A DNA stretch of 64,000 nucleotides from positions 1 through 64,000 of the IMG/VR virus record IMGVR_UViG_3300032236_001129. One strand, written 5' to 3'. Source of the DNA: a virus. The notes beneath the pieces are model-generated. The model was not told the origin of the DNA, made no database searches, and saw only the letters and a program-made list of their open reading frames with translations. Positions 1-64,000 of the stretch are shown piece after piece (within the stretch, counting starts at the first letter, position 1; the number at the start of each line of letters is the position of its first letter). Made by a program: the position numbers and the translations under genes.

Positions 1-127
1 GCATTGATTGGAATAGGATTTCCTTAGACCAGATGGTCTGGATTGCTTGTGTAAGCTGGCTGTTAGCGCCAGAATACGCTGTAGGTGATGCGGCGAGATT
101 GCCGGTACCTGTTACGGCTGATGCCAT
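1..127 (-). CDS. Major capsid protein, N-terminal part (cut by window edge)
   Basis: Only the first 42 codons are inside the window. The product starts MASAVTGTGNLAA and continues to AIQTIWSKEILFQSM, the kind of N-terminus seen in HK97-fold major capsid proteins of phages with a separate scaffold. A clean AAGGAG Shine-Dalgarno lies 11 bases before the ATG (139-144 on the plus strand). It follows portal and scaffold genes in the same leftward operon, which is the normal position for the capsid gene. The family call is inferred from position and this short segment; the rest of the gene is outside the window. Confidence 0.75.
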   Translation of the reverse strand, partial: MASAVTGTGNLAASPTAYSGANSQLTQAIQTIWSKEILFQSM

Positions 128-174
128 GTCGGTATTACTCCTTGTTCATATATGGGTTAGGGGGTGTAAAACTA

Positions 175-936
175 TTAACCAAAGATTCCTCGGTCAGTTT
201 GTCCTACTCCTGGGAGTAGCTTACTTCTGACTTTTGCGTATTCAGTAACCGACATAGCAGAAAGTTGTTCTGCCGTAAACTGTTGTTGGTCCGAATTGTT
301 TTCCATGGTTGGTGGCAAAGTAGGCTTTGTTCCTACCATCTCACGACGGGTGGATTGAAGCGCTTGCTGTGCCGAATCTAGAATCTTAGAAGAACGATCT
401 CTAAGATTGGTAATGCTTTGTTCAATCTCATCGGGGTTATTTCCTGAGATTAGATCTACAAGCTCAGGGATAATATTATCCCGCTCTTCTTCTAAACGAC
501 GATTACGATAGTTAGTAAGCTCTGCATACTGGCGTTCACGCTCTAGTAGTGCATCCTTACGAGCAGTTTCTTGACGAAGAGAATCGAGCTGTGAAGCCCA
601 CTCCTTTTCCTTAAGCTCAAGAAGTTGACGAACATCAAGTTCAGCTTCTTCTTTACGCTTTGCTTCTGCTTCTGCTTCAGCCTTTGCAGCTTCAGCTGCT
701 GCTATGCGCTCTTCACGTTCTTTCTTAAGAATGTTAAGTTCTTCCTTAAGAGAATCGATTTGAGGATAGAGCTTTGATTTTTCTTGCTCTCGTACTCGCT
801 TTAGATCGTCTTCAGTGTATCCCTTTTGTTCTGAGAACTGTGGGGCCACTGCTTGAGTTGATTGAGAGCTTGGGACCTCAGAAGCGAAAGCTTCCTGAGC
901 CACTGCATTCTCAACAACAGGTGAATCTGTTGACAT
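175..936 (-). CDS. Capsid scaffold / assembly protein
   Basis: A 253-residue, highly charged protein with a long predicted coiled coil (roughly residues 38-160, rich in Glu, Lys, Ala and Arg heptads) and a flexible N-terminus. It lies between portal and major capsid genes, where tailed phages encode the scaffold that templates procapsid assembly. The C-terminal part (about 205-253, ending GQTDRGIFG) would be the capsid-binding end, by analogy with other scaffolds. No protease domain is visible in it. Function is inferred from position and composition. Confidence 0.75.
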   Translation of the reverse strand: MSTDSPVVENAVAQEAFASEVPSSQSTQAVAPQFSEQKGYTEDDLKRVREQEKSKLYPQIDSLKEELNILKKEREERIAAAEAAKAEAEAEAKRKEEAELDVRQLLELKEKEWASQLDSLRQETARKDALLERERQYAELTNYRNRRLEEERDNIIPELVDLISGNNPDEIEQSITNLRDRSSKILDSAQQALQSTRREMVGTKPTLPPTMENNSDQQQFTAEQLSAMSVTEYAKVRSKLLPGVGQTDRGIFG

Positions 937-1046
937 AGTTATTCCTTTAGGTTAATAGGTCGTTGTCCGATTTAGTGCCACGATGACCTGCGGGTTTGTT
1001 TGGTATAAAGTCTGTCAAATACTTAGAGTATTTTCAGCCTTAATTC

Positions 1047-2771
1047 TTAATTAGTTTGCCCCTTGAAATCATCCTCTGCTCCACCGTCTTTGTCGGCTGC
1101 ACGCCACTGTGGAAGCTTAGTTCCATAGGCCTCAGTTACGATTTCTGACTGCATCTGAGCTAGAGTCTGCTCTTCAAACGGCGTGACCACTCCAGGTTGT
1201 CCCATAGGGCCAGGTCCTGTTCCATCACCAGGTTCTGCTCCTGGAGGCATGGTGCCATCTGGCATCATTCCAGTAAGAGAGGTGATAGCGGAGTTGATCT
1301 GTTGCTTAATAAGGTTGACGGCTCCGTCAGCCTTAGCATCCTGGATGAGCTCTGCACGAATTTCTTCGAGCTTCTCTGCTGGGAACTCTTCGCCAAGCTG
1401 ACGTAGAGCACCTTCACGGCTTTCCAAGTTCATATTCATCTTCTGCTGGATTTCGTTGAGGACGATGAGTTTGTCTAGTGGAAGAGGTTGTGGGAAGTGA
1501 ACGATAGTCTCGTAAGTGATTGGATCGTTCAAATCTAGTTGTGTGAGCTGGTTTGGCTTGATTGGGCCATTGAACATTGGGTTGTACGTAAACATCTCTG
1601 GCTCTTTAAATGCCAAAGTACGTAGAACTAGCTCGTTGACTCGGCGTAAGCCCTCTCCATATTGTACAAGCTTTTGCTGGTAGCGATTCATCAAAGGCTG
1701 GTATTGAATGGAGAGCGCAACACCTGAGGTATTAGAAATAGGTTGTACTTGTCCAAGAGCTGACTCTGGGACACCGATCATTTCGTGCATAGCAGTCTTG
1801 ATCATCTTTAGGTACTCAAGAGCACCGGTAAGGCCTTGTCCACCGCCTTCTAGGTTAAAAACCTGTGCATCCTTAGGAAGACCGCCCCAAACCTTCTTAG
1901 GGCCCTTCTCAAGTGCTGAAGCCTTAGCACCGGTGATAACGGTAACTGGGGCTGCGTGGTAGTTAACGATATCTGCAATGTCAGTTGCTGTTTCGTTATA
2001 GGCACGGTTAAGAGTAATAACGTCGTGGCAATCAGATAGTCCCCATGGGGATCCTGAAACACGTACGTTAGGAATATGGATGACTGGAACAATGCCGATA
2101 GGGTTTGGACGGCTATCGATCATTTCATCGTTGATATATTCTTCGATGCGATCATCAGTCAAAATTTCAGTATATGTGTAGACCTGGCGTGTACCTTCTA
2201 CAGAAGTACCCCAAAAACGATACTTGAGCTTGAAACGAATCAAGCGTGAGCGATCGTGTGGGTGGAACTCAGGAAAACAGAAAGAAGCATTGAGTGGAAG
2301 GATACGTACCTTACCAGGATGCTTGCCACCTACAGAATCTTCGTAAGCTTCTTCGTAAGCTACCTTAACGAAGCAGTCTCCGGATACGCCGCCTTGCTGG
2401 CCCATCTCCCAAAGAACACCGTGCTTATCGTTATCAATTTCCCACACACGCTTTAGGATGTCAGGAATGATTGCCTCTGTGGCTACTGGACTGCGGAAAG
2501 ATACTGCACGTCCAAATGTAAAGTTAATAATAAAATCTGTAAAGGCACGATAGTAGTTATATACCATCTGCGATTCGCCTACTTCACGGCGGTAAGACCA
2601 GTGGTGTCCAAGATACATTGCCCAGTTTAGTGAGTAACGGTTTAGACGTGGTCCATGGACTTCGAACTCTTCATCTGCAAGTTCTACAAGTCCCAGTGGG
2701 GAAATGGAGATTGTTAAATCACTCGACGCCGCTCTATACGACGGAGGACTAAAATCAATACCACCACTCAT
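1047..2771 (-). CDS. Portal protein
   Basis: A 574-residue protein of the size and layout of SPP1 gp6-type portals: a Trp/Tyr-rich N-terminal clip and wing region (RYSLNWAMYLGHHWSYRREV), a central stretch with SPWGLSDCHDVITLNRAYNE typical of the portal core, and a segment MIGVPESALGQVQPISNTSG before the long crown helices. Portals form the dodecameric ring at the capsid vertex through which the terminase pumps DNA. It lies directly upstream of the scaffold in transcription order. The acidic and proline-rich C-terminus (from about residue 500) is probably flexible. Confidence 0.9.
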   Translation of the reverse strand: MSGGIDFSPPSYRAASSDLTISISPLGLVELADEEFEVHGPRLNRYSLNWAMYLGHHWSYRREVGESQMVYNYYRAFTDFIINFTFGRAVSFRSPVATEAIIPDILKRVWEIDNDKHGVLWEMGQQGGVSGDCFVKVAYEEAYEDSVGGKHPGKVRILPLNASFCFPEFHPHDRSRLIRFKLKYRFWGTSVEGTRQVYTYTEILTDDRIEEYINDEMIDSRPNPIGIVPVIHIPNVRVSGSPWGLSDCHDVITLNRAYNETATDIADIVNYHAAPVTVITGAKASALEKGPKKVWGGLPKDAQVFNLEGGGQGLTGALEYLKMIKTAMHEMIGVPESALGQVQPISNTSGVALSIQYQPLMNRYQQKLVQYGEGLRRVNELVLRTLAFKEPEMFTYNPMFNGPIKPNQLTQLDLNDPITYETIVHFPQPLPLDKLIVLNEIQQKMNMNLESREGALRQLGEEFPAEKLEEIRAELIQDAKADGAVNLIKQQINSAITSLTGMMPDGTMPPGAEPGDGTGPGPMGQPGVVTPFEEQTLAQMQSEIVTEAYGTKLPQWRAADKDGGAEDDFKGQTN

Positions 2772-2797
2772 CGATTAAATCCTATCATTGTTTGCCC

Positions 2798-3064
2798 TCA
2801 AACTACGAAGTTTCTCTTTTTCATATCACGCTTCTTGCGTGCTATCTTTTGTTTTGCTTTATCTTGTGCTACAGCTTTCCAGTCAATCTTACTTGGATCA
2901 GCGTCTTGCAAAGTTCTTGGTTCCGCCTCACCAGTTTGAGCCCACTGTCTGCTAATCATCTTGTTAGCTTGTGGAGTTGTTCCCGCACCTCTGCGCTTTG
3001 GGTACCGAGCCTTAGCTTGGTTCTCAATCGCCTCATATGATTTGAGGTACTTACGAACTGACAT
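2798..3064 (-). CDS. Small basic protein between terminase and portal
   Basis: An 88-residue Lys/Arg-rich protein (starts MSVRKYLKSYEAIENQAK; ends KKRDMKKRNFVV) with no recognised domain. It lies in the packaging operon between a 135-residue protein and the portal, so a packaging or head-assembly accessory role is possible, but this is only inference from position. Confidence 0.7.
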   Translation of the reverse strand: MSVRKYLKSYEAIENQAKARYPKRRGAGTTPQANKMISRQWAQTGEAEPRTLQDADPSKIDWKAVAQDKAKQKIARKKRDMKKRNFVV

Positions 3065-3082
3065 TTTTCTCCCCTATGTTAT

Positions 3083-3102
3083 CCCCGGCCTTGCGACCGG
3101 GG
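3083..3102 (-). terminator. GC-rich intergenic stem-loop
   Basis: An inverted repeat CCCCGG-ccttgcga-CCGGGG sits between the 135-residue gene and the small basic gene. There is no U-run on the minus-strand transcript, so it is a weak terminator at best and may instead be a processing or pausing element. Confidence 0.4.
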
Positions 3103-3122
3103 ACGACATTAGTATACAGTAA

Positions 3123-3530
3123 TTAGTCGTTGACTGAAGCAGGGTTCATGCGCTCATAGCGTGAGCCATTGCGGAACACTTCTTCAATAACAACCTGTGA
3201 GTGATCTCCGAAGTTACCCTGTGCGAACTCGCCAAGGTATGTTGGAGCTTCGACCCATGCGGCAGAACCGACGTGAGCACGCTCCTTCATTGTCTCTTCT
3301 GGATACTTCTCGAAAACGTTCATGTTGTGGTTAGGACGTCCGTCTGGAGTGTCATAACCTTGATCCAAACCAAGTTGGAAATCGTTTGGAACGTCTGTAT
3401 CTGTTGCAACGCCTTCTTCGAAACGAAGTGGTCCACGAAGACCAGGTGTTGCTGGGCTGAACTTGCGTTCATAAGTTGTGCCTACACGCTCAGGGAATTG
3501 AGGAGTAGGTGCAATATTTTCCATTGCCAT
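3123..3530 (-). CDS. Conserved-looking head/packaging-region protein
   Basis: A 135-residue acidic, Pro/Gly/Asn-rich protein with no transmembrane segment. The N-terminus (MAMENIAPTPQFPERVG) is extended and probably flexible; the C-terminal half has a strand-like stretch (SQVVIEEVFRNGSRYERM). It sits directly downstream of the terminase gene in the packaging operon. I do not recognise the family. A minor virion component is possible. Confidence 0.7.
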   Translation of the reverse strand: MAMENIAPTPQFPERVGTTYERKFSPATPGLRGPLRFEEGVATDTDVPNDFQLGLDQGYDTPDGRPNHNMNVFEKYPEETMKERAHVGSAAWVEAPTYLGEFAQGNFGDHSQVVIEEVFRNGSRYERMNPASVND

Positions 3531-3615
3531 TGTTTATTCTCCTATAGGGTTGGGATTGAGGTCCTCAGGCTTAATTCTGGCACACTGAGGGGATTTGTCA
3601 TAGTAAATACGATAA

Positions 3616-5208
3616 TTAAAAGAAAGGATTAGAACTTACCTCAACGGTAGGCATAACCATTTCTTGGGTGAGAGAACAAGCCAAGGCTAAAGAATCTACG
3701 AAGTCATCGTGTGCGTGTGCCTCATCTGGCGCTGCTACGAGGAAATTAGGGCCTTTATACTGGACTTCCGCATCAATCATCTGCTGGTAGAACTTCTTCC
3801 AGATACGAAGTCGTCTGGTTTTAGCATGGGCTGGCCATGAAACCATTTGACGTTGTACTAGGGCTTGAAGGTGCTTCCACCGCTTAGACTGCTCTGTTGG
3901 ACTAGATGTTACCGGGATTACCTCAGCACGTGGCATAAGGATCTTAAGACGCCCAGCCACCGCATCACCAACACCGTTGGCATCTACTCCGATAGCTAGA
4001 ACGTCATAATTAGATAAGAACTGTTGGATTTGGAAGTATTGCTCTTCCCAGTCATCTCCCTGAAGTTCAAGCCAATTCAAAACTCTATGGTCATAGTAAC
4101 CGTACTCATCAGGACGATCCCAGTCTACCCACACTACTGTGACAACTGTTGAGTCCATCTTACGAGCTGGGTCAACGCCAACTACTACAGGAGATCTAAA
4201 GTGACTCTTTACAATCTCTTGTGAGGTATCACCAAGCTCATCCATGATGGAAGAGGTGATGAACATACCACGCTCAAGCAACCACTTGCAGTTATAGGAG
4301 AGCTGGAACTCATCTGAGTCCTCGCCAATACGTAGCATCTCTTTCTTAATGAACTTGCCGTAGTTTTCGTTGTACTTAACCACATCACGCCAGTCCCACT
4401 GGAAGTGGTTCTGCTTTGCACGTGATCCGGTTTGACGGCGCTTGTTAAGTTGGATAGCTCGATAAAAGTTATTCTTGTGAGTTGTAGGGGTTCCGGTCTT
4501 AACGATAGTAGCGTTGTAGTACGCACCCATCGGTGCAATAGACTTGGAGACCACAAAGTCATCTGCTTCTTGACACTCATCAATGATGATTAAGTGGAAG
4601 GACTTAGATTCGATCTTAGCTCGTGGGTTAGCTGTCATCATCATAAGCGTAGAGCCAGACTTCTTAAGCTTAATGTTCTTAGTTACACCAGGGGTCTTGG
4701 TAGGGATATCATCGATATCTGGATCTCCAAAGATCTCCATAGCACGCTCGCTGGTAAGGCGTGAAACTGTACGTCCATATAGAGTTTCTACCTGGTTCTG
4801 AACTGGTGCGAACATACCCACCCAGATTCCATCACCAAACTTACCCAGAAGCTCTGGATACATAATAGCTAGGCGGGGAAGGATTACCATCAGGGTAGAG
4901 ACGGTATTAGCAATAGTTTCTGACTTACCTGACTGACGTGAAGCTAAAGCTGTTACTTCTTCACCGTCGTTAATAATAACCGACTCAATAATGCGTCGGG
5001 CTAGAGGTGCTTGATAAGGGTGGAGTTCATGGCCTACAAGGAGCTCCATAAACTGCATGATCTTATCTACAAGAACTTTAACGAACTCTTTAGAGAGCTC
5101 ATCCATTTCCTCTTCATCATCCGCAGGATCTATCTCCTGGGGTTCTAAATCCAGTTCAAGGTCATCAAGGTCAACTTCATCAAAGATTTCGTCCTCAATG
5201 TCACTCAT
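3616..5208 (-). CDS. terL: Terminase large subunit
   Basis: A 530-residue packaging motor. The N-terminal ATPase shows a Walker A variant RQSGKSE (91-97) and Walker B LIIIDECQE (206-214), with the coupling motif KTGTPTT near 238. The C-terminal RNase H-like nuclease shows the expected acidic residues: VGVDPARKMDS (Asp346), IGVDANGVGD (Asp408) and HAHDDFVDSLALA near 498-510. It cuts concatemeric DNA and pumps it through the portal. The first 35 residues are almost continuously acidic, which is more than usual for the family. No small terminase is recognisable next to it. Confidence 0.95.
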   Translation of the reverse strand: MSDIEDEIFDEVDLDDLELDLEPQEIDPADDEEEMDELSKEFVKVLVDKIMQFMELLVGHELHPYQAPLARRIIESVIINDGEEVTALASRQSGKSETIANTVSTLMVILPRLAIMYPELLGKFGDGIWVGMFAPVQNQVETLYGRTVSRLTSERAMEIFGDPDIDDIPTKTPGVTKNIKLKKSGSTLMMMTANPRAKIESKSFHLIIIDECQEADDFVVSKSIAPMGAYYNATIVKTGTPTTHKNNFYRAIQLNKRRQTGSRAKQNHFQWDWRDVVKYNENYGKFIKKEMLRIGEDSDEFQLSYNCKWLLERGMFITSSIMDELGDTSQEIVKSHFRSPVVVGVDPARKMDSTVVTVVWVDWDRPDEYGYYDHRVLNWLELQGDDWEEQYFQIQQFLSNYDVLAIGVDANGVGDAVAGRLKILMPRAEVIPVTSSPTEQSKRWKHLQALVQRQMVSWPAHAKTRRLRIWKKFYQQMIDAEVQYKGPNFLVAAPDEAHAHDDFVDSLALACSLTQEMVMPTVEVSSNPFF

Positions 5209-5438
5209 TTTATCGCCCTTTCATTAAGAGCATCTAATATTGCATGGAGTGCTTCCGCACCTACTCTTGCCTCTTCTAGAGAATAAGGGTTTTGACTTTT
5301 CTGCCAAGCTGATAGGTTGCGGCCGACAGAGAACATAATCTGGTCAGTCCAAGTAAGTAGCTCAGCGGTAGGAAGCATGCTGACACGCTTTTGTACCTTT
5401 GTTAATTCTTTTTTTAATTTACTCTTCTTCTTGAACAT
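5205..5438 (-). CDS. Small protein upstream of terminase
   Basis: A 77-residue, basic, helical protein (MFKKKSKLKKELTKVQKRV...). An upstream TTG at 5471 would add 11 residues but has no better ribosome site, so the ATG at 5438 is preferred. It overlaps the terminase start by four bases (ATGA), so the two are translationally coupled. The position would suit a small terminase subunit, but no helix-turn-helix is evident, and the function is unknown. Confidence 0.6.
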   Translation of the reverse strand: MFKKKSKLKKELTKVQKRVSMLPTAELLTWTDQIMFSVGRNLSAWQKSQNPYSLEEARVGAEALHAILDALNERAIK

Positions 5439-5718
5439 TCTCTGCCCCAAATCGTATTCTGTCCCAATCAACTTCGTCTTGCTTCATAGCACGTCCGATA
5501 ACAGCTCGTGTTAAAGCTGAACTCTCATCATAGGCCTTAGTCCATTTACCAATGACTAAAGCATACCGTGTAAATGGTAGACGAATAGCCCAGCCGTGTC
5601 CACCACGGTATAGGCCGTCAATCTCTTGTGTTTCTGCTTTCTCTGCGATGCTTGGTGGTTTTACCGGGTACACCATGGTGTGCCAGTAATAGTTACCAAC
5701 GTCATGCGTCTTCGCCAT
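5419..5718 (-). CDS. Small unknown protein of the packaging operon
   Basis: A 99-residue protein (starts MAKTHDVGNYYWHTMVYP). The longer reading frame upstream runs through the preceding gene, so the ATG at 5718, which overlaps that gene by 17 bases and follows a GAGG sequence, is the likely start. Contains an aromatic, strand-rich core (GGHGWAIRLPFTRYALVIG) and an acidic tail. Not recognised. Confidence 0.65.
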   Translation of the reverse strand: MAKTHDVGNYYWHTMVYPVKPPSIAEKAETQEIDGLYRGGHGWAIRLPFTRYALVIGKWTKAYDESSALTRAVIGRAMKQDEVDWDRIRFGAENVQEEE

Positions 5719-5974
5719 CTTCGATGCCCTCACATATATGGTCTGGAATTTTGTGCTCATACACAAGTTGCTCGCAAAAGCGGCACTTGAAGATTTTTGG
5801 TTCTGTGAAATCATTTTGTGCAGTCGCCCCTTGTGGAATATCATCATCAAACGGTACGTAGTCCGTAATTACTTCTGTAGCTTGATAAATCTCTGGTGGG
5901 AACGGTCCCTTAGGATTGTGTGCTGTCTTCGGATACGGATGTCCCTGTTTCGTCTGTATTCGCTGTATTCTCAT
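5702..5974 (-). CDS. Small zinc-finger-like protein
   Basis: A 90-residue protein starting MRIQRIQTKQGHPYP after an AAAGG ribosome site. The C-terminal segment has a plausible C2HC zinc site: CRFCEQLVYEHKIPDHIC (Cys-x2-Cys, then His and Cys). Part of a run of overlapping small Cys-rich genes upstream of the terminase. The ligand arrangement is visible; the function is not known. Confidence 0.6.
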   Translation of the reverse strand: MRIQRIQTKQGHPYPKTAHNPKGPFPPEIYQATEVITDYVPFDDDIPQGATAQNDFTEPKIFKCRFCEQLVYEHKIPDHICEGIEDGEDA

Positions 5975-6227
5975 TTTGTACCTTTGCTTTCTTTGCCTTA
6001 GGCTTAGGAGCAGGTTTTGTCTCTTCAACAACAGGTTCAACTGGTGCTGGAGCTTCAACTACTACTGGTGCGACGATTGGTTGAGCTGTGATGTTCTTCA
6101 CATGTGCTGGAAGCTTCTTTTTATTGATATGCCATGGGAGATGCTTATCACAGTAATTCTGACTATCAGCCCCTGTGTGATCAATAGCATAGTCTGCATA
6201 TGCATTGCAATTTGCGCATTTTGCCAT
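5910..6227 (-). CDS. Zinc-ribbon protein with Pro/Ala-rich tail
   Basis: A 105-residue protein. The N-terminus has a treble-clef-like site (MAKCANCNAYADYA, then YCDKHLPWH), reminiscent of the N-terminal half of DUF7455-like actinobacterial proteins. The C-terminal half is a low-complexity linker rich in Pro, Ala, Val, Glu and Lys. It is the first gene of the leftward packaging operon downstream of the divergent intergenic region at 6.2-6.4 kb. Confidence 0.65.
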   Translation of the reverse strand: MAKCANCNAYADYAIDHTGADSQNYCDKHLPWHINKKKLPAHVKNITAQPIVAPVVVEAPAPVEPVVEETKPAPKPKAKKAKVQNENTANTDETGTSVSEDSTQS

Positions 6228-6307
6228 ATTTGGTCCTTTCAGGACGATTTTGTACAGGTATATAGTATCTCATACTTATTTGGGTGTTGCGCTAACCCTG
6301 TATTTAC

Positions 6308-6329
6308 TGGTACAGTATTTCATAGAGGG
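6308..6329 (+). promoter_or_regulatory. Extended -10 promoter with conserved initial transcribed sequence (copy g)
   Basis: TGGTACAGT followed by ATTTCATAGAGGG. The TG-n-TACAGT core is an extended -10, with TTGCGC about 18 bases upstream as a candidate -35. The 22-bp block matches six minus-strand copies elsewhere in the window. It points towards the lysozyme-like gene at 6459. The predicted 5' end can fold (AGAGG...CCTCT). Confidence 0.65.
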
Positions 6330-6458
6330 GTCATAGCCTCTAACACTAACAACGAAACAAAAGAGTTGCAACTAGCCTGGCAGACAGACGCCGGGCTATT
6401 TCTATCCAGGTGACAGGTGGATAGGGATTCGGGTTGGCTCTCTAGCCTAGGAGATAGT

Positions 6459-6986
6459 GTGAATATTAATGGAAAAAGAAAACTAGCGGTAATTGCATTA
6501 GCAATAATGCTCACAGTAACCAATACGGTCACTGCAACAGCTCACGCTGTTAAAGCAAAGGTGGTCCCCATGTGCGTAGACCCCGTCTTAAAATACTCCG
6601 GAATGAAGCACCTAAGCAAAACACAGGTATATGATCTCCTACGCCTAACCGGCTTTAGAGGTCATCAGCTAAACCTTGCTTGGGCAGTAGCTATGAAAGA
6701 AACCCACGGAAATCCTCTATCCCACAACTACAATCCTCGTACTGGGGACAATTCTTATGGGATATTCCAGATCAACTTATATGGGGCTCTAAAAAGCCGT
6801 ATAAGCCAATATGGGCTTGTTTCACCTGCTGACCTATATGATCCCGTTACCAATGCCCGTATAGCCTTTGATATGAGCTCACAAGGCTTAAATTGGGGGT
6901 CTTGGGGAGTAGGGAGACACTCATATAACGGAGGCGTCTCAACCGGTGTTGTAAAGTACTGGCTTAAAGCGGTACCCTCGGTTTAA
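6459..6986 (+). CDS. Secreted lysozyme-like / lytic transglycosylase-like protein
   Basis: A 175-residue protein with a typical signal peptide: MNINGKRK, a hydrophobic stretch (VIALAIMLTV), and cleavage after TATAHA at residue 30. The mature part has the GEWL/SLT-type pattern: WAVAMKETHGNP with catalytic Glu81, then the strand-and-loop signature DNSYGIFQINLYG. It probably cleaves peptidoglycan from outside the membrane. The GTG at 6459 is chosen over the GTG at 6417 because AGGAG lies five bases before it and it opens directly into the signal peptide. It is the only rightward gene within a leftward block, with its own promoter and a terminator after it. Confidence 0.8.
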   Translation: MNINGKRKLAVIALAIMLTVTNTVTATAHAVKAKVVPMCVDPVLKYSGMKHLSKTQVYDLLRLTGFRGHQLNLAWAVAMKETHGNPLSHNYNPRTGDNSYGIFQINLYGALKSRISQYGLVSPADLYDPVTNARIAFDMSSQGLNWGSWGVGRHSYNGGVSTGVVKYWLKAVPSV

Positions 6987-7000
6987 ACTTTACAAATAGG

Positions 7001-7027
7001 AAAGGCCCCGTAACTGGGGCCTTTTTT
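7001..7027 (+). terminator. Bidirectional rho-independent terminator
   Basis: AAGGCCCC-gtaact-GGGGCCTT followed by a T-run on the plus strand, with an A-run on the other side. It closes the lysozyme-like gene and, read leftward, the converging small-gene operon that ends at 7029. Confidence 0.9.
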
Positions 7028-7028
7028 A

Positions 7029-7238
7029 TTACTCTAAAGTACCTTCTTTAAAGTGGTCTCCACGAGTTTTTTCCATATCATAGATTATCGCATCGTTACA
7101 GACCCGGCATTTATTGCCATGTCCAAAGTTTGTTGGTTTGTAGCCGCCATATTCATCCATGCTCTTTCCAGACATAACATAGCGGTCGTACTGAGAGATC
7201 ATATCTTGACGATGATCTTCCTTTTGTTCTGGCGTCAT
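7029..7238 (-). CDS. Small protein with CxxC motif
   Basis: A 69-residue acidic protein (starts MTPEQKEDHRQDM) with the segment GNKCRVCNDAIIYDMEK. A similar GHG.xCxxCNDAIxxxM pattern is seen in the gene at 42909-43133 (GHGATCDHCNDAVVDEM), so the two look distantly paralogous. It overlaps the HNH gene by four bases (ATGA). Unknown function. Confidence 0.65.
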   Translation of the reverse strand: MTPEQKEDHRQDMISQYDRYVMSGKSMDEYGGYKPTNFGHGNKCRVCNDAIIYDMEKTRGDHFKEGTLE

Positions 7239-7528
7239 TTTTTATGCGCTCTACGCTTATTTTCCTTGGCGGTATTCTTGCCATGCTTTAGAGGACGCAA
7301 ATTCTTATCAGAGTCATTATCGTGGTTGTTATCCTTGTGGTCCACGTCTGTACCCTTAGGTAGCTTGCCATGCTTTTTCTCATACTTAGCCTTGGCAGCG
7401 TTCTTAGAGGTAGTGTGCCACTTACCGCTAGAATCCTTGTAGTGCTCAACAATGATCTTACGACCACCGTTAGCCTTAGATCCTTTGTACTCTTTACCGC
7501 CAGCTACTTCTTTTTTCTTAGTAGTCAT
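7235..7528 (-). CDS. HNH endonuclease
   Basis: A 97-residue basic protein. The C-terminal half matches the HNH_3-type fold: LPKGTDVDHKDNNHDND, with the Asp-His pair as general base and metal ligand, and DKNLRPLKHGKN, with Asn and His completing the motif. The N-terminal half (KWHTTSKNAAKAKYEKK) is DNA-binding-like. HNH proteins close to the terminase are common in tailed phages, where some assist packaging cleavage. A free-standing homing-type nuclease is the alternative. Confidence 0.75.
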   Translation of the reverse strand: MTTKKKEVAGGKEYKGSKANGGRKIIVEHYKDSSGKWHTTSKNAAKAKYEKKHGKLPKGTDVDHKDNNHDNDSDKNLRPLKHGKNTAKENKRRAHKK

Positions 7529-7632
7529 TATCGCTCTCCATATGGGTCACATACACAATTACAGATATGCGAGACACACACGGTGTCTAGCATCTCATGA
7601 TTACATTTCTTACAATATCTTGTTTCAGCCAT
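7528..7632 (-). CDS. 34-residue zinc microprotein
   Basis: A very short gene starting MAETRYCKKCNHEM, with six more Cys/His in the remainder (CVSHICNCVCD). ATG preceded by GGAGAAGT; the stop overlaps the HNH gene start (TAATG). Likely a one-zinc ribbon. Function unknown. Confidence 0.6.
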   Translation of the reverse strand: MAETRYCKKCNHEMLDTVCVSHICNCVCDPYGER

Positions 7633-7810
7633 ATACTTCTCCAAAACATTTAGGACATGGACGAATATCGTTCACATATCCAAACTTATATCCAGAAATA
7701 CCCACGCCATGTTGAGCCTTACCAGAGTGAACAATCCGGGTAGTTGGAATATCCTCTTTGGTAGGCGTCTGGTGTGCAGAACCAATGGAGAACTCAAAAT
7801 TGTTATCCAT
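7625..7810 (-). CDS. 61-residue hypothetical protein
   Basis: Starts MDNNFEFSIGSAHQTP after AAGGAT, and overlaps the previous gene's stop by eight bases. It ends with CPKCFGEVYG, a CxxC knuckle. Not recognised. A longer frame upstream has no ribosome site and runs inside the preceding gene. Confidence 0.55.
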   Translation of the reverse strand: MDNNFEFSIGSAHQTPTKEDIPTTRIVHSGKAQHGVGISGYKFGYVNDIRPCPKCFGEVYG

Positions 7811-8006
7811 AGATATCCTTACGTGACATTTGTGGGTCTTGGGATGAATCATAGCACTTATGGCTGTCAGATTCTTTTTTTCCAGCTCTCTTAGCACTGG
7901 CACCGCCAAGTTTTACAACATGATGCTGGCAGGTTTGGCAAGTCCAAGAATGGTGGGTAAGACCATTAAACTTACCGTTTTCGCTGTACTTAATCTCTCT
8001 AGCCAT
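7803..8006 (-). CDS. 67-residue hypothetical protein
   Basis: Starts MAREIKYSENGKFNG. The segment HHSWTCQTCQHHVVK suggests a small metal site. Lys-rich centre. Start overlaps the preceding gene's stop (TAATG). Unknown function. Confidence 0.55.
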   Translation of the reverse strand: MAREIKYSENGKFNGLTHHSWTCQTCQHHVVKLGGASAKRAGKKESDSHKCYDSSQDPQMSRKDIYG

Positions 8007-8134
8007 TAGTTATTAGACCCCGATGACTTTCCGGCACGACCAACAGGCTTCATTGCATCTGGATCTGACTGATAGGGAATGCCTGTCAGATAGGTTGCAG
8101 CCTCACGTGCGTTAATACGCAAGTTCTTTGGCAT
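8006..8134 (-). CDS. 42-residue hypothetical protein
   Basis: Encodes MPKNLRINAREAATYLTG and a Ser/Gly-rich tail. AAAGGA precedes the ATG at the right distance. An in-frame ATG at 8182 would add 16 residues but lacks a ribosome site. Read in one run with its neighbours by TAATG overlap. Confidence 0.55.
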   Translation of the reverse strand: MPKNLRINAREAATYLTGIPYQSDPDAMKPVGRAGKSSGSNN

Positions 8135-8184
8135 CTTATTTCCTTTAGGATAATAAGACTTAAAGATCTCGGTTAGAGCCATTT

Positions 8185-11100
8185 TTACTGGAAGTCGCTA
8201 ACTGGAACGTGTACAGGAGAAGCTGGGTTGCTGTGAGGAGCAAATGTGACGTGAGGAGTTGCAAACTTCTTTGCACCTTTGAGTACGGTCTCCTTAGTAG
8301 CATTACCTCTCTGTACAACCTTACCTGTGCCAGGAATGTTTGATCCAGCTTCGTGTAGTTGAACAATACGTCCTTGGCCATGAACTGGGTGAACCATATC
8401 GTTTCCAACATTTACGCTGACTGGGCCAGCAAAGTTTCCAAATTGCTTGCTACGACCTTCGCTTGCACGACCAGCTTTAGCAGCATATGTTGGCTTTTCT
8501 GCAGGTACAGGTAATTTCTCACCATATACACGTTCCATGCTCTTTGGAACTGGCTTAATCTTTGCAGCAGCTTTAGATCCTGGTTTAGGTTCTTTAACTG
8601 ATTTAACAGGGCCGCCACTAAGCATATTCTCAGGTGTACGCATTGGCTGTGCAGCGATGCGCTCATTAAGAGTCTCAATGCTTACGCTGCCTTTGCGTGG
8701 CTTAGCCTTAGGCATGTTAGCTACAGGCTCAAACAAGGTAGTATTTTTCATCTTACCAAAGATCTTATTTTTTTGAGACTCTTCGCTTACTATTGAGTCA
8801 GTTGTTTTGTTTGCTTCGTTTCGTCTCTTTTGAGCTTTTGCTCCTTCAAACTTAGGCTCTACATAGTTAGCTTCACGTGGGTTTTCGCTTTGTCCCTGTG
8901 GGCGAAACTTGCTGAACTGATCAAGACTACGAAGCTCTTTAGCTTCTTCTCTACCAATGTGTCCAGCCTTTACAGCGGCAGCAACATCTGTTTTTTCTGG
9001 AAGATTTTGCATACGTGCGAATACTTCGGTATCACGTACTGGGCCACGATCATCAGCCATAACTTTAATAGACTTTTGACCTACAGCGCCCTTCTTACGA
9101 GCTTCCTTAGGAGTTAAGCCGATGGTATTTTTTTCCATCTTATAGGCAGCACCAACTTGGTTAACAATCTTTGCTTCATTGGTATTAAGACCTGCTGTAG
9201 CACCTGGACGATATACAGTTTTAATTGTATCTCCAAGCTCAACTGTACGCCATTGACGTCCAGCAGATACTTCTCCCTTTGCCTTACTAAATGCAGGAGA
9301 TTCTACGCTACCTACAGAACGTAGGCTAGGCTCACCAGTTTTACTTGGTGCTCCGCCGTATAGTTTTGTATAGGTAGTCTTTCTAGGGTTAACAATAGTA
9401 TTTTGTCGCTTCTCTGCTTCAGCAGCGGCAGCAGCCTTAGTTTGCTTCTGAACAGACTTAGCAGTCTTGTATTCGCTAGAAGTCATGTAAGCCTTTTTCT
9501 CTTCTGGAGAAAGAGTCTTGAGTTCTGATCTAGACTTATACTTTAAAGCTCCTGTAGCAGCTTTCTTTTTATATTCAGCACGCTCTTTAGGGGTACGACG
9601 ACCAAGCTCTTCAGATGTAAGGTATTCATATTCGTTAGGATTCTTAGGTTGCTCTACAATTCCGCTTTGGACCTTAGGCTTTTCACGAAGCTGTGGATTA
9701 AATTCAGTCGCTTCTTCCTTAGTAATCTTTCCCTGCTTAAGGGCAGTATTTACAGCCTTGGTATCACGAACCAACATTTCAGGTCCACGTCCCTTAGGTG
9801 GAACAGGGTTGGTTTGGAAGTGGAATGGGCGCTTTTGAGAAGTCATAGCCATATCGCCTGAAGCAATAGCTTTTCCGACCTTCTTTCCTGCACTCTTTCC
9901 AGCTGCTTTCTTTGCAGCTGCTTCCTTGTCAGAGGTCATAATAGAGCCCTGTGCAATGGCGTAATCAACGGCATGCATCTTTTGACCTTCTGGAACATTT
10001 GTAAGTGGGTGTTGAATCTTTCTCCATACATCGTCGCTATGAAGTGTCCAACCTTCATGGCTACTTACTGTCTCAGGTTCATGTGCCTTTATAGACTCCA
10101 ACATTCCTGATTTAGAGCTAACTGGCTTAGGAGCAGAACGTCCTACGCTAGTAACAAGGTTATTGTGCTCTGCACCTTCAACATACCCAGGAACTTGCTC
10201 AGCTCCCATTAAAGATTCAGTAGTATCTTCTGGAATATGAACCATAGGCTTTTCTACAGCAGTGCGAGTAAAGTCGTTAGGAAGTGATAGTGGACTTACA
10301 CGGCGAGGTTGTCCTGGCTCTGTCTTTTCCCATACAAATGGGTGAACAATACCCTTTTCATCTTCCCAACCCTTATGATGAGGTTGAACTTCATTAGCAA
10401 CATTAATCTTACGCTCAGAATCAGCCTTAAGAACTGCGGCAGACATCATAGCGTCAGTTTTTCTTTCAAACTTTTCTCTGCTTAAACCTGGTGCGCTTTC
10501 AACATCTTTCTTTTCTAAGCCAGGAATGTGGCGCATAGCGTATGCCATTCTCTGGTGAGGTCCACCAAGAATGTCTTGAGTAGTCTTAGGACGAGGATCT
10601 GTAGGCTTGAAACCTTCAACTTCCTTACCTGTACGCTTAGCTTTACGGTGTGCAGCTTGTGCAAGGCTTAAAGCATGTGAATTTACAGTACGTGTTGCTA
10701 CAACGTTTCCTGCAGCATCTTTAACGTCATATGGCTCATCTCCAGCAAATGAGATAGCTTCTGGTGCTTTACCAGTTGCAGCTGATACTACTGGGCGGGC
10801 TTTCTCAAGAGCTGCTTCAGCACGCTCTTTGAAAGATGTTTGATGGTAATCGGTATCTGCAGCTAATCCTCTATCCATAGGACGAAGAGAAGCTGAAGGA
10901 AGCATAGGATCATATTGAGGCTTACCAGGAATTGAAGGCTTTTCTTTGGTGAAGCGCATAGCTGCTTCTGTAATAGCCTGTCCTTCACGTGCACGTTGCT
11001 GACGCTCTAGCTTATCTGCATATGCCTTTTGAGCTTTTTCAGAGTTAGCTGCCTTTTGTTCAGGAGTAAATTCTTTAGGCTCTGTTTCTATAGCAGAAGA

Positions 11101-11676
11101 AGAAAGATCCCCCACTCTAACAGCTGCACCAATAGTAGAAAGATCAGGTCCACCAAGTGTTACGGGCTTTTCAAAGCGTCCACGCTTAGGTGGCGTAAAA
11201 ACTGTAGTTAAAGACTTTTCTTTTTCGGCAGCTTCTTTCTTAGCCTTTTCCTTATTAACTTCAAAATCACGTGTAGGATCTAATTCAATGCCTGCAGCTT
11301 TAGCACGACGTCCTTTACGGGCAGCATGTACTTGGGTTTTAAATGTTTCTTCTTTAGCAATTTTTTCTTTAGTTTCTTCAGCTTTGCGCTTTTCATAAGC
11401 TTTGCCACGAGGAATAGTAACTTTTTCAAGTCCAGGTACGCCTTCTAGCTTAGCAAGACCTGCTTGTAGGCGTGCTTCATCCTTAGCTTGACGCTCTTCT
11501 TTAGTTAGAGCTCCACCAATATTGGTAGCTTCACGGACACGACGATAGCGCTTACGTAGTTCTCTGCGCTCACCTGGTGTTGCAGGCTTAGTAGCTTCTG
11601 GTTCTTCCTTAACACCAAGGTTATCTGCGATAACTTGATCTTCGGGAGCAATGTCTAGTTTTTTCTTTTTCGCCAT
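8185..11676 (-). CDS. Giant disordered Lys/Ala/Glu-rich protein
   Basis: A 1163-residue, strongly charged protein of low complexity, with little predicted globular structure. It contains loosely repeated KERAEYKKKA / EEKKAYMTSSEYK segments near residues 690-740 and many short Pro/Lys linkers. Only the C-terminus looks folded: NDMVHPVHGQGRIVQL (about residues 1090-1105) resembles the opening strand of CarD/KOW-type SH3-like domains. No tape-measure transmembrane helices are visible, and its place upstream of the small HNH cluster does not fit a tape measure. It could be a DNA-condensing or internal virion protein. This is inference; the protein is the longest in the window. Confidence 0.8.
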   Translation of the reverse strand: MAKKKKLDIAPEDQVIADNLGVKEEPEATKPATPGERRELRKRYRRVREATNIGGALTKEERQAKDEARLQAGLAKLEGVPGLEKVTIPRGKAYEKRKAEETKEKIAKEETFKTQVHAARKGRRAKAAGIELDPTRDFEVNKEKAKKEAAEKEKSLTTVFTPPKRGRFEKPVTLGGPDLSTIGAAVRVGDLSSSAIETEPKEFTPEQKAANSEKAQKAYADKLERQQRAREGQAITEAAMRFTKEKPSIPGKPQYDPMLPSASLRPMDRGLAADTDYHQTSFKERAEAALEKARPVVSAATGKAPEAISFAGDEPYDVKDAAGNVVATRTVNSHALSLAQAAHRKAKRTGKEVEGFKPTDPRPKTTQDILGGPHQRMAYAMRHIPGLEKKDVESAPGLSREKFERKTDAMMSAAVLKADSERKINVANEVQPHHKGWEDEKGIVHPFVWEKTEPGQPRRVSPLSLPNDFTRTAVEKPMVHIPEDTTESLMGAEQVPGYVEGAEHNNLVTSVGRSAPKPVSSKSGMLESIKAHEPETVSSHEGWTLHSDDVWRKIQHPLTNVPEGQKMHAVDYAIAQGSIMTSDKEAAAKKAAGKSAGKKVGKAIASGDMAMTSQKRPFHFQTNPVPPKGRGPEMLVRDTKAVNTALKQGKITKEEATEFNPQLREKPKVQSGIVEQPKNPNEYEYLTSEELGRRTPKERAEYKKKAATGALKYKSRSELKTLSPEEKKAYMTSSEYKTAKSVQKQTKAAAAAEAEKRQNTIVNPRKTTYTKLYGGAPSKTGEPSLRSVGSVESPAFSKAKGEVSAGRQWRTVELGDTIKTVYRPGATAGLNTNEAKIVNQVGAAYKMEKNTIGLTPKEARKKGAVGQKSIKVMADDRGPVRDTEVFARMQNLPEKTDVAAAVKAGHIGREEAKELRSLDQFSKFRPQGQSENPREANYVEPKFEGAKAQKRRNEANKTTDSIVSEESQKNKIFGKMKNTTLFEPVANMPKAKPRKGSVSIETLNERIAAQPMRTPENMLSGGPVKSVKEPKPGSKAAAKIKPVPKSMERVYGEKLPVPAEKPTYAAKAGRASEGRSKQFGNFAGPVSVNVGNDMVHPVHGQGRIVQLHEAGSNIPGTGKVVQRGNATKETVLKGAKKFATPHVTFAPHSNPASPVHVPVSDFQ

Positions 11677-12452
11677 TATGGATTAACCTTTATACTCTTA
11701 GCTGTCTGAAGCTTACGACGTGCTGGATTGACTTTTGGTCCTGCTGCCGGTGTTACGACCGGTGGGGTAACGGATGGTTGTTGTCCTGCTGCTGCCGATT
11801 TAGGCATTGTTGATTTAGGAGTACTTGCTTTCTTACTCTTAGCTTTTTTAATAGGTTTAGTAGAAGTACTAGCCGCAGACTTATCAAAGTTTAAAAGTGG
11901 GTGGCCCTTAAGAGCATTACCGATATTTTGTAGTTGACCTGGACCTGCAACAAGTGGGGAAATTCCCTTAGAAGGGTCAGCGTGGTTTTCAGCAAGACCA
12001 GCACTAAGTTCCTTCATAGAGTTAAGATCAGTTACAGAAGCATGCTTCTTAGTTGCACGAGCAGCTGCTGCTGTCTTCTGAGCAATCTTAACTGCACCAG
12101 CGGTACTTTGATCAATTTGACCAATTTTATTAAGATGCTTTTGTTGTTCAAGTTGCTCGTCAATTACGCCTTGGTTTATTCCACGCTTCTCTAGCTCTGT
12201 GGTTCTAACACCTTCTAGAGCAGTATCATAGTGATGTTGAATTGCTGCTCGACCTGCAGAGGCAATAAGTCCTTGCTGTTCTCTGTGGGTATCACGATTT
12301 AGGTTAAGCTGGTGTTGGTAATCCATAAGTGCGGTTTCAACTTTCAAACCTTGAGCTTTTGAGATTGCACTTACAGCTGCGCCTAGGACTCCGCCGTTTA
12401 CACCGATATTGTTGCTTGCCTTAACCATGTTAGAGTTTAGTGCGTCCTTCAT
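11676..12452 (-). CDS. Ala-rich helical protein with basic Pro-rich tail
   Basis: A 258-residue protein. Residues 1-150 are helical and Ala/Gln-rich (GVLGAAVSAISKAQ...), with coiled-coil potential. Residues 195-258 are Lys/Pro/Ser-rich and probably disordered. Its stop overlaps the start of the 1163-residue gene (TAATG), and its own start overlaps the DUF7455 gene, so all three are coupled. Unknown; a virion-associated role is possible. Confidence 0.7.
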   Translation of the reverse strand: MKDALNSNMVKASNNIGVNGGVLGAAVSAISKAQGLKVETALMDYQHQLNLNRDTHREQQGLIASAGRAAIQHHYDTALEGVRTTELEKRGINQGVIDEQLEQQKHLNKIGQIDQSTAGAVKIAQKTAAAARATKKHASVTDLNSMKELSAGLAENHADPSKGISPLVAGPGQLQNIGNALKGHPLLNFDKSAASTSTKPIKKAKSKKASTPKSTMPKSAAAGQQPSVTPPVVTPAAGPKVNPARRKLQTAKSIKVNP

Positions 12453-12703
12453 ACAGATCCTAACTTTTCAGCTTCTATGTCAAGAAGTTTAGCAATTCCG
12501 CCCTTTTCTGTAAGCGCTTGGGCATTAATATTATAGTGATGCTGGCAAAAAGTCAGCATTCCACTAGGTAAGTTAACAACTACCTTTGCTCTAGCTGAGC
12601 ATTGGTCACATGCCACCGGCCCCAGCGCTAGCTCCAGATCCTGTAGAGACTGCGCCTGCTTCTCCGGCCTCTCCGCCTGCTGTGACTGCTGAACCACTGT
12701 CAT
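12449..12703 (-). CDS. DUF7455-family zinc protein
   Basis: An 84-residue protein whose core CDQCSARAKVVVNLPSG followed by MLTFCQHHYNINAQAL fits the actinobacterial DUF7455 pattern (Cys-x2-Cys, strand, Cys-x2-His zinc site). Family members are common in Actinobacteria and their phages; no function is established. The ATG at 12703 lies 98 bases inside the preceding Gly-rich gene and its GGAG is only one base away. A GTG near 12607, overlapping that gene's stop, is an alternative start that would give only the zinc domain. Confidence 0.75.
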   Translation of the reverse strand: MTVVQQSQQAERPEKQAQSLQDLELALGPVACDQCSARAKVVVNLPSGMLTFCQHHYNINAQALTEKGGIAKLLDIEAEKLGSV

Positions 12704-12899
12704 TCTCCTGACTCTCTTGTTGGGATGTTTCACTGGCTTCGTGATTGCTTCCTTCTGTGCCGCCCATACCACCACAGTTGTTACCCCAGCAACCCCACCA
12801 ACTTTGACCAGGTGCCCAGAGTCCTCCACGTCCTACAGAAACCACATGCTCATGCTTATGCTTCATGTGCTTCTTGAGATGATGATCTTTTTGATTCAT
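12606..12899 (-). CDS. His/Gly-rich small protein
   Basis: A 97-residue protein with a His/Lys-rich start (MNQKDHHLKKHMKHKHEH), a Trp/Gly centre (GQSWWGCWGNNCGGMGG) and a Gly/Ala/Ser/Glu tail. GGGAGA precedes the ATG by eight bases. Likely disordered, perhaps metal-binding through the His cluster. The last third overlaps the DUF7455 gene in another frame. Confidence 0.55.
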   Translation of the reverse strand: MNQKDHHLKKHMKHKHEHVVSVGRGGLWAPGQSWWGCWGNNCGGMGGTEGSNHEASETSQQESQENDSGSAVTAGGEAGEAGAVSTGSGASAGAGGM

Positions 12900-12940
12900 A
12901 TCGGTATTCTCCCATCAATAGAACTCTTAGAAATGCCAAA

Positions 12941-12960
12941 GGCCGGGATTTCTCCCGGCC
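12941..12960 (-). terminator. Intergenic hairpin
   Basis: GGCCGGGA-tt-TCCCGGCC, a perfect stem following the 256-residue virion-like gene in the leftward direction. The following U-run is short (TTTGG), so termination may be partial. Confidence 0.6.
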
Positions 12961-12983
12961 TCTGCGCTATTTAGTTTTAAAAA

Positions 12984-13754
12984 CTACCAGCCAAGTCCAC
13001 GTACGTGGATGTTGGTGTTTTCATTCTTAATTGATCCTGCTGGGTTCCAAAAACGCTGCAATGTAATAACGTCTTGTAGATCAGATCCAGGCCAGATTGT
13101 TCCACTGGCAGGTGTATCTAGACCAACAGCAGTTGCTGTTTCAAACTCAATCCAGCTAGAGTCATCATTATCGCTAAGTGCTGTGATTGTTACAGGATCT
13201 GAACCAAAATCATATTCGCTATTGTCGATCCAAACCTTGTCACCTACACGTAGCCCAACAAGTGCGCTATCTCCCCAACTGTTGGAGTCGTATGCATATA
13301 CACGAACAGTCTTATCTGTTGAGACGATTCCATTAATTTCTGGGTTGTGATAAGACATGAATAGGTTGAAGTTCAACTTAGTCAACATTTCATCAGCTTG
13401 AGCAACAGTCTTACGAACTAGATCTGGAACTACTTGTTCAATTCCTGGATCTTCATCTCCCGCATAATTTGGAATAAATGAAGGAAAGTCTGAGTAACCA
13501 AGTGCAGCAATAATATGGCTGTCAGCTGGAGTACGACTTACAAGATTGTTAAGGGTTTGGTAGTAATCTCCTGTTTCAAGGATATCACTAACATACTTTG
13601 TTGTGCCTGACCATCCTACGTTCTCATTACCAGCTGTATAAAGCTCAGCTGCTGAACGACCGTGATCTGGTTGCATAGCCATGTTTCCCCACACGAAGTC
13701 AACACGGACATTGCCCGCATCGTCAAGGTGGTATTCAGGAGTTGGACCTGACAT
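12984..13754 (-). CDS. Presumed virion protein, paralogue A, with degenerate PASTA-like domain
   Basis: A 256-residue protein, one of three tandem paralogues. Residues 12-33 carry the shared module (DDAGNVRVDFVWGNMAMQPD). Residues 86-110 carry a second shared block (GYSDFPSFIPNYAGDEDPGIE). Residues about 109-156 (VVPDLVRKTVAQADEML...) look like a weakened PASTA domain. The C-terminal 100 residues are strand-rich and differ from the paralogues. No signal peptide. I infer a capsid- or tail-surface protein in which the first module anchors to the particle. Confidence 0.7.
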   Translation of the reverse strand: MSGPTPEYHLDDAGNVRVDFVWGNMAMQPDHGRSAAELYTAGNENVGWSGTTKYVSDILETGDYYQTLNNLVSRTPADSHIIAALGYSDFPSFIPNYAGDEDPGIEQVVPDLVRKTVAQADEMLTKLNFNLFMSYHNPEINGIVSTDKTVRVYAYDSNSWGDSALVGLRVGDKVWIDNSEYDFGSDPVTITALSDNDDSSWIEFETATAVGLDTPASGTIWPGSDLQDVITLQRFWNPAGSIKNENTNIHVRGLGW

Positions 13755-13804
13755 TTTTACTTCCTATCTCTAGAGTGTTTAAGACCCTTACGTCTAAGGG
13801 AATA

Positions 13805-14821
13805 TTAAGCTAGTACCCAAGTACCTACTGTTGCGTTAGTATTTGGATTTGCAAGTACTCCGCCAGTAAGTGCAGTCAACTTACATACAGTTCCGCCTGA
13901 GTTGTAGGAGTCATTGTCTTCTACAGTGTTAACTGTCCAGTTTCTATTCAAACTTGTATTGGAGTTTCCAGCAGTTGTAATTGTTGCTCCAGCTGTAGGC
14001 TTTGTTGTACGGCCAAGTAGGAACATGTAAATTTCTCCGCCAGCACACGCAGCATGTCCTGGGAATGAGTTAGTTGAGAATCCAGCTACTGGGTGAGTTG
14101 TTACTACGTAGTTATAAACTACGATATTAACAACAGTTCCTGGGTTTACCTTAGTTCCAGCAGCAATGCTTTGTGACTTAACATGTAAGTTATTTCCTGA
14201 TGTAGCTCCATCTGTTGATGGGTCAGTGTTACCAAGAACAAGACCTGCAGCTGTAAGAGCCGCCTGAGCTGTTTCTGGATCAACCAAACCTACAAGGTTA
14301 GGTACTGTTGGGGCGGTATAAACCTGGTAATGGATTACATCTGTTGGGTTCTTAATACCAGTCGTTAGCTGATGAACTGTTCCATCATTTGCTAAAGTTC
14401 CAGGAAGTGTGCCATCGGCGTTTGAAGTGTTAAATCCAGCATTAGCCAATCTAGCTTGAGCAGCGCTTTCGGTTAGACCTTCAATATTTGGAACAACTGC
14501 CTCTAAACCGGTATCTCCATCTCCAGCATAGTTTGCAATAAACTGTGGGTAGTTTGAATAGCCAGTTGTAGCAATTTCATGGTTATCCCATGTAAAGGTC
14601 TGTTGACGATAATTTCCGCCGTCTCCTGTACCAAAGTTAAGAACATCCCAACCTGAAGCAAGAGATTGACTTCCTACTTCTTTAGAAACAGTCCAGTTAC
14701 CATCGGTGGTGATTTGACTTCCATTACCTGTCCAGGTACGTTGATCATTTGGTTGAATAGGGAAAGGTCCCCATACAAAGTCAACACGTGGATTTCCTTT
14801 ATCATCTACTGGATATGTCAT
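13805..14821 (-). CDS. Presumed virion protein, paralogue B, with two PASTA domains
   Basis: A 338-residue protein. Residues 6-28 hold the family module (DDKGNPRVDFVWGPFPIQPN); residues 87-110 hold GYSNYPQFIANYAGDGDTG. Two PASTA domains follow: VPNIEGLTESAAQARLANAG (about 110-169) and VPNLVGLVDPETAQAALTAAG (about 173-237), with the usual GTKVNPGTVVNIVV end. The C-terminal 100 residues are Thr/Asn-rich strands. PASTA domains in bacterial kinases and PBPs bind cell-wall muropeptides, so this could help a virion hold on to the Gram-positive wall. That last step is inference. Confidence 0.8.
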   Translation of the reverse strand: MTYPVDDKGNPRVDFVWGPFPIQPNDQRTWTGNGSQITTDGNWTVSKEVGSQSLASGWDVLNFGTGDGGNYRQQTFTWDNHEIATTGYSNYPQFIANYAGDGDTGLEAVVPNIEGLTESAAQARLANAGFNTSNADGTLPGTLANDGTVHQLTTGIKNPTDVIHYQVYTAPTVPNLVGLVDPETAQAALTAAGLVLGNTDPSTDGATSGNNLHVKSQSIAAGTKVNPGTVVNIVVYNYVVTTHPVAGFSTNSFPGHAACAGGEIYMFLLGRTTKPTAGATITTAGNSNTSLNRNWTVNTVEDNDSYNSGGTVCKLTALTGGVLANPNTNATVGTWVLA

Positions 14822-14973
14822 TAGTTGCGGCCTTTCGTCGTATACTCAACAAACTTGACTTCTTGCTTAGAGCCACAGTCTTCACATGGGTTGTAAAAAG
14901 CTTTTAGGCTCTTTAATACATCAGTAGATTGTTCTGTGTCATTGCACTTAACACACTTAATTTCAAATTTCAT
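14821..14973 (-). CDS. 50-residue zinc ribbon
   Basis: Starts MKFEIKCVKCNDTEQ and later has NPCEDCGSKQEVK: two CxxC knuckles about 28 residues apart, a classic zinc ribbon. AGGA before the ATG; TAATG overlaps with the virion genes on both sides, so it is translated with them. Function unknown. Confidence 0.65.
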   Translation of the reverse strand: MKFEIKCVKCNDTEQSTDVLKSLKAFYNPCEDCGSKQEVKFVEYTTKGRN

Positions 14974-15605
14974 TATAACCATCCTGCTGTGTTGTTTTTG
15001 GCTGGGTCATTTGTAAAAGCAGTAAACCAGATATCTGAAGGAGAGCAATCAATGTTTACTTCATTGCCCCAAGATTGATAGGAACCAACCACCATTCCAT
15101 CAAGGTCTTTTCCTGTAAAAACAGTTCCAGTTTGCCAATCAATATAAGTAATGTAGCTAGCAGGAATATACGACCAGAAAATAATTCCTGAATCATAACT
15201 TCCGCCTTGCCAATCATATTTATTTGCTCCACCGGTAAATGTAGCCTCTTTAAGAAAAGCAGGGTTTACACCACAAGTGCGAAGATACTCAATTAAATCT
15301 GGCCAACGCCCATCTCCAGACTTAGGAGAGTTATAACAAACTCCTACTGAAGGCCAAACAAATTGATTATCATTCCATTGACCATTAGCATTTGGGGAAT
15401 AAGGGTAAGCATCCCAACGAGTACCGCTAATAGCGTGGCTGTCTCCAGCACCTAGTACAGGTGGGATATATTGCCAAGAATAATTATTAAGTTCGCCAGG
15501 GCGTGAAACATAGTCGTCAGTTCGATCTAAATTTGGCTGCATGGGCATATTGCCAAATTCATACGCTACGATGGCGTTTCCAAGACTATCACGGTCTATT
15601 GTCAT
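14973..15605 (-). CDS. Presumed virion protein, paralogue C
   Basis: A 210-residue protein with the same N-terminal module as its two neighbours (DSLGNAIVAYEFGNMPMQPN, residues 6-25). The rest is rich in Trp, Tyr, Gly and Asn, with many short strands. One segment (WPDLIEYLRTCGVNPAFL) may be a remnant of the PASTA fold present in paralogue B. No signal peptide or membrane segment. Same inferred role: a particle-surface protein with a shared anchor and its own exposed domain. Confidence 0.65.
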   Translation of the reverse strand: MTIDRDSLGNAIVAYEFGNMPMQPNLDRTDDYVSRPGELNNYSWQYIPPVLGAGDSHAISGTRWDAYPYSPNANGQWNDNQFVWPSVGVCYNSPKSGDGRWPDLIEYLRTCGVNPAFLKEATFTGGANKYDWQGGSYDSGIIFWSYIPASYITYIDWQTGTVFTGKDLDGMVVGSYQSWGNEVNIDCSPSDIWFTAFTNDPAKNNTAGWL

Positions 15606-15645
15606 AGATAAAACCTTTCCTTAGGCGCTCAGTATGGCATAAGGG

Positions 15646-16212
15646 TTAGGCTTTTTGTACGTATGTATAAATCTTTCCGCCAGAATAGATATCGTGTTTA
15701 CAGGCAATCTCAATAGCCTTACGTAAAATCTTCTCTGCAGCCTCTGGACTTTTAACTTTATTGTATTCTAAAGCCTCAAGTGCTCCTAGAGCCACATCTC
15801 CACCTGAACCTGCGTAGTAGACGTTGCGGGCTTCACGGTCCCACGAGTAGTCTTCGAAGATTGGGTAGAGTACGCCACGGACGGAAATGATAAGGCTAGA
15901 GTCATGACCAGCAGCATCGCCGTCATCTTTGGCGTCGTAACCGGCTTTTATAAAAGTCTCACGCATCTGGGGGATAAACTTATTTGTAATGAACATATCT
16001 AAATTTTCATTAGCACGTGGTTTTGGAGGCTTCCAACCAAATTGGGTAATGTTTCCACCACGGGATGCACCAGAGACAGCAATTAGTACACCATTGTTAT
16101 CTACAACCTTAGAGGTAGCAAGATCCATATAGCGACCGTCTTCACTAGATGCACGGCTATCGCACCCAATGACAGACCAACCATCACCTTGTATAGCTAC
16201 AAGCGTTGTCAT
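15646..16212 (-). CDS. Proteasome beta-subunit/HslV-like Ntn hydrolase
   Basis: A 188-residue protein that reads like a proteasome beta-type subunit without a propeptide. It starts M-TTLVAIQGDGWSVIGCDSR: removing Met1 would expose Thr2 as the N-terminal nucleophile. Counting from that Thr, Asp17 and Arg19 (CDSR) are present, with a Lys near position 33-34 (ATSKVV) and SGAS at the Gly47 position. AGSGGDVALGALEAL matches the Ser129/Gly region, and DIYSGG gives the Asp166-x2-Ser169 pair. All expected catalytic residues are therefore there. It may cleave phage structural proteins or peptides, or assemble with or mimic the host proteasome. The fold call is firm; the target is unknown. Confidence 0.85.
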   Translation of the reverse strand: MTTLVAIQGDGWSVIGCDSRASSEDGRYMDLATSKVVDNNGVLIAVSGASRGGNITQFGWKPPKPRANENLDMFITNKFIPQMRETFIKAGYDAKDDGDAAGHDSSLIISVRGVLYPIFEDYSWDREARNVYYAGSGGDVALGALEALEYNKVKSPEAAEKILRKAIEIACKHDIYSGGKIYTYVQKA

Positions 16213-16249
16213 AGAACCCTCTCAGTAGTTAGGTGTAAATACTATCAGA

Positions 16250-16756
16250 CTAATCGATGGTGCCTTGTGTAAAGTTTTGGGGGTTGCTCTGAGGCAGGTT
16301 ACCTGCAGTAACTGCTTGCCAGCCCTTGTTCTTGTATCTAGATAGAACAGTATCGATGTAATCAGAGGTAGATGAGTACCCTTGGTAGTCATCCCACTCA
16401 TCGGGGGTAACTCCTGGGTATCCAACCATAGTGTTATCACGCATAAGGATAGCTAAGTACTGCTCGTCCTTGTTATACCCAATCTTCTGGGCACGGGCAC
16501 GACCTAGCGGGTTAGAGCTCTTAGCATCCATAACTTCATAGCCAACTCCAAAATCAGGATCCCCACTAAATACAGAGGGCATATTAGATGCAAGTACATC
16601 TAAGCCATCATTACGGGATCGGGGGGCTGGGCCTTGAACTCCTAGAGCACGCTCTGATCCAAGCTCTTGTGTTCTCTGTAAAAGGCTCGTACGCTTATTT
16701 GGGTATAGACGACCGTTACTACCACGGTAAAAACCCTTAGGGACGTCATCAGCCAT
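16250..16756 (-). CDS. KTSC-domain-like protein
   Basis: A 168-residue protein. The C-terminal part (about 88-150) has the KTSC layout: GYNKDEQYLAILMRDNTMVG, then YPGVTPDEWDDYQG, then SSTSDYIDTVLSRYKNKGW. KTSC domains are often fused to Lys-tRNA synthetases or nucleases and are of unclear role. The N-terminal half (basic, with NGRLYPNKRTSLLQRTQELG) is probably flexible. Confidence 0.6.
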   Translation of the reverse strand: MADDVPKGFYRGSNGRLYPNKRTSLLQRTQELGSERALGVQGPAPRSRNDGLDVLASNMPSVFSGDPDFGVGYEVMDAKSSNPLGRARAQKIGYNKDEQYLAILMRDNTMVGYPGVTPDEWDDYQGYSSTSDYIDTVLSRYKNKGWQAVTAGNLPQSNPQNFTQGTID

Positions 16757-16765
16757 AAGCTAAGT

Positions 16766-16936
16766 CTACTCTTTGCCGCCCCAGCCGCCACCTTTAAAGT
16801 GCGCTGGAGTTGCTTGCCAGATGCGAACTAGCTCATCGCCACACCCGGGGCAGGTTGGTGTATCTACTTCTTCAAAGGAACGGGTAATCTCATGTACCAT
16901 CTTGCATCGTGCACAGCTATAGTCGTATCTTGGCAT
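16766..16936 (-). CDS. FmdB-type zinc ribbon
   Basis: A 56-residue protein starting MPRYDYSCARCKMVHEI, with a second knuckle CPGCG and ending in FKGGGWGGKE. This is the FmdB/CxxC_CxxC family layout: N-terminal zinc ribbon, then the small P/A-x-FKG-GGW tail. Members occur next to many bacterial operons and in actinophages; their role is not settled. Too short for usual gene finders. Confidence 0.8.
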   Translation of the reverse strand: MPRYDYSCARCKMVHEITRSFEEVDTPTCPGCGDELVRIWQATPAHFKGGGWGGKE

Positions 16937-16938
16937 TC

Positions 16939-17046
16939 TTAGTCCTTACAGTCAGGGCATTGTGCGGTCGGGTGTTTTGTGCTAATTGGTATCTCAAACT
17001 TCACACCACATCTATAACATAGCACACTTATCATCAATTCAGTCAT
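16939..17046 (-). CDS. 35-residue zinc-ribbon microprotein
   Basis: Encodes MTELMISVLCYRCGVKFEIP and ends AQCPDCKD: two CxxC knuckles in 35 residues. The ATG at 17046 is preceded by GGAAGAAG. A longer frame from 17142 would run through the tRNA gene, so it is rejected. Two bases separate it from the FmdB-type gene. Confidence 0.6.
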   Translation of the reverse strand: MTELMISVLCYRCGVKFEIPISTKHPTAQCPDCKD

Positions 17047-17084
17047 TTCGTCTTCTTCCGGCGGGTATCTTGGTGTATATACAG

Positions 17085-17157
17085 CTGGTCTGCTTGGACT
17101 CGAACCAAGAACCTGCCGATTAACAGTCGGCTGCTCTGCCAATTGAGCTATAGACCA
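17085..17157 (-). tRNA. tRNA-Asn (anticodon GTT)
   Basis: The minus strand folds as a tRNA: acceptor TGGTCTA pairing with CAGACCA (one A-C mismatch at the seventh pair), D-arm with AGCTCAATTGGCAGAGC, anticodon stem with CTGTTAA (GTT anticodon), and T-arm CTTGG-TTCGAGT-CCAAG. CCA is not encoded. It is the only tRNA found in the window and has its own candidate promoter about 40 bases upstream. Confidence 0.93.
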
Positions 17158-17160
17158 AGA

Positions 17161-17197
17161 GGAGCCCTAGTAGGTGGTTTAGTTCTACTAAGGCTCC
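17161..17197 (-). other. Long stem-loop at the 5' end of the tRNA transcript
   Basis: GGAGCC plus TAGTAG pair with CTACTA plus GGCTCC: a 13-position stem with one mismatch and an 11-base loop. It lies between the promoter at 17193-17214 and the tRNA. It may protect or process the pre-tRNA leader, or act as a weak terminator for the Hsp20 gene; there is no U-run. Confidence 0.6.
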
Positions 17198-17214
17198 TAA
17201 TTAATATTCTACCA
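17193..17214 (-). promoter_or_regulatory. Extended -10 promoter (copy d) for tRNA-Asn
   Basis: Minus strand reads TGGTAGAATATTAATTAG: TG-n-TAGAAT extended -10 followed by the family's ATT-n2-(A/T)TAG element. It is one of seven matching copies. Confidence 0.6.
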
Positions 17215-17216
17215 CA

Positions 17217-17666
17217 TTAAGCGATAGTAATCACCTTTGGCTTCTTCTCCTCGGGTAGCTCTTGCTTAAGGGTGATGCGTAACATGCCATCTTTGAGCTC
17301 TGCACCATCAACCACCACATATTCAGCTAGAACGAAGTTCTGCTTGAAGTCACGGGTAGCAATTCCCTTATAGACAGCTTCCTCTTCAGATGCCTCTAAA
17401 CGGCCTTCTACGGTCAGCTGGAGCTCTTTTACCGTAATGGTGATATCTTCCTTAGCAAATCCCGCTACAGCGATCTCTAGGATGTATGAGTCATCCTTTT
17501 TAATGATGTTGTATGGAGGATACCCGCTCGATTTTGAGCTTGAGACACGAGAAAAGGTGTCAAAGAGTGGATCAAAGCCGATTGCCCAGCGATTGAACTG
17601 AGGATATAGGCTTGAGATGTTGAGTTCTGATCTATCTGGAGTGAATCCAGCGTTCATTATTGCCAT
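17217..17666 (-). CDS. Small heat-shock protein, Hsp20 family
   Basis: A 149-residue protein with an alpha-crystallin domain (about 48-138): PPYNIIKKDDSYILEIAVAGF, EDITITVKELQLTVEG, and GIATRDFKQNFVLAEYVVV, then the LKDGMLRITL hairpin. The C-terminus ends KVITIA, the I-x-I anchor used in oligomerisation. Hsp20 genes occur in many T4-like and cyanobacterial phages and are thought to help fold virion proteins. ATG at 17666 has AGGAG eight bases before it. Lies alone, downstream of a divergent intergenic region. Confidence 0.92.
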   Translation of the reverse strand: MAIMNAGFTPDRSELNISSLYPQFNRWAIGFDPLFDTFSRVSSSKSSGYPPYNIIKKDDSYILEIAVAGFAKEDITITVKELQLTVEGRLEASEEEAVYKGIATRDFKQNFVLAEYVVVDGAELKDGMLRITLKQELPEEKKPKVITIA

Positions 17667-18090
17667 TTTAATTTCTCCTTAGACGAAATTAGTTAAATTG
17701 AGCCTCTTTTGAGCGCTCAGCATGTAGTTTAGCATGCTTCCCCGCCTATTTTTCACGAACTATGATGAGAGTTACCCCGATTTACGCTCACAAATTAACT
17801 AACTATGACAATTGTCACATTTCGGACACCCGATCAGGCCACTGTATAGGTCAAAATACCCTCAACCCTGCGTTTGGCCTGGCGGACAAGTGCGACTTAA
17901 GCGACTTAAGGGTAGGGGGGGACAAATCGGTCGAAAGTATTTTTTAGAATTATGGGTATCGCTAGGAAAGCGAGAGATAATACGGGCGTGGTGCGCTCTG
18001 CTCCTCCTACTCTACTAGGTCTAGTCCCCTAGTGGGGTAGAGGGAGCAGGGCGAGTGACCCTGTTCTCTCTCCCTTAGGAGGGGAGAATT
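17667..18090. promoter_or_regulatory. Divergent control region between Hsp20 and the rightward accessory operon
   Basis: No gene is apparent in these 424 bases. The region holds GCATG-ctaaacta-CATGC near 17711, a perfect palindrome at 17806-17817, the tandem GCGACTTAA GCGACTTAA near 17891-17908, a G-run followed by a T-run and TAGAAT (a possible -10) near 17943, and a stem-loop formed by CTCTAC...GTAGAG near 18010-18045. The ribosome site AGGAGGGGAGA precedes 18091. It should contain promoters for both directions; I cannot place the -35 boxes confidently. Confidence 0.6.
17806..17817. promoter_or_regulatory. Perfect 12-bp palindrome, candidate operator
   Basis: TGACAATTGTCA, perfectly two-fold symmetric, lies in the divergent region. 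It could bind a dimeric regulator such as the phage RHH or HTH proteins. Binding is not shown; only the symmetry is seen. Confidence 0.45.
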
Positions 18091-18660
18091 ATGTCCACAC
18101 ACACACTAGCAACAGCACTAGAGCCTATCTTCGCAGAAGAGGGCAATAGTGAGAAGGCTGTAACACTCCGTTTCGTCAAGGTAGCAGAGATATTCTCCCG
18201 CTTCCCAGAGTCCAGCATTAACGATGCTTCAGACCTCATTAAGTCTGATGAAGTTCGCCGTCTGGCTCTCGGTGGCTGGTTGCTCTATACCTACGGGGCA
18301 ACGGATAAAAACAAGTCTGCTGTCTATAAGATGGCTCAACTAGGCAAGCCAGAAGCCTACCGCTCTATCCTCAAGGCTAAGTCTTGGGAAGATGTCGGCA
18401 AGGCATACAAGGCAGCCAAGTTGCGTATGGCAAAGGCTAAGGCAGCCAAGAAGCAAGAGGCTAATACCTCTGGCAATACGGCTACCTCTTTGCTTGCGTC
18501 TGCCTCACGCCTTGATGATGACTCACTTGTCTTCGTGGTGAACGAGGAGAATGACGAAGCCATCAAGGCTATGAAGCGTGCTATCAAGCGTTACGAAGCC
18601 ATCAAGACCCATAACAAGGTCAAGGCGGTAATGGAAGAGAGCGCACCAGCCCTAGTTTAA
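18091..18660 (+). CDS. Lys/Ala-rich protein at the head of the rightward operon
   Basis: A 189-residue, mostly helical protein with a strong ribosome site (AGGAGGGGAGAATT-ATG). Residues 40-105 form a basic helical unit (DEVRRLALGGWLLYTYG..., SWEDVGKAYKAAKLRMAKAK), then a Ser/Asn/Thr linker and a second charged helical end (EAIKAMKRAIKRYEAIK). It could bind nucleic acid and, as first gene of its operon, might be early expressed. I do not recognise a family. Confidence 0.8.
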   Translation: MSTHTLATALEPIFAEEGNSEKAVTLRFVKVAEIFSRFPESSINDASDLIKSDEVRRLALGGWLLYTYGATDKNKSAVYKMAQLGKPEAYRSILKAKSWEDVGKAYKAAKLRMAKAKAAKKQEANTSGNTATSLLASASRLDDDSLVFVVNEENDEAIKAMKRAIKRYEAIKTHNKVKAVMEESAPALV

Positions 18661-19191
18661 TTACTAGGTGAGCGCATCACGCAAGTAGGAGCAGGGGGGG
18701 CTACGGCTCTCCCTGCCTCTATCTATGTCCATAGTTACTATGGGCGTAGATGGGGTGATACCTCTGCCGTAATACTCAAGTGGAAGTCGCAAGTTGAGAT
18801 GAAAGTATGTATCTGCTATCCCCCAGAGTAATCCACGCCCGTTGATTCGGTGTCCTGCTACGAATAGGCTCTCAACTCTCTATGATGGGAGTTGGGAGTC
18901 TATTCAGGCTACTGTCGCCACGCATCTATTATCATTGTGAGTACCACCAAGCCTACGGCTAGGCGGTGGGTCTGCTATCAGGTATAAGACTAGACGGCTA
19001 GTCTGCTATCAGGTATGAGGCAGGCGGGTATCAGGTAGCGGGTGGAAGAGACATAGAACCTAGCGTACTGACCTATGTGTCTATGTGGCTACTCTCTATG
19101 TCTCTCTCACTCTCTATCTACACAGAGAGCAATCGGTATCCCCGCCGATTTTCGCCCAACATAAACAATACCCACCACGAAAGGTATCTCA
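18661..19191 (+). other. Non-coding structured region with TCTGCTATCAGGTAT repeats
   Basis: About 530 bases without a convincing gene. Holds two direct copies of GTCTGCTATCAGGTAT (near 18970 and 18999) and a partial third (GGGTATCAGGTAG). Hairpins include AGACTAG-acgg-CTAGTCT, CCACCAAGCC-tac-GGCTAGGCGGTGG and CTCTCAACTC...GAGTTGGGAG, followed by a CTCTCT-rich stretch. The end (CCCCGCC ... GAAAGG) is a leader also found before later genes. It could be a structured RNA, a replication origin or a regulatory leader; nothing in it decides which. Confidence 0.5.
19156..19167 (+). repeat. 12-nt motif copy 1
   Basis: CCAACATAAACA, in the leader of the 39-residue zinc protein. First of thirteen copies of YCAACAYAAACA. 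Confidence 0.8.
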
Positions 19192-19311
19192 ATGAACGCA
19201 TCTATCTATTGTGCTAAGTGTAAAGACAAGCACGATATCAAAGGCGCTGAGGTTATGAACCTCGTAACCATCGGCTCCTCGTATGTATGTAAGTCCTGTA
19301 AGGCTAAGTAA
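19192..19311 (+). CDS. 39-residue zinc ribbon
   Basis: MNASIYCAKCKDKHDIKGAE..., with CKSC near the end: two CxxC knuckles. GAAAGG precedes the ATG. The stop TAA is immediately followed by the ATG of the next gene. Unknown role. Confidence 0.65.
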   Translation: MNASIYCAKCKDKHDIKGAEVMNLVTIGSSYVCKSCKAK

Positions 19312-19524
19312 ATGTGTGGCTGCGAATTAGGCGTTATGTGTGCCAAGCACAAGGCTTTACTCCCCAAGGTATGCGCTGTCCCCGACTGTACCTCTACCAA
19401 ACTCGTCTACTCCGGTACTGATGCCTTTATGCTAGGCGTGCCTACCGAGGTCTATTGCTATACCTGCGCCAATATCTTCTCGTTTATTACCTCATACGAG
19501 ACACGCTACGAGATAGCCAAGTAA
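19312..19524 (+). CDS. 70-residue Cys-rich protein
   Basis: Starts MCGCELGVMCAKHKALLP; later VCAVPDCTSTKLVYSG and CYTCANIFSF. Eight Cys and one His would fit two zinc sites. It abuts the previous gene with no gap. Unknown function. Confidence 0.65.
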   Translation: MCGCELGVMCAKHKALLPKVCAVPDCTSTKLVYSGTDAFMLGVPTEVYCYTCANIFSFITSYETRYEIAK

Positions 19525-19561
19525 GTTTCCCCGCCCAATCCCTCACAGAAAGGCAATACCT

Positions 19562-19858
19562 ATGTCCGAAGAACGCTTCATAGAAGAAACCGATCCGCAT
19601 ACCCACCTATGGACACCATACGAACAGGAGCGACCACACCTACTCAACTTCTGTAGTCTGTGCCTTCGCCGTACCTATGTGATGGCTGAACTCACCTACT
19701 CCAATCAAGATGGCGAGACTGTCCATAGTGATTTGCCTCTGGAGCGTGAGTTTCTCCACGATGCCCTCAATGAGTGGCTAGACAAAGGCAACAAGACCGG
19801 CTATTTCTATGTGGGTAATCTCCTCCAACTCACACGAGATATGGGTAACGATATCTAA
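19562..19858 (+). CDS. 98-residue hypothetical protein
   Basis: Acidic protein starting MSEERFIEETDPHTHLW, with a possible metal site (HLLNFCSLCLRRTY) and a helical C-terminus. GAAAGG precedes the ATG, and the leader shares CCCCGCC with neighbouring genes. Not recognised. Confidence 0.65.
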   Translation: MSEERFIEETDPHTHLWTPYEQERPHLLNFCSLCLRRTYVMAELTYSNQDGETVHSDLPLEREFLHDALNEWLDKGNKTGYFYVGNLLQLTRDMGNDI

Positions 19859-19896
19859 CCAAGTTTCCCCGCCAATTTTCTGCCGGCGAGGGCGTT

Positions 19897-19908
19897 CCAA
19901 CACAAACA
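19897..19908 (+). repeat. 12-nt motif copy 2
   Basis: CCAACACAAACA, intergenic, in the leader of the 42-residue gene. Confidence 0.8.
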
Positions 19909-19936
19909 CACCCACCACCACCAAGAAAGGACAACA

Positions 19937-20065
19937 ATGGACAAAGAACTCGCTCGTGTTATTGACGAGCATCTGAACAAGCTCGAAGAGTTTTGTATTA
20001 CAACTCTTGCTGAGATTGGCACTATCCGACTACAAGTACACCTCCTTAAAAACCTCACAAAATAG
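19937..20065 (+). CDS. 42-residue helical protein
   Basis: MDKELARVIDEHLNKLEEF followed by a second amphipathic helix; GAAAGGACAACA precedes the ATG. Looks like a short coiled coil. Unknown. Confidence 0.55.
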   Translation: MDKELARVIDEHLNKLEEFCITTLAEIGTIRLQVHLLKNLTK

Positions 20066-20164
20066 AGTTAACTGAGATGTCTACGGCTATGTAGACACGG
20101 GCGGGTTGAGAGTTAGAGGGAACTCTCCCCGCCCCTTCTTTTACCCTCAATAGAAAGGCAACAA

Positions 20165-20392
20165 ATGCAAACCCTATCAGTACAAGCAACGATGACTAAA
20201 CAGGTCATCACACAGCACGACAAGCACCTTCTATGTCTAGCCATAATCAAACAGATAATGCTGATGCAAGTGAAAGAGAGCACCTATGTTCCGCAAGTAT
20301 CCCGACAAAGACAAGACACGAGTACAGCGTATACAGGAATTGCGTCGCTCGAACGCAGCGACTTCCTTACCCAACAAAAAGCGTTGGTCTAA
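20165..20392 (+). CDS. Possible 75-residue protein (frame uncertain)
   Basis: Has a good ribosome site (GAAAGGCAACAA-ATG), but the last 107 bases overlap the basic 47-residue gene below in another frame, and the composition there is unnatural. Either the real gene differs from the reading given here, or the two overlap by chance. Kept as doubtful. Confidence 0.35.
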   Translation: MQTLSVQATMTKQVITQHDKHLLCLAIIKQIMLMQVKESTYVPQVSRQRQDTSTAYTGIASLERSDFLTQQKALV

Positions 20393-20429
20393 GCGTATGC
20401 GAAACCTTTGGAAGAAGGAGTTAGAGTGA
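20286..20429 (+). CDS. 47-residue very basic protein
   Basis: MFRKYPDKDKTRVQRIQELR, then PNKKRWSKRMRNLWKKELE. Strongly positive and helical, so nucleic-acid binding is plausible. Its stop overlaps the GTG of the next gene (GTGA), as in other pairs here. Confidence 0.6.
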   Translation: MFRKYPDKDKTRVQRIQELRRSNAATSLPNKKRWSKRMRNLWKKELE

Positions 20430-20569
20430 GCGATTGGCTTACCGAAGGCGTTAAGACAGAAGCAGGAAAAGAATTGATTATCTATATGAATCAACACTTT
20501 GGCTCAGCAGTATGGGGAAGAGTCATTGACGGAGTAAAAGCCATAGAGAAGGAGTTAAACAATGACTGA
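20426..20569 (+). CDS. 47-residue hypothetical protein
   Basis: GTG start with AAGGAG six bases upstream; MSDWLTEGVKTEAGKELIIY..., ends with an acidic helix. Overlaps both neighbours by a few bases. Unknown. Confidence 0.65.
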   Translation: MSDWLTEGVKTEAGKELIIYMNQHFGSAVWGRVIDGVKAIEKELNND

Positions 20570-20822
20570 TATAACAATCGTTACAATCACAGAAGGCACA
20601 GTCCTTCAGGGTGATGGCGGTGCGTCTACCGGCGCAATCGTGCTCCAACACAAACAAGCCGACAACTATACCGATGTAATCCTCTGCGATGCCTCGGTGG
20701 GTAGCCCTTATGACCCATATGTTGTATGGACTTACAATCACGAACGAGGCACTTGCTCTCGTGGTGAGTACTTTAACAACCTTGACTATGCCAAATCAGC
20801 CTATGAGGAGCGTGAGTGGTAA
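20562..20822 (+). CDS. 86-residue hypothetical protein
   Basis: AAGGAG precedes the ATG. A strand-rich, Gly/Asp/Tyr protein (MTDITIVTITEGTVLQGDGG...). Carries motif copy 3 inside its coding sequence. Unknown. Confidence 0.65.
   Translation: MTDITIVTITEGTVLQGDGGASTGAIVLQHKQADNYTDVILCDASVGSPYDPYVVWTYNHERGTCSRGEYFNNLDYAKSAYEEREW
20645..20656 (+). repeat. 12-nt motif copy 3
   Basis: CCAACACAAACA inside the 86-residue gene; the motif's first base is codon position 3 (reads LQHKQ). Confidence 0.8.
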
Positions 20823-21109
20823 TGGCTAAAAAGAAGAAAATAAAATGGGATGGCCCAGAGAATAGTTTCATTGGTAAAACCGTTAACTGGACTGATGAAG
20901 ACTTTCGTAATCACGGATATATGACCGTAAATGAGTTCGTTGAGAAGTTCTCCATTGGACTCAAAGCATATCTTGTCAATAATTGGAAGAGTTTTGATCG
21001 AGACCACCTATTACATCCCGAGGACTTGACTTCCAATATGCTCTGCTATGCCGAATCTGTATACGAGGTAATTAGCATCTTTGGGGTAGGTAGTACAAAT
21101 GAGGATTAA
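20822..21109 (+). CDS. 95-residue hypothetical protein
   Basis: MAKKKKIKWDGPENSF..., starting in the TAATG of the previous gene; the GTG at 20816 lacks support. Mixed charged protein with a helical centre (VNEFVEKFSIGLKAYL). Unknown. Confidence 0.65.
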   Translation: MAKKKKIKWDGPENSFIGKTVNWTDEDFRNHGYMTVNEFVEKFSIGLKAYLVNNWKSFDRDHLLHPEDLTSNMLCYAESVYEVISIFGVGSTNED

Positions 21110-21329
21110 CAAAAATCTGCCTGTATATGTAGCATCCGATGAATTGCTACAAGACTTAAATGATTTAGGATACAAGTCTATTGAGTTAGAAGATTTAATA
21201 GACTTTTTAGAAGAGGATGAGTCATACATACTAGATATCTATATCGGTATGGTAATGCACGACGAGTTGGCTTTTATGAGTTCGGCTGCTAGTAGAGCAT
21301 TACAAGCGTTAGATGCTCGTCCAACATAA
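21099..21329 (+). CDS. 76-residue acidic protein
   Basis: MRINKNLPVYVASDELLQDL... with many Asp/Glu in the centre (ELEDLIDFLEEDESY). Starts inside the previous gene. Its stop codon TAA lies within motif copy 4 (CCAACATAAACA). Unknown. Confidence 0.65.
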   Translation: MRINKNLPVYVASDELLQDLNDLGYKSIELEDLIDFLEEDESYILDIYIGMVMHDELAFMSSAASRALQALDARPT

Positions 21330-21435
21330 ACATTCCCCGTTCGCCTATACCACCAGGACACACACCAAACAATACACTCATAAGGATAAGCACGGTAGGT
21401 GGCTGCCTGTTCAGCCTAATATCCTCTGCTTGTAA
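21313..21435 (+). CDS. Possible 40-residue basic protein
   Basis: An overlapping frame encoding MLVQHKHSPFAYTTRTHTKQ and then HKDKHGRWLPVQPN. The second part looks protein-like, but the ribosome site is poor and the start is inside the previous gene. Doubtful. Confidence 0.3.
   Translation: MLVQHKHSPFAYTTRTHTKQYTHKDKHGRWLPVQPNILCL
21321..21332 (+). repeat. 12-nt motif copy 4
   Basis: CCAACATAAACA; codon-aligned with the stop TAA of the 76-residue gene embedded in it. Confidence 0.8.
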
Positions 21436-21858
21436 TTCCCCACAGTTGTTGAGCGCAGTGGCGTATAAGATAGGTTCGTAGAACTTACTCACTTACAGAA
21501 CTGTGGATAAGGTAATCCCAAAAACGAGTAAAGGTCCTTTATGTATTTCGTTTGGTGTGTGCTCTGGTTGTATAGACAACCAGTATGAGGACACACGACG
21601 AATATGGAGCCACTCGGTGCGATAGGCGCTAAGACTTCGAACGCTTTACTCTGACGAGTTCGCTATTAGATGTATTCGACCCCCTAGTTCAAGCCCTTTA
21701 CACTCTCGCAAACTTCGTGGGTTGCGAACTGTTCTGGTTGCCCATAACGTTAGATAGTGTGGTCCTTCAAACCGGCAGTATGGGGGCTGTCTAACAGCCC
21801 CCATCTGTATTAAGATTCCCACGTCCGTGGGATGTACCTGCTAAAAGGAGGTACGGCA
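21436..21858 (+). ncRNA. Long structured non-coding leader
   Basis: About 420 bases with no gene but many stems. GTGTGTG...GGTTGT-atag-ACAACC...CACAC is a nested hairpin at about 21551-21598. CGAAC...GTTCG lies near 21637-21662. An 11-bp stem is at 21780-21804, and TCCCAC-gtcc-GTGGGA near 21812-21827. It ends in AAAGGAGGTACGGCA before the ATG at 21859. It could be a trans-acting RNA, a cis-regulatory leader or a processed RNA. The stems are visible; the class is not recognised. Confidence 0.45.
21780..21804 (+). terminator. Strong stem-loop in the 21.5-21.9 kb leader
   Basis: ATGGGGGCTGT-cta-ACAGCCCCCAT, perfectly paired. The following bases (CTGTATT) give only a weak U-run, so it may attenuate rather than fully terminate transcription into the 67-residue gene. 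Confidence 0.55.
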
Positions 21859-22062
21859 ATGGCGAAGTCCGCCTTGCATTACTGTAACAACTGTGGTCGG
21901 CGTGTCCAACCACATCAAGCCAAGTTGGAAATCAAAGTGCGTCACGGCACAGATTTCTATCACGAAACTTGGGAAGGGTGCTATGAATCCACACGTGAAA
22001 GTGGTAAGCACGTTATGACTGAGTTAGAGACAGAGTTAGTTAAGATAACTCCAATCTACTAG
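21859..22062 (+). CDS. 67-residue zinc-ribbon-like protein
   Basis: MAKSALHYCNNCGRRVQPHQ..., with EIKVRHGTDFYHETWEGC later, giving Cys2-His-Cys ligands similar to phage zinc fingers. A strong AAGGAGG nine bases before the ATG excludes the earlier in-frame ATG at 21832. Unknown role. Confidence 0.7.
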   Translation: MAKSALHYCNNCGRRVQPHQAKLEIKVRHGTDFYHETWEGCYESTRESGKHVMTELETELVKITPIY

Positions 22063-22393
22063 AGTCAGTTGGTCTGGCGAGACCTGAGGTAAAACACGAC
22101 TCCTGAGCAATGAGACTAAACTGCTCACCTAACATTGGTACGACACTTGTGAAGTCGGGAGCAACGAGTTGCGAAATTCTTCCTCTTCGTCTACACCAAA
22201 TGTCCTGAGTATGACAACTAAAACTGCTCACCGAGTAGGCGCTACCGTCCAATAGAGAAATCCCGAACCGCCAACAATCCCAAAGTATGATTTATTTCAG
22301 AAAGTGGAGGAGCGTACCGGCTGCCGTAAGGTAAGCGGTCAGAGAGTACCAAGGGACATTGGGGCGCCTACTCTCCATCTAGAAAGGATAGTA
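22063..22393 (+). ncRNA. Non-coding leader with repeated ACTAAA(A)CTGCTCACC
   Basis: About 330 bases without a gene. Two direct copies of ACTAAACTGCTCACC / ACTAAAACTGCTCACC lie near 22114 and 22210. GAGCA-atgagactaaac-TGCTC can form a hairpin. Near 22277 is AAAGTATGA, followed about 80 bases later by GGGACATTGGGGCGCC; the leader at 25.2-25.4 kb has AAAGTATGA and GAGGCATTGGGGGCAAGCC in the same order. Shared elements suggest a related RNA element; the function is unknown. Confidence 0.4.
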
Positions 22394-22567
22394 ATGATAA
22401 CCCTCATTAAAAGAAACACCACCGAGAAACTTCTATTCCTCTTAGAAGCACAGCTGTTTCACGGCTGCACTCGCAAAGAAGCATTGATGCTATGGAATGA
22501 TGGCATCGATACGCTGTACGACAGCGTCTCAACACAAACAATCCACACCGGAAGGATGGACAAGTAA
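22394..22567 (+). CDS. 57-residue hypothetical protein
   Basis: MITLIKRNTTEKLLFLLEAQ..., small helical protein. GAAAGGATAGTA precedes the ATG; the upstream GTG at 22304 has no support. Contains motif copy 5. Abuts the next gene. Confidence 0.65.
   Translation: MITLIKRNTTEKLLFLLEAQLFHGCTRKEALMLWNDGIDTLYDSVSTQTIHTGRMDK
22529..22540 (+). repeat. 12-nt motif copy 5
   Basis: TCAACACAAACA within the 57-residue gene, in codon frame 1 (STQT). Confidence 0.8.
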
Positions 22568-22855
22568 ATGGCAAAAGGAAAAGGCGGAGCAAAAAGCGGT
22601 GGTCGCAACGACAATCGCCCTAATGGCAAGGCATTCAAAAAGGATCCCGGCCCTGCTCAAACACCAAAGACCAACTTCACACATATCAACGGACGCAGTC
22701 CTGAAAACAATGCTAAGCGTGAAGCGTGGAAAGCAAAAGGTGGTCGTTGGAACCACAAATCAATCCCTCATTGGAAGACTGGCAAAGTGTATGTTCCTAC
22801 AGCACTCACACCAGCCTTTGACCCTGAGAAGTTAGAGGCAGCCATTAATGGCTGA
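22568..22855 (+). CDS. 95-residue basic Gly/Asn/Lys-rich protein
   Basis: Starts MAKGKGGAKSGGRNDNRPNG; disordered N-terminus, then a Trp/Lys-rich patch (REAWKAKGGRWNHKSIPHW) that may bind nucleic acid. Follows the previous stop without a gap and overlaps the next start. Unknown. Confidence 0.65.
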   Translation: MAKGKGGAKSGGRNDNRPNGKAFKKDPGPAQTPKTNFTHINGRSPENNAKREAWKAKGGRWNHKSIPHWKTGKVYVPTALTPAFDPEKLEAAING

Positions 22856-23153
22856 GGTTCTCAAAGTCTATTCTCTTGACTATTTAAAAGAGAAACATTA
22901 TTCCGATGACACAACCGAGGATGCCACTCGTCTAGAGTGTGCTGGTCTTGTTATCGGTATGCTCGATCGTTTAGCAAAAAGCAAGCGCTTGCACCTTACC
23001 GAAGATGAGCTTCAGAGTTTGAAAAGCGCATTAGTTTATGCAACGATTGGGCAAACGCCAGTTGGCGATGCCTATATGAATGACACACTCATTGTGGTAG
23101 ACAGCCAAGAAAATGAATACGTTGCAGGAATCCCTGTAACTAACCCAGTATAA
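22848..23153 (+). CDS. 101-residue hypothetical protein
   Basis: A helical protein (LECAGLVIGMLDRLAKSKRL..., TEDELQSLKSALVY) ending in a strand region (DTLIVVDSQENEYVAG). Overlaps the previous gene by eight bases. Unknown. Confidence 0.65.
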   Translation: MAEVLKVYSLDYLKEKHYSDDTTEDATRLECAGLVIGMLDRLAKSKRLHLTEDELQSLKSALVYATIGQTPVGDAYMNDTLIVVDSQENEYVAGIPVTNPV

Positions 23154-23165
23154 GGAGGGCCAGCG

Positions 23166-23621
23166 ATGGCTACAACATCAACCACATCGTTAACATTCAA
23201 GCGCTCAGTTATCTTAAAGAAACTAGAGACTCGTGTTAATGAAATGAAGAAAGAGATAGACGCATGGGTAAAAGAAAACGACTCTCTATCTGATAGACAA
23301 AAAGCGTGGGACAAAAAAGCCCGTGCTTGGTTTAAAAAGAATGCAGCGTCATTGATTAATGACAATACATCCGTATACCATAACAGCCATTACCACAATA
23401 ACAATAGTTTCCGTTTTACTGTGGAAGCTAGCCCAGATAAAGTAATTGCTGCTATCGGTGAGTATCCAGAGCAAGATTGTCGTCCTGCTTGGGACCGTGC
23501 TGAGTATCGTGGTGTAAGCCCTATTGAAGAACTAGAAGCTAACATCGCTGCATTCAAAGCCGCAGAGGAAGATGAGATTAAGGTCTCAATCAAGAACAAT
23601 ATCTTCCGCTATATTAAGTAA
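23166..23621 (+). CDS. 151-residue protein with N-terminal coiled coil
   Basis: AAGGAGGG before the ATG. Residues 10-60 form a charged coiled coil (LKKLETRVNEMKKEIDAW...); the middle is His/Asn/Tyr-rich (SVYHNSHYHNNNSF); the C-terminal part is mixed. Unknown. Confidence 0.7.
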   Translation: MATTSTTSLTFKRSVILKKLETRVNEMKKEIDAWVKENDSLSDRQKAWDKKARAWFKKNAASLINDNTSVYHNSHYHNNNSFRFTVEASPDKVIAAIGEYPEQDCRPAWDRAEYRGVSPIEELEANIAAFKAAEEDEIKVSIKNNIFRYIK

Positions 23622-23633
23622 CCAACACAAACA
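23622..23633 (+). repeat. 12-nt motif copy 6
   Basis: CCAACACAAACA directly after the TAA of the 151-residue gene and just before a terminator-like hairpin. Confidence 0.85.
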
Positions 23634-23638
23634 AACCC

Positions 23639-23665
23639 GGCCCCGTCAATCGGCGGGGCCTTTCT
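23639..23665 (+). terminator. Terminator-like hairpin
   Basis: GGCCCCG-tcaatcg-GCGGGGCC then TTTCT. A strong stem with a short U-run, between the 151- and 109-residue genes; probably partial termination. Confidence 0.65.
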
Positions 23666-23680
23666 CATAAGGAGGGCAGT

Positions 23681-24010
23681 ATGCGCAAGCTGCTGTTACG
23701 TACTAAAAAGGTGGCTGAACAAATCAATCGCCTTATGTTTGAGGAATATCAAGATAACCAATTCGAAGAAAGTCAAACTATGCGCTCATATAGCGCAGGT
23801 ATCATTGACGGCCTTGCATTGGCTTTAACTGTGATATCAGACACACCGGAGAAACTAGCTCCTTCATTCCCTCTAAGCATCTCGTTCTATGAGGAGGATG
23901 ATGAGTCTTGTACCATCGCTGCTAAGCAAGCACGTGTAGAAGCTATGCGTGAAAAGGTATTTGACTTACAGAATCAACAGAAGTTATCATTATTCTATGA
24001 GGAGGTGTAA
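23681..24010 (+). CDS. 109-residue hypothetical protein
   Basis: AAGGAGGG precedes the ATG. Helical, slightly acidic (MRKLLLRTKKVAEQINRLMF...; MREKVFDLQNQQKLSLFYEE). Unknown. Two bases separate it from the next ATG. Confidence 0.7.
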   Translation: MRKLLLRTKKVAEQINRLMFEEYQDNQFEESQTMRSYSAGIIDGLALALTVISDTPEKLAPSFPLSISFYEEDDESCTIAAKQARVEAMREKVFDLQNQQKLSLFYEEV

Positions 24011-24012
24011 CT

Positions 24013-24747
24013 ATGGCTGTTGACTGGCAATGGGCTAATGACTTCTTATCTAGAGGTCGTAAAAAGTATGAACGCCCCTTGTATGACCGAGGTCTTCGCA
24101 TTTGGAAAGAAAACAAATGGGATCCCGATAGCAATATCCACGTAGGTTGGAAGTATGGTGGCAGTGGCAATGCATTTGTTATCTATCACAAAGATGGCAC
24201 TACAACTATTCAAGGCCATCAACAACCTACTCATTGGGGTGGCAGTTGGCTTCCATTGCGTAGCTATTCTGTTCGCTTTACTATCCAACGCTATGCCGGT
24301 ATTCAGGTATCACAACGCAATTGGCAATATCATCTTACAGAAGATGATGCCCCGCTTACTCCACCAAAGATACAAGGTTGTAGAACTTGTAGACAAACTG
24401 GAAAAGTAGATGCTTGGTGTAACAGTCACAATTGTTACGATGGCGAAAAGGGTCCAGATGGCAAGATGCATTGTGAAACACATCCTGACGCACAGTTTCT
24501 AGGTGTTCAGTATCAATATCGTTGGCACGCATTACCTTGTGAGCATGGAAATCTTGATGGTCATATGGTGCCTAAAGCACAGACTTGCTATAGCTGTGGG
24601 GGCAATAAGAAGCGTGACTATGGCAGCAAGTATCAAACCACAATCTGGGATGGTTCCCCACTCAGACTGCGGGATGGAAAGATAATCAAATCAGCAGCAT
24701 CACTACTAGAAAGGATGGTGGCAGACTATGTCGACCCTGTCGGCTAA
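24013..24747 (+). CDS. 244-residue Cys/His-rich zinc protein
   Basis: GAGGAGG precedes the ATG. The N-terminal half is Trp/Tyr/Arg-rich, strand-type (PTHWGGSWLPLRSYSVRF). From about residue 120 there are repeated knuckles: GCRTCRQTGKVDAWC, HNCYDGEKG, HALPCEHGN and QTCYSCGGNKKRDYG. The CxxCxxTG and CxxCGG spacings recall DnaJ-type zinc fingers. Probably an RNA- or protein-binding zinc protein; the family is unknown. Confidence 0.7.
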   Translation: MAVDWQWANDFLSRGRKKYERPLYDRGLRIWKENKWDPDSNIHVGWKYGGSGNAFVIYHKDGTTTIQGHQQPTHWGGSWLPLRSYSVRFTIQRYAGIQVSQRNWQYHLTEDDAPLTPPKIQGCRTCRQTGKVDAWCNSHNCYDGEKGPDGKMHCETHPDAQFLGVQYQYRWHALPCEHGNLDGHMVPKAQTCYSCGGNKKRDYGSKYQTTIWDGSPLRLRDGKIIKSAASLLERMVADYVDPVG

Positions 24748-25222
24748 GTATGACCCACAAGCAGTACCAGTAAATGAATCAGGTAATATGACAGAAATCA
24801 ATCAGATTGTATTGTATGTAGGCTCCGGCTTACTACCACAGAATCTATTGCGTATGTCAACACAAACATCGGCTCTTCGTGATGCCTTTGTAGCCAACAT
24901 CGCCAGAACCAGTATGGTTGAGGGCGCACTCGCTACGTTCCTTGGCAAGCTCGTTACAATTGAAAATGTAATGACTGCTGAAGAAATTGCAGTATGTGAA
25001 TATGCCGCAACTTTGGCGTATATGACAAACAACATTGATCTCGTTAAAGAGATTCTGATGCGTGTACCACCTAAATCAGTTAACAGCTATCTTCAAACGT
25101 TATACACAGCTGTTGCAGTTCGTAAATGGTCATCAGAAATATTCAATGATGCGCTTGCTGAAGCTTCTACTCAGTCTCTCTATCGATGGGAAGCTGAGAA
25201 AGCTAACGTTATCAACATCTAG
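24728..25222 (+). CDS. 164-residue helical protein
   Basis: Starts inside the previous gene. An all-helical, Ala/Leu/Thr-rich protein (VEGALATFLGKLVTIENVMT, then AATLAYMTNNIDLVKEILMR), possibly helical-repeat-like. Carries motif copy 7. Not recognised. Confidence 0.65.
   Translation: MSTLSAKYDPQAVPVNESGNMTEINQIVLYVGSGLLPQNLLRMSTQTSALRDAFVANIARTSMVEGALATFLGKLVTIENVMTAEEIAVCEYAATLAYMTNNIDLVKEILMRVPPKSVNSYLQTLYTAVAVRKWSSEIFNDALAEASTQSLYRWEAEKANVINI
24857..24868 (+). repeat. 12-nt motif copy 7
   Basis: TCAACACAAACA in codon frame 1 (STQT) of the 164-residue gene. Confidence 0.8.
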
Positions 25223-25438
25223 TTTTGATAGTCCATATGGCTATCAAATGGAATGGGTTGGCTAAGCCTACCGCTGGTTAGACTGGCGTGATGCAAGAGA
25301 ACGAGTACGAAGCGAACAGCGGCACAGTTGCGTGTAACAACCGGTGCTGGTCTGCCTTCTAAAGTATGAGCTAGATCAAATAGTCCCTGCGAGGCATTGG
25401 GGGCAAGCCAATCCAATCCAATAAAGAAAGGAAACATC
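25223..25438 (+). ncRNA. Structured leader before the 86-residue gene
   Basis: Opens with the near-palindrome at 25224-25248 (TTTGATAG...CTATCAAA) just after a stop codon. Later it holds TTCTAAAGTATGAG and GAGGCATTGGGGGCAAGCC, shared with the leader at 22.1-22.4 kb, and ends AATAAAGAAAGG. The elements shared with the other leader suggest an RNA element used more than once in this operon. Confidence 0.4.
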
Positions 25439-25699
25439 ATGTGCCACGAATGTGGAGATGAAGAAGATGACATTCAGTTTAGTTCTGAGTTCATCGATGC
25501 TTTACAAGAACTACCTCCTGAAGAAAAGGAAAACGTTCTAGATGATATGCAAGAGTCCATCGCATATGTGATGGAGAAAGCAGAACAGCAAGGGTTCTTG
25601 TTCGAGTTGATTACATCTTGGCCAAGAACAAAGGTTGCTATGTATGAGGCAGCCGTAGTCATGGAGAAAAATATTCTCGATGATGGACACACACACTAG
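25439..25699 (+). CDS. 86-residue acidic helical protein
   Basis: Starts MCHECGDEEDDIQFSS: a CxxC at the very N-terminus, then three acidic helices (LQELPPEEKENVLDDMQ, AYVMEKAEQQGF). GAAAGG precedes the ATG. It lies directly upstream of the MoxR-type ATPase and could be a partner protein; this is inference from position only. Confidence 0.6.
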   Translation: MCHECGDEEDDIQFSSEFIDALQELPPEEKENVLDDMQESIAYVMEKAEQQGFLFELITSWPRTKVAMYEAAVVMEKNILDDGHTH

Positions 25700-25710
25700 A
25701 AAGGCACAAC

Positions 25711-27120
25711 ATGGAGATAGCAGTATTTACCGAGTCTTACGAACCAGGTATGGGTGCAAAGCGACGTCAAATCCTTATGGCACCATATGAGGGAGGCGTA
25801 AAAATCTGGTCACGGTTAACCGATGGAACTAAGGGCCCACACAATAAGTGGGAAGATACTTCATTGGCTGAGCTAAGTGACTTGGTTAGTAGCTCAGAGC
25901 AATTGACAAGGACCCCTGTTGGTGTATATGTTACGGCAGCAGATGAGAAGGCAATTGCAGACAAGGGTTACTCTCCTGTCTTAGGTACCAAGGCATGCAA
26001 TCAACATGCTAAGGCTGACCCAAATACAGATACAACTCCGTTCGCAGAAAAGCTCTGTGAACTCCACGATCAAATCCTAGTGGGGGATGATTCATTGGAT
26101 ACATATGTAATCGATAACCGACGTCAAGCTGGCGCTACAGTTCCATTGGTAATGCCAGTCTCAACACAAACAAACGAGGATGCTATGCCAACTGTTAAGC
26201 AATCTTCTGGTGGCAAAATTCTCAGCGTCAATCTTGCAACAGTTCCACGCAAGGAGCTAGCTGAGCGATATGTTCACCGTAAGATCTGGGGTCAAGAAGA
26301 CTTTGCAGTCTATGACCACGCACGTGCTAAAGGTACTAACATTCTTATCTATGGCCCAACTGGTCCTGGTAAGACTACATCTGTTGAAGCGTGGGCTGCT
26401 GAACGTGGCTTGCGCCTAGCAACAATCTCTGGTAATGCGTCTATGGAACCAAGCCAAATGACCGGCAAGTTCGTCTCTGATGGCGAAGGTGCGTTCATGT
26501 GGATTGACGGTCCCGTAACTGACGTAGTACGTAACGGTGGTGTTCTTCTGCTTGATGAGGTTAACTTCATCAATCCTAAGATCTATACCAACCTATATTC
26601 ATTGACCGATGGTCGTCGTAGCATTACTTTGCTTGACCATCATGGCGAGACTATTGAGGCTCACAAAGACCTCACTATCTTCGCTACTATGAATCCAGAT
26701 TACATCGGCACCACACCGCTCAACTTTGCGTTCCGCAATCGCTTCGACATTCAAATCCCATGGGATTATGACGATGCCGTTGAGGAGAAGTTGATTAGTT
26801 CTAAGGCTCTTCGTATCCTTATGAAGCAACTTCGCACAGAGGCTGCCAAGGGTCAATACGAGACTCCAATCTCTACCAACATGGGTATGGAGTTCATCGA
26901 CCTTATCGACTCTCTCGGCTATGAGTTTGCAGCCGAGAACTTCATTGCTCACTTCAGTACAGATGAGCAAGCCAGCGTACGCATGGTCTTCCAGACTCAT
27001 GAGCACAATGTCAAGTCTGACTTCGGTCTCGAAGCCAACATAAACATTGACCAACCTGCTGATAAGAGTCTTGATGATCGCCTGCAAGAATGGGCACAAC
27101 AAGTATCCGTTAACGTCTAA
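25711..27120 (+). CDS. MoxR/CbbQ-type AAA+ ATPase
   Basis: A 469-residue protein. Residues 1-150 form an unusual N-terminal domain with a WGR-like pattern (KIWSRLTDGTKGPHNKWED). The AAA+ core follows: Walker A GPTGPGKT (215-222), Walker B VLLLDEVN (278-285), sensor-1 TMNPDYIGT (Asn328) and arginines FRNRF (342-344). The order of these motifs and the TNLYSLTDG region fit MoxR/NirQ-type chaperone ATPases. Such ATPases work with VWA-domain partners to remodel or metallate target proteins; the VWA gene comes next, ten bases away. The substrate in this phage is unknown. Confidence 0.88.
   Translation: MEIAVFTESYEPGMGAKRRQILMAPYEGGVKIWSRLTDGTKGPHNKWEDTSLAELSDLVSSSEQLTRTPVGVYVTAADEKAIADKGYSPVLGTKACNQHAKADPNTDTTPFAEKLCELHDQILVGDDSLDTYVIDNRRQAGATVPLVMPVSTQTNEDAMPTVKQSSGGKILSVNLATVPRKELAERYVHRKIWGQEDFAVYDHARAKGTNILIYGPTGPGKTTSVEAWAAERGLRLATISGNASMEPSQMTGKFVSDGEGAFMWIDGPVTDVVRNGGVLLLDEVNFINPKIYTNLYSLTDGRRSITLLDHHGETIEAHKDLTIFATMNPDYIGTTPLNFAFRNRFDIQIPWDYDDAVEEKLISSKALRILMKQLRTEAAKGQYETPISTNMGMEFIDLIDSLGYEFAAENFIAHFSTDEQASVRMVFQTHEHNVKSDFGLEANINIDQPADKSLDDRLQEWAQQVSVNV
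26161..26172 (+). repeat. 12-nt motif copy 8
   Basis: TCAACACAAACA in codon frame 1 (STQT) of the MoxR-type gene. Confidence 0.8.
27035..27046 (+). repeat. 12-nt motif copy 9
   Basis: CCAACATAAACA in codon frame 2 (ANIN) near the 3' end of the MoxR-type gene. Confidence 0.8.
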
Positions 27121-27129
27121 GGAGGCTAA

Positions 27130-29016
27130 ATGCTTATAGATGAATTAGATGATTCTCCGTGGGGTGGAGATGCTCGTTCTGAGCAAGACCAAGAGCGCAT
27201 AGTTCAACTAGGTGCTTTATGTCGTGTGTATGAACAAGCTGACCGAGTTCTCACTGGTGACCCAGTCATAGTCAACGTCATGCCAGATGGCCCTGCGCCA
27301 GCGTGGTCTGACGGCGCTGCTATCTATATCAATCAGCAAGAAATTACTGATATGGATTTAGAAACGCTAACTCAAGTCACCGGCCTGAACTATCATGAGC
27401 TAGCCCATCACTTCTATACTCCTCGCAAGGGTACAGAGCTAATCAAGTGGGTACTAGCCAACAACTATATGGAATCCGCCAATATGCTCGAGGACCAGCG
27501 CATCGAGACTTTGCTATGCGCTCGTTATCCAGCTGTTGCTCCATATCTCACAGGTACAGTAGCTAGATGGCTTGGTGAGACTCCTGAGGAACGACAGGGT
27601 GTGTATGCTCTCATCCGTGGTCGCAGGTATCTGCCAGTAGAACTACGTGAAGCATATCGTGATGAGTTTGCATTCCCGGAACTCATACCTGCTATCGTAG
27701 ACATCGTAGACAAGTATCGTCTGCTTGCATTCCCACGGGACTACAAGACAGCACAAGTACTTATCCAACGATTCAATGACGAAGTACTCAAACCAATCCG
27801 TGGTGACTTTCCACAGCTATCTGGTGGTCCCAATGGATGTGGTCATCGTGATCCAACAATCAAGGGTCGTCCTGAACCTGGCAAGATGCAAGAGAGAGAT
27901 GCTCAGCGTGCCGGCAATATGGGCAAGCCAGAGTCTGTCTATATGCCAATTCCTAAAGCCAAGGATGATGCCAACACAAACAGCACGCCAGACAAAAGCA
28001 ATCCATCTACAATGCCTGCTCCTAACAGTGCAGCGGAAGCGCTTGCTATACGTGAGGCGATTCAACAATCTAATCAACCACCATCTCTAGAACCAGGCGA
28101 AGGCCATCATGAGAGCAAGGGTGGTGTTCCTGATAATCTCCAGAGTATCTTGGATAACACTATGGAGGATATCTACAACAACAAAGCAGTTCAACAGGAT
28201 ATCAAAGCCAAGCAGCGTGTAATCGTTGGTGGCGATGGTAAGTTCGATGCGTCTACTAAACATGGCAAATTCGACCTCACCGATGTCCCTACTGACACCA
28301 TCATCATGTATCGTGCGTTTGCCAAAGAGTTGGAGCGCCTGCGTGATGAGTGTGAGCCTGGCTGGAACAAGGGTGTACCTAGCGGTAAGCTCAACGTTCA
28401 GCGTGTAATCAATGGATGTGAGATCGACGAAGCCTTTGACCGCTGGGAAGAAGGTAATGATGGCGCCGACGTGGAAGCCGTTATTCTAGTAGATCGTTCC
28501 GGATCCATGGGCTCTGACAACAATGACCGCAATGCTTCTCTTGCATGCTGGACTATCAAGCGTGCGTTGGAAGCCATCGATGCTCCAGTTACCGTGTATG
28601 CATTCGATGACAGGTCAGAGGTTGCGTATACCCGCTCCGAGCGTGCCCACAAAACACGCTTCAAATTTATCTATGGCAGCGGTGGTACAAATCCGTATAG
28701 CTCGTTAATCGCAGCCGAGCAGCTGCTTATGTCTTCTCGTAAGAAGAATAAGATGCTGTTTATCATCACCGATGGTGCCTTCAATCATGAGAAAAATGAT
28801 GAAGTCATCCAACGTATTAGCCGTCGAGGTATCTTGACTGCTATGACTCTTATCATGCGTGATAGAGACTATGAGTACTACAGCAATCGTGGCGAGAGCG
28901 ATAAGACTTTCCGACACGATGCTGAAGTATATGGCCGTATCAATTCAGCCCGTGACTTAGTGCCGTTTGCTAAGGCTGTAGTAATGGGTGCAATCAAGAA
29001 GCGCAGAAGCGCCTAA
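27130..29016 (+). CDS. VWA-domain protein with N-terminal HExxH motif
   Basis: A 628-residue protein, partner of the MoxR-type ATPase. The N-terminal domain has YHELAHHFYTPRKG: His89-Glu90-x2-His93, the zinc metallopeptidase motif, with NMLEDQRIE (118-126) as a possible third-ligand helix. Residues 270-335 are a low-complexity linker. The C-terminal VWA domain has a complete MIDAS: DRSGS (455-459), GGT (Thr520) and TDGAF (Asp548). This resembles CobT-like VWA partners, but the HExxH region is unusual. AAGGAGG precedes the ATG. It may be a metal-dependent peptidase or a metal-binding remodelling factor powered by the ATPase; activity is inferred. Confidence 0.85.
   Translation: MLIDELDDSPWGGDARSEQDQERIVQLGALCRVYEQADRVLTGDPVIVNVMPDGPAPAWSDGAAIYINQQEITDMDLETLTQVTGLNYHELAHHFYTPRKGTELIKWVLANNYMESANMLEDQRIETLLCARYPAVAPYLTGTVARWLGETPEERQGVYALIRGRRYLPVELREAYRDEFAFPELIPAIVDIVDKYRLLAFPRDYKTAQVLIQRFNDEVLKPIRGDFPQLSGGPNGCGHRDPTIKGRPEPGKMQERDAQRAGNMGKPESVYMPIPKAKDDANTNSTPDKSNPSTMPAPNSAAEALAIREAIQQSNQPPSLEPGEGHHESKGGVPDNLQSILDNTMEDIYNNKAVQQDIKAKQRVIVGGDGKFDASTKHGKFDLTDVPTDTIIMYRAFAKELERLRDECEPGWNKGVPSGKLNVQRVINGCEIDEAFDRWEEGNDGADVEAVILVDRSGSMGSDNNDRNASLACWTIKRALEAIDAPVTVYAFDDRSEVAYTRSERAHKTRFKFIYGSGGTNPYSSLIAAEQLLMSSRKKNKMLFIITDGAFNHEKNDEVIQRISRRGILTAMTLIMRDRDYEYYSNRGESDKTFRHDAEVYGRINSARDLVPFAKAVVMGAIKKRRSA
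27971..27982 (+). repeat. 12-nt motif copy 10
   Basis: CCAACACAAACA in codon frame 2 (ANTN) within the linker of the VWA protein. Confidence 0.8.
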
Positions 29017-29028
29017 CCAACACAAACA
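29017..29028 (+). repeat. 12-nt motif copy 11
   Basis: CCAACACAAACA immediately after the VWA gene's TAA and running into the AAGGAGG of the next gene. Confidence 0.85.
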
Positions 29029-29038
29029 AGGAGGGTAT

Positions 29039-29230
29039 ATGTACACGATTTATGACAGCATCACGGAGTCTTTAGTTGAAGTCTTTAATGACTATGAGTC
29101 CGCACAAATGTTCCTACTACATCAGTCAGATAACCTAGCCGATGGTGGGGCTAATCTGTCTATTGAATACATTTCTACAGTACAAGAGTGGGCTATGGAT
29201 AATGGCATCAAATTGGAGGCGGTAATGTAA
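29039..29230 (+). CDS. 63-residue hypothetical protein
   Basis: MYTIYDSITESLVEVFNDYE...; AAGGAGGG precedes the ATG, so the earlier in-frame start at 28988 is rejected. Mixed helix-strand, acidic. Stop overlaps the next ATG. Unknown. Confidence 0.65.
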   Translation: MYTIYDSITESLVEVFNDYESAQMFLLHQSDNLADGGANLSIEYISTVQEWAMDNGIKLEAVM

Positions 29231-29550
29231 TGGGAGAAGTTATTAACTTCGGAGACTATCTAGCAGCAAAGCAAGCCAACATGACAGTCGGTCAGCTACG
29301 TGGCTCAAGAGAGTTGATGGATGAGCTTCTATCCGAGCTAACTCCTGAGCAACTAGCTAGTGACTATATTCTCTATGTGCCAGAGTCTGTGGACGATGTC
29401 TGGCCTAGAGAGTATCTCTATATCATGCCTGAAGATCTTGGCAATCCCGGCTGTAGTGAGTGCCAGCATCTTAACTGGGAGGTTGTAGAGGATGGCTATC
29501 AAGCCAGATGCAAAGACTGCAAACTAAACGCTTGGAGTGCACCATGGTAA
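29230..29550 (+). CDS. 106-residue protein with C-terminal zinc ribbon
   Basis: MGEVINFGDYLAAKQANMTV..., an acidic helical part (ELLSELTPEQLASDYI), then GCSECQHLNWEVV and ARCKDCKLNAW: two CxxC knuckles near residues 74-100. Translationally coupled to both neighbours. Unknown. Confidence 0.7.
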   Translation: MGEVINFGDYLAAKQANMTVGQLRGSRELMDELLSELTPEQLASDYILYVPESVDDVWPREYLYIMPEDLGNPGCSECQHLNWEVVEDGYQARCKDCKLNAWSAPW

Positions 29551-29993
29551 ATACATTTCTACCTTGGCCAGACATGAAACGAACAGCTAAATCCTTAGAC
29601 AACAAGAGACTTGGTAAGCAACGTGTAGAGGCGTTGCAAATTCTGAGGGCCAACTTGGGTCTAACTAAGGGATGGGTTAATCACCCGGCTGCTGTGATGT
29701 GGCGTGGTCACGAAGGTTATCTATATATGTACACAAATGCTATGTGTATAGAGTGGAGACAACGTGGCTATGAAGATAACGTACAAGCACGGCTGCAAGA
29801 GCTGTATGCAGAACATGACATACAAGGTTGGGACCCGCCATGGTGGTGGGGTAATGATGAGTTCCATTCATCACATCGTTCTAACCTAAAGCGTAAAGAT
29901 CCGATTTGGTATCGGTTTCGTGTACGCAAAGATATTCCGTACAAATGGCCTACACCTAGTATGTCATTCAGAACAACAGAAGGAAAAAAATAA
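29544..29993 (+). CDS. MSMEG_6728-family / pyrimidine-dimer glycosylase-like protein
   Basis: A 149-residue protein starting MVNTFLPWPDMKRTAKSLDN, then KRLGKQRVEALQILRAN, WVNHPAAVMWRGHEGYLYMY, PPWWWGNDEFHSSHRSNLKR. This is the pattern of an actinobacterial and phage family related to DenV-type pyrimidine-dimer DNA glycosylases. The early Thr and the Arg/Glu-rich helix could form the lyase site, so a role in repairing UV damage is possible. The start at 29544 overlaps the previous stop by seven bases. Confidence 0.75.
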   Translation: MVNTFLPWPDMKRTAKSLDNKRLGKQRVEALQILRANLGLTKGWVNHPAAVMWRGHEGYLYMYTNAMCIEWRQRGYEDNVQARLQELYAEHDIQGWDPPWWWGNDEFHSSHRSNLKRKDPIWYRFRVRKDIPYKWPTPSMSFRTTEGKK

Positions 29994-30190
29994 TGACCAT
30001 GTACAAAGTAACAATCCATGAACACAAGATCTACGATGCGTTCATTGAAGCACCAACACAGCAGCTGGCTATTGAAGAAGCTGAGAACCAAATTGTTGGT
30101 GAAGAAAATGCCAAGTGGCGTGAAGATTACAACGCTGGTTGGGCTGAAGTTGGCGAGGTTGAACTAGTAGAAGAGGAAGACTATGCCTAA
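29993..30190 (+). CDS. 65-residue acidic protein
   Basis: MTMYKVTIHEHKIYDAFIEA..., ends EVELVEEEDYA. A ferredoxin-like strand-helix-strand pattern is possible. Overlaps both neighbours. Unknown. Confidence 0.65.
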   Translation: MTMYKVTIHEHKIYDAFIEAPTQQLAIEEAENQIVGEENAKWREDYNAGWAEVGEVELVEEEDYA

Positions 30191-30716
30191 TTGGTGTGAC
30201 AACGCCATAATGATAAGAGGACAGAAAGATGAAGTACTCAAAGTAAAAGACTTTGTTACTGATGGTAACAATCCGTTTAGCTTTGAGAAAATCTATCCGT
30301 GTCCTCCTAAGTTAAGAAGTGAAAGCGCACCTAATAGAAACACACAAAGCTCTGAATTCAACACCAGTAAGTACGGGGCTAAAGATTGGTATGAATGGTG
30401 TGTTGATAACTGGGGTACTAAATGGGACTCATCTGAAACAGAGTTACTAACAGAACTGTTAGATGAAGACACATTACAAATAACCTGGAGCTACCAAACA
30501 GCTTGGGCTCCTCCCATCGGGGTATATGAGAAGCTGGCGGAGATGTTTCCCAACATAAACATTTTCGTTAACTTCGATGAATCCGGGATGGGATTCTCTG
30601 GTTGGAAATACTACAAGGATGGAGCTGTAGAGAAAGAAGAAGATTACGGCTCTTCCTACTACAGTATCAAGACCTTTATGGAACCAGATACTGATATATG
30701 GGATTGGTTAGATTAG
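30183..30716 (+). CDS. Api92-like / DUF1281-type protein
   Basis: A 177-residue protein with the family signature: MPNWCDNAIMIRG at the start, IYPCPPKL, then DWYEWCVDNWGTKWDS and the ITWSYQTAWAPPIGVYEKL region. This is the ferredoxin-like domain first seen in phage APSE Api92; its function is not established. It occurs on many plasmids and phages. Carries motif copy 12. Confidence 0.8.
   Translation: MPNWCDNAIMIRGQKDEVLKVKDFVTDGNNPFSFEKIYPCPPKLRSESAPNRNTQSSEFNTSKYGAKDWYEWCVDNWGTKWDSSETELLTELLDEDTLQITWSYQTAWAPPIGVYEKLAEMFPNINIFVNFDESGMGFSGWKYYKDGAVEKEEDYGSSYYSIKTFMEPDTDIWDWLD
30550..30561 (+). repeat. 12-nt motif copy 12
   Basis: CCAACATAAACA in codon frame 2 (PNIN) of the Api92-like gene. 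Confidence 0.8.
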
Positions 30717-30728
30717 AAATGGAGGATC

Positions 30729-30938
30729 ATGGCCAATGACAAGTTAACTACAAAACTACGAATACTCTATGAGGTAGATATTGCCAAGTGGCGTATTGAT
30801 GATCAAAACGAAATCGAGAACCGTGAGTGGTGTCTTTATGTGTATGACCGTAACCAAGAGCAATGGGTTGCAGTCAGTAGCTTAAACGCACCAGGCGAGG
30901 GAGCTTCGATTAGACATATTCACGTAGTAGAAGAGTAA
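30729..30938 (+). CDS. 69-residue hypothetical protein
   Basis: TGGAGGATC precedes the ATG. Strand-rich with aromatic residues (REWCLYVYDRNQEQWVAVSS). Unknown. Followed by a GC-rich hairpin. Confidence 0.65.
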   Translation: MANDKLTTKLRILYEVDIAKWRIDDQNEIENREWCLYVYDRNQEQWVAVSSLNAPGEGASIRHIHVVEE

Positions 30939-30957
30939 CCCCGGGCGCAATCCGGGG
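30939..30957 (+). terminator. GC-rich hairpin
   Basis: CCCCGG-gcgcaat-CCGGGG right after the 69-residue gene's stop. It has no U-run, so it is a pause or processing site rather than a clear terminator. About 80 bases of leader follow before the next gene. Confidence 0.5.
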
Positions 30958-31038
30958 TACTCGGCTAAATGGTGCAAACTCTGTCGTACTTAGAGCTAGC
31001 ATTAACAAGTATACCCTAGACACTAGAAAGGAGATCCA

Positions 31039-31278
31039 GTGTTTGAATTCGCTAACATGCGATTAAAAGATAAAAACATAAAGAAACTGGTCTCTGCTCT
31101 AGAGGAAGCCGGTCTGGACGTCTCAATGACGCCAGGCAAGCATCACATTAAGGTGGTCAATAGTGACACTAAACAGGTGGTATTCTTTGGACCTCAGTCC
31201 TTAGGAGACTTTAGAGCGGGGAAAAATATACTCAGAGACCTCAAGAAGGTGGGCTTTGAGTCAAACATCAAACTATAG
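31039..31278 (+). CDS. HicA-like small dsRBD-fold protein
   Basis: A 79-residue protein with a GTG start after AAAGGAG. Pattern: KKLVSALEEAGLDVSMTPGK, HHIKVVNSDTKQVVFF, NILRDLKKVGF. This is the helix-strand-strand-strand-helix order of HicA-type mRNA interferases, with GKHH at the catalytic-His position. No HicB antitoxin is next to it, so it may be an RNA-binding protein rather than a toxin. Confidence 0.55.
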   Translation: MFEFANMRLKDKNIKKLVSALEEAGLDVSMTPGKHHIKVVNSDTKQVVFFGPQSLGDFRAGKNILRDLKKVGFESNIKL

Positions 31279-31286
31279 GAGGAAGC

Positions 31287-31565
31287 ATGGCTAAGAAAGT
31301 AGATGCTACATTCAGTGTAGAAATCTGTAAGAACACGGAAAAAGGTGGTGCGTGGTTAGCTACATACACCATTACAGAAGATGGTGTGGAGAAGGGCTAT
31401 GTCAATGAAGCATGGTCTAACGCATCAGCTGCTAAACGATGGATTAAGTCCAAGGTTGTAGAACATACGCCACGTAAGTCCATCAAGCTTGAGATCACAA
31501 CCAAGGACTTAAATGACAAACCAACATGTATCAAGGGTCAACTAACATATAAAGTGGAGGCATAA
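31287..31565 (+). CDS. 92-residue basic hypothetical protein
   Basis: AGGAGGAAGC precedes the ATG. Strand-rich N-terminal half (DATFSVEICKNTEKGGAWLA), then a Lys-rich helix. Unknown. Confidence 0.65.
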   Translation: MAKKVDATFSVEICKNTEKGGAWLATYTITEDGVEKGYVNEAWSNASAAKRWIKSKVVEHTPRKSIKLEITTKDLNDKPTCIKGQLTYKVEA

Positions 31566-31789
31566 TGAACGTCAACATGGAAACTGCAGAGAAGGTTGCT
31601 GAACTAGGCAACATGACTATGGATATAGCTGAAACACTATCTGATCTACTCGGTGACGACGAGCTTGATTATATGATGCTGTTAGACGCTCTTGCTATAC
31701 ATGGCTACACCATTGAGAAGGCCAAGGGTGAGAATATAGCCAGCATAGCCTACATGTACGGCCTCTCATTAGAAGCACAGGATGCATAA
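31565..31789 (+). CDS. 74-residue acidic helical protein
   Basis: MNVNMETAEKVAELGNMTMD..., then ETLSDLLGDDELDYMMLLDA. Start overlaps the previous stop (TAATG); abuts the next gene. Unknown. Confidence 0.65.
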   Translation: MNVNMETAEKVAELGNMTMDIAETLSDLLGDDELDYMMLLDALAIHGYTIEKAKGENIASIAYMYGLSLEAQDA

Positions 31790-32065
31790 ATGGATATGGA
31801 GACAATACTTCCCCGGACATGTGTAGTGTGTCATGGCCGGGGTTACATCTTCCAAGGTAACTCGGAAGACTGGGACGTTACAGCATGTGATGCATGTGAT
31901 GATGAAGCGGGAGCTAACTATCTCCTAGCTGCTGACGCATACGACGAAATCGAGATGAAGATGGAAGAAAATGATGAGGAGCTTACCAAATGCCAGGGTT
32001 GTGGTGAGCCGTCTATGCTTGATGAGTTAGACCTAGATCTGCTCTGCGACTATTGCGCTGAGTAA
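31790..32065 (+). CDS. 91-residue zinc protein, last gene of the rightward operon
   Basis: Two pairs of knuckles: TCVVCHGRGYIF / ACDACDDEAG and KCQGCGEPSML / LCDYCAE. CHGRGY recalls the DnaJ zinc-finger repeat. Strongly acidic between the sites. Ends just before the bidirectional terminator. Confidence 0.7.
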   Translation: MDMETILPRTCVVCHGRGYIFQGNSEDWDVTACDACDDEAGANYLLAADAYDEIEMKMEENDEELTKCQGCGEPSMLDELDLDLLCDYCAE

Positions 32066-32073
32066 TCTCACAG

Positions 32074-32114
32074 AAAAAGCCCCCCGGCCTTAATTGGTCG
32101 AGGGGCTTTTTTTG
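32074..32114 (+). terminator. Bidirectional terminator between convergent operons
   Basis: AAAAAGCCCC...GGGGCTTTTTTT: a stem AGCCCC/GGGGCT with an inner GGCC...GGTC part, an A-tract on one side and a T-tract on the other. It ends the rightward accessory operon and the leftward acidic-protein gene. Confidence 0.9.
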
Positions 32115-32124
32115 TTTGTGTTGG
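32113..32124 (-). repeat. 12-nt motif copy 13 (reverse orientation)
   Basis: The minus strand reads CCAACACAAACA, four bases after the stop of the leftward acidic-protein gene and before the terminator. It is the only copy on the minus strand and sits exactly where transcription direction changes, so it too is sense. Confidence 0.85.
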
Positions 32125-32128
32125 CCGT

Positions 32129-32284
32129 TTATGCGAGGTCTTCGTCAGCCTCTGGCTCATCGTCTACGATTGAATCCTCTAGGTCTTCTAAATCGTCCTC
32201 ATCGAAATCGAAATCTTCGAAGCCGTCTTCAAGGTCTGCTTCAAAGTCCTCATCGAATAGGTCTGGGTTGATATCTTCTGACAC
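32129..32284 (-). CDS. 51-residue extremely acidic protein
   Basis: GTG start with AAGGAG six bases upstream. Starts MSEDINPDLFDEDFEADLED; the remainder is nearly all Asp, Glu, Phe and Leu (FEDFDFDEDDLEDLED). About half the residues are acidic, with no Lys or Arg. It could be a DNA mimic or a binding tail for a basic partner. It lies ten bases after the ribonucleotide reductase gene in the same transcript. Function unknown. Confidence 0.7.
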   Translation of the reverse strand: MSEDINPDLFDEDFEADLEDGFEDFDFDEDDLEDLEDSIVDDEPEADEDLA

Positions 32285-32293
32285 GCTATCTCC

Positions 32294-34327
32294 TTAGTTA
32301 GTTTTGATGTCTTCTGGATTTACATCTTTAATCATTTTTACTTCACATGCATCTGTAGTGCAATAAGCCTCACCTACAGCATCAAATGCCATTCCAGCAT
32401 AGACGCCGCTCAGATCGATTGGGAACAAAGTCATGCGACCTTCTTCGTACTCTTCAGGATTACTGCGAGTGTATGGCATTTGTGGGTATGACCCATCATC
32501 CATTGCTAAGAATGAAACAGTCTTAAGTTGTCCATCATACATATGCAAAGCCGTACCGATCGCCTCAGCTTCATTCTTAGGGTCAAATGATACGGTTACA
32601 GATACAGAATTGTCAGACCAATAGCGTTGTGCTGTTGCAGCAAGCGCCATCTTCTCATAGATAGATACTTCCTTCTCAGAGCGCACAGCTGATGCCTGGA
32701 TTGGGAAGTAAACCACCGATGTTGTATCCGGAGAGTTAACCTCAGGTTCAACACGGTAATTAGCCATCTTAAATAGTGGGAGCATCGGATCATTGTTAGC
32801 GAAACGAATGGTGCGTAGGAAGTGCTTTCCGCCTGGTGTCCAGTGAACTCCTGGTGATTCTCCAGCCAAAATAGATACAGTTCCTGAAGGCTTGATGGTT
32901 GTGGTCTTGATCGACTCACGGATACCTAGCCATTCTGAGTAACTCTTATCATACTGTTGGACGGTCGTATACCCCTCGTCCATCCACTTACGTAGGATCG
33001 GAAGACCCTTTGTATCAGCAAAGTTAGCCACACCGGAGATTGATGTTCCAATACGGCGGTTACGTTGCATGATGGCGTTGGTCTCTTCCCAGTGGGTAGG
33101 AAGCAGGGTTACAGTCTTTGCATATAGATATGCAAACTTAAGAGTGCGCTTGAAGTCTTCCAAGGTCTCATGTCGGCCGATGTAGGTCTCAACGAGAGTA
33201 CAGCACTCCATAGATTCTAGGGATTGCTCAGCACATGGGTTATACCCGGCAGCACGCCAGTCTTTGTTATTGATTGGGTCTGATAGACGACCATACTGAC
33301 GAGTTACGTCCATCCAAATCACGCCAGGCTCGCCGTTGCGGGCAATACCATCAATGATAGGAGATAGGTCTTGTCCTACAGATACCTCAACAGAGTTGTT
33401 TGACATCCAGCCATGTCCCATGCGCTCAGGGTACATGTCGTAATTCTTAAGATTAAGAAATACCTCATCATCTACCTTGCCCATTAGAAGCTCAGCTGAT
33501 CGGCGTACGTTACCTGATACTACGCAGACACCGATTAGGTTTCCAAGGTCTGCGATATCACGAACCGTAACCTTCTGTCCAGCACGTCCAGAGAAGATAC
33601 TCTCAATGTGCTTATGAAGTTTGATTAATGGTTCTGCTCCGGCGGCAGTTCCGCCAAAGGTTTTAATCGGAGTACCTGCCGGCCGGATTTGGCTGTAGTC
33701 AAATACAGGCCTCTTCTTATCTGCTGTAAGGTAGCTGTTGATGACTGTGGTGGTACTTTCAACCCATCCTTCTCGGGTGTCCGGGATGATGATGGGGTCT
33801 GAATCTGGTTGTGGGTCATAGATCGTAAAGTCCTTGTCTGCACCCTTTGTATCGAAGCCAACGCCAACTCCCAGCATTGAGGCTTCCATTAAGAATGCGA
33901 ATGGTTTTGCAGGGTTGAGTTTGGTCATCGCATCTGTGGATACAAAGGAACAGTTCTGCAACGCTGCAGAATTCTTCTGAACATTGACGAGGGGGGTTCC
34001 CATCATCCATAGACCACGACCAGGTGGAGTCCATTTGAATTCGAACATACGGTCGAATGCTTCTTTTGCCGAGGTCTGAGCCTTGACATCTGACCATGGG
34101 AGTCTTTGACTCTTGGCATGGTCTTTTTGGATTGAGTACATGCCATTGATGACACGCTCACAAGTATCTGCCCAAGTCTCCTTGGTGCCGTCCTCTTTAA
34201 GGCGGGAGTAGGTTCTGATAAAGGTAATCTCCCCAACAGAGTTACCCGCCGCATCCATATAGCCCCAGTTAACCTTCTTGGAACGGTAGGAATTGACAAA
34301 GTCTTCAGCGAGTTTAAACGAAAACAA
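32294..34327 (-). CDS. Class II (B12-dependent) ribonucleoside-triphosphate reductase
   Basis: A 677-residue monomeric RTPR-type enzyme that makes deoxynucleotides using adenosylcobalamin. Seen: LQNCSFVST with Cys126 (first redox Cys), GVGVGFDTKGAD near 153-164, NPCAEQSLESMECC with radical Cys364 and Glu366, and the C-terminal reducing pair CTTDAC (Cys656/Cys661). The TTG start at 34327 is supported by the family's usual N-terminus (MFSFKLAEDFVNSYRSKKV) and by GAGG upstream; no ATG is possible, because a stop codon precedes it in frame. It lets the phage make dNTPs independent of oxygen if the host supplies B12. Confidence 0.92.
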   Translation of the reverse strand: MFSFKLAEDFVNSYRSKKVNWGYMDAAGNSVGEITFIRTYSRLKEDGTKETWADTCERVINGMYSIQKDHAKSQRLPWSDVKAQTSAKEAFDRMFEFKWTPPGRGLWMMGTPLVNVQKNSAALQNCSFVSTDAMTKLNPAKPFAFLMEASMLGVGVGFDTKGADKDFTIYDPQPDSDPIIIPDTREGWVESTTTVINSYLTADKKRPVFDYSQIRPAGTPIKTFGGTAAGAEPLIKLHKHIESIFSGRAGQKVTVRDIADLGNLIGVCVVSGNVRRSAELLMGKVDDEVFLNLKNYDMYPERMGHGWMSNNSVEVSVGQDLSPIIDGIARNGEPGVIWMDVTRQYGRLSDPINNKDWRAAGYNPCAEQSLESMECCTLVETYIGRHETLEDFKRTLKFAYLYAKTVTLLPTHWEETNAIMQRNRRIGTSISGVANFADTKGLPILRKWMDEGYTTVQQYDKSYSEWLGIRESIKTTTIKPSGTVSILAGESPGVHWTPGGKHFLRTIRFANNDPMLPLFKMANYRVEPEVNSPDTTSVVYFPIQASAVRSEKEVSIYEKMALAATAQRYWSDNSVSVTVSFDPKNEAEAIGTALHMYDGQLKTVSFLAMDDGSYPQMPYTRSNPEEYEEGRMTLFPIDLSGVYAGMAFDAVGEAYCTTDACEVKMIKDVNPEDIKTN

Positions 34328-34369
34328 AATACAGCCTCATTTCTTGATAGTTATCACTATTATCAGGTA

Positions 34370-35848
34370 TTACAGATTAAAGCCCTCATCTAATATTTTA
34401 CTCGATTGGGCCTCACTTAGTCCACCGTTGGGGAGCTCACGGAGGGTGTTAGCTTTATCACCAAATAGGGCTGACAGCACACCACCAGAGGTTTGACGCT
34501 CTGCCGTGATACGAATGAACTCTTTATTTTCTTCCAGTTCCTTCATTTGTCCAACCAACTTAAAGAGTCGGTCGATTTCTTGGCCGGTGTTAGGATCTGG
34601 GTATCCACCGTTCAATTCTTCAGCATATCGTGCAAAAGCGACTCTAGCGCCCTGCATTTCGATCATTGTGTTTAATAATCCCTTGAGTTGGTCTTTAGTT
34701 TTTACCTCGACTGGGAGGTTGAAGGCGCAACTATTAGCAGGTTTGAAAGCCGGACAGTTGGCTGCCACAAAGCAGGTATCGCATTGACGAAGCGAAGCTG
34801 AGGTGCTCTGAAGAACTGAAACGTCCTTGATAACATCTCTGCCATCTTCATCTTTCTCAACTACGGTCTTAGTTTTTACACCAAAAACTGGGAGAATTTT
34901 ACGGTCATCTGAGTCTCTTTCAGCTAAAACTTTCCTACCTTCTTGAGGTCTGTTATCAGGAAGTAACCCCCCTGTTTCCGCACTTCCGGGGTCATCCATA
35001 TACTCGCTGTTATCAGCTAACTTCTTACCGGATCTCTTATCCAAGGCATTCTCCAATTGCAAGTAGCTCCAAATAGCGAGGCGGGTTACCTCGTTACTAT
35101 CGTCATTAATAATCTTGTCGTAGTCCAAGCCAGCCTTCTCAATGATCGCTTTATAGCGAGGGCGTGCCTGGTCTTTCTGCTTCTTCTGGTAGCGTACCAA
35201 TCGGGTACCGTCCCAGACAATTGTCTCGCCTCGCATCATAGGGCTGAGCCAAGAAAGGCTACTAGCTGTGGTCAAGGCTACCTGCCGTAGGTTATCAGGT
35301 TTAGCACATGCCACACCATGAAACTGCAGGTCAGGAAACTCGTGTAGAAGGGCTCTAGAACGGGCTGCAAGGCTGGTGTCGTCCTCTAGGGTCTCTCCCA
35401 GTAGAGCAACGTTTAAGAAGCGCTCTGCGAGGCCGTAGAGGGCTGTATGGCCCTGTTCCTGGTGCCATACTACCCATAGCTTTTCATCACCGATATTATC
35501 GATCATCGTGTTTCGGTGATAATTAGACCAAGCAGGCCCTAAGGCCTTGACATCAAGTTCAGTAGCTCCTGTGATTCTATCGGCATTGATACCGACCCAT
35601 TCCTCATAGGACTCTGCGTACTCTTGAAGTTCTCGTTCAGTTAGGTTCAGATCATTGATCTGGTGGCCTCCGCCGTCAACGTAGACCTGAACATCATCCG
35701 GGAATCTTCCCTGGATCAGGTAGTCTTTGGTTTTAGGCAAGCCACGCTTGACTAAACGATAATAGTTAATACTGACGTGCTTAACGCCCATGTCAGTTAA
35801 AAGGATTCGGTGGGACGGTACTTCAGCCCCCATGAAGACTAGATTCAT
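34370..35848 (-). CDS. Putative TGT-like TIM-barrel protein with Cys cluster
   Basis: A 492-residue protein. Residues 1-200 read like a TIM barrel related to tRNA-guanine transglycosylases and DpdA: HVSINYYRLVKRG, VQVYVDGGGHQ, ELDVKALGPAW, LWVVWHQEQGHTALYGLAERF, VALLGE, FHGVACAKPDNLRQ. The middle (about 285-345) is a charged linker. Then CDTCFVAANCPAFKPANSC (four Cys, possible metal site) and a coiled-coil end. If TGT-like, it could insert a 7-deazaguanine into DNA or RNA. The relation is judged by eye and is not certain. Confidence 0.55.
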   Translation of the reverse strand: MNLVFMGAEVPSHRILLTDMGVKHVSINYYRLVKRGLPKTKDYLIQGRFPDDVQVYVDGGGHQINDLNLTERELQEYAESYEEWVGINADRITGATELDVKALGPAWSNYHRNTMIDNIGDEKLWVVWHQEQGHTALYGLAERFLNVALLGETLEDDTSLAARSRALLHEFPDLQFHGVACAKPDNLRQVALTTASSLSWLSPMMRGETIVWDGTRLVRYQKKQKDQARPRYKAIIEKAGLDYDKIINDDSNEVTRLAIWSYLQLENALDKRSGKKLADNSEYMDDPGSAETGGLLPDNRPQEGRKVLAERDSDDRKILPVFGVKTKTVVEKDEDGRDVIKDVSVLQSTSASLRQCDTCFVAANCPAFKPANSCAFNLPVEVKTKDQLKGLLNTMIEMQGARVAFARYAEELNGGYPDPNTGQEIDRLFKLVGQMKELEENKEFIRITAERQTSGGVLSALFGDKANTLRELPNGGLSEAQSSKILDEGFNL

Positions 35849-36306
35849 TCGAACCGGTTGATTCTACTACCTAGATGGGCTTGAAGCAAAGCGTCACGTT
35901 GACGATCCACCTCGTTTTGAAGGTCTTCCCAAGGTTTAACAACTCTGTTAGTTCTAACAAAGCGTGGAGATGCAAACATCATAGCTGGAATACCCATGGC
36001 TAGAGCTGCGGCACAGAAGTCCGCATCAGCATCAATAAAAAGATCAACTTTACCTTTAGACTTTGCGATGTCTAGATGACGTAGGCGCAATTCCTGGCCT
36101 TCAAAGAACTTTGAATTATCATAGATCTCGCCATAGCCAACAATCATGTGGCTGCGGAGCCAATGTTCCGTCTTATCCGGATCCATGTCAGAACTTAGAA
36201 CGACACGATAAAACTCAGAAAGAATTCTAAATAGCTTGATTCCTTCCGGGATAGGATCTCCTACCTCGGTCATTAAGACGCCTTCTATGGCGATAATTGC
36301 TGACAT
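35845..36306 (-). CDS. HAD-like protein with altered catalytic motif
   Basis: A 153-residue protein with the order of HAD-fold motifs: IIAIEGVLMTE (motif I, with Glu where the nucleophile Asp normally is), VVLSSDMD (motif II Ser), and VDLFIDADADFCAAALAMGI (motif IV) then PAMMFA. The substitution of the nucleophile suggests a non-catalytic or altered role. It overlaps the TGT-like gene by four bases, so they may act together. Confidence 0.6.
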   Translation of the reverse strand: MSAIIAIEGVLMTEVGDPIPEGIKLFRILSEFYRVVLSSDMDPDKTEHWLRSHMIVGYGEIYDNSKFFEGQELRLRHLDIAKSKGKVDLFIDADADFCAAALAMGIPAMMFASPRFVRTNRVVKPWEDLQNEVDRQRDALLQAHLGSRINRFE

Positions 36307-36407
36307 TATTCCTCTTCATCGTTGTCCAAATGTTTCTGCTCACAAAGTCTTGCGAGAGAAGCTACCACGTACATCTTGTTACATAACTGGCACTGGTACC
36401 TGTCCAT
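36306..36407 (-). CDS. 33-residue zinc microprotein
   Basis: MDRYQCQLCNKMYVVASLAR, then LCEQKHLDNDEEE: Cys-x2-Cys ... Cys-x3-His, a minimal zinc finger. The stop overlaps the HAD-like gene start (TAATG). Unknown. Confidence 0.55.
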   Translation of the reverse strand: MDRYQCQLCNKMYVVASLARLCEQKHLDNDEEE

Positions 36408-36421
36408 ATGCCTATTGTACC

Positions 36422-36724
36422 TTACTTCTTGCCTTTATTCCTTTTTGAGATTGCCGCAGCTTTCTTTTTAGCGTCAGCTTTTGAGCTAGCGCCCCAAGCC
36501 TGTAACGATAGAAGCAGACGTGTTGGTTCGCCATTTGGCTTGTGCTCTGGGCCAGAAGCATTTCCCATACGTGCCAAAAATGAGGCACGGCGTGGGTTAT
36601 CTCCAGATTTAACTGGTGCCTTTAGATTGTGACCTTCTGCCTTAGCAGATGCACGACCCTTAGCGTTAAGTCCACCTTTAGGGTTCTTACCTTCTTTGCG
36701 TTGCCAAGCTGGTGTTGAAGCCAT
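36422..36724 (-). CDS. DUF6321-like basic protein
   Basis: A 100-residue protein with the family pattern WQRKEGKNPKGGLNAKGRAS, SGDNPRRASFLARMGNASGP and TRLLLSLQAWGASSKADAKK. The family is common in phages and of unknown function; the strong positive charge and the GRAS/RRAS elements suggest nucleic-acid contact. Confidence 0.75.
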   Translation of the reverse strand: MASTPAWQRKEGKNPKGGLNAKGRASAKAEGHNLKAPVKSGDNPRRASFLARMGNASGPEHKPNGEPTRLLLSLQAWGASSKADAKKKAAAISKRNKGKK

Positions 36725-36891
36725 TACTTTTTCTTCTTTCGTGCGGCTGCAATATTATCTACAGCATTTGGATATGGGCGACCTGCAGCTTTAGCTCTAG
36801 CCTTAGCAGAGGCTTTTTGACTCTTACTTAATTTTGAATGCTTACCGCCGTCAGGATCTTTTTTATCCCAAACTGGTTTTTCTTTAGCCAC
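36724..36891 (-). CDS. 55-residue basic phage protein
   Basis: MAKEKPVWDKKDPDGGKHSK..., then ARAKAAGRPYPNAVDNIAAA. GTG start overlapping the previous gene by eight bases, with AAGGAG eight bases upstream. The AxAKAAGRPYPNxVDN pattern recurs in other phages as an uncharacterised small protein. Confidence 0.65.
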   Translation of the reverse strand: MAKEKPVWDKKDPDGGKHSKLSKSQKASAKARAKAAGRPYPNAVDNIAAARKKKK

Positions 36892-37798
36892 GAAGTGATC
36901 TCCTTATCAGAGTAGATGTTGAAGGCAGTTCAATTCCATAAAGCTCTTGTTGGGTCTTCTTCTCTTTAGATTCTCTTTGATCTTTGATAGCTCTCAATGC
37001 TTGGATAGCACCAGATTGCTTGCCGGCTTGCCAACGATAGTTGTGGAAGTCAGAGTATCCGGATCCAACCTGGCTAAATGCAATCTTACGACCATGGTGA
37101 ACATCGTCATAGAATGCAATAGCTTGATCCTGAGCTAGCTTCAGCTTTGTTTCTGCGTTGATACGATAAGCATCGTTAGGTGCGTTTCTAAGATCATTGA
37201 TAGCTCTGTTGTGACGTTCCAAGATTTCTACAGCCATGTCATGATCACGCTGTGCTTTTTGTTCCCAGTCACGGCTGTAAGGTGGTTGAGGATTATGTTC
37301 TGGTCGAACAGTCCAGCCATCTGCAATTAGATCATAAGCTGCGTACGGATTGATCTCACGAATATCTGTAGCAGGATTTACATAGTATGTAAGTTCGTAG
37401 CCTTCCCAGTTACGGGTGTTAGGCATAATCTCAGAGTTAAAACTCTCATTGAACATAGCTGCAATCTCATTGTTAGAGAAGCCGGTATATTCTGGGTTAG
37501 CTTGGCGGAATTTGGTGTACTCAATACCAACTAGGCAATCTAGATCGCCAGGTTGACGGGCTGCCTGCCATTGGTATGAGACACCAGATCCCGCAAGCCA
37601 AGCCTTAGTCCATTTGTATGGATCATTGAAGTTACGACTTAGATAGTCAAATAGAATCTCTAAGATTCCATCTCGCATAGATATGCGAAGTGAATCACCT
37701 TGGAATAAACGTGGGTCTAACTCAGCTGCGGGTGCGCTGAAATAAGAAGTAGCCCCGGGTGTGATACCCGGAGCTTCCATATAGTCGTAAATTCCCAT
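36884..37798 (-). CDS. Nucleotidyltransferase-fold protein
   Basis: A 304-residue protein. WLAGSGVSYQWQAARQ followed by PGDLDCLVGIEY gives the GS...DxD signature of the pol-beta nucleotidyltransferase superfamily near residues 70-95. The second half is helical (residues about 180-290) with DVHHGRKIAFSQ and a Lys/Glu-rich end. It may modify a nucleotide, tRNA or protein by nucleotidyl transfer. The DxD is intact; the target is unknown. Confidence 0.6.
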   Translation of the reverse strand: MGIYDYMEAPGITPGATSYFSAPAAELDPRLFQGDSLRISMRDGILEILFDYLSRNFNDPYKWTKAWLAGSGVSYQWQAARQPGDLDCLVGIEYTKFRQANPEYTGFSNNEIAAMFNESFNSEIMPNTRNWEGYELTYYVNPATDIREINPYAAYDLIADGWTVRPEHNPQPPYSRDWEQKAQRDHDMAVEILERHNRAINDLRNAPNDAYRINAETKLKLAQDQAIAFYDDVHHGRKIAFSQVGSGYSDFHNYRWQAGKQSGAIQALRAIKDQRESKEKKTQQELYGIELPSTSTLIRRSLRG

Positions 37799-37850
37799 AT
37801 GCGTATTCTTCCATCCTGTACGTCGTTACGTCTCGGCTTGAAGACTACAA

Positions 37851-38135
37851 TTATTTAGCTTCTTTAGCTGCCTTTGCCTCTTCTGCAATAGCTGCAATGC
37901 GAATAGCTGAATATTCAGCTGCTGCTTGAGCCTGAAGATCCATAAGTATTTCAGAGGTGTAGCGGCGAACTTCGATAAGAGTTGCTTCACGCTCTACAGG
38001 TACTGTAAAGATTGAAGGGTTCTTCTCAATGAATACATTTCCGCCCTCATCAATGAGTACTGCAAATCCTGCAGTAAGTTTAGGAGCGTTTGTAGCAGGA
38101 GTTTCTGCTGCTGGTGTTGTTACTTCTTCTGACAT
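37851..38135 (-). CDS. 94-residue Ala/Glu-rich protein
   Basis: MSEEVTTPAAETPATNAPKL (flexible), a strand pair (GFAVLIDEGGNVFIEKN) and a long Ala-rich helix at the end (EYSAIRIAAIAEEAKAAK). Unknown. Confidence 0.65.
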   Translation of the reverse strand: MSEEVTTPAAETPATNAPKLTAGFAVLIDEGGNVFIEKNPSIFTVPVEREATLIEVRRYTSEILMDLQAQAAAEYSAIRIAAIAEEAKAAKEAK

Positions 38136-38143
38136 GTCATTTC

Positions 38144-38722
38144 CTATTCGTATAGTCCGAGTTTTTTACGGTTCTGTTCTACTACGTACGTTTTAGCTGG
38201 GCAGAAATCGCAAAGGTAAACCTTTGTGCTAGCCGACTTCGCTGCGCTATCTAGACCGAGATCCTTACGGATATCGTCAGTTCCTTTAGGGATTAGTCGC
38301 TTCTTTTCTGACTTCCAATCCATACAGCCTTCTGTAGGACGCAGATGAAGGTTAAAGCACTTCATAGCGTCATCACCAAAGGTTGCTTTAGTTGTGTAAT
38401 AGTCTGGGTCAATGTCTGCTAGACCGCCACCGACTCTATTTCTGAGATTCTCAATGATCTGCTTCTTTACCTCAGGACGTGAATAAAGCTTAACTCCCAC
38501 TTTAGATAGGAAGCCTGAGTGTGGAATGCCGGCAGATTGGTGATTATCAATTAGAACCTGCAGCAATACGTCATCATCTGGATGACCTTCGTAATCTGGC
38601 AGCTCTTCAATTGTCTTGCAGTTATAGCAATAGAGTAGACGGATCTTAGGACCGTCGTCTTTAATCTCTGTATATGTGCCCTCGTCGGCATTGCCGCCTT
38701 GGCCTAAAATTGGAATGCTCAT
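38144..38722 (-). CDS. 192-residue protein with zinc-binding ends
   Basis: N-terminal knuckle LLYCYNCKTIEELP and C-terminal knuckle VYLCDFCPAKTYV frame a helical core (VKKQIIENLRNRVGGGL...). His/Cys in MKCFNLHLRPTEGCMDWK may add ligands. First gene after the promoter at 38739-38760. I do not know the family. Confidence 0.7.
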   Translation of the reverse strand: MSIPILGQGGNADEGTYTEIKDDGPKIRLLYCYNCKTIEELPDYEGHPDDDVLLQVLIDNHQSAGIPHSGFLSKVGVKLYSRPEVKKQIIENLRNRVGGGLADIDPDYYTTKATFGDDAMKCFNLHLRPTEGCMDWKSEKKRLIPKGTDDIRKDLGLDSAAKSASTKVYLCDFCPAKTYVVEQNRKKLGLYE

Positions 38723-38738
38723 TGTTTACCCCACTTAT

Positions 38739-38760
38739 CCCTCTATACAATATCGTACCA
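38739..38760 (-). promoter_or_regulatory. Extended -10 promoter (copy e)
   Basis: Minus strand TGGTACGATATTGTATAGAG then GG. TG-n-TACGAT extended -10 followed by ATTGTATAGAGGG; drives the 192-residue gene, whose ATG is 17 bases beyond the element. Confidence 0.65.
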
Positions 38761-38767
38761 CAGATTG

Positions 38768-40093
38768 CTAGAGTCCCCGACCACCATTAAACTCATTGTT
38801 ACGGGATAGGTAGCTCTGCCAATCTTCATCTTCGTTCTCTACGTTACGCTCGTGAGTTTCCATGCCTGCTCCGCTAACTTCTTCCATATATCGGGAGAAA
38901 GCGCCGGCACGGCGGGAGATTGGTAGGGGTTGTTGCTTTTTACGAACCTCTTCGTTGCTTACCTTAGGGGTAGCCTTTGTTTGAAGCGATGAAAGAACAT
39001 AGTTTGGAGTTACTACGCCTTCTCCATGCTGCTCAATAATAGAATGTAAAGATTCACGGTCTAGCTTTTTACCGGATTTATGATGAGCAAGAACAGCCTT
39101 CATGACATTGTCAATAGGCGCATTACCTTTTCCAATAGGCGTATCTGTTCGCTCAGAATGTGGCTTAACATAGTTGCCTCGAGCAATACCTTTTCTACGT
39201 CCTTCAGCAGACTCACCAAGAGTGAGCATACTTCTTACAGGAACGCCGGATTTACCGACAAAGTAGTTTTCTTTATCAGCTTTGCGCTTCTCTTCTTGTT
39301 CTTCACCAATTTTTGCTAGCTGCTCAGGAGTTTTACCGCTGCTAAGCGTCTGCTTATCCTCTTTAGATAATTCTTCCCAGTTACGTCCAGCCATGCCTTT
39401 ACGAGCACGCTCTAGAGCCGTATTAAGAGCTGTTTCTTTATACTCAGGTGTACGAGTCTGTGCAGGCAATGGTTTTGTTGTTCCAGGTGTGCGACCAGCA
39501 CCTGCATATGGAGTCATTTGTCCAAACCAGGAGCGCTCATCTTCTGGGCTAACGCCATGATGAAAGATCATACCGGCAGACATGACTGCTTTAACATCAT
39601 TGCTCATGCCAGCTTGCTCATGAACAATACGATTTTCAACGTCAGGTGTAATAGGTTCTGGAGACTTTACGTAGATATCTGGGTTATCTTTACGCCAGTT
39701 AGCCAAGTGCTCTTGTTCTTCAGATAAATGTTTAGGGCATAGGGGAAAACCTACTCCACCAATTGTGCTTGAAGAAGGGGTGTGAAAAATATGGGTAGCT
39801 TGAGGATGACTTTGATCGTGATCTTCACTCTTAAAGTGACAAGCAACACCTTGGCCAACTCTACGACGAGAAGTAACCGCAGTTCTTTTTACAGTTCCTG
39901 GTGTACCTGAAGCAGGGTTTGGTTGGAATACTTCCATGCTCTTTTGCTTAGGGCGATGCTTAGGTTCTTTAGGGCCTTCAGTAATTTGAAGACTATTACC
40001 TTCGTCATTGCTCTCATCTTCAGGGTCGTAAACAGAACGAATGTTCTTACCTGCATACGTTCTAGCAAACCCTAAGATATCTTCAACGGACAT
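38768..40093 (-). CDS. 441-residue mostly disordered protein
   Basis: A polar protein with many Pro, Lys, Glu and Thr segments. A possible folded part near residues 80-150 (GVACHFKSEDHDQSH..., FPLCPKHLSEEQEH) has Cys/His that could bind zinc. The composition resembles the 1163-residue protein at 8-12 kb, including KTPEQLAKIGEEQEEKRKAD-type runs. Unknown. Confidence 0.7.
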   Translation of the reverse strand: MSVEDILGFARTYAGKNIRSVYDPEDESNDEGNSLQITEGPKEPKHRPKQKSMEVFQPNPASGTPGTVKRTAVTSRRRVGQGVACHFKSEDHDQSHPQATHIFHTPSSSTIGGVGFPLCPKHLSEEQEHLANWRKDNPDIYVKSPEPITPDVENRIVHEQAGMSNDVKAVMSAGMIFHHGVSPEDERSWFGQMTPYAGAGRTPGTTKPLPAQTRTPEYKETALNTALERARKGMAGRNWEELSKEDKQTLSSGKTPEQLAKIGEEQEEKRKADKENYFVGKSGVPVRSMLTLGESAEGRRKGIARGNYVKPHSERTDTPIGKGNAPIDNVMKAVLAHHKSGKKLDRESLHSIIEQHGEGVVTPNYVLSSLQTKATPKVSNEEVRKKQQPLPISRRAGAFSRYMEEVSGAGMETHERNVENEDEDWQSYLSRNNEFNGGRGL

Positions 40094-40095
40094 TG

Positions 40096-40353
40096 TTATT
40101 TCCAGTCGTTGGCGTTGTACTCATGACTTACATCATTGCGTAAATTTTTGATTGCTTCTGGGCGTACATTTCCCTTAGCATCACGAGCACCCATTGGTAG
40201 GTTAATCTTATCATCATCTGGAGAACCTTCTTTTCCACCGGTAGCTACCCAGTGAGCGTGAAGGCGTGCAATTTCTTCATCGGGATTCCAAGGCTTACGT
40301 GGTGTAGGGCGAACCTGCTTGCGTAACTTAGAACGATCTGGTACGTTGCTCAT
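40096..40353 (-). CDS. 85-residue basic protein
   Basis: MSNVPDRSKLRKQVRPTPRK..., with GGKEGSPDDDKINLPMG; Pro/Arg-rich, probably disordered. Unknown. Overlaps the next gene upstream by TAATG. Confidence 0.6.
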   Translation of the reverse strand: MSNVPDRSKLRKQVRPTPRKPWNPDEEIARLHAHWVATGGKEGSPDDDKINLPMGARDAKGNVRPEAIKNLRNDVSHEYNANDWK

Positions 40354-40652
40354 TAGTATCCTTCCGGCCTTCTTGATTCTCTTGCTCGTTTAATAGCCCT
40401 ACCTTCACTAATAGAGTGAAGTTTTCCTTCTTGTTGGCCATTTTTAAAATAGTTAGTTCTTCCTAACTCCATATTCAAAGAGTCTTTGACGTCCCCAGAG
40501 TTTTCTATAGCACTATTAATATGAGTATCTAAAGCGCCTACTTTTACTTTAGGAAAATCAATTACTTTGGCATCTGGAAGACTTTGAAAGTATTTTTTAA
40601 GGCCATGACGCCTACGAGTTTCTCTGACTATAGTTTTAATATCTTTAGCCAT
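40353..40652 (-). CDS. 99-residue basic protein
   Basis: MAKDIKTIVRETRRRHGLKK..., then HINSAIENSGDVKDSL; ends GRAIKRARESRRPEGY. Charged, helical start. Unknown. Confidence 0.6.
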   Translation of the reverse strand: MAKDIKTIVRETRRRHGLKKYFQSLPDAKVIDFPKVKVGALDTHINSAIENSGDVKDSLNMELGRTNYFKNGQQEGKLHSISEGRAIKRARESRRPEGY

Positions 40653-40653
40653 A

Positions 40654-40947
40654 TTAGTTACTCTTAGGTTTTTTTGAGATTACTGATGCAATGTTAGCTT
40701 CGGTAATGCCATGCATTAAATGTCCTGAACGAGTAGATGGGGCGTCTACTTGACTTGGAGCCATACCAAGGGCAGTAAAAAACTTACCCTCTCCTGAACC
40801 AAATTTAGCTCTAGGCTTCTTAGGTTCTGTATTTTCAGGAATACCTAAAACATTTAAAACTTTATTTCCTACTTTTTTAAGGTCGGCAGCAGCGGGAGAG
40901 CTCTTGAGCTTCTCAATACGTCCCTTACGCTGCGATGCCTTGGCCAT
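40654..40947 (-). CDS. 97-residue basic protein
   Basis: MAKASQRKGRIEKLKSSPAA...; GSGEGKFFTALGMAPSQV; ends in a basic helix. Unknown; one of a run of small Lys-rich genes with nearly no spacing. Confidence 0.6.
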   Translation of the reverse strand: MAKASQRKGRIEKLKSSPAAADLKKVGNKVLNVLGIPENTEPKKPRAKFGSGEGKFFTALGMAPSQVDAPSTRSGHLMHGITEANIASVISKKPKSN

Positions 40948-40950
40948 TTT

Positions 40951-41229
40951 TTAGTAAGTACCCAACATCTGATCGTTAGAGATGTGCGCTACAGGCATTG
41001 GAGCACGAGGAGCTGAGTTTGCATCGTCAGATCCTGGAACAACCTTGTTAGGTGTCTCTTGATCAATAAAGTCATAGTTCCAGTATGGATGTAGTCCACG
41101 GCGGTTAGCCAAGACGATATCTTCACCGGTTCCTGGTGCAGTTGTTGTATTAGGACGTACCTTGCGGTACTTTCCATCTGTTGCGCCTTCTTTGATGCTC
41201 TCGTTGAGAGATTTATTTTCGATACGCAT
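40951..41229 (-). CDS. 92-residue hypothetical protein
   Basis: MRIENKSLNESIKEGATDGK...; central HPYWNYDFIDQETPNKVVPG. Possibly exposed and flexible. Unknown. Confidence 0.6.
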   Translation of the reverse strand: MRIENKSLNESIKEGATDGKYRKVRPNTTTAPGTGEDIVLANRRGLHPYWNYDFIDQETPNKVVPGSDDANSAPRAPMPVAHISNDQMLGTY

Positions 41230-41231
41230 TG

Positions 41232-41687
41232 TTACTTCTTTCTTGTTACTGTGTATGGTGATTGATAGTTCGCAGGCTTTTGCTTACTAATATCGTGATC
41301 AATTGTAGAACGTCCTGGTAAACCTGGCTTTGGCCCTACTGGCTTTGGCTTAGGTGAGATTCCACCGTGAGGGGGCTCACTATTTGGCCCCTTTGGATAT
41401 TCATTTGGCTTTGTCTTTGGACTACGCTCCTCAGGTTGTGGCTTAGTAGTCTTAGGCTTAATCTCTGGGTTATGAGGATTGTGCGGAGGATTGTGATTTG
41501 GCTTATCCTTAGGGCCTTTACGATCAACATGATTATGTGGGCTACCTGAATCAGGATTCTTAGGCTCAACCTTATCTTTAGTACGTTCAATAATTGTTAC
41601 GTGGGATTGTTCTGGTGACCACTTATCGCCACGAAATGCTTCGCCAACACGCTTAGTGTTATGCTCTCTACGCTTTTTACTAAACAT
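41232..41687 (-). CDS. 151-residue Pro/Lys/His-rich protein
   Basis: MFSKKRREHNTKRVGEAFRG followed by a long Pro/Asn/His/Lys low-complexity stretch (PNHNPPHNPHNPEIKPK). Expected to be extended and disordered. Unknown. Confidence 0.6.
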   Translation of the reverse strand: MFSKKRREHNTKRVGEAFRGDKWSPEQSHVTIIERTKDKVEPKNPDSGSPHNHVDRKGPKDKPNHNPPHNPHNPEIKPKTTKPQPEERSPKTKPNEYPKGPNSEPPHGGISPKPKPVGPKPGLPGRSTIDHDISKQKPANYQSPYTVTRKK

Positions 41688-41848
41688 TATTTCTTCGCTT
41701 TCTTTGCTGATTTCTTTTCTGCTGGCTTAGCCGATGCCTTAGCTTTAGCCTCAATTTGAGCCTTACGTTCAGGAGTCATGACCTTAAGTTTTTCAACCTT
41801 ATAGTCCATGTCCTTGCCATGAGGATCTTTGATACGCTTCTTTGCCAT
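41687..41848 (-). CDS. 53-residue Lys/Ala-rich protein
   Basis: MAKKRIKDPHGKDMDYKVEK..., ends in a Lys/Ala tail (AEKKSAKKAKK). AAAGGA before the ATG. Histone-tail-like composition suggests DNA or RNA contact. Unknown. Confidence 0.6.
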   Translation of the reverse strand: MAKKRIKDPHGKDMDYKVEKLKVMTPERKAQIEAKAKASAKPAEKKSAKKAKK

Positions 41849-41863
41849 GGTGTCATTATTCCT

Positions 41864-42067
41864 TTATTTTGGTTTTGTGTCAGGACTATGATGCTTCTTA
41901 ACCCGTGGACGGGTAACTTTTTTACCCCTGGCGTGGCTAGTCTTCTGACGTCGTTTAGTAGATGCCGATTTGCTTCCTGGATTTAAGCTGGAGGCCTGTC
42001 CCGAGACCCAAGGGCCTGCGGCTTTCTTATCCCAGCTATCAACTGAGGTAAATTGCTTACTCTTCAC
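41864..42067 (-). CDS. 67-residue basic protein
   Basis: GTG start overlapping the previous gene's end; the product begins MKSKQFTSVDSWDKKAAGPW and has a basic end (TRPRVKKHHSPDTKPK). No clear ribosome site, so translation would depend on coupling. Unknown. Confidence 0.5.
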   Translation of the reverse strand: MKSKQFTSVDSWDKKAAGPWVSGQASSLNPGSKSASTKRRQKTSHARGKKVTRPRVKKHHSPDTKPK

Positions 42068-42233
42068 GGGAGGCCATCAAACTCTTAGAATGCCTCTCAT
42101 ACTTTGCATTTCTGCAATAAGGGCATAGTCCGTCATCGCTGTAGATTGCTTCCAGGGGAGTCATTGGATACCCACACTTCTTACATGGAAGAGTTCCATC
42201 ATAGATAGTTAGTGTTGAGACGTCCTCACCCAT
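42057..42233 (-). CDS. 58-residue zinc ribbon
   Basis: MGEDVSTLTIYDGTLPCKKC, then GYPMTPLEAIYSDDG and LCPYCRNAKYERH. Two CxxC knuckles 24 residues apart. The ATG at 42233 overlaps the previous stop (ATGGGTGA); the longer reading upstream is inside the HTH gene. Confidence 0.65.
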   Translation of the reverse strand: MGEDVSTLTIYDGTLPCKKCGYPMTPLEAIYSDDGLCPYCRNAKYERHSKSLMASREE

Positions 42234-42549
42234 TTGTCTGGTTTCCGCACTCACACTTGCCAGAAACAACACCTGGAAGAGTCCAGCAGTTACGGCATAC
42301 GCCATTAGCTACTAGACTTTCTCCCTTAATGCGTGTAGTTCCACCTGGAGTCTTAACATAGTCAAGCTGCTTACCGGTTGCCCAACGACCGACAGTTCTT
42401 GGATCTACGCTGAAGATATCTGCAACCTGTGAGGGCGTGAATAACTTATCTTTGTTAGGGGTAACAGGAAGGCTAGACTTATTAGATCCGCTGCCCTTTT
42501 TACCTGGGGCTGGAGTCACTGGAGCTGCAGCTTTTTTTCTAGGTGCCAT
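42226..42549 (-). CDS. BldC/MerR-like helix-turn-helix protein with zinc ribbon
   Basis: A 107-residue protein: basic Ala/Pro N-terminus, then a winged HTH (LFTPSQVADIFSVDPRTVGR, WATGKQLDYVKTPGGTTR), then a short zinc knuckle (CRNCWTLPGVVSGKCECG). The HTH matches the BldC/excisionase (HTH_17) type, which in Actinobacteria binds direct repeats in promoter DNA. It may regulate phage transcription; the zinc end is an unusual addition. Confidence 0.75.
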   Translation of the reverse strand: MAPRKKAAAPVTPAPGKKGSGSNKSSLPVTPNKDKLFTPSQVADIFSVDPRTVGRWATGKQLDYVKTPGGTTRIKGESLVANGVCRNCWTLPGVVSGKCECGNQTNG

Positions 42550-42909
42550 TTACCACACACTTTCTGAGACGTTTCGAGCTGTACCGGAGTATGAACCGTT
42601 TTCACGTGTAAAGTCTACACGAGTTGGGTAGAACTCCTCGTTTACATCCATCACGTCCATGATACCTAGCGCACGGGTGCGGTATCCAAAACGTGGTGGA
42701 AACAATTGTACCTGAGGAAGAGGGGGACGTACTAAATCTTGTAGTAGAGCTGCCGGCATTGTGGCGGATTTAAGGGCACGAGCCATAAACGCTTCTTGAG
42801 CATTTGCAAATGGGCCCATGTAGTCATAGCGAAGAAGACTTGGTTCTGGATCTTCATTGACAATTGGACGACCTTTACTATGGTCATAGACTCCGTCTTG
42901 ATTTTCCAT
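42550..42909 (-). CDS. 119-residue hypothetical protein
   Basis: MENQDGVYDHSKGRPIVNED..., then FANAQEAFMARALKSATMPA; ends VDFTRENGSYSGTARNVSES. The ATG at 42909 overlaps the previous stop (TAATG); a GTG nine bases earlier is an alternative. Unknown. Confidence 0.6.
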   Translation of the reverse strand: MENQDGVYDHSKGRPIVNEDPEPSLLRYDYMGPFANAQEAFMARALKSATMPAALLQDLVRPPLPQVQLFPPRFGYRTRALGIMDVMDVNEEFYPTRVDFTRENGSYSGTARNVSESVW

Positions 42910-43133
42910 TAGCGCCACTTTTTCTTGTCAAATTTGTTTTCTAGTCTTCCTAATTTAAAGCTAGCTATGCGGCCGATCTTATTGCGCATCTCATCGACGA
43001 CAGCATCATTGCAATGGTCGCAAGTAGCTCCGTGACCTAGATTATTATGGCGAATACCGGTTCTATTTTTTTCAGAAATATGCTGTGCTTCGTAGGTACC
43101 GTCGTCGTTGCTATAGTCATAGAATGCAGGCAT
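42909..43133 (-). CDS. 74-residue protein with CxxC motif
   Basis: MPAFYDYSNDDGTYEAQHIS, then GHGATCDHCNDAVVDEMRNK. The GHGxxCxxCNDAxxxxM pattern is shared with the gene at 7029-7238, so the two are likely relatives. AAGG precedes the ATG, which overlaps the previous stop. Unknown. Confidence 0.6.
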   Translation of the reverse strand: MPAFYDYSNDDGTYEAQHISEKNRTGIRHNNLGHGATCDHCNDAVVDEMRNKIGRIASFKLGRLENKFDKKKWR

Positions 43134-43678
43134 TATTGCCACCTTGGTTTCATGTGTTGGAAGTTTTGTCCAGTACGTGGATTAAACTCGGCTGGGACAT
43201 TTGAAGAAATATTTGCTTTACCGTCATTCACTAAATGAGGTGCTGGAGCTAGGGCTGTTTTAGGAGCATTACGTGTTCCCAAAAAGACCACTGCCCCTTC
43301 GACGTTAGTCAAGTGGTAGTTTTTTTCTTTGAGCCTTCTGTCAGGCTTAAGATTTTCTGGCCAGAGGTATTGAGCTGGATCAATACGTTCGCCACGGTGA
43401 ACACCACGCTGATAGGCACGTTGGTTCTGACGATTCTTAAGTGAATCTAATACTGTGTCGCCTACTGAGAATGGCTTGCCCTTATCATCACGACGAGTAC
43501 GGATTGTTCCTAGGTAACCGTCTGGATACTCTGCTTGAGGCGCACGTCCCACACCAATACGAAGGAAGTCCATAGCACTACGAGGTACTACAGGCGTGCC
43601 TCCACCACCGGTGGTTGTATAAGCACCGATGTAACCGCTGGCTCCAAGATACTGCCAGTTATTGTGTGAGTTAGGCAT
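43133..43678 (-). CDS. 181-residue hypothetical protein, possibly leaderless
   Basis: MPNSHNNWQYLGASGYIGAY..., a Gly/Thr-rich start, then a basic middle (KNRQNQRAYQRGVHRGERID) and a C-terminal stretch ending in GQNFQHMKPRWQ. No ribosome site precedes the ATG; TATACT ends only six bases before it. Unknown role. Confidence 0.65.
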   Translation of the reverse strand: MPNSHNNWQYLGASGYIGAYTTTGGGGTPVVPRSAMDFLRIGVGRAPQAEYPDGYLGTIRTRRDDKGKPFSVGDTVLDSLKNRQNQRAYQRGVHRGERIDPAQYLWPENLKPDRRLKEKNYHLTNVEGAVVFLGTRNAPKTALAPAPHLVNDGKANISSNVPAEFNPRTGQNFQHMKPRWQ

Positions 43679-43694
43679 GCTGTCAGTATATACG

Positions 43695-43724
43695 AAAAAG
43701 GGGACAGATGGTTAGTCTGTCCCC
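43695..43724 (-). terminator. Rho-independent terminator after the holin-like gene
   Basis: On the minus strand GGGGACAGA-ctaacca-TCTGTCCCC followed by TTTTT. It ends transcription from the 43.7-44.6 kb genes, and a new transcript appears to start right after it. Confidence 0.85.
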
Positions 43725-43738
43725 AAATTCTTTAATCT

Positions 43739-43933
43739 TTACTTAGATGCACCGATACCGAATGCTGCGTCCTTTGGATTGAGCGCACGGAATAGCGGAC
43801 CTGCGACTGCACCAATAGCTGCCATACCGATTGACTTGGCGTCAGAGTGGCCAGCTAAGTACATACCTAGGCCTGCCGATACCGCTGTGCGGGCATATGA
43901 CGCTACGATTGCTTGAAGTGCTTTTGAGTTCAT
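43739..43933 (-). CDS. 64-residue small membrane protein, holin-like
   Basis: MNSKALQAIVASYARTAVSA..., then LGMYLAGHSDAKSIGM and AAIGAVAGPLFRALN. One or two short hydrophobic segments with Gly/Ala, as in small holins. AAGGAG precedes the ATG. The main lysis genes lie in the opposite-strand block at 46.8-48.1 kb, so a second holin or an antiholin is possible. Inference only. Confidence 0.6.
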   Translation of the reverse strand: MNSKALQAIVASYARTAVSAGLGMYLAGHSDAKSIGMAAIGAVAGPLFRALNPKDAAFGIGASK

Positions 43934-43964
43934 GTTTCTCCTTGTTAGGTAAATCCCCTTTAGG

Positions 43965-43986
43965 GGGCCTAATAAATATTCTACCA
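43965..43986 (-). promoter_or_regulatory. Extended -10 promoter (copy c)
   Basis: Minus strand TGGTAGAATATTTATTAG then GCC. TG-n-TAGAAT extended -10; the predicted transcript starts with the hairpin CCCC-taaa-GGGG. Drives the small membrane protein gene. Confidence 0.65.
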
Positions 43987-44003
43987 AATATTTGGAAGAA
44001 GCG

Positions 44004-44300
44004 CTACTTCTCTAGACGCTTAAGGATTTCCCGTGCTACTACTAGGGTTTCCATGTCTACATCGAAGTCTTCTTTAGCTTTTTTACGATCAAGTTCTCCT
44101 TGACGGTTTGTAGCGTTTAGGATCAAGCCAGAGAGCAGGATAGACTCAAGAGAAACTATTAATGTTAAGAATAGGAATGGGTAAGGCTCCATAAAAAACC
44201 AGATGGTCCACATTACGAGATGAAACCCGATAAAAGCTGGCTTACCAAAGTTCTCAGCTGCCCAATCAGATAGCTTATGAACTAGGTTGTGCAACTTCAT
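44004..44300 (-). CDS. DUF1003-like membrane protein
   Basis: A 98-residue protein with two transmembrane helices (FIGFHLVMWTIWFFM and FLFLTLIVSLESILLSGLIL) and the family end NATNRQGELDRKKAKEDFDV. DUF1003 proteins are inner-membrane proteins of unknown role; the order PYPFLFLTLIVSLES...NRQ fits well. Overlaps the next gene upstream by four bases. Confidence 0.75.
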   Translation of the reverse strand: MKLHNLVHKLSDWAAENFGKPAFIGFHLVMWTIWFFMEPYPFLFLTLIVSLESILLSGLILNATNRQGELDRKKAKEDFDVDMETLVVAREILKRLEK

Positions 44301-44554
44301 TCACTAACCTCATCTACATGCTGTTCGAAGCGTCCTTCTAGCTTATCAACCTGTGATTTGATAGCTACTTGGTCTTGACGCAATTCTTTAAGCAGCGGGA
44401 TAACTTCTAGGGTTACCTTGTCATGCAATGAGCTTCCATGATTAGGACGAAGCTCAGCAAGATACTTCTTGATTACCCAGTGACCGACTGCACCAACAAA
44501 AGCTAGAAGTGCAATTACACCGGAAATAATATTCCATCGATCAGCGGTTGTCAT
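44297..44554 (-). CDS. 85-residue membrane protein with coiled coil
   Basis: N-terminal transmembrane helix (IISGVIALLAFVGAVGHWVI), then a coiled coil (LKELRQDQVAIKSQVDKLEG). This topology is that of phage small membrane proteins between holins and spanin-like proteins. AGGAG precedes the ATG. Unknown. Confidence 0.6.
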   Translation of the reverse strand: MTTADRWNIISGVIALLAFVGAVGHWVIKKYLAELRPNHGSSLHDKVTLEVIPLLKELRQDQVAIKSQVDKLEGRFEQHVDEVSE

Positions 44555-44650
44555 TCAATCTCCTGGGCGTGTAGTGACAATAGCAGTACTATGCCGACAA
44601 AAATGCGATACGTCATGTTAAACTATGATTAATCATAAGAGGAGATTAAA

Positions 44651-46789
44651 ATAAGAAAACTACGTCTACTCGTAGAACTATTTCTTGCATCAATCCTTTA
44701 CTTTTCTGTATCACAACTCGCAGCACACGCCGATGATTTAACACCTTCAGATCAGGTGGCAATTTCCCCTGCCTCTGACACATCTACAGCTACAGTATCC
44801 TTACCTGTTGCTCTTGCCTCTGCTATCTCTACAGTAGACGGCGCTACAGTTACTGTAAATGTTGCAATTCAAACAGCTAGTGATTCTTTAACTGCTGTTG
44901 TAGACACCCAAGAAAAAATGCAGGTGGTGGAGTCTAGTACCGTAGCCGTTGCAGCTATTGATTCTGCCACGGTTGCTATCAATGATGCTCACGTAGCTAT
45001 TCAAGCTGCTGAGTCAGCAACTGTTACAGCTGCGTTGGATCTGCAAGCTGTAGATTCCCAGACAGTTGTTGTTGCCATAGCAACTACTAACTTAGATAGT
45101 TCTACTGTAGTGCTTAACGTGGCCACTGCAGCTGTCGATTCCCAGACCCTTGTAGTCTCCCAAGATGCAGTTGCTTCTCAGAATGCCCAAGCTGCCGCCG
45201 ATTCTTCTACCGTTACTGTGACCACAGGTGGGGTATCAGCTACGGTTTATAATGGAACAGGTAGATCACCGGCACTTCCTACAGATCAAACAACCCCTAT
45301 TCTTACAACTATAGTTCCACAGATCATTAACAATTGGGGTGGAGGTTCGGTACAAGGTGGCCCAGCTGATCGTGTGATCGTTAAATATGAAGGCACGATT
45401 ACTGCCCCTGCTGATGCAGTGGCTGTTAAGTACGCTGTTTACTCTGATGATGGGGCTAAGCTGTATGTTGATGGTCAGCTAGCAATCAATAACTGGAGAG
45501 ACCAAGGACCTACTTGGAGCCCATACAGTCCTGTGTATGATGTGACTACTAATAAGTCTCAAAATTTTGTGCTTTGGTACTATGAAAATGGTGGAGGTGC
45601 AGTTTGTACTCTTGGCTGGGCAATCTTTAGAGCTGATGGTACAGGATACTTTACAAGCCCTACTGCACCTAACTTTGGTACCACAACTACAACCAAAGAT
45701 CAAGCATTAGTAGCTGCAGCTCAAGCTGCGTTGGATACTCTTAATAATGATAGTGCTGTTTTAGTTACTCTTCAAGATGCAAAGACAGCTGCAGAAAATG
45801 TTGTAGCTGCGGATACTCAAACCAAAGCGGATGCTATCTCTCTATTAACACAGTTAACCGATACTACTACAGCATCTGTTGCCACAGCTGTAGATCTATC
45901 TAATCAAGCTGCTGCAAAAGCTAATGATGCTAAAGCAGCATTGGATACAGCAGTTACCACAGTTTCCAGCGTTGTTGCTCAATATATTGACGCTCAGCTT
46001 CAGTTGCAAGCTCAGAGAGATGCTGAAGCTGCCGCTGCCGCAGCTGCTGCAAGAGCTGCTGCAGTTGCTCCGGCTCCAGAACCTCAACCTGCTCCTCAAC
46101 CTGAACCAGATCCGCAACCTCAGCCCGATCCACAACCTCAACCGGATCCACAACCACAGCCAGATCCTCAGCCGCAACCAGATCCACAACCTGCGCCGCA
46201 ACCAGACCCAGGACCCGCACCTGCTCCTCAGCCAGAGCCTGCACCCGCTCCTGCGCCTGCTCCAGCGCCCGAACCAACTCCTGCACCTTCACCTGAACCA
46301 CCTGTCGTTCCTGGTCTAGTTCCTAATAATCCAGACTCACTACCAGATAGTGTACCAAAGGAAGCGCCTAAAGAAGTTCTCGTGCCTCACGTACAAGTTG
46401 ATAAAGCTGGTGTAGAAAATGGTGGCATTGAATTCTTTGGTACTAAAACACAGCCACAAGTAGTTGGAGAAGATGGAAAGCTTACCCCGCCTCCACCTCC
46501 TCCAGGTTCAGGGCTACCAATTCCTCCGGATGCGATAACCTTGAGCGATACATTTATCGGACAACCAGGCGGCACAACATTTAACGCACCTGACGTTGCC
46601 GTTCCCGTTATAGAAACTCCTGTTACTGGGGCTTTAGCGGCGGTACCTGGGGTACAGGCTCTCAATCATGCATTCGTTGCGATGGCTAACATCGGTAACG
46701 ATATGTCCCCTATCACCCGTAAAAAAGCAAAGAAAATCTTGGTATTGACAACCGTCATTGCCGCCGTAAGAAGGAGATTTGGTAACTAA
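44651..46789 (+). CDS. Secreted PA14-domain protein with proline-rich stalk (non-canonical ATA start)
   Basis: About 712 residues. The reading frame includes a perfect signal peptide: an ATA codon then RKLRLLVELFLASILYFSV, SQLAAHA-DD cleavage. No ATG, GTG or TTG exists in frame before a GTG at 44756, which would lose the signal, and an in-frame stop lies at 44636-44638. GAGGAG ends six bases before ATA. After the signal, residues about 40-190 contain STVAV/DSATVA-type repeats, then a PA14-type domain (VYNGTGRSPALP..., VYSDDGAKLYVDGQLAINNW). Then come helical repeats, a PQPDPQPQ-type stalk and a hydrophobic basic tail (ILVLTTVIAAVRRRFGN). Probably binds or coats glycans at the cell surface. 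Confidence 0.75.
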   Translation: MRKLRLLVELFLASILYFSVSQLAAHADDLTPSDQVAISPASDTSTATVSLPVALASAISTVDGATVTVNVAIQTASDSLTAVVDTQEKMQVVESSTVAVAAIDSATVAINDAHVAIQAAESATVTAALDLQAVDSQTVVVAIATTNLDSSTVVLNVATAAVDSQTLVVSQDAVASQNAQAAADSSTVTVTTGGVSATVYNGTGRSPALPTDQTTPILTTIVPQIINNWGGGSVQGGPADRVIVKYEGTITAPADAVAVKYAVYSDDGAKLYVDGQLAINNWRDQGPTWSPYSPVYDVTTNKSQNFVLWYYENGGGAVCTLGWAIFRADGTGYFTSPTAPNFGTTTTTKDQALVAAAQAALDTLNNDSAVLVTLQDAKTAAENVVAADTQTKADAISLLTQLTDTTTASVATAVDLSNQAAAKANDAKAALDTAVTTVSSVVAQYIDAQLQLQAQRDAEAAAAAAAARAAAVAPAPEPQPAPQPEPDPQPQPDPQPQPDPQPQPDPQPQPDPQPAPQPDPGPAPAPQPEPAPAPAPAPAPEPTPAPSPEPPVVPGLVPNNPDSLPDSVPKEAPKEVLVPHVQVDKAGVENGGIEFFGTKTQPQVVGEDGKLTPPPPPPGSGLPIPPDAITLSDTFIGQPGGTTFNAPDVAVPVIETPVTGALAAVPGVQALNHAFVAMANIGNDMSPITRKKAKKILVLTTVIAAVRRRFGN

Positions 46790-46974
46790 TGAAGCAATTC
46801 TTTAAAGATATATCTTCAGATTTCTTCAGTGAGATCTGGACATTCGTAGGGCTATTCTCAGCATGGCTAGTACTAACTGGTTCTGCTAAGACCGTCATCG
46901 GTAAGGTAACCCTAGCCTCTTTTGTAGTGTGGATTCTTACCCTCCGTCTTCGTAACCCAAAGGATAAAGAATGA
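46789..46974 (+). CDS. 61-residue holin candidate
   Basis: Two hydrophobic segments (EIWTFVGLFSAWLVLTG and TLASFVVWILTLRLR) with a charged end (NPKDKE). Start overlaps the previous stop (TAATG). Position between the secreted protein and endolysin fits a holin. Confidence 0.65.
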   Translation: MKQFFKDISSDFFSEIWTFVGLFSAWLVLTGSAKTVIGKVTLASFVVWILTLRLRNPKDKE

Positions 46975-47345
46975 AAACAACAGGAAACATTCTTCTACGT
47001 ATCGTTGCTGTGTTTGCAGCTAGCGGTCTAGGAGTTATCGGTGCTGGTTCTATCGCAGGAATCTCAGTACTAAAAGCCGTAACAGTAGCTGGTCTAACAG
47101 CGGTTGCTGCGGTAGTAGAAAAACTTGCTCGTGGCTTTATGAACGACGGTAAGCTTGACCTAGATGAAATTAACGCAGCATTTGCAGCAGTTGATGTTAA
47201 CTCTAAGACAGCTGCTGACCTTCAAGTTGAAGCCAAGCAAAACGGTCAGGATATCTTAATCAAGGCTGATGGTGGAACAACTGTAGCGACTCCAGTTGCT
47301 GCAGCAGCACCAGTAGTAGACCAAAGCCACCCAGATTATAACTAA
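46971..47345 (+). CDS. 124-residue holin candidate with soluble tail
   Basis: Hydrophobic N-terminal half (ILLRIVAVFAASGLGVIGAG, then VLKAVTVAGLTAVAAVV), then ARGFMNDGKLDLDEIN, resembling an EF-hand-like end, and an Ala/Pro/Thr-rich tail. Actinophage holins have this layout. Overlaps the previous gene by four bases. Confidence 0.7.
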   Translation: MKTTGNILLRIVAVFAASGLGVIGAGSIAGISVLKAVTVAGLTAVAAVVEKLARGFMNDGKLDLDEINAAFAAVDVNSKTAADLQVEAKQNGQDILIKADGGTTVATPVAAAAPVVDQSHPDYN

Positions 47346-47355
47346 GGAGTAAAAC

Positions 47356-48102
47356 ATGGCAGCAGAAAAAGGAACAGCAGCTCGTATGGTTGAAGTAGCT
47401 CTTGCAGAAGAAGGCTACGTAGAAGGTCCAAAGGACAATGAAACTAAGTACGGCGCATTTACAAAGGCTAACTTCTTGCCTTGGTGTGGCTCATTCGTTA
47501 TGTGGTGTGCTAACCAAGCTGGCGTAAAGGTACCTAATACAGTATCTACAATGGCAGGTGCAGCAGCTTTCAAGAAGCTCGGTACTTGGACAGACGCAGC
47601 GGTAGCTCAGCCAGAACCAGGAGACATTGTTTACTTTGACTTCATGGCTGGCGGTGCTCCAATCGAGCACGTAGGCATTGTTGTTCGTGACAATGGCGAT
47701 GGCACAATCACCACTATCGAAGGAAATACTTCTGGAGATAAGAAGAAGTCTGGTTCACAGGCTAACGGTGGAGAAGCTGTTGTAAAGCTTCGTGCTTATA
47801 AGAAGAACAAGAAGGCTCTCCCAATCTTCATTGAAGGTTTTGGTCGCCCCAACTATGTAGGTAATGACGTGCATGTGGATCCAGTCCCAGCAGTTAAGCC
47901 AGCATTTCCAGGACAAATCAAGCCAGGAGACAAAGGCGAGAACGTTAAGACAATCCAGCATGCACTTACTCTTGTAGAAGATGGTGACTATGGCCCTGCA
48001 ACTAAGGCAGCAGTTATCAAGTTCCAGGATAACCATGCTAATCTAGATTCAAATGGAATTGTTGGCCCAAAGACTTGGGCAGCACTCATGGATCTACTTT
48101 AA
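47356..48102 (+). CDS. Endolysin: CHAP amidase/endopeptidase plus peptidoglycan-binding domain
   Basis: A 248-residue lysin. The N-terminal CHAP domain shows LPWCGSFVMWC (catalytic Cys44), PGDIVYFDF, IEHVGIVV (His105) and TIEGNTSG (Glu122/Asn124). A linker leads to a PG_binding_1 domain: PGDKGENVKTIQHALTLVED, DGDYGPATKAAVIKFQ, GIVGPKTWAAL. It has no signal peptide, so it would be released by the holins upstream. The strong terminator after it ends the lysis operon. Confidence 0.92.
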   Translation: MAAEKGTAARMVEVALAEEGYVEGPKDNETKYGAFTKANFLPWCGSFVMWCANQAGVKVPNTVSTMAGAAAFKKLGTWTDAAVAQPEPGDIVYFDFMAGGAPIEHVGIVVRDNGDGTITTIEGNTSGDKKKSGSQANGGEAVVKLRAYKKNKKALPIFIEGFGRPNYVGNDVHVDPVPAVKPAFPGQIKPGDKGENVKTIQHALTLVEDGDYGPATKAAVIKFQDNHANLDSNGIVGPKTWAALMDLL

Positions 48103-48115
48103 GAATATAAATAAG

Positions 48116-48143
48116 AAAGCCCCCAGTGATGGGGGCTTTTTTA
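48116..48143 (+). terminator. Bidirectional terminator after endolysin
   Basis: AAAGCCCCC-agtgat-GGGGGCTTTTTTATT, with A-run and T-run on the two sides. It ends the lysis operon and the leftward phosphoesterase transcript. Confidence 0.92.
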
Positions 48144-49298
48144 TTACAGTGGATTACCCACCGTGTCTACTGTGGAATGAATCTCTTGTCCACGATACAT
48201 TGTCTTACCCTTATGGATATGAACCTGATCAAAGTGGAAGCTGTCATCATCGCCATCTTTGTAGAAGATAACGCTTACGCCTTGCTGCCAGTTTTCAAAG
48301 TATTGAAGCGCTTGACCTTTGACATCCACCCCACCCTTGACAGAAGGGACTGCACCGTCCACTCGGCAGAGGCATCCTGGACTAAAAGACACGCTCTTAA
48401 TCGCCTGGTCACGATCAAATACTGTTTTTGATTGCTGTTCCATTCGATGAGTGTGACCAAAGAGCGTGGAAATATTTGGATTCGAATTTGCATACTGCGC
48501 AGCCGTTGAACCGCTGGAGTTAGCCCGATCACCATGCATAGCACGGAGACGCTTATTAATCCAATGTGCAGCAGCAGGGTAACCATCAATAAACTCCACT
48601 CCAAGTTCGTCACAACGTAATAGATTTTGTAAACTTAATACAGGCCAAGCATCTGGGATGTTAGCTACTTTAATACCGTAAGCTGCAGCAGCGTTAGTAT
48701 TAATAAAACGATTGAGGCGCTTGTCGTGATTGCCTTCCAAAAGAATGATTCGTGAATCCACGCCGGCGTTAGCACGCTGCTCAGCAAGGAAACGATGACC
48801 ACGATTGATAGCAAGCTGAGCAGTGTGTGCAAAGTTTGTCTCCTGTTCGTATGTACCGTACATCGGTAAGTCTAGGAAATCTCCTAGGTTAATGACTTGA
48901 GCTAGTGGATGGCCATGATCTAAACCTACTATTTGTAAAGCCACATCCATAGCAGCTTCATCATGGAAAGGATCTAAGGCACCGTCTTCATACTTACGGT
49001 AGCCAATCTGTGGGTCTGGTAGCGCAACGGCAACCTTCCAGTCACTGCTGATTAGTGCAGGCGTACGAACCTTAGGTTGTACGATGGTAGGAGCTGCCTC
49101 TTGTACAGGCTGCCAAGCCGGGCCCTCGCCCCATTTGGGGGACAGGATGATCTTAGTGTCATCCGGATTTGTAGAAAGACTAACCTTACTAATCTTGCCT
49201 ACATCTTCTGCAGTAAGACCATTAGCCTTAAGCAGCTTCTCAATAGAACTAATAGCTCCATCTGTTTTAGCGTTATTGTATGCGTCTTCTAGCGACAT
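48144..49298 (-). CDS. Metallophosphoesterase
   Basis: A 384-residue protein with the calcineurin-type metal motifs in order: LPDPQIG (an Asp-x-Gln variant of DxH), GDFLDLP, GNHDKR, MHGDRA, FGHTH. The N-terminal 90 residues are a separate, acidic helical part. It could hydrolyse DNA ends, nucleotides or phosphodiesters; DxQ at the first motif occurs in some family members. Start overlaps the next upstream gene by ten bases. Confidence 0.85.
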   Translation of the reverse strand: MSLEDAYNNAKTDGAISSIEKLLKANGLTAEDVGKISKVSLSTNPDDTKIILSPKWGEGPAWQPVQEAAPTIVQPKVRTPALISSDWKVAVALPDPQIGYRKYEDGALDPFHDEAAMDVALQIVGLDHGHPLAQVINLGDFLDLPMYGTYEQETNFAHTAQLAINRGHRFLAEQRANAGVDSRIILLEGNHDKRLNRFINTNAAAAYGIKVANIPDAWPVLSLQNLLRCDELGVEFIDGYPAAAHWINKRLRAMHGDRANSSGSTAAQYANSNPNISTLFGHTHRMEQQSKTVFDRDQAIKSVSFSPGCLCRVDGAVPSVKGGVDVKGQALQYFENWQQGVSVIFYKDGDDDSFHFDQVHIHKGKTMYRGQEIHSTVDTVGNPL

Positions 49299-49528
49299 GC
49301 GCAGGTTCCGTTTCTATGCTCTCTTAAAGAGGTTAGTCCAAATGTTGCTCCGGCAGATTTGTAAAGATCAAAAAGACTTCGTGTAGAAAAGTCATCATCA
49401 TTTAAAGAGGTTTTAAATGCAGCTAAATCGTTTTCATTGAGCAAGGTAGACCACGCACCAACTACACACATCCCAGCTACAAAGGGATTACTTTCTTTTG
49501 CTTCAGAATATAAAGCTTCTAAACTCAT
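49289..49528 (-). CDS. 79-residue hypothetical protein
   Basis: MSLEALYSEAKESNPFVAGM..., Leu/Ala/Ser helical, ending in CACR. The first ten residues resemble those of the phosphoesterase downstream (MSLEDAYNNAKTD), hinting at a duplicated N-terminal unit. AGGAGG precedes the ATG. Unknown. Confidence 0.65.
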   Translation of the reverse strand: MSLEALYSEAKESNPFVAGMCVVGAWSTLLNENDLAAFKTSLNDDDFSTRSLFDLYKSAGATFGLTSLREHRNGTCACR

Positions 49529-49568
49529 TGCGCCTCCTAATTTCTATCTAATAGGGGATCCGTGAGGA

Positions 49569-49590
49569 CCCCCTATTAAATATTATACTA
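49569..49590 (-). promoter_or_regulatory. Extended -10 promoter (copy a)
   Basis: Minus strand TAGTATAATATTTAATAGG then GGG: TATAAT -10 with TTGATT about 18 bases upstream. The transcript would start with the hairpin formed by AATAGGGG and CCCCTATT. Drives the 79-residue and phosphoesterase genes. Confidence 0.7.
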
Positions 49591-49594
49591 GATA

Positions 49595-49939
49595 TTAGTA
49601 CGAAGAATCAATACCAGATTCAAAACCACGATGAGTAACTGGAGGAATGACTGGGCTGTTAGCCATTGTCATACCTGCAGCTGGATCATTTGGCTTGACG
49701 ATATTGGTTACGATGGTGTGTGAAGCACCATTGCGTTCAGCTGCAGAGATAGGACGGTTTGCACGTGTGCCTTGTCCCTGAGCTGCTGGGTCTCCTGCTT
49801 GAGTATTCTTGCGTCCTTCAAGCTTGCCTGATGCAGGCTTAGCTGATGGTGCTGTGAAGGCTGTGCCTGCACGACCCATTGAGGAACGACCTTGTGTGTT
49901 TTCTGCTGCTACTGCAGCATCGACATCTGACTTTGCCAT
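49595..49939 (-). CDS. 114-residue Ala/Gly-rich protein
   Basis: MAKSDVDAAVAAENTQGRSS..., then NGASHTIVTNIVKPNDPAAG; ends RGFESGIDSSY. Low complexity, probably flexible. Unknown. Confidence 0.6.
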   Translation of the reverse strand: MAKSDVDAAVAAENTQGRSSMGRAGTAFTAPSAKPASGKLEGRKNTQAGDPAAQGQGTRANRPISAAERNGASHTIVTNIVKPNDPAAGMTMANSPVIPPVTHRGFESGIDSSY

Positions 49940-49985
49940 GTTGGTACCTAACTGTTAGAGGTGAGATCTCGTCTCAAATCTTATA

Positions 49986-50264
49986 TTAATTTGCAGTGAT
50001 TGTAAAGACAATTGCGCTAATCTGGCCATCTCTTGAATCTACCGTAGTAAATCCTGGACGGCAACTTAGGTTCATTCCCCTTGGTGCAACGTAACCACTG
50101 GCAATAGCAATAGCTTTTACCGCCTGGTTAACTGCTGATGCACCCACTGCACGAAGCTGTACTTGGGGCTTTTCATATAGGGCGTGGGCGATAGCTGAGC
50201 CCACTGATTGTGCATTAGATCCTGCGCCTACACGCAAGAATTTCTCTTCTGTTGAATCAGTCAC
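49986..50264 (-). CDS. SpoVS / Alba-like nucleic-acid-binding protein
   Basis: A 92-residue protein with the SpoVS pattern: LRVGAGSNAQSVGSAIAHAL, then LRAVGASAVNQAVKAIAIAS and VAPRGMNLSCRPGFTTVDSR. SpoVS belongs to the Alba superfamily and can bind nucleic acids; in Bacillus it affects sporulation. GTG start with AAAGGA upstream. In a phage it may organise DNA or control host genes; its function here is unknown. Confidence 0.85.
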   Translation of the reverse strand: MTDSTEEKFLRVGAGSNAQSVGSAIAHALYEKPQVQLRAVGASAVNQAVKAIAIASGYVAPRGMNLSCRPGFTTVDSRDGQISAIVFTITAN

Positions 50265-50351
50265 GATTTGTAGTCCTTTAGGTTCGATTTTTAGTCGCCC
50301 ACCTAGCCCCTACAATACCCTTTAAAAGCCCGTCAGTACGGCTATAAGGCC

Positions 50352-50690
50352 TTAACTCTTAAGCCCCCTACCCAAGAGGTCAACCCATACAGAAGCAGGC
50401 ATTGTGGCGTACCACTGGCCTACATCCGTAGTGCCTTTCTTCTTATGAATAACAACGCCTGTCCAAGCGCCATCATTCTTCATCTCTGTCTCTAATTCTT
50501 TTAGCCACTCTGATAGCTTCATCGTAGCTTGATTTTTAATCTCAATAGTTACACCAGGAATGCCTGATACATCCCCCTTGTCAAGGGTCGCACCGGCTAG
50601 ACGGCGATCTGCATATGGGAACCACTGCTTAAGCCATGCCACCACAGCCCGCTCTGCCCCACTACCTTTTGCTTTAGCTGGGTTACTCAT
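50352..50690 (-). CDS. PD-(D/E)XK Holliday-junction-resolvase-like nuclease
   Basis: A 112-residue protein: GSGAERAVVAWLKQ (Glu of the N-terminal helix), RLAGATLDKGDVSGIPG, VTIEIKNQATMKLSEW (E-x-K), and later WTGVVIHKKKGTTD. This is the Hjc-like PD-(D/E)XK core. Likely resolves recombination or replication branches before packaging. Confidence 0.75.
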   Translation of the reverse strand: MSNPAKAKGSGAERAVVAWLKQWFPYADRRLAGATLDKGDVSGIPGVTIEIKNQATMKLSEWLKELETEMKNDGAWTGVVIHKKKGTTDVGQWYATMPASVWVDLLGRGLKS

Positions 50691-51166
50691 GTTGTGTACC
50701 TCCGTTGTCGTGATCGTAATCCACCATCAGATGTGCGACGGGTAAGCTCACGAGATACGACTGAGCAGTCTCTCTCAATGTTCTGAGTTCTAGTTTCAAT
50801 AAGCTTACGGAACGCATACTTAGTATCGTAGTCGTAGATCAGTTCCTGGATCTCATCTGATGCTTGGATCTGTGCCTTGATTAAGGTGACAGTATCTCCC
50901 TTGGCTCCAGTCCAGCTTTTAAGTAAAGCCACTGACTCAGCATTTTTTAAAGTGCTTTCAGCTTCACGCTCGTTGACTACTGCGATAGCAAAAGCTCCAG
51001 CCAAGTGATCATTCCACTGCGTGTACTGTACGAATAGATCCATAAGACCTTCATCATCCAGCTCAGTAATGTCACGAGGTAGATTAGGAATGTCGTACTC
51101 AGGCCGAGGAGTTAAAGCAAACCCCAGCTCGTTAAGTGCGGCCACTACTTTGGTAGAAATACTCAT
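50687..51166 (-). CDS. 159-residue helical actinophage-type protein
   Basis: Starts MSISTKVVAALNELGFALTP; then IPNLPRDITELDDEGLMDLF, DHLAGAFAIAVVNEREAEST and ERDCSVVSRELTRRTSDGG. The ITELDDEGLM...VSRELTRR layout is a recurring actinophage protein in recombination operons, function unknown. Coupled to both neighbours by ATGA overlaps. Confidence 0.7.
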   Translation of the reverse strand: MSISTKVVAALNELGFALTPRPEYDIPNLPRDITELDDEGLMDLFVQYTQWNDHLAGAFAIAVVNEREAESTLKNAESVALLKSWTGAKGDTVTLIKAQIQASDEIQELIYDYDTKYAFRKLIETRTQNIERDCSVVSRELTRRTSDGGLRSRQRRYTT

Positions 51167-52032
51167 TCGGATTCCTTTCTAAAAGGCGCACAACGTTTGC
51201 ATCCATTTTCTGAATCTTGGTTGCACATAGGAGGACGGTCGTTAGCTACAGCCCAGGCAACGTCCAAAGCCTTGTCAAAGATCTCAGCTGTATATTCTGG
51301 GTTGTACTTAACCACGAACTCTTTATATTCCTGGTTAGCTTTAAGCTCATAGATAAATACGATCTCTTCTGGTGCTGCCTCAAGCAGACCTTCTTCTACC
51401 ATTAGGTGGCAGAGGTGAAGGTAAACCTGTCCTTGTAGCTGGTGAGAACGTAGAGGTGTGCGGATGTTCTTCCACACTACATCGATATCATTGTTGTACT
51501 GCGCCATCATGGCAGGCATTTCCATACGGATAGTGCCGGTACCAATAGACTTAATCTCAATCAGGCAGTCATCACCTAGACCTTTGATCCAACCGTCAGC
51601 ATGACCACGCATCATATGCTTGTCACTGCGTAGAGGAACTTCGAGATACTCATCTTCAATATCCACATTGTTAGATGCTAGATCCCAACCTTTACCTGTA
51701 GGGCCATGCCACATACCATAAAGCACACCCATCTCTCTAAACCAGTTCTGCCACTTAGCGTGGATAGTATGGCCTTCTGCAAAGATAGATGCTAGACGAA
51801 GCGTAGGCTTGTCACGAGTCTCTTGATAGTTTCCCTTGATAGCGTGGTACTGAGCAAGTGCACACCACTCAGGCTTAATAATATCTGAAGGATGAATATA
51901 ACTCTGGTCTCGGTCATCAAAGGGCTTAGATAGAACATGGCGTTCTAACGCACCCATAAGGCGTGTATCACGCTTGTTCGCATTAAGAAATGCTTTTAAA
52001 TCTTTACTAGGAACCGTCACCGGCTTTCCCAT
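51163..52032 (-). CDS. Cas4/RecB-like PD-(D/E)XK exonuclease
   Basis: A 289-residue protein. IIKPEWCALAQYHAIKG holds the first Cys; MMRGHADGWIKGLGDDC then LIEIKSIGTG give the D...E-x-K catalytic core; HQLQGQVYLHLCHLM is the following helix; GCKRCAPF near the end holds the last Cys pair of a likely Fe-S cluster. This matches the Cas4/AddB-like family in phages, which degrades DNA ends for recombination. ATG at 52032 is preferred to 52059 because AAGGAGG lies before it. Confidence 0.85.
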   Translation of the reverse strand: MGKPVTVPSKDLKAFLNANKRDTRLMGALERHVLSKPFDDRDQSYIHPSDIIKPEWCALAQYHAIKGNYQETRDKPTLRLASIFAEGHTIHAKWQNWFREMGVLYGMWHGPTGKGWDLASNNVDIEDEYLEVPLRSDKHMMRGHADGWIKGLGDDCLIEIKSIGTGTIRMEMPAMMAQYNNDIDVVWKNIRTPLRSHQLQGQVYLHLCHLMVEEGLLEAAPEEIVFIYELKANQEYKEFVVKYNPEYTAEIFDKALDVAWAVANDRPPMCNQDSENGCKRCAPFRKESE

Positions 52033-52348
52033 TTTTGCCTCCTTGTTCAATCCACTCATCTAAAGTTAGCCCCTGCTTCTTAAATTTACGTTCGGCTGCA
52101 TTACGTTCTCTGTGGGATAAACCGCCAAAGATTCCATGTAGCTCGTTGTTGTTGATGGCTTCCTTAAGACATTCTTTACGTACAGGACACGGTGGTCTCC
52201 CATCCTTGCCCCAACAGATTGCCTTAGCCTTGTCAGCTATGGGCTTGTATAAAGCTTTGTCTCGGGGTGGGAAGAACATCTCTGTATCTTCTCCCTGACA
52301 CTTAGCATCATATCGCCAAGTCCACGCTGGGTCGTCGTCGTAACGCAC
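52007..52348 (-). CDS. WhiB-family protein with altered Cys spacing
   Basis: A 113-residue protein: Cys17 (DAKCQGE), then Cys45-x8-Cys54-x5-Cys60 (CWGKDGRPPC...KEC) and the helix turn HGIFGGLSHRERN. WhiB proteins bind an Fe-S cluster through four Cys and contact sigma factor. The middle spacing is normally C-x2-C; here it is C-x8-C, an insertion. GTG start in a four-base overlap. Likely tunes host or phage transcription. Confidence 0.85.
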   Translation of the reverse strand: MRYDDDPAWTWRYDAKCQGEDTEMFFPPRDKALYKPIADKAKAICWGKDGRPPCPVRKECLKEAINNNELHGIFGGLSHRERNAAERKFKKQGLTLDEWIEQGGKNGKAGDGS

Positions 52349-52665
52349 TATTCACCTCTTACTGCATTGCGCAGTTCAAAAAAATCCTCCTCTAATAGTA
52401 CGACGTAGTTTTCACCATCTAGATGCAGGCCGAGTACCGGTGTTCTGCTATCAAGTATTGCTTCCTTAGTAATCTTCTCAAGCACCTCTGCTTTGATCGT
52501 TACTGACTTCTTGCCAGTCCACTTGTGCTCGATAAGGAGGTCGTCAGTTCTGACGTCCCCCTTACGAGACCAAAATGCACCAGAGGCAGCATTGCGCTTA
52601 CCGCCCGTGACTTTCTCTAAACGCTTTTCATGCTTTAGAGATTGTTTCTGACCCTCACTCTTCAT
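52348..52665 (-). CDS. PD-(D/E)XK resolvase-like protein
   Basis: A 105-residue protein: SGAFWSRKGDVRTDDLLIEH then KWTGKKSVTIKAEVLEKI, the D...E-x-K core of a small resolvase-type nuclease, with a basic N-terminus. The second such small nuclease in this operon. It sits between WhiB and RecA-like genes with overlaps on both sides. Confidence 0.7.
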   Translation of the reverse strand: MKSEGQKQSLKHEKRLEKVTGGKRNAASGAFWSRKGDVRTDDLLIEHKWTGKKSVTIKAEVLEKITKEAILDSRTPVLGLHLDGENYVVLLEEDFFELRNAVRGE

Positions 52666-53716
52666 CAGGACTTAGCATCAATACTGGGGTTGACTTCAAG
52701 GTATCCATCACAGCTGCTGTGAGTTCTTCCCGCAAGTCAATCTCTTCTCGAAGCGAATCAATGAGAGCTTGAGCTCCTTGCCACTTACGATCATTATAGT
52801 ACATCCAGCCACCACGTCGATCCACGATGCCATTGAGTAGAGATAGAGCTACGATTTCCTTACCGGAGTCATAGCTACCTGCATCAATAGGACCACCGTC
52901 TGCGAAGTAGAAGTCTAGATAAGCAGTCTGTTGTGGAGGATAAGTCTTGTTCTTAATAGTACGGACACGGATGGTTTGCCCCACACGGCGCTTCTCCTGT
53001 CCGGTGCCTACCTCAAGCCATTCATCACGCTTTACTTCGCAACGAACGCTGTAGGCATAGTCTTTACCAAGACCTCCCGGTGTTGTACGAGGATCGCCAT
53101 GCATGACGCCGATCTTCATACGGTATTGATTAATCATCATGCCCAGTACGGGGCGTTCTGACTCAATCAAATCTCTTTTAGTTGCTGACATCACCTTACG
53201 GAAAAACTTATTGGTGATTAAAGCTCCTCGTCCGACGGTGAATTCATCCATTGCTTTCTCATCCTCCGCAGAAGGAACGAGGGCAGGAAGAGAATCAATA
53301 ACAACCATATCCACCGCTTTGCTTTCCATGAATTTAATAACGGCATCGAAGGCATCCTCCATACTATTGGTTTCAACAAGTAGAACACGACCTGTGTCTA
53401 CTCCGCAGAGCTCTGCGTATTTTGCATCGAAGTCTTCAGCAGCAATCCATACTGCTGTGAACTCTGGATTGACTTGCTGGTTAGCAGCGATGGTACGAAG
53501 AGCGAGCGCTGTCTTACCATGTGATGCCTCACCTACTAGTTCTACCCAGCGGTTCATAGGCCAACCTCCACCTAGAACAACATCTAAGGTAAGAGAACCG
53601 GTTGTGATTCTGCTAGGCATGTTGACGTCGCTAGCTGCAACGACAGTGTTAGATCCCAGCTTCTTGTTAAGGAGAGCTGCTACCTTGAGTGCCTCTGAAT
53701 TAATTGTCATTGTCAT
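52655..53716 (-). CDS. RecA/UvsX-like recombinase
   Basis: A 353-residue protein. Walker A GEASHGKT (62-69), Walker B VVIDSLPAL, then RPVLGMMINQYRMK and TTPGGLGKDYAYSVR in the positions of the strand and DNA-binding loop L2. The N-terminus lacks the long RecA polymerisation helix, so it is closer to phage UvsX-like recombinases. It drives strand exchange in recombination-dependent replication. The ATG overlaps the previous stop. Confidence 0.9.
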   Translation of the reverse strand: MTMTINSEALKVAALLNKKLGSNTVVAASDVNMPSRITTGSLTLDVVLGGGWPMNRWVELVGEASHGKTALALRTIAANQQVNPEFTAVWIAAEDFDAKYAELCGVDTGRVLLVETNSMEDAFDAVIKFMESKAVDMVVIDSLPALVPSAEDEKAMDEFTVGRGALITNKFFRKVMSATKRDLIESERPVLGMMINQYRMKIGVMHGDPRTTPGGLGKDYAYSVRCEVKRDEWLEVGTGQEKRRVGQTIRVRTIKNKTYPPQQTAYLDFYFADGGPIDAGSYDSGKEIVALSLLNGIVDRRGGWMYYNDRKWQGAQALIDSLREEIDLREELTAAVMDTLKSTPVLMLSPDEE

Positions 53717-54114
53717 TAACCGATCCTATCTACGATTACATTTGGATTGAAGCCGCCACCTTGGCCTACTTGCTTTGCTTTCTGCGTAGGTGTGCCGGAA
53801 GATCCAGCAGGCATTCCTGCTCCAGATCCTTGCTGCATTACCGGATAGCCACAGTCATAGCAACGCATACGTTGCGTACCTACTGGGGCAAAATAATTTC
53901 CAGAGTTACACTCGGGGCAACGATCTGCCTTCTTTGCACTCTGAGCTTTGGTAGTTAACTGATCGGTATTTGGATCATAGTTAACCTGAAGATTGGGCTG
54001 TTGTGGCTGTGGTGTATACGGAACCTGAGCGTTAGGAGTGCTTTGCACACCAGGTTGACGTGGGTTCTGATTACCGAGCTTGTTAGCCCACCAGTTTTGA
54101 TTACTCATATTCAT
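53716..54114 (-). CDS. 132-residue zinc-ribbon protein
   Basis: Gln/Asn/Pro-rich N-terminus, then RCPECNSGNYFAPV and MRCYDCGYPVMQQ, a zinc ribbon near residues 65-95, then a Gly/Gln tail. Zinc ribbons with flexible tails are common in actinophages close to recA. Possibly a single-strand or RNA-contact protein. Unknown. Confidence 0.7.
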   Translation of the reverse strand: MNMSNQNWWANKLGNQNPRQPGVQSTPNAQVPYTPQPQQPNLQVNYDPNTDQLTTKAQSAKKADRCPECNSGNYFAPVGTQRMRCYDCGYPVMQQGSGAGMPAGSSGTPTQKAKQVGQGGGFNPNVIVDRIG

Positions 54115-54529
54115 GTCCTGCCTTTGATTCTAGTAGTCCTAAATCAAATAGAGTTGAGATGCACGAGATGGAGGAAGACAGAGCAACGATCTTAAATAGA
54201 GCTGTCATCTTGTCAAGAGACTCGTCATTGATATCTAAAGCTTCTACATCGTTATCATCTAGGACGTAGGCTGCTATAGATATGCGAGCTGCCATATCTG
54301 AGTGCGAATCAATAAACGGCAATAAGCTAGCAAAGCGTTCTAAGCGCTTTTGACTAGCTTGCTCTTCCATGTCTGATACCTCATCTGAAATTGGAGGCAA
54401 GCCCAAGGCATTAGCTATGCCTTCGGCTGGCTCCAACATCGTGTCATAGATAGCCTGTCGTATTAAGATAGGCAAGGGTATGTGCTTTACCCTGGTTCTC
54501 TGAGGTTTCTTCTTACGTTTAAAAATCAT
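54101..54529 (-). CDS. 142-residue helical protein
   Basis: MIFKRKKKPQRTRVKHIPLP, then helices (ILIRQAIYDTMLEPAEGIAN, DMEEQASQKRLERFASLLPF, ALFKIVALSSSISCIST). ATG in ATGA overlap with the preceding 43-residue gene. Unknown. Confidence 0.65.
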   Translation of the reverse strand: MIFKRKKKPQRTRVKHIPLPILIRQAIYDTMLEPAEGIANALGLPPISDEVSDMEEQASQKRLERFASLLPFIDSHSDMAARISIAAYVLDDNDVEALDINDESLDKMTALFKIVALSSSISCISTLFDLGLLESKAGHEYE

Positions 54530-54657
54530 GGGCGAGATTCCCAACGCTTCTCGCAACGTGTGCAAAGGATAGTGAAATCCTGCTGCGTCCAAGAAATGCT
54601 ATACATCTTGTGCCCAAATACTCTACAAATAAACTGACTCACTTTGCTTCTACCCAT
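54526..54657 (-). CDS. 43-residue zinc microprotein
   Basis: MGRSKVSQFICRVFGHKMYS, later ILCTRCEKRWESRP. Cys11, His16 and the CTRC pair can bind zinc. It overlaps both the polymerase stop and the next start, so is part of the operon. Confidence 0.6.
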   Translation of the reverse strand: MGRSKVSQFICRVFGHKMYSISWTQQDFTILCTRCEKRWESRP

Positions 54658-56632
54658 CTTTTGCTTCTCCCCATCTATTGACAATTTTAACATCTGCTAG
54701 AAGTGGGATATCTAGGGCTTTGATGCCTTCCATAGCTTCACGAATAGCGGCTGCTGTTTCTTCTATAATCTCTATAGGCGCAACTGTAACTAGTTCATCA
54801 TGAATAGTTAGGATCATAGCAGCACCGTCAGGAAGCAGGTTGTATGCCCGCACCATTGCTAGCTTAATAAGATCCGCAGCAGAGCCTTGAATAACTGTGT
54901 TGAACGCCTGACGTTCTGCACCAGCACGACGACCCATCTCAGGAGACAGAAGGTCTGGTAGATAACGACGACGGTTTAGATATGTAAGAGCATAAGGAAC
55001 CGGACCACGCCTACGAGTTTCAGCAATGACCTTCTTCTTATACTTAGCAATAGACGGAAACTTACGTCCAAAGCTGTCTAGCAGATCACGTGCTTCTCTA
55101 GAGGAAACTCCAATAGAAGTAGCAATCTTTTCAGGACCAACCCCGTACATCATTGCAAGTACGAGAGTTTTAGCAGCACTGCGATCTACTCCCACCGTGT
55201 TACCGATGGTGGTATAGATATCGACTCCATCAATATAGTTCTGACAAAGAACTCTATCTCCAGAGAATGATGAAAGAATGCGTGGCTCGATCTGTGAGTA
55301 GTCAGCTACAACAAGTTGGTAGCCCTCAGGAGCTACGAACAAGTTACGGATAGCCTTACCGTTCACAGTACGAGGGTTAGGTACATTCTGCAAATTTGGA
55401 TTCCGACTTGAAAAGCGCCCCGTGTCTGCACCGTACTGAATGAAGTCAGTATGGATGCGGCCTTTAAGGAGGAGAGATTTTTTAGCCACTGTTTTTGCTT
55501 TTCCACCTGTGGTGCGAGTGATGTCACCGCCTAGGTATGGAATCACATAAGTTGTAAGCAACTTATTCAAGTCGGAATAATTGAGTAGGGCATCAACTAA
55601 AGCATCCTTGCCCTGGAATGCTTTGAGCGCAGGCTCAGACACCGAGTAGTCTGAGATGACGGGAGCCAACCCCGCTTCGCTATTGCTGATGCCCTTAGGC
55701 GTAAGAAGGCGAGGTCGAAGCCCACGACCGCCATCTTGTTTGGATGAAAAAAGTAACTTCTGCTTTTCAGGAACACTGTTAATGTTAAAAGCTTTACCAG
55801 CTAGGCGATAGATATCAGCTTTAGTAGTCTCTAGCTGTAGCTCAAGGTTGTTCTTAAGAACCTTTAGAGCCTCGACGTCAATGTCTGCACCGTGTAATTC
55901 CATGCTAGAGATAACACGTAGCACATCCATCTCAAGATTAAATACACCACGCACACTATCACGATCTAGACGGGGTTCAAACTTCTTCCAAAGCTTCCAG
56001 GTCCACTCAGCATCTAGTGCAGCGTAGGTAGCAACATCGTCAAAGGTGTGGATTTCAATTTGAGCACCAACACCTTTGACCATGTTGTAATTGAACTCTC
56101 GTTTTAAGCAATCATCTAGCCCCAGAGCACGGCTATTCCGGGTGTCAAGAATAAAAGCTGCGTTGAGAGTACAGGCATATGGTTGAGCAGGAAGCCCACC
56201 GATGTATTTAGAAACACTTTGTAAATCGAACTTAAGGTTGTGACCAATTTTTAGATTGTCACTAAAGAATAAAGGCTTTAGAGCTTTGAATACTTCACCA
56301 GCTGTGAGTTGCTCAGGGGCTTCACTAAAAATCTTTGTGGCTTTACGCTCATCTTTACTGTAATCGATAGGGCGAATAGGCAAGCCCTTGATAAGACGAT
56401 CTTGGGCAGAAGGTAGCAAAGGATAATCAGTACGTACGTAGTCACCATTAGGGTGACCCATAGGGATAACATCAACACGGCCGTCAGTTGCGAGCGCAAT
56501 CCAAACGACTTGGTTCTGTCGTGGGTCTCCACGAGTATCGCCCATAGTTTCTACGTCAAAGACAAAAGCGTCTTTGTTTAAGTAGTACTCTACGAGTTCA
56601 GATAACTGATCCTCGGTTGTAATAATATTCAT
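54650..56632 (-). CDS. polA: Family A DNA polymerase
   Basis: A 660-residue replicative polymerase. The 3'-5' exonuclease is intact: FDVETMGD (Asp26, Glu28), GHNLKFDLQ (Asp136) and ATYAALDAE (Asp207). The polymerase has LVVADYSQIEPR (Asp444), the O-helix RSAAKTLVLAMMYG and HDELV (His611-Asp612-Glu613). No 5'-3' exonuclease domain, as in T7-like phage polymerases. Synthesises phage DNA together with the primase and DnaB-like helicase nearby. Confidence 0.95.
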   Translation of the reverse strand: MNIITTEDQLSELVEYYLNKDAFVFDVETMGDTRGDPRQNQVVWIALATDGRVDVIPMGHPNGDYVRTDYPLLPSAQDRLIKGLPIRPIDYSKDERKATKIFSEAPEQLTAGEVFKALKPLFFSDNLKIGHNLKFDLQSVSKYIGGLPAQPYACTLNAAFILDTRNSRALGLDDCLKREFNYNMVKGVGAQIEIHTFDDVATYAALDAEWTWKLWKKFEPRLDRDSVRGVFNLEMDVLRVISSMELHGADIDVEALKVLKNNLELQLETTKADIYRLAGKAFNINSVPEKQKLLFSSKQDGGRGLRPRLLTPKGISNSEAGLAPVISDYSVSEPALKAFQGKDALVDALLNYSDLNKLLTTYVIPYLGGDITRTTGGKAKTVAKKSLLLKGRIHTDFIQYGADTGRFSSRNPNLQNVPNPRTVNGKAIRNLFVAPEGYQLVVADYSQIEPRILSSFSGDRVLCQNYIDGVDIYTTIGNTVGVDRSAAKTLVLAMMYGVGPEKIATSIGVSSREARDLLDSFGRKFPSIAKYKKKVIAETRRRGPVPYALTYLNRRRYLPDLLSPEMGRRAGAERQAFNTVIQGSAADLIKLAMVRAYNLLPDGAAMILTIHDELVTVAPIEIIEETAAAIREAMEGIKALDIPLLADVKIVNRWGEAKDG

Positions 56633-56709
56633 TGCTCTCCTGTGAGTAGGTTAGGGAGCCGGTAGAAAGGAGGTTCAAAAACCCGGCTCCCCAACATTAG
56701 TGGGATAGA

Positions 56710-57414
56710 TTAGTTAGCAGCAGCGATTTCTCGTGCTACATCAGCGAGCTCTTCCTTAGAGGACATGTAGAGTGCCTCAGGACCAAATGGCTTAAGAGTC
56801 TTGATGTATTCAGCTGTTGCTACTGGATCGATATCCCAATCCTCAGCGAGATCACGTTCCTTAACAGGAACGACAGAGTGAGTAGTCTTGGTACCAGTAC
56901 CAGACTTACTTACTGCGTAGTACAAATCTGGGCGATTGAGTGGGCCGGTCTTTGGATCAGACGCAAGCTTCTCAAGCTGCTTACAGAGACGTACACCTAC
57001 GATCATTAGTTCAAGCGATGGGCCTTCTGGATCAGAAAGGTTAAGCACTGTGAATGCAAACTTCTGTGATGGCACGCTACCTACTGCGATGAGTGGGTCG
57101 CCCTCACCAACAGAGATGAATGACTTCTTGCCTGGACGGTTAACCCAGTGTTGCATGAAAGCCATTGGCTCTGATGAGATGAACTTAACGAGTTGTAGAT
57201 CTTCATCAAACTTAAAGTCGGTAGCGAACTTGCTGTTCTTTACAGTAGCCTGCTTGGCTGCAGCCCAACCGGTTTGGATGATAGATGAATTTGAAGAGGT
57301 AGTTGTTTCGTCCTCTTCGATAAAAAGATCTTCTTCAGTAACAGAAGATGTTGTTGTGTATGAGTCTACGTTTGGAACGTCTGACTTATTGGCACGAAGT
57401 GATGTTGCGGTCAT
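56710..57414 (-). CDS. Putative single-stranded-DNA-binding protein
   Basis: A 234-residue protein with a Thr/Ser/Glu-rich N-terminus (1-45) and a strand-rich core (KFATDFKFDEDLQLVKFISS, MAFMQHWVNRPGKKSFISV, KFAFTVLNLSDP). Its place just upstream of the polymerase and its size fit a phage SSB, but OB-fold residues cannot be confirmed by eye. The Lys/Trp/Arg-rich face WVNRPGKKSF could contact ssDNA. Confidence 0.55.
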   Translation of the reverse strand: MTATSLRANKSDVPNVDSYTTTSSVTEEDLFIEEDETTTSSNSSIIQTGWAAAKQATVKNSKFATDFKFDEDLQLVKFISSEPMAFMQHWVNRPGKKSFISVGEGDPLIAVGSVPSQKFAFTVLNLSDPEGPSLELMIVGVRLCKQLEKLASDPKTGPLNRPDLYYAVSKSGTGTKTTHSVVPVKERDLAEDWDIDPVATAEYIKTLKPFGPEALYMSSKEELADVAREIAAAN

Positions 57415-57440
57415 GTTGGTCTTCTTTCATAGGTCGTTGG

Positions 57441-57911
57441 TCAGTTAACTTCTTGATCGTGAATATGTTTCCAAGTATCCATCAGTTCTAGTGATAGATC
57501 TGGATGCCTATTCCAATCGATTCTTGGAGCTTCTATAAGCCCACGGGCTTCAAAAGCTTCAATGGTAGCTTCTACTATTGCTCTGCTGTACATTCGCCAA
57601 CCTGGCTTCTTTACACCATTTACAATAGGAGACTTTAGTCTATAAGGTGCACGAGGAATATATCCCTTGCGTTCCCATAAACGGATAGTCACTAGAGGTC
57701 TACCGAGTGCTAGAGCAAAAGCCCCTGCACTAAATAATTCTACCACATTTCCGTTAGGTAGTTTCTTACTTTGTGGGTCTGAATCCCACGAGCCTTCTTC
57801 TTTTACCTTAGGCTTTTTAGCCTCAGGGTTTAGAGGACGACGCTTTCTTTTAGAGCCTGGATAGTACTCATCGAGTTCCGATAGAAGACGATTTACTTGA
57901 TCGTCGCTCAT
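57441..57911 (-). CDS. MerR-like winged helix-turn-helix protein
   Basis: A 156-residue protein (from the ATG at 57911, which has AAGGG upstream). ELFSAGAFALALGRPLVTIR then LWERKGYIPRAP is a MerR-type HTH; residues 1-50 are a basic tail and the C-terminus is helical. Probably a phage transcription regulator. An earlier ATG at 57953 lacks a ribosome site. Confidence 0.7.
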   Translation of the reverse strand: MSDDQVNRLLSELDEYYPGSKRKRRPLNPEAKKPKVKEEGSWDSDPQSKKLPNGNVVELFSAGAFALALGRPLVTIRLWERKGYIPRAPYRLKSPIVNGVKKPGWRMYSRAIVEATIEAFEARGLIEAPRIDWNRHPDLSLELMDTWKHIHDQEVN

Positions 57912-58200
57912 GGGAGTACCCTTCTGAACTCTTTGAATATACTTGGCGTTCATGATAGCTAGTAGGCTTTCTAGATGCCTTAGCCATCTGATCTTCACGC
58001 AGCTTCTTCCTTACAATTTCAGCTGCAGCTTCTTCCTCATTTAATACAGAACGTTCTTCTGAAAGAACAATCTCTACAAGAGTCTGAGCCACTTCTGCTA
58101 AACGATCTTCTTCTACATCAGGAAAGTTATCCTGAATAAAGTTTTCTAATAGTGGAGAGATAATCTCCACGTGCCTAGGATTTGCTCGGAATGAACGCAT
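57868..58200 (-). CDS. 110-residue helical protein
   Basis: MRSFRANPRHVEIISPLLEN..., acidic helices (DVEEDRLAEVAQTLVEIVLS) then a Ser/Arg-rich end. AAGGCGG precedes the ATG. Its 3' end overlaps the start of the HTH gene by 44 bases. Unknown. Confidence 0.6.
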   Translation of the reverse strand: MRSFRANPRHVEIISPLLENFIQDNFPDVEEDRLAEVAQTLVEIVLSEERSVLNEEEAAAEIVRKKLREDQMAKASRKPTSYHERQVYSKSSEGYSHERRSSKSSSIGTR

Positions 58201-58612
58201 AAGACACCGCCTTAGGAAACATTGAGTCGATCTCTTCTTCGGTAAGAAGATCTTCGTACAAGCAAGCCATAACCTCTGACTCATCTAGAACAGGTACAAG
58301 CTTATAGCAACGATCAGTAAGACCCTTTTGCTTTAGGATTGCACGAGCAGTATCTTCGTCAAGCTTTTGTGTGACTCTGCGTTGACGCTGCAGGGACTGA
58401 TAGCCATCTACCTCTTCGGGTAGCGTGTACCAGATATGACCCTTTTCATCGGGCGTACCCTCATTATCCACAAGATCAGATAGCTCTGCCTTGAGGCTAG
58501 ATTGTTCTTTGGTTAGGTCTTCGATACGACCACGTAGACTTACATACTTACGCACCTTGGCAACAATTGGGTTACCTTCTTTAGGTGCTTCTCTTTCAAT
58601 AACTTTTGGCAT
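58175..58612 (-). CDS. 145-residue protein with coiled coil
   Basis: MPKVIEREAPKEGNPIVAKV..., coiled coil (YVSLRGRIEDLTKEQSSLKA), then a folded part (YTLPEEVDGYQSLQRQRRV...EDLLTEEEIDSMF). First gene after promoter copy b. A similar layout is common in actinophages; unknown role. Confidence 0.65.
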   Translation of the reverse strand: MPKVIEREAPKEGNPIVAKVRKYVSLRGRIEDLTKEQSSLKAELSDLVDNEGTPDEKGHIWYTLPEEVDGYQSLQRQRRVTQKLDEDTARAILKQKGLTDRCYKLVPVLDESEVMACLYEDLLTEEEIDSMFPKAVSYAFIPSKS

Positions 58613-58621
58613 TTGTTTAAC

Positions 58622-58643
58622 CCCCCTATTAAATACTATACCA
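58622..58643 (-). promoter_or_regulatory. Extended -10 promoter (copy b)
   Basis: Minus strand TGGTATAGTATTTAATAGG then GGG, with TTGCAA 17 bases before TATAGT. TG-n-TATAGT extended -10 followed by the shared element; drives the 145-residue gene, whose ATG is nine bases past the element. Confidence 0.72.
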
Positions 58644-58651
58644 CAGGAAAA

Positions 58652-58807
58652 TTAGTCTTGCAACTCCGGCTTAACGTAGTCCTTTAGGGCAGCCACGATT
58701 ACATCCGTGACTGTACGGCCATCGATCTGAGCCTTGTCTTTGACAGCGGTCCAGAGCTCGTTTGATACCCGGATGGTACGGGTCGGGGTCTTAGGTGCGT
58801 TTGGCAT
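58652..58807 (-). CDS. Ribbon-helix-helix DNA-binding protein
   Basis: A 51-residue protein: TPTRTIRVSNELWTAVKDKA (ribbon and first helix), then QIDGRTVTDVIVAALKDYVK (second helix). The short size and this order are those of Arc/CopG repressors, which bind inverted repeats as dimers. It could be an early repressor, and sites such as the palindrome at 17806-17817 would be candidates. It overlaps the promoter region of the genes downstream. Confidence 0.8.
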   Translation of the reverse strand: MPNAPKTPTRTIRVSNELWTAVKDKAQIDGRTVTDVIVAALKDYVKPELQD

Positions 58808-58816
58808 CCCACTAGT

Positions 58817-60397
58817 TTAGACCATCGTCTCTTGAAGGAATGCTTTAAGACTACCCAAATTTAATTCAACTCCACCGGCCTCGTTGATACCCTCGCCATC
58901 CATAACAGCGTCAGCCACTGCATTCTTTTGCAACAACATATCGTGTTGTCGCTCTTCGATAGACCCCTCCATCAGGAAGTCTTGAATAACGATACTAGGC
59001 CACGTCGAAGATGCTCTGCGTATGCGGCCATTTCTTTGAAGAGCCAGCCCAGCGTTCCAAGGCAGATCATAGTTAATGAGTAGATTAGCTTGAGGCAAGT
59101 CCACACCATACCCACCGGCATCACTGCTAACAAGCACACGGCAATCTGGATCAGTTTGAAAAGTAACCTTAGCGTGTTCTTTATCTCTAGCATCTAGCTC
59201 TCCTGTATACAGCTGTGCGTTAAAGTCTTCAAGCTCACGAGCAATAAGCTTAGCCATATGTACATAGCTGGTAAAGATAACAACCTTATTCTTATCATAG
59301 CTTTCTAAGAATTCATATACATAGCGACGAAGAGCATCCATCTTTGGAGATCCCTTTAGATCATCAAGCTTGCCAGCCTCATCTAAATCATTTACATACT
59401 TTGATCCAGCTCCGTTGTCATACCGGTACTTGCCGGCTGATGTCTTAAGCAAAGCTGGCGCATCACAAAGCATTCTTAATGCTGTTAGTTTAGACATGAT
59501 CTTTCCCTTGAGAGCATTGGCTGCCTCATTCTGATTCTCACCAGAGTAGTGTGAGAATAAGTCAAAGGATGTGCCGTAGCTATCAATTGCCTGCTCTAGA
59601 TCATCTAGGATTTCACTGGCAATAAGGTTGTAGAGCTTTACCCCGGCCCGATCAAACGGCACACGGATAGGCTCAGCAAAGATAGTCTTAGGTAGGTAAG
59701 GTGCTACGTCTGGGTCTTGCTGACGCTTGCGTACACTGGCAGTAGCCATAGCAGTATTTAATGTAGGTAGATTGCGGTAACGCTCTACCCCACCAAAATG
59801 ATTACGAACAATAAAAGTCTTATCAAATAAATCAAAACGTCCTAGAACTTTAGGATCCACAAACTGCATGATGCTATAGAGTTCCTCAGGCTTACCGTTC
59901 TCGATAGGAGTTCCGGTAAGAGCATACTTAACTCTACTGTCTAACTTCTTTACATGCTTGGAGCGTTTAGATCTGAAGGACTTGATGGCTGTTGCTTCAT
60001 CGCATACGATGAATCCTCTGCAGAGCTTTGATACTTGCTCCCAGTCGTTAACAACTTGCTCGTAGTTGATAATGACGTAGTCAACGAGCGTATGGCCCCA
60101 GTCGAAAGCTTCTTCGTATTGAGCTTCTCGTTGCTTTGGGGTGCCATCAATGACCAAAGGGTTTGCAGTACCATTTGTAAATTTCCTAATCTGTTCAGCC
60201 CATTGATACTTAAGGCTTGATAAACAGATAATGATACCAGGCTCTGTAATTTTTTCTTGTTCTTTTAATTTTTCTAGTGCAGCAATAGTAAGAACAGTTT
60301 TACCCAGGCCAAGGTCGTAGGCCACCAGCATCTTCTTGCGGGCGACCATAGTCTCTACGGCATCAACCTGGTAAGGTAAAAGTGTTCCTGTGAACAT
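58817..60397 (-). CDS. SNF2-type DEAD/DEAH helicase
   Basis: A 526-residue superfamily 2 ATPase: LGLGKTVLTIAAL (motif I), FIVCDEATAIKS (DEAT, motif II), YALTGTPIENGKPEELY (motif III region), KVVIFTSYVHMA (IV), and VLVSSDAGGYGVDLPQAN with LQRNGRIRRAS (V and VI). The helicase core is complete. Likely remodels DNA-protein complexes or branches during replication or recombination. Confidence 0.92.
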   Translation of the reverse strand: MFTGTLLPYQVDAVETMVARKKMLVAYDLGLGKTVLTIAALEKLKEQEKITEPGIIICLSSLKYQWAEQIRKFTNGTANPLVIDGTPKQREAQYEEAFDWGHTLVDYVIINYEQVVNDWEQVSKLCRGFIVCDEATAIKSFRSKRSKHVKKLDSRVKYALTGTPIENGKPEELYSIMQFVDPKVLGRFDLFDKTFIVRNHFGGVERYRNLPTLNTAMATASVRKRQQDPDVAPYLPKTIFAEPIRVPFDRAGVKLYNLIASEILDDLEQAIDSYGTSFDLFSHYSGENQNEAANALKGKIMSKLTALRMLCDAPALLKTSAGKYRYDNGAGSKYVNDLDEAGKLDDLKGSPKMDALRRYVYEFLESYDKNKVVIFTSYVHMAKLIARELEDFNAQLYTGELDARDKEHAKVTFQTDPDCRVLVSSDAGGYGVDLPQANLLINYDLPWNAGLALQRNGRIRRASSTWPSIVIQDFLMEGSIEERQHDMLLQKNAVADAVMDGEGINEAGGVELNLGSLKAFLQETMV

Positions 60398-60942
60398 TAA
60401 ACTAGGAGCCCCTGCATTCTTGTCTTGACCATAAGTTCTAGGTCTTCGATGGTTCCATTGTTAGTAAAGATTTGGTCTACCTTATACCCATCCATCTGTG
60501 ACTCTGATACATGAGCGTTAACAGCATCTATGCCTACACGCTTTACACGCCACAGCTGTGAGTTTGGGAATCCCTTTACATAGTCCGCTTCGTTGGTAAA
60601 GCGAACATCGGTAACCACAATATTATCCGAAGGAGTATAGGAACTTAAAGCCTGCTTAACCCAGAAGTCTTCCCCGAATACTTTACGAGCAGCTACTCCT
60701 GAGTTCTGAAGTAGGCGGCGAATATGTGGAGATTGCTTAGCCTTTTCCCAACCGTCACGGTCTACCCGTGCCTTAACAAATACTGGCTCTCCAACTATAG
60801 AGTCAAACATTGGATTAGTCTCATAAAGAAAGTCACGAATCTTGTCAGCAAATGCTACACGGGTATAACCAAACTGATCCACAAGGATTTTAGCTACTGT
60901 GTCTTTGCCTGACTGTGCGTATCCTGTTAGTCCGATAATCAT
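60397..60942 (-). CDS. Deoxynucleoside monophosphate kinase
   Basis: A 181-residue P-loop kinase starting MIIGLTGYAQSGKDTVAKIL (Walker A GYAQSGKDT) with FADKIRDFLYET and later VVTDVRFTNEADYV. This is the T4 gp1-like dNMP kinase layout; it feeds dNTP synthesis. The longer reading from 61062 runs back through the primase gene; the ATGA overlap supports 60942. Confidence 0.85.
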   Translation of the reverse strand: MIIGLTGYAQSGKDTVAKILVDQFGYTRVAFADKIRDFLYETNPMFDSIVGEPVFVKARVDRDGWEKAKQSPHIRRLLQNSGVAARKVFGEDFWVKQALSSYTPSDNIVVTDVRFTNEADYVKGFPNSQLWRVKRVGIDAVNAHVSESQMDGYKVDQIFTNNGTIEDLELMVKTRMQGLLV

Positions 60943-61904
60943 AAAAATGCCGCCTCCCCGAACACTGAATGTTTTGAACCCTCTATACAATAGTGTACCA
61001 AATCTTCTGGCATGTCGCCAATATCTTTGTACTCGCTTCCTTGATAGTTCAAGAACCAGCACTCCATACCTTCTTTGCGAGTTCTTTCAAGTAGATCTAA
61101 AGATGCTTTCTTACCGGCAGCATCGTTATCCATTGCGATAATCAACTTGTCTGCTTCCTTCATCAGCTGGATCTGCAGATCACTGACTGAAGCACCGAAG
61201 GTTGAGACTCCTCCAGCTACTCCCAATGATGCTAGGCGTACGCAGTCTAAAGGAGACTCAACTACAATCATTGTTCCGCCGGTAAATACGTCAAGACCAA
61301 ATAAAGTTCTGGACTTGCCTACTCCAGTAGGACGGTTACGGAAGAAGCGTTCTGTTTGACTCTTCTCTTGCCAACCCATAAGCGTTTTAGATTGTGGGTT
61401 ACGAATAGGAGTGATCCAAGAATTCTTTTCTGGATTCCAACGCACACCATAATGAGCACAAGCATCTTCAGTAAGACCACGTTCCTCTAATGCCCAGTCA
61501 GGAACATCATCAAAGACAGCAAGGCGTGCCTCGCTCATGCTTACCGGAGCTGGAAGAGATATATAAGAGTTGCGAGCCTCTTCAAGCTGGCGAGCAAGGT
61601 ACTCAAAGTTAACTTCGATATTGCTACGAAGCCAATCCTTGGCAGCATCAAAGTCAACATGTCCCCATGGGGTAGTAAACTCTTTGATCTCACCAACAAG
61701 AGTAAGAAGGGTTCCTTTGTACCCGCATGAGAAACAGTGATGAACACCAGTCTCAGCATTCATAGACCAGGAGGGATTGTTATCTTCCCGGCCTGTGCGC
61801 TCCAAGTGCATTGGGCACCAAGCAATTAGCTCATCACCACGGTGATGATGAGTTTCAATACCGAGTGTAAGTAATACGCCTTCTACTGAGCCCTCTGCGT
61901 ACAT
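60939..61904 (-). CDS. DnaG-type primase
   Basis: A 321-residue protein. CHC2-type zinc site: CPMH (Cys30, His33) and CFSC (Cys57, Cys60). Then a TOPRIM domain: MIVVESPLDCVRLASLGV and LIIAMDNDAAGKKASLDL. This is the N-terminal and catalytic part of a DnaG primase without a helicase-interaction domain, as in several phages. Makes RNA primers for the family A polymerase. Confidence 0.92.
   Translation of the reverse strand: MYAEGSVEGVLLTLGIETHHHRGDELIAWCPMHLERTGREDNNPSWSMNAETGVHHCFSCGYKGTLLTLVGEIKEFTTPWGHVDFDAAKDWLRSNIEVNFEYLARQLEEARNSYISLPAPVSMSEARLAVFDDVPDWALEERGLTEDACAHYGVRWNPEKNSWITPIRNPQSKTLMGWQEKSQTERFFRNRPTGVGKSRTLFGLDVFTGGTMIVVESPLDCVRLASLGVAGGVSTFGASVSDLQIQLMKEADKLIIAMDNDAAGKKASLDLLERTRKEGMECWFLNYQGSEYKDIGDMPEDLVHYCIEGSKHSVFGEAAFL
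60979..61000 (-). promoter_or_regulatory. Extended -10 promoter (copy f), inside primase gene
   Basis: Minus strand TGGTACACTATTGTATAGAG then GG, with TTGGCG about 18 bases before TACACT. It lies in the last 60 bases of the primase gene, giving separate expression of the kinase and helicase downstream. Confidence 0.65.
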
Positions 61905-62113
61905 TATTCTTTCCAGATGTAAGTTGGGTTATCGATTGGTGTAGGAGCTGTAGCTAGAGTTCCGCACAAGGCGCACTCCATCTCTGTAAAGTACATAGCA
62001 ATCTCGTAGTCATCGAACATCGCTTGGATATTCCAGACCTTAGAACCGCATGGACATATATGTGTAGGCTCTCCTCGAAGATCCAACGCTAAGCTTTCTT
62101 CTTTTTCAATCAT
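61904..62113 (-). CDS. 69-residue zinc ribbon
   Basis: MIEKEESLALDLRGEPTHIC..., with CPCGSKVW and MECALCGTLATAP knuckles. A small zinc ribbon adjacent to primase and WhiB; unknown. Confidence 0.65.
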   Translation of the reverse strand: MIEKEESLALDLRGEPTHICPCGSKVWNIQAMFDDYEIAMYFTEMECALCGTLATAPTPIDNPTYIWKE

Positions 62114-62364
62114 CGTCTCGCCTTTCTGCGAATATTACGGCGCTCTTTAGGAGTGGTTCCACCCCATACGCCTTCCTTCTCGTTAATACTTAATGCATAT
62201 GCTAGACACTTGTCTTTAATCCAGCAATCGTTACAGACCTTCTTGGCCTGTGCTACATCTGATGGTTCGTACTCTTCTGGAAAGAAGATCTCCGTATCGT
62301 AATCAACACAGAGCTGAGTACCATCAAATGGATTGGACGCCAGCGAAAGCAGCATACTCTTCAA
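62110..62364 (-). CDS. WhiB-family protein
   Basis: An 84-residue WhiB: Cys19 (TQLCVD), Cys44-x2-Cys47-x5-Cys53 (CNDCWIKDKC) and EGVWGGTTPKERR. This is the canonical arrangement for the Fe-S cluster and the turn. TTG start has AGGAGGG five to six bases upstream; an ATG three codons later is possible. Its first 41 bases overlap the helicase end. A second WhiB beside 52007-52348. Confidence 0.9.
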   Translation of the reverse strand: MKSMLLSLASNPFDGTQLCVDYDTEIFFPEEYEPSDVAQAKKVCNDCWIKDKCLAYALSINEKEGVWGGTTPKERRNIRRKARR

Positions 62365-63559
62365 AACGACCCTCCTCCCAATCCCATAGTAGATCTGTCG
62401 AACCCATACCTGAAATACGGCTAGCAGCCACAGTTAAGGAACGAGATGAATCATCTTCTTCATCCTGACGTTGTAGAACTAGAACTATGTCTGAGTCCTG
62501 CAAGAAAGATGATGTGTAACCAATTGAGTCTGCAGTAACCTTGCCCCCACGCATCTTAGAGCGCAGAGTCTGGGTACTAACTACAACTGGAATATCGTAA
62601 CGCTGTGCTACACGCTTCATTCCACGAGTAAGACTACGTAGTGAGCGCTCGCTTTCTGTTTCACCAGTCTCTTCATCAAACATAAGATACATACCATCCA
62701 CGAATAAGATATCAGGATTGTACTTCTCTACCTTTGCACACAAACCGGTAATAGTTCTAGAGGCCACTGTGTCGGGCATCCAGAAATCATCACGTGCGAT
62801 GCCTAAGTGATCTAGATAGCGTTGCTCTTCTTCTGTACGCAAAGCTCCCATGATCAAACGCTTATGCGAGATGTGAGAACGCATAGCATCGTAACGAGTT
62901 TTCATTTCACGAGCTGTCATTTCAAATGATTGAAACATTACTCGTTGGTTTTCATCCTGTGCTTTGATAGCCATCTGCATGGCAAGCACAGACTTACCGG
63001 TCTTAGGAGGAGCAGCAATTGTCCACAGCTGCTGCTTCATAACACCAGAAGTAATCTCATCGATAGTTCTAAAGCCAGTAGACAATCCAAGCAAACCATT
63101 GGGACGAGTCTTGATAGCCATGTACTCGTCGTAGCGCTGCATAGGATCATCGCTTAGGTTTTCATCTAAAGATTCTCGTTGGTTGTCGTTCATCAAGATC
63201 TGCGCTGCAGACGCCATGGTCTGTAGAGCTGTGTTGTGATCTTGCTGAGAGACTGCCTGCTGAGCTTCCAACAAAGCATCGATAGTCTTCTGACGCTTAC
63301 GGTATTCGATAAGCTGGTCAAGAAGGTATTCGATACTGTCTTCTACGGCATGCAGGACGTAGGTAGGAAAGTTATCCTTAACAGTTACGGCAGTAGGGAC
63401 TTCTCCATACTTCTCGTTATGCTTGGTAATGAACTTCCACACCTGCTTGTTGAGATCATTGAAGAACCAGTCTTCTTGTACCCCAGTCTCAAGCAGTGGC
63501 TTGATATCTCTATTGCGGATAGCTTTAGATAATAACCGCTCTTCGTTATTTGCTGCCAC
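62324..63559 (-). CDS. DnaB-like replicative helicase
   Basis: A 411-residue protein. N-terminal helical domain (1-115), then the RecA-like core: APPKTGKSVLAMQMA (Walker A 183-190), MFQSFEMTAREMKTR (H1a), DILFVDGMYLM (Walker B), VVVSTQTLRS (H3) and SSFLQDSDIVLVLQR (arginine-finger part). It unwinds DNA at the phage fork and loads the primase. Confidence 0.92.
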   Translation of the reverse strand: MAANNEERLLSKAIRNRDIKPLLETGVQEDWFFNDLNKQVWKFITKHNEKYGEVPTAVTVKDNFPTYVLHAVEDSIEYLLDQLIEYRKRQKTIDALLEAQQAVSQQDHNTALQTMASAAQILMNDNQRESLDENLSDDPMQRYDEYMAIKTRPNGLLGLSTGFRTIDEITSGVMKQQLWTIAAPPKTGKSVLAMQMAIKAQDENQRVMFQSFEMTAREMKTRYDAMRSHISHKRLIMGALRTEEEQRYLDHLGIARDDFWMPDTVASRTITGLCAKVEKYNPDILFVDGMYLMFDEETGETESERSLRSLTRGMKRVAQRYDIPVVVSTQTLRSKMRGGKVTADSIGYTSSFLQDSDIVLVLQRQDEEDDSSRSLTVAASRISGMGSTDLLWDWEEGRFEEYAAFAGVQSI

Positions 63560-63929
63560 TCATCCCCCCCTCGTTTAAGAACCAGTGACCGTATCTTAAT
63601 GCACGATCTGGTATGTCAATCACATACTTTACTTCCGGCCGGTAAGGTAGCTCTGCAACTAAGTCAGCAACTACGTTATAAGCCTTGGCATAGTTAAAGG
63701 GATTGGTGCCTAGATTATCTAAGTCTTCTAGAACCCTATCCATAGAACTCTGTGGCATTTCAAAGCCGACCAACTCAAGAGTGTAATCATGAGTCTCTTT
63801 GAATCTCCAGAAGTGAGCAAGAGATTGTCGGTTGTATGTCGTCTCGACATACGGTACTGATATGCCCATCACTTTATTAATTTTTGTTTCCCTACTAAGC
63901 AAGCAGTCTAACGAGACAATGACTCGCAT
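63546..63929 (-). CDS. 127-residue hypothetical protein
   Basis: MRVIVSLDCLLSRETKINKV..., strand-helix organisation with DYTLELVGFEMPQSSMDR and VKYVIDIPDRALRYGHWF. An upstream ATG at 63962 would add 11 residues. The start DCLLSRET loosely resembles HAD-like motif I. Unknown. Confidence 0.6.
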   Translation of the reverse strand: MRVIVSLDCLLSRETKINKVMGISVPYVETTYNRQSLAHFWRFKETHDYTLELVGFEMPQSSMDRVLEDLDNLGTNPFNYAKAYNVVADLVAELPYRPEVKYVIDIPDRALRYGHWFLNEGGMSGSK

Positions 63930-63964
63930 GGGAATCTCATTTGAAATGTCGCCCCCCCGCATGA

Positions 63965-64000
63965 TTAAACGATCTCGATCTTGCCGTAGTTAACTAACAG
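63965..64000 (-). CDS. C-terminal fragment of the next leftward gene
   Basis: The last eleven codons before a TAA encode LLVNYGKIEIV. Continues beyond the window; too short to identify. Confidence 0.4.
   Translation of the reverse strand: MLVNYGKIEIV

Follow-up and report, generated by a model that had tools for sequence, protein, structure and literature searches.

A phage gene for a proteasome-like N-terminal threonine hydrolase, probably exchanged between phages, and comparative evidence against a role in head maturation

The window analysed here comprises the first 64,000 nucleotides of IMG/VR virus record IMGVR_UViG_3300032236_001129, a record of 100,206 bases with a 79-base direct repeat common to both ends, which therefore probably maps as a complete circle of 100,127 bases. 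An intact open reading frame of 188 amino acids occupies exactly positions 15646..16212 of the window; the coordinates given in an initial annotation are exact, with the correction that the frame lies on the minus strand, the plus-strand reading containing many stops. The protein starts M-T-T-L, with Thr1 directly after the ATG-encoded methionine, and no frame 5' of the ATG at 16212 is able to encode a propeptide. A sigma-70 promoter scan gave matches that were rarer than in shuffled sequences. The gene and the positions within it that matter below are:

15646..16212, minus strand: proteasome-like N-terminal threonine hydrolase, 188 amino acids, without a propeptide (open reading frame, profiles, model)
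16217..16223, minus strand: ribosome-binding site GAGAGGG preceding the ATG at 16212 (sequence)
16207..16209, minus strand: codon of catalytic Thr1 (T2 before removal of the methionine)
16159..16161, minus strand: codon of the Asp17 equivalent (D18), invariant in 55 relatives
16108..16110, minus strand: codon of the Lys33 equivalent (K35), invariant in 55 relatives
15901..15945, minus strand: acidic pore-loop segment (residues 90-104), AGYDAKDDGDAAGHD; modelled with the lowest confidence and aligning with the acidic pore loop of BPH
15805..15807, minus strand: codon of the Ser129 equivalent (S136), in GSGG
15691..15693, minus strand: codon of the Asp166 equivalent (D174); the Ser169 equivalent is S177

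Every residue of the proteasome beta catalytic set listed in the initial annotation is present. In mature numbering, with Met1 removed, Thr1 is T2, Asp17 is D18 and Arg19 is R20; the Lys33 equivalent is K35 (mature position 34), the Gly47 equivalent is G48 inside SGAS, the Ser129 equivalent is S136 in AGSGG, and the Asp166 and Ser169 equivalents are D174 and S177 in DIYSGG. T2, D18, R20, K35, G48, GSGG and D174 are all conserved among 81 close copies, and across a broader set of 55 sequences, which takes in phage and bacterial proteins of 21-39% identity, M1, D18, K35, G48, G135, G137, A141 and G143 never vary, and T2, S136 and D174 are kept in at least 90%. The equivalents of Arg19 and Ser169 vary in distant members, with Gln in Actinomycetia phage DSL-LC01 and Thr elsewhere. 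Eleven pairwise dN/dS values range from 0.05 to 0.14, and these are rough since some dS values exceed 1; they point to strong purifying selection on the gene and, together with the intact frame and the retained catalytic residues, bear out the earlier statement that it is not a decayed remnant.

The protein matches the proteasome-like Pfam family PF00227 with 30.4 bits in a protein scan (cut-off 22.4; 19.3 bits, over a C-terminal stretch, in a six-frame search of the genome), and the 'peptidase HslV family' PHROG 1040 over residues 1-187 (E=4.2e-25). An AlphaFold model (pLDDT 91.9, pTM 0.88; weakest in residues 91-100) predicts the fold of a proteasome beta subunit, in which four flanking helices fit H1-H4 and both helix pairs are present, including helices 50-58 and 71-89; score, catalytic residues and predicted fold all place the protein in PF00227. 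Foldseek returned BPH as the top PDB match (E=9e-12, TM 0.72-0.74), followed by HslV and proteasome beta, a sequence profile search likewise placed BPH first (E=1.5e-7), and 39 predicted viral structures matched at E<=1e-3. The Pfam, PHROG and BPH matches are far too strong to have arisen by chance. BPH is a tetradecameric double ring whose pore loop is long and acidic; no unfoldase is known for it, and published assays found no protease activity on model substrates (PMC5777263). The window protein resembles BPH (5OVS, 5OVT, 5OVU) in being its best fold and profile match, in its acidic pore-loop segment and in having no dedicated unfoldase, but identity in the structural alignment is only 17-19%, and the tree joins the phage proteins with some bacterial ones in a group separate from BPH (support 99/94), so that the protein does not cluster with BPH; several long branches make deep placements approximate. 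Within the phage-containing group, the window copy sits in a well-supported clade of viral-contig sequences.

With HslV (ClpQ) the protein shares the fold, the Thr1/Lys33 chemistry and a compact core, but no HslU is named among the Pfam families listed for the other reading frames, its pore segment is acidic rather than basic, and it misses both HslV equivalog models (NF003964, 23.3 versus 137 bits; TIGR03692, 22.1 versus 157.75 bits). Phage members of PHROG 1040 are homologous over most or all of their length, carry the same catalytic set and measure 170-230 amino acids, with 24-38% identity to the window protein in the named phages; they are annotated variously, as 'ATP-dependent protease subunit' in DSL-LC01, 'protease' in Pitbull (gp77) and 'Ntn_hydrolase-like' in D'Alembert, and further annotated members occur in Tenacibaculum pT24 and Moorella MTATph1. 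Compared with these, the window copy falls in its own well-supported clade of probably freshwater phage sequences. Phage proteasome homologues were described in 2021 as PPH and AAH by Fuchs et al. (PMC8665760), and the window protein resembles both in being a phage-encoded group I proteasome-like protein. It is not a PPH, which has about 140 amino acids and lacks H2, whereas the window protein has 188 and does have a helix in the H2 position; that it is an AAH is possible. The catalogue of Fuchs et al. reports no actinobacterium-specific phage with AAH (PMC8665760). The gene belongs to a known kind, the phage group I proteasome-like proteins, and lies in a new clade within it; by its sequence, the product appears to be an active, self-standing enzyme of the HslV/BPH/PPH/AAH kind.

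The same superfamily includes the ligase connectase and many members without an assigned function (PMC8665760), and the protein might accordingly be a connectase-like Ntn amidase or ligase, monomeric or of low order, that is specific for a single target, for example a counter-defence enzyme. We consider this unlikely because the window model has the first helix pair, which connectase lacks, and is without the two-helix insertion that connectase has between strands 3 and 4.

Searches of IMG/VR returned 273 and 364 relatives, so that at least 364 contigs carry one; the best 80 were fetched in each case. Sixteen records of named phages match, including DSL-LC01, Microbacterium phage Pumpernickel and Arthrobacter phages Pitbull and Hum25. 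The terminase (about 52%) and MCP (about 71%) of the window are nearest to those of Streptomyces phages such as BRock and LuckySocke, and this suggests that an actinobacterial host is likely; a motif search for the host marker WhiB within the window gave one poor match only. Description as a freshwater phage rests on the lake origin of DSL-LC01 and on inference, the IMG/VR records used here carrying no habitat. Among bacterial genomes, a sample of 379 from the phylum of one relative yielded four matches at E<=1e-10. Three bacterial genomes (L277, L278 and L279, one of them a deltaproteobacterial MAG) have homologues that start MTC[IV] and group with the phage proteins, and these may be of prophage or of cellular origin. 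A distant homologue (about 26% identity) is carried by plasmids of about 200 kb in Bacillus licheniformis and B. paralicheniformis (NZ_CP021670.1, NZ_CP014843.1 and NZ_AP025341.1), which are possibly phage-plasmids.

The initial annotation noted that Actinobacteria have 20S proteasomes and suggested that the protein might mix with host subunits. With the actinobacterial beta subunit PrcB it shares the fold and catalytic residues. The DSRAS and D-x2-S-GG motifs are of proteasome-beta type, and the Streptomyces phage relatives of the terminase and MCP point to an actinobacterial host, both of which would be consistent with a protein that joins or mimics the host 20S proteasome, in mixed rings or by use of host Mpa/ARC. 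However, the protein has no propeptide and no match at E<=1 to TIGR03690, the model of the bacterial 20S beta subunit, so mixing is unlikely; it also falls far short of the archaeal 20S beta model TIGR03634 (29.2 versus 224 bits), and no alpha-type companion is present, the genome search revealing a single proteasome-like gene. We therefore regard this reading as very unlikely. Orthology to PrcB or to HslV was likewise rejected, the curated models being missed widely. Another suggestion, that the protein may form its own chamber, is plausible.

The initial annotation placed the gene in a late head or virion operon, which is only partly correct: the gene and the head genes are read in one direction, but the terminase follows only after 10.4 kb, and most of the genes in the block between them are variable. 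The immediate surroundings of the gene are:

14973..15605, minus strand: downstream neighbour, present in only 12 of 80 loci
16250..16756, minus strand: upstream neighbour with weak similarity to the KTSC domain, adjoining the gene in 33 of 74 loci
17217..17666, minus strand: small heat-shock protein Hsp20, encoded close to the gene in 22 of 69 loci

None of these variable neighbours is a stable operon partner that would indicate a substrate, and genomic context gave no functional clue in the catalogue of Fuchs et al. either (PMC8665760). The Hsp20, whose closest NCBIfam models are IbpA/IbpB, was considered as an obligate partner of the protease and rejected, given its presence in only those 22 loci and the failure to find it in three of ten records searched; it lies with a tRNA-Asn upstream of the gene (17084-17666), and both are variable among relatives. 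Similarity to PASTA domains, unusual for a phage, is strong in 13805-14821 and weak in 12984-13754 (together 12984-14821), the former protein being present in 42 of 75 loci. A 1163-amino-acid protein at 8185-11676, present in only five of 66 related loci, has no Pfam, PHROG or NCBIfam match. Further away, 34370-35848 encodes a queuine tRNA-ribosyltransferase-like protein (PHROG 887, E=7e-53), possibly of the DpdA type that acts in the modification of DNA with deazaguanine.

A Pfam scan of most of the other open reading frames named no ATPase of HslU, ClpX or Mpa type, and hence no cognate HslU, among the 25 of 28 matched families listed; the AAA families listed fit a gene of MoxR/CobS type at 25711-27120. 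This ATPase gene is followed by one that may carry a VWA domain (together 25711-29016), and DSL-LC01 likewise has an AAA ATPase paired with a 'cobalamin biosynthesis protein'. As a general AAA+ partner of the protease the MoxR/CobS-type ATPase was rejected: it also occurs in DSL-LC01, but it is unannotated in Pitbull.

The initial annotation favoured a role in head maturation, so the head genes of the window were compared with those of other phages:

3616..5208, minus strand: terminase large subunit
1047..2771, minus strand: portal protein
175..936, minus strand: scaffold-like coiled-coil protein of 253 amino acids, in which no protease domain was found
1..127, minus strand: N-terminus of the MCP (MASAVTGTGNLAA..., about 358 amino acids in full), which spans the record junction

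A prohead protease that cleaves the scaffold or capsid protein during assembly would fit the strand shared with the head genes, the presence of the gene in all 16 long relatives (a set found through this gene) and in all three records of 90 kb or more that were retrieved by way of the MCP, and the lack of a known prohead protease: neither a search for family S78 nor other scans of this genome found a recognisable one, as the initial annotation had noted for the portal-scaffold-capsid stretch. Despite this, we consider such a role exceedingly improbable. The MCP has a clear ribosome-binding site before its start at MASAVTGTGNLAA and only about 41 residues ahead of the matched core, hence no large N-terminal pro-domain, and a separate gene encodes the scaffold-like protein. 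In Streptomyces phage LuckySocke the genes for terminase, portal, scaffold and MCP are ordered as in the window, the MCP is 71% identical and no head protease is annotated, but profiles run against all six frames of the complete genome, which recovered every positive control, detected no proteasome-like protein; this argues that the head type does not need one. Two LuckySocke proteins annotated as 'peptidase' were rejected as Ntn homologues, gp42 having no Pfam match and not being matched by the profiles, and gp181, which the profiles also miss, reading like a secreted NlpC/P60 enzyme. Nor does the enzyme appear to substitute for a missing head protease, because Arthrobacter phage Pitbull carries a capsid maturation protease (gp4) along with a homologue at the other genome end (gp77), and Psychrobacter phage D'Alembert carries a head maturation protease (DAL_62) along with the homologue DAL_45, which sits among clustered small genes that are transcribed in the opposite direction; the identities of gp4 and DAL_62 are depositors' annotations.

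Nearly the same enzyme, moreover, occurs in phages with an unrelated terminase and MCP. Contigs G004 and G014 have a terminase of DSL-LC01 type (80%) and no match to the window terminase or MCP, yet their copies of the gene are 76-79% identical to that of the window, while the copy of DSL-LC01 itself is about 38% identical. Conversely, G017 has an MCP 88% identical to that of the window and a proteasome-like copy only 48% identical. In Pitbull, D'Alembert and Pumpernickel the homologues lie apart from the head genes. The comparisons with G004 and G014, G017, LuckySocke, Pitbull and D'Alembert argue that the enzyme evolves and is transferred independently of the head, and suggest that the gene is a compact module exchanged between unrelated phages that probably share a host group. 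Downstream of the close copy in G004, the next genes (L271:11586-13047) encode a histone-deacetylase-family protein (PF00850, E=1.5e-52) and a dual-specificity-phosphatase-like protein.

In long relatives that have the same terminase, and both genes on one stretch, the gene precedes the terminase by about 7-12 kb and is read in the same direction, a position that may reflect late expression or packaging into the virion. This co-orientation, conserved in one phage lineage, is what would be expected of a virion-borne enzyme, packaged or ejected with the DNA and acting early on host proteins. We hold this to be quite improbable, since the position varies among other phages (the genome end in Pitbull, the strand opposite the terminase in D'Alembert, a tRNA cluster in Pumpernickel) and the protein is compact, its 188 amino acids including no extra domain.

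We favour, with moderate confidence, an N-terminal-threonine peptidase that is accessory and exchangeable, probably forms a BPH-like homo-oligomer with no ATPase to itself, and acts in the infected cell. From the sequence and known rules, host methionine aminopeptidase would remove Met1 and expose Thr1; the subunit, according to the confident AlphaFold model, would fold as a proteasome beta subunit and would assemble into a homo-oligomer, most likely a double ring like that of BPH; and peptides or unfolded stretches would pass the acidic pore loop and be cleaved without a dedicated ATPase. Comparative genomics suggests that the enzyme would serve as a host-takeover or proteostasis accessory in the infected cell, not in head maturation, and our best guess at its targets is the turnover of host, misfolded or defence proteins.

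To the 2021 catalogue these results add a large clade of phage sequences under strong selection, for which the closest cultured relatives, judged by head genes, are Streptomyces phages. What is new is that the gene is abundant in viral contigs, that it is apparently passed between phages whose heads are unrelated, and that comparative genomics speaks against a head role and so separates this proteasome-like enzyme from head maturation. More tentatively, the clade may represent an ATPase-independent phage proteasome-like chamber that remodels the infected cell's proteome and has spread horizontally among otherwise unrelated freshwater actinophages; if so, it would remove defence or host proteins, or recycle amino acids.

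Follow-up and report, generated by a model that had tools for sequence, protein, structure and literature searches.

The RfaH/ops and lambda nut sites are short polar signals that are read by the transcription complex, normally as one or a few sites near the start of an operon. T4 RegB sites are short words as well, found in early transcripts and only 4 nt long (GGAG). Polar stop sites have a precedent in the stoperators (PMC9283540, PMC6550527), described for L5 and Bxb1 as a short asymmetric word in tens of copies that is oriented with transcription and specific to the lineage (PMC3029335, PMC6550527). For phage tf, 14 nicks at one-strand sites have been described, with relatives that carry variant words at similar positions (PMC3517423).

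The window analysed here comprises 64,000 nt of an uncultured virus record of 100,206 bases (IMGVR_UViG_3300032236_001129). A preliminary description had reported 13 copies of a 12-nt element, and a pattern search of the window returned all of them as exact matches, 12 on the plus strand and one on the minus strand. Their positions are given below together with the surrounding ORFs and the terminator located by hairpin search.

18091-32065, plus strand: rightward operon, which holds every plus copy
19156-19167, plus strand: element CCAACATAAACA, in a leader
19897-19908, plus strand: element CCAACACAAACA, intergenic
20645-20656, plus strand: element in gene 20562-20822, phase 2
21321-21332, plus strand: element across the stop codon of ORF 21099-21329
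22529-22540, plus strand: element, TCAACACAAACA
23622-23633, plus strand: element immediately 3′ of a stop codon and 5′ of hairpin 23639-23660
24857-24868, plus strand: element in gene 24728-25222
26161-26172, plus strand: element in the AAA gene, phase 0
27035-27046, plus strand: element in the AAA gene, phase 1
27971-27982, plus strand: element in the linker of the VWA gene, phase 1
29017-29028, plus strand: element immediately 3′ of the VWA stop codon, then AGGAGG
30550-30561, plus strand: element in gene 30183-30716, the final plus copy
32074-32111, no strand: hairpin terminator common to both convergent operons
32113-32124, minus strand: sole opposite copy, in the 3′ UTR of leftward gene 32129-32284, ahead of the shared hairpin

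The rightward operon contains small genes along with the AAA and VWA (CobS/CobT-like) genes recognized with Pfam and PHROGs, and it is probably early, judging from comparison with cultured relatives. The plus copies are separated by gaps of 676-1,533 nt, in line with the spacing first reported, and the window copies vary at positions 1 and 7 only. Also as described, they occur in all three codon frames (phase 0 at 26161, phase 1 at 27035 and 27971, phase 2 at 20645), one (21321) overlaps a stop codon, and the minus copy lies 4 nt past the stop of 32129-32284(-). Against the 13 copies observed, 100 dinucleotide shuffles of the window gave a mean expectation of 0.01, and tolerating one mismatch added no copy in the window (1.31 expected). 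The element had been noticed nowhere else in the window; the remaining 36 kb of the record proved to hold none either, and the reversed pattern gave none. All 13 copies are thus confined to 19.1-32.2 kb of the 100 kb, and ~87% of the genome is nearly devoid of them. An Rfam scan of 17-33 kb returned nothing above threshold except tRNA. Literature searches found no description of the element; an 11-mer gave text matches, none of them on phages among the matches listed.

The word is present in 40 of 52 other related records, the carriers forming a group of uncultured relatives of actinobacteriophages. Across 42 loci the sense copies are spaced regularly, ~1.2 kb apart, and none of the 236 gaps is below 500 nt. 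The claimed sense-only polarity was checked against the density on the opposite strand, and the operon spans of the relatives contained 253 exact sense copies and one antisense copy. Outside the operon, 21 of 28 copies examined were sense and 7 antisense. About half of the sense copies (145 of 278, 52%) lie within sense ORFs of 70 or more codons, in every frame, and homologous linkers hold the word in differing frames. Selection therefore acts at the nucleotide level, and these observations bear out the view of a strand-polar, transcription-oriented signal that coding does not explain and that is kept in related phages through frame changes.

Several simpler identities could be set aside. A protein-level repeat is ruled out by the frame switches and an intergenic start-associated sequence by the half of the copies within genes; for the same reason translation control, one of the roles first suggested, is unlikely. 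Among 148 copies matching a relaxed pattern (L009-L024 and the window), base 12 is not A in ~4% and the ~12 nt 3′ of the element are C/A-rich, while no further block is conserved over a distance of 40 nt. A promoter was rejected, since the copy at 29017 abuts the ribosome site, leaving no room, and there is no second conserved box.

An opposite copy occurs in 40 of the 42 loci, and in 39 it is single and sits just ahead of the convergent terminator. A strong hairpin follows right downstream of 37 of 41 opposite-strand copies, compared with 4% of 1,390 control windows. Six of the 28 outside copies, one of them a variant word, likewise follow a stop codon and precede a hairpin (score 21-32).

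We tentatively read the copies as polar stop sites for RNA polymerase elongation, stoperator-like in effect and not stoperators by test. Each copy would be a control site encountered by RNA polymerase travelling one way, where a putative factor would recognize the 12-mer, either as DNA or on the emerging transcript, and halt or terminate elongation. With rungs ~1.2 kb apart, transcription of the rightward operon could be shut off within ~1 kb of any polymerase. Where a copy separates a stop codon from a terminator it would reinforce the latter, and the opposite copy at 32.1 kb would prevent leftward transcription from entering the rightward operon. The sequences themselves show conservation of the nucleotides, polarity with transcription, regular spacing, neighbouring terminators and words that differ by lineage; factor binding, the stop effect and its timing are what we infer, and the orientation of the copies agrees with them: it tracks local transcription, the opposite copy being sense to the leftward operon. 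The hairpins that follow opposite copies, and some outside and Gordonia phage copies, argue in the same direction. Less easily accommodated are the 7 antisense copies among the 28 outside, the genome's other convergent junction near 48.1 kb, which has no copy, and the plus copies in general, which are followed by a hairpin in 3% of cases versus 4% of controls.

Stop sites also do not require regular spacing, and Bxb1 stoperators are irregular (CV 1.03). Regularity would instead be expected of antitermination or processivity sites, at which each copy loads a factor sustaining polymerase for the next 1-2 kb, so that a new copy would be required after each ~1.2 kb. The lack of gaps below 500 nt fits this, as does the similar distance from the final plus copy to the opposite terminator copy (0.9-1.75 kb in 32 of 39 loci; 1,394 nt in L064), and long non-coding stretches in the operon and sense polarity in any codon frame agree as well. 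However, the conserved copy ahead of the leftward terminator would then send polymerase into the convergent operon, and neither RNA structure nor a second box is found beside the copies; boxB-like hairpins are not enriched after plus copies (3% versus 4% in controls). We regard antitermination as rather unlikely.

The suggestion of an RNA-level signal stood up as far as polarity, sense orientation and action at the nucleotide level are concerned; action in RNA did not gain support, the real copies being no more accessible in folded RNA, as judged by opening energy, than the 12-mer placed at random positions of their own operon (n = 207, p = 0.36). In L064, 17-18 bp hairpins hold two copies in their loops, and loops of strong hairpins carry the element in L020 as well. 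Apical-loop display was seen for 18 of 255 plus copies and 11 of 879 controls, a comparison not controlled for composition. The element as part of a hairpin was rejected, as a word-preserving control showed no effect.

Copies in such loops would suit an mRNA tag, where early mRNAs are targeted at the element by a ribonuclease or RNA-binding protein with sequence specificity, for example through cleavage at intervals and immediately 5′ of 3′ hairpins, with a purpose like that of T4 RegB. Sense polarity, placement 3′ of a stop codon and 5′ of a terminator hairpin, and the near absence from the rest of the genome are consistent with such a tag. Yet the copies gave no sign of selection for RNA accessibility, which accords with stop sites, and 12 nt would be a long specificity for a ribonuclease. 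The nuclease co-distributed with the element is moreover of the HNH type, and nucleases of this type are known for acting on DNA. An mRNA tag thus appears unlikely.

Two genes are co-distributed with the element and are candidate partners only.

7235-7528, minus strand: small HNH_3 nuclease gene, 97 aa
54101-54529, minus strand: helical protein gene, 142 aa, beside DNA polymerase A

Of the 18 records that carry the element and measure 79 kb or more, 17 have the HNH gene, and the remaining one, G009, breaks off at that place; the 7 records of 80 kb or more that lack the element all lack the gene. No HNH match was obtained in six shorter carriers of the element (53-76 kb) either. A search of the phage collection gave no match at 1e-3, and the nearest solved sequence is, weakly, the HNH homing endonuclease 1u3e (E = 0.42). 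The helical protein gave a good predicted model (pLDDT 85), with no convincing match in fold comparison and none in a PDB sequence search. Neither gene was found in cultured Gordonia phages, which weighs against the stop-site reading. Among 66 window proteins scanned, Pfam identified one HTH_17 protein (42226-42549) and no integrase or repressor family. In a host search, RNR relatives were absent from genome contigs and a VWA relative was seen on one MAG contig.

The co-distribution, with the weak link to a homing endonuclease, would agree with strand-specific nick sites made by the small HNH nuclease, like the interruptions in T5, phiKMV-like phages and tf; positions kept while words vary have a precedent in tf (PMC3517423). 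In tf every site lies on one strand, whereas here the strand tracks transcription: 40 of 42 loci have an opposite copy, and some copies fall in structural genes. Nicking also leaves the adjacency to terminators unexplained and does not fit the six shorter records and the Gordonia phages without this HNH family. We consider it quite unlikely.

The word changes between lineages. Variant words occupy the same layout in two diverged relatives, and four cultured Gordonia phages, ChisanaKitsune, Gray, GMA6 and UBSmoodge, have in the equivalent operon a polar word of their own, CTCCGGGT(G), which is unrelated to it. By lineage the words are YCAACAYAAACA, CCRACACAAACA and CCAAGGCAAACA, and CTCCGGGT in the cultured Gordonia phages, where 5 of 39 copies show the order stop-element-hairpin (controls, 4% of 780). 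The stretches of DalanDe and Cantare examined contain no comparable polar word, the element-free clade has polar words (AAGCCATACCA and others) without the ladder layout, and a variant word predicted for G048 and G051, which have the helical protein and no word, was not confirmed. Frame switches and lineage-specific words together fit a reader of stop sites that co-evolves with them.

Clade-specific, asymmetric words polar with transcription would also be expected of stoperators proper, the sites of a cluster A-type prophage repressor. The 12-mer in 13 copies resembles their asymmetric ~13-bp word in many copies, and its single orientation relative to transcription (253:1 in operon spans, 21 of 28 outside) is shared. 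Stoperators, however, sit mostly outside genes or at their ends (in Bxb1, 32 of 36 are intergenic or at an edge and 4 of 36 in genes, versus 52% in genes here) and are found in both genome arms, unlike the present block at 19.1-32.2 kb. The regular spacing, the lack of integrase and repressor families among the 66 window proteins scanned and the report of GMA6 without temperate features (PMC5559632) also speak against this identity, which we judge very improbable.

The copies may, though we stop short of calling it probable, form a control element of a new kind in phages. Identical polar 12-mers, inside and between genes, would be the rungs of a ladder that each transcription complex re-reads every ~1.2 kb with an undescribed factor, its word rewritten per lineage and its layout constant. 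The ladder suggests an unfamiliar signal controlling transcription of one gene block. If it controls elongation, a whole operon would be regulated after initiation in phages where no repressor was found. The polar word in cultured Gordonia phages makes the ladder immediately testable, and the word is a very specific metagenome marker of this phage group. Should it be a nick array, it would supply a candidate nuclease for interruptions whose function the account of tf describes as unknown (PMC3517423).

Compared with known systems, the element differs from Bxb1 stoperators, which are mostly intergenic, irregularly spaced and accompanied by a repressor, in being half within genes, regular, mostly limited to one operon and without a repressor among the scanned proteins. 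It shares with T4 RegB sites that both are short words of early (here probably early) transcripts, at 12 nt instead of 4, and with RfaH/ops and lambda nut that both are short and polar, the present element forming a ladder of up to 12. The interruptions of T5, phiKMV, tf and LUZ24 are similar in comprising about a dozen short polar words with position kept and word changing (PMC3517423). In tf all sites are on the top strand despite converging transcription units (PMC3517423), whereas the strand of the present element follows transcription and its copies adjoin terminators.

The preliminary description had reported 13 exact copies of a strand-polar 12-mer, and our count of YCAACAYAAACA gave the same 13 matches, with no one-mismatch neighbours in the window. 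Its confinement to the operon stretch extends to the full 100,206-base IMG/VR record, which contains no further copy. The copies are placed as follows:

Rightward operon, 18.1–32.1 kb, plus strand: 12 exact copies of YCAACAYAAACA
Immediately ahead of the hairpin terminator common to both operons and 4 nt past the stop codon of the final leftward gene, minus strand: single exact copy of YCAACAYAAACA

Two ≈500-nt stretches of the operon (18661–19190 and 21330–21831) have strong stems and no convincing genes. Other window genes encode a proteasome-subunit match (15646–16212, minus; PF00227, E 3.7e-7), unusual in a phage, a pyrimidine dimer DNA glycosylase (29508–29993, plus), a B12-dependent ribonucleotide reductase (32294–34327, minus) and a queuine tRNA-ribosyltransferase-like protein (34370–35848, minus; phrog_887), which we take to be possibly a DNA modification protein of the DpdA kind.

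Scanning with the VWA protein (27130–29016) gave 17 related contigs (30–81% identical), 16 of which contain the word, and the reversed-pattern control had 0 matches across all 17. A profile scan added 35 more distant records with 3 reversed-control matches in total. The word is present in 24 of these, sparsely in G047 (1 copy) and G040 (3 copies), and absent from 11, mostly one clade. Much of the main clade has dense ladders of 8–12 copies, while lower counts (2–5) are seen in L020, L022, L063, L064 and L128 among others. Other repeats occur in several records. In the element-free clade, L083, L092 and L095 have AAGTAACTT and AAGTTACTT, in several places as pairs ≈23–34 nt apart and also within genes, and L069, L077, L078, L090 and L130 repeat AAGCCATACCAGAAGC words past the VWA region. 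L138 (159–11269) has 19 TTGGGAACTAA copies, the majority with a GTTAGTGTCC-like word after them in a promoter-like arrangement, and L103 has the near-palindromic TTCACACTGTGAA seven times, on both strands.

Variant words are found in more diverged relatives. L019 (VWA 55% identical) has CCGACACAAACA three times in sense and once opposite, alongside two CCAACACAAACA, and L025 (VWA 30% identical) has nine CCAAGGCAAACW, six of which form a sense ladder with its opposite copy. Protein searches identified Gordonia and Brevibacterium phages as cultured relatives. CTCCGGGTG occurs 10 times in ChisanaKitsune and 6 times in GMA6, always on the rightward-operon strand and never on the other strand of either whole record (reversed control in ChisanaKitsune: 1 and 1). 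Copies of the CCTCCGGGT type (CTCCGGGT) number 11 in UBSmoodge and 8 in Gray, all sense in the stretches read, and 9 in GMA6, one of them further downstream. In the stretches read, DalanDe and Cantare are without the Gordonia-type word; Cantare (L029) has six TTGACACTGTAA upstream of AT-rich stretches. One copy lies at nt 824–828 of the VWA gene in ChisanaKitsune, GMA6 and Gray (window equivalent nt 842), where the proteins align only as a variable linker (columns 325–392), not at one column.

The claimed strand polarity is borne out by the relatives, whose operon spans hold 253 exact copies in sense vs 1 antisense; one-mismatch forms number 14 and 0. Inside sense ORFs lie 145 of 278 plus copies (phases 81/50/14). 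The word is in phase 1 in the VWA linker of 12 phages and in phase 0 in L019, while in the AAA gene it is in phase 0 in most phages and in phase 1 in L019, which agrees with the earlier claim that coding cannot explain it and points to selection at the level of nucleotides. The 12 nt downstream are C-rich for both coding (36%) and non-coding copies (32%) vs 22% in the operon. The word is the loop of 18-bp and 17-bp hairpins in L064 and lies within a hairpin in L020; overall, real copies were no more open as RNA than the word was when placed at random.

Layout was counted over 42 loci, each from a different record, and loci with variant words were counted too. An opposite-strand copy is present in 40 and lies beyond the last plus copy in 39. 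A strong hairpin follows within 45 nt in 37 of 41 opposite-strand copies vs 4% of 1,390 control windows; for the 278 plus copies it is 3%. Among 28 copies examined outside the operon in 14 records, 21 are sense and 7 antisense, and 6 of the sense copies are flanked by a stop codon and a hairpin (hairpin scores 21–32), one of these six with the CCAAGG word. That the word is oriented with transcription and lies next to terminators, in three separate settings, favours a role in elongation or at transcript ends. A stop site is the form of this that we prefer, tentatively and as less likely than not; antitermination fits the copy before the leftward terminator less well. Copy-to-copy gaps (n = 236) have a median of 1,282 nt and a minimum of 502 nt, 11% exceeding 2 kb, and the last plus copy lies 884–5,669 nt from the opposite-strand copy at the terminator. 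Among the 26 phages that have at least six copies, 20 show regular spacing (p ≤ 0.0023) and L109 does not (p = 0.09); these phages are not independent, because copy positions are partly inherited. Such regularity suits antitermination, or a word that segments the mRNA, better than a stop.

When full genomes were compared, two genes were present in 6/6 of those with the element and 0/2 of those without:

7235–7528, minus strand: HNH_3 nuclease gene, co-occurring with the word
Beside PolA: gene for a 142-aa helical protein, co-occurring with the word

A third gene (73490–74104) shows this distribution with one query but not with another. The HNH gene is in 17 of 18 element-bearing records of at least 79 kb vs 0 of 7 element-free (Fisher 1.7e-5, descent uncontrolled), the sole exception being cut at that place, and is missing from six shorter element-bearing records. 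It lies at one edge of contig G009, near terminase, and may be near a genome end. If the word were instead a nicking site, the HNH gene would fit. The helical protein is found in 21 of 22 element-bearing vs 2 of 12 element-free records (Fisher 5e-6, descent uncontrolled), but its identity of only ≈26% between lineages having the same word speaks against it as direct reader. Searches of the six cultured phages detected neither protein.

Background on stoperators and nicks was drawn from published accounts (PMC9283540, PMC6550527, PMC3029335, PMC5559632, PMC3517423). The stoperators of the cluster A mycobacteriophage Bxb1, located with the published consensus, differ from the window element in both location and spacing.
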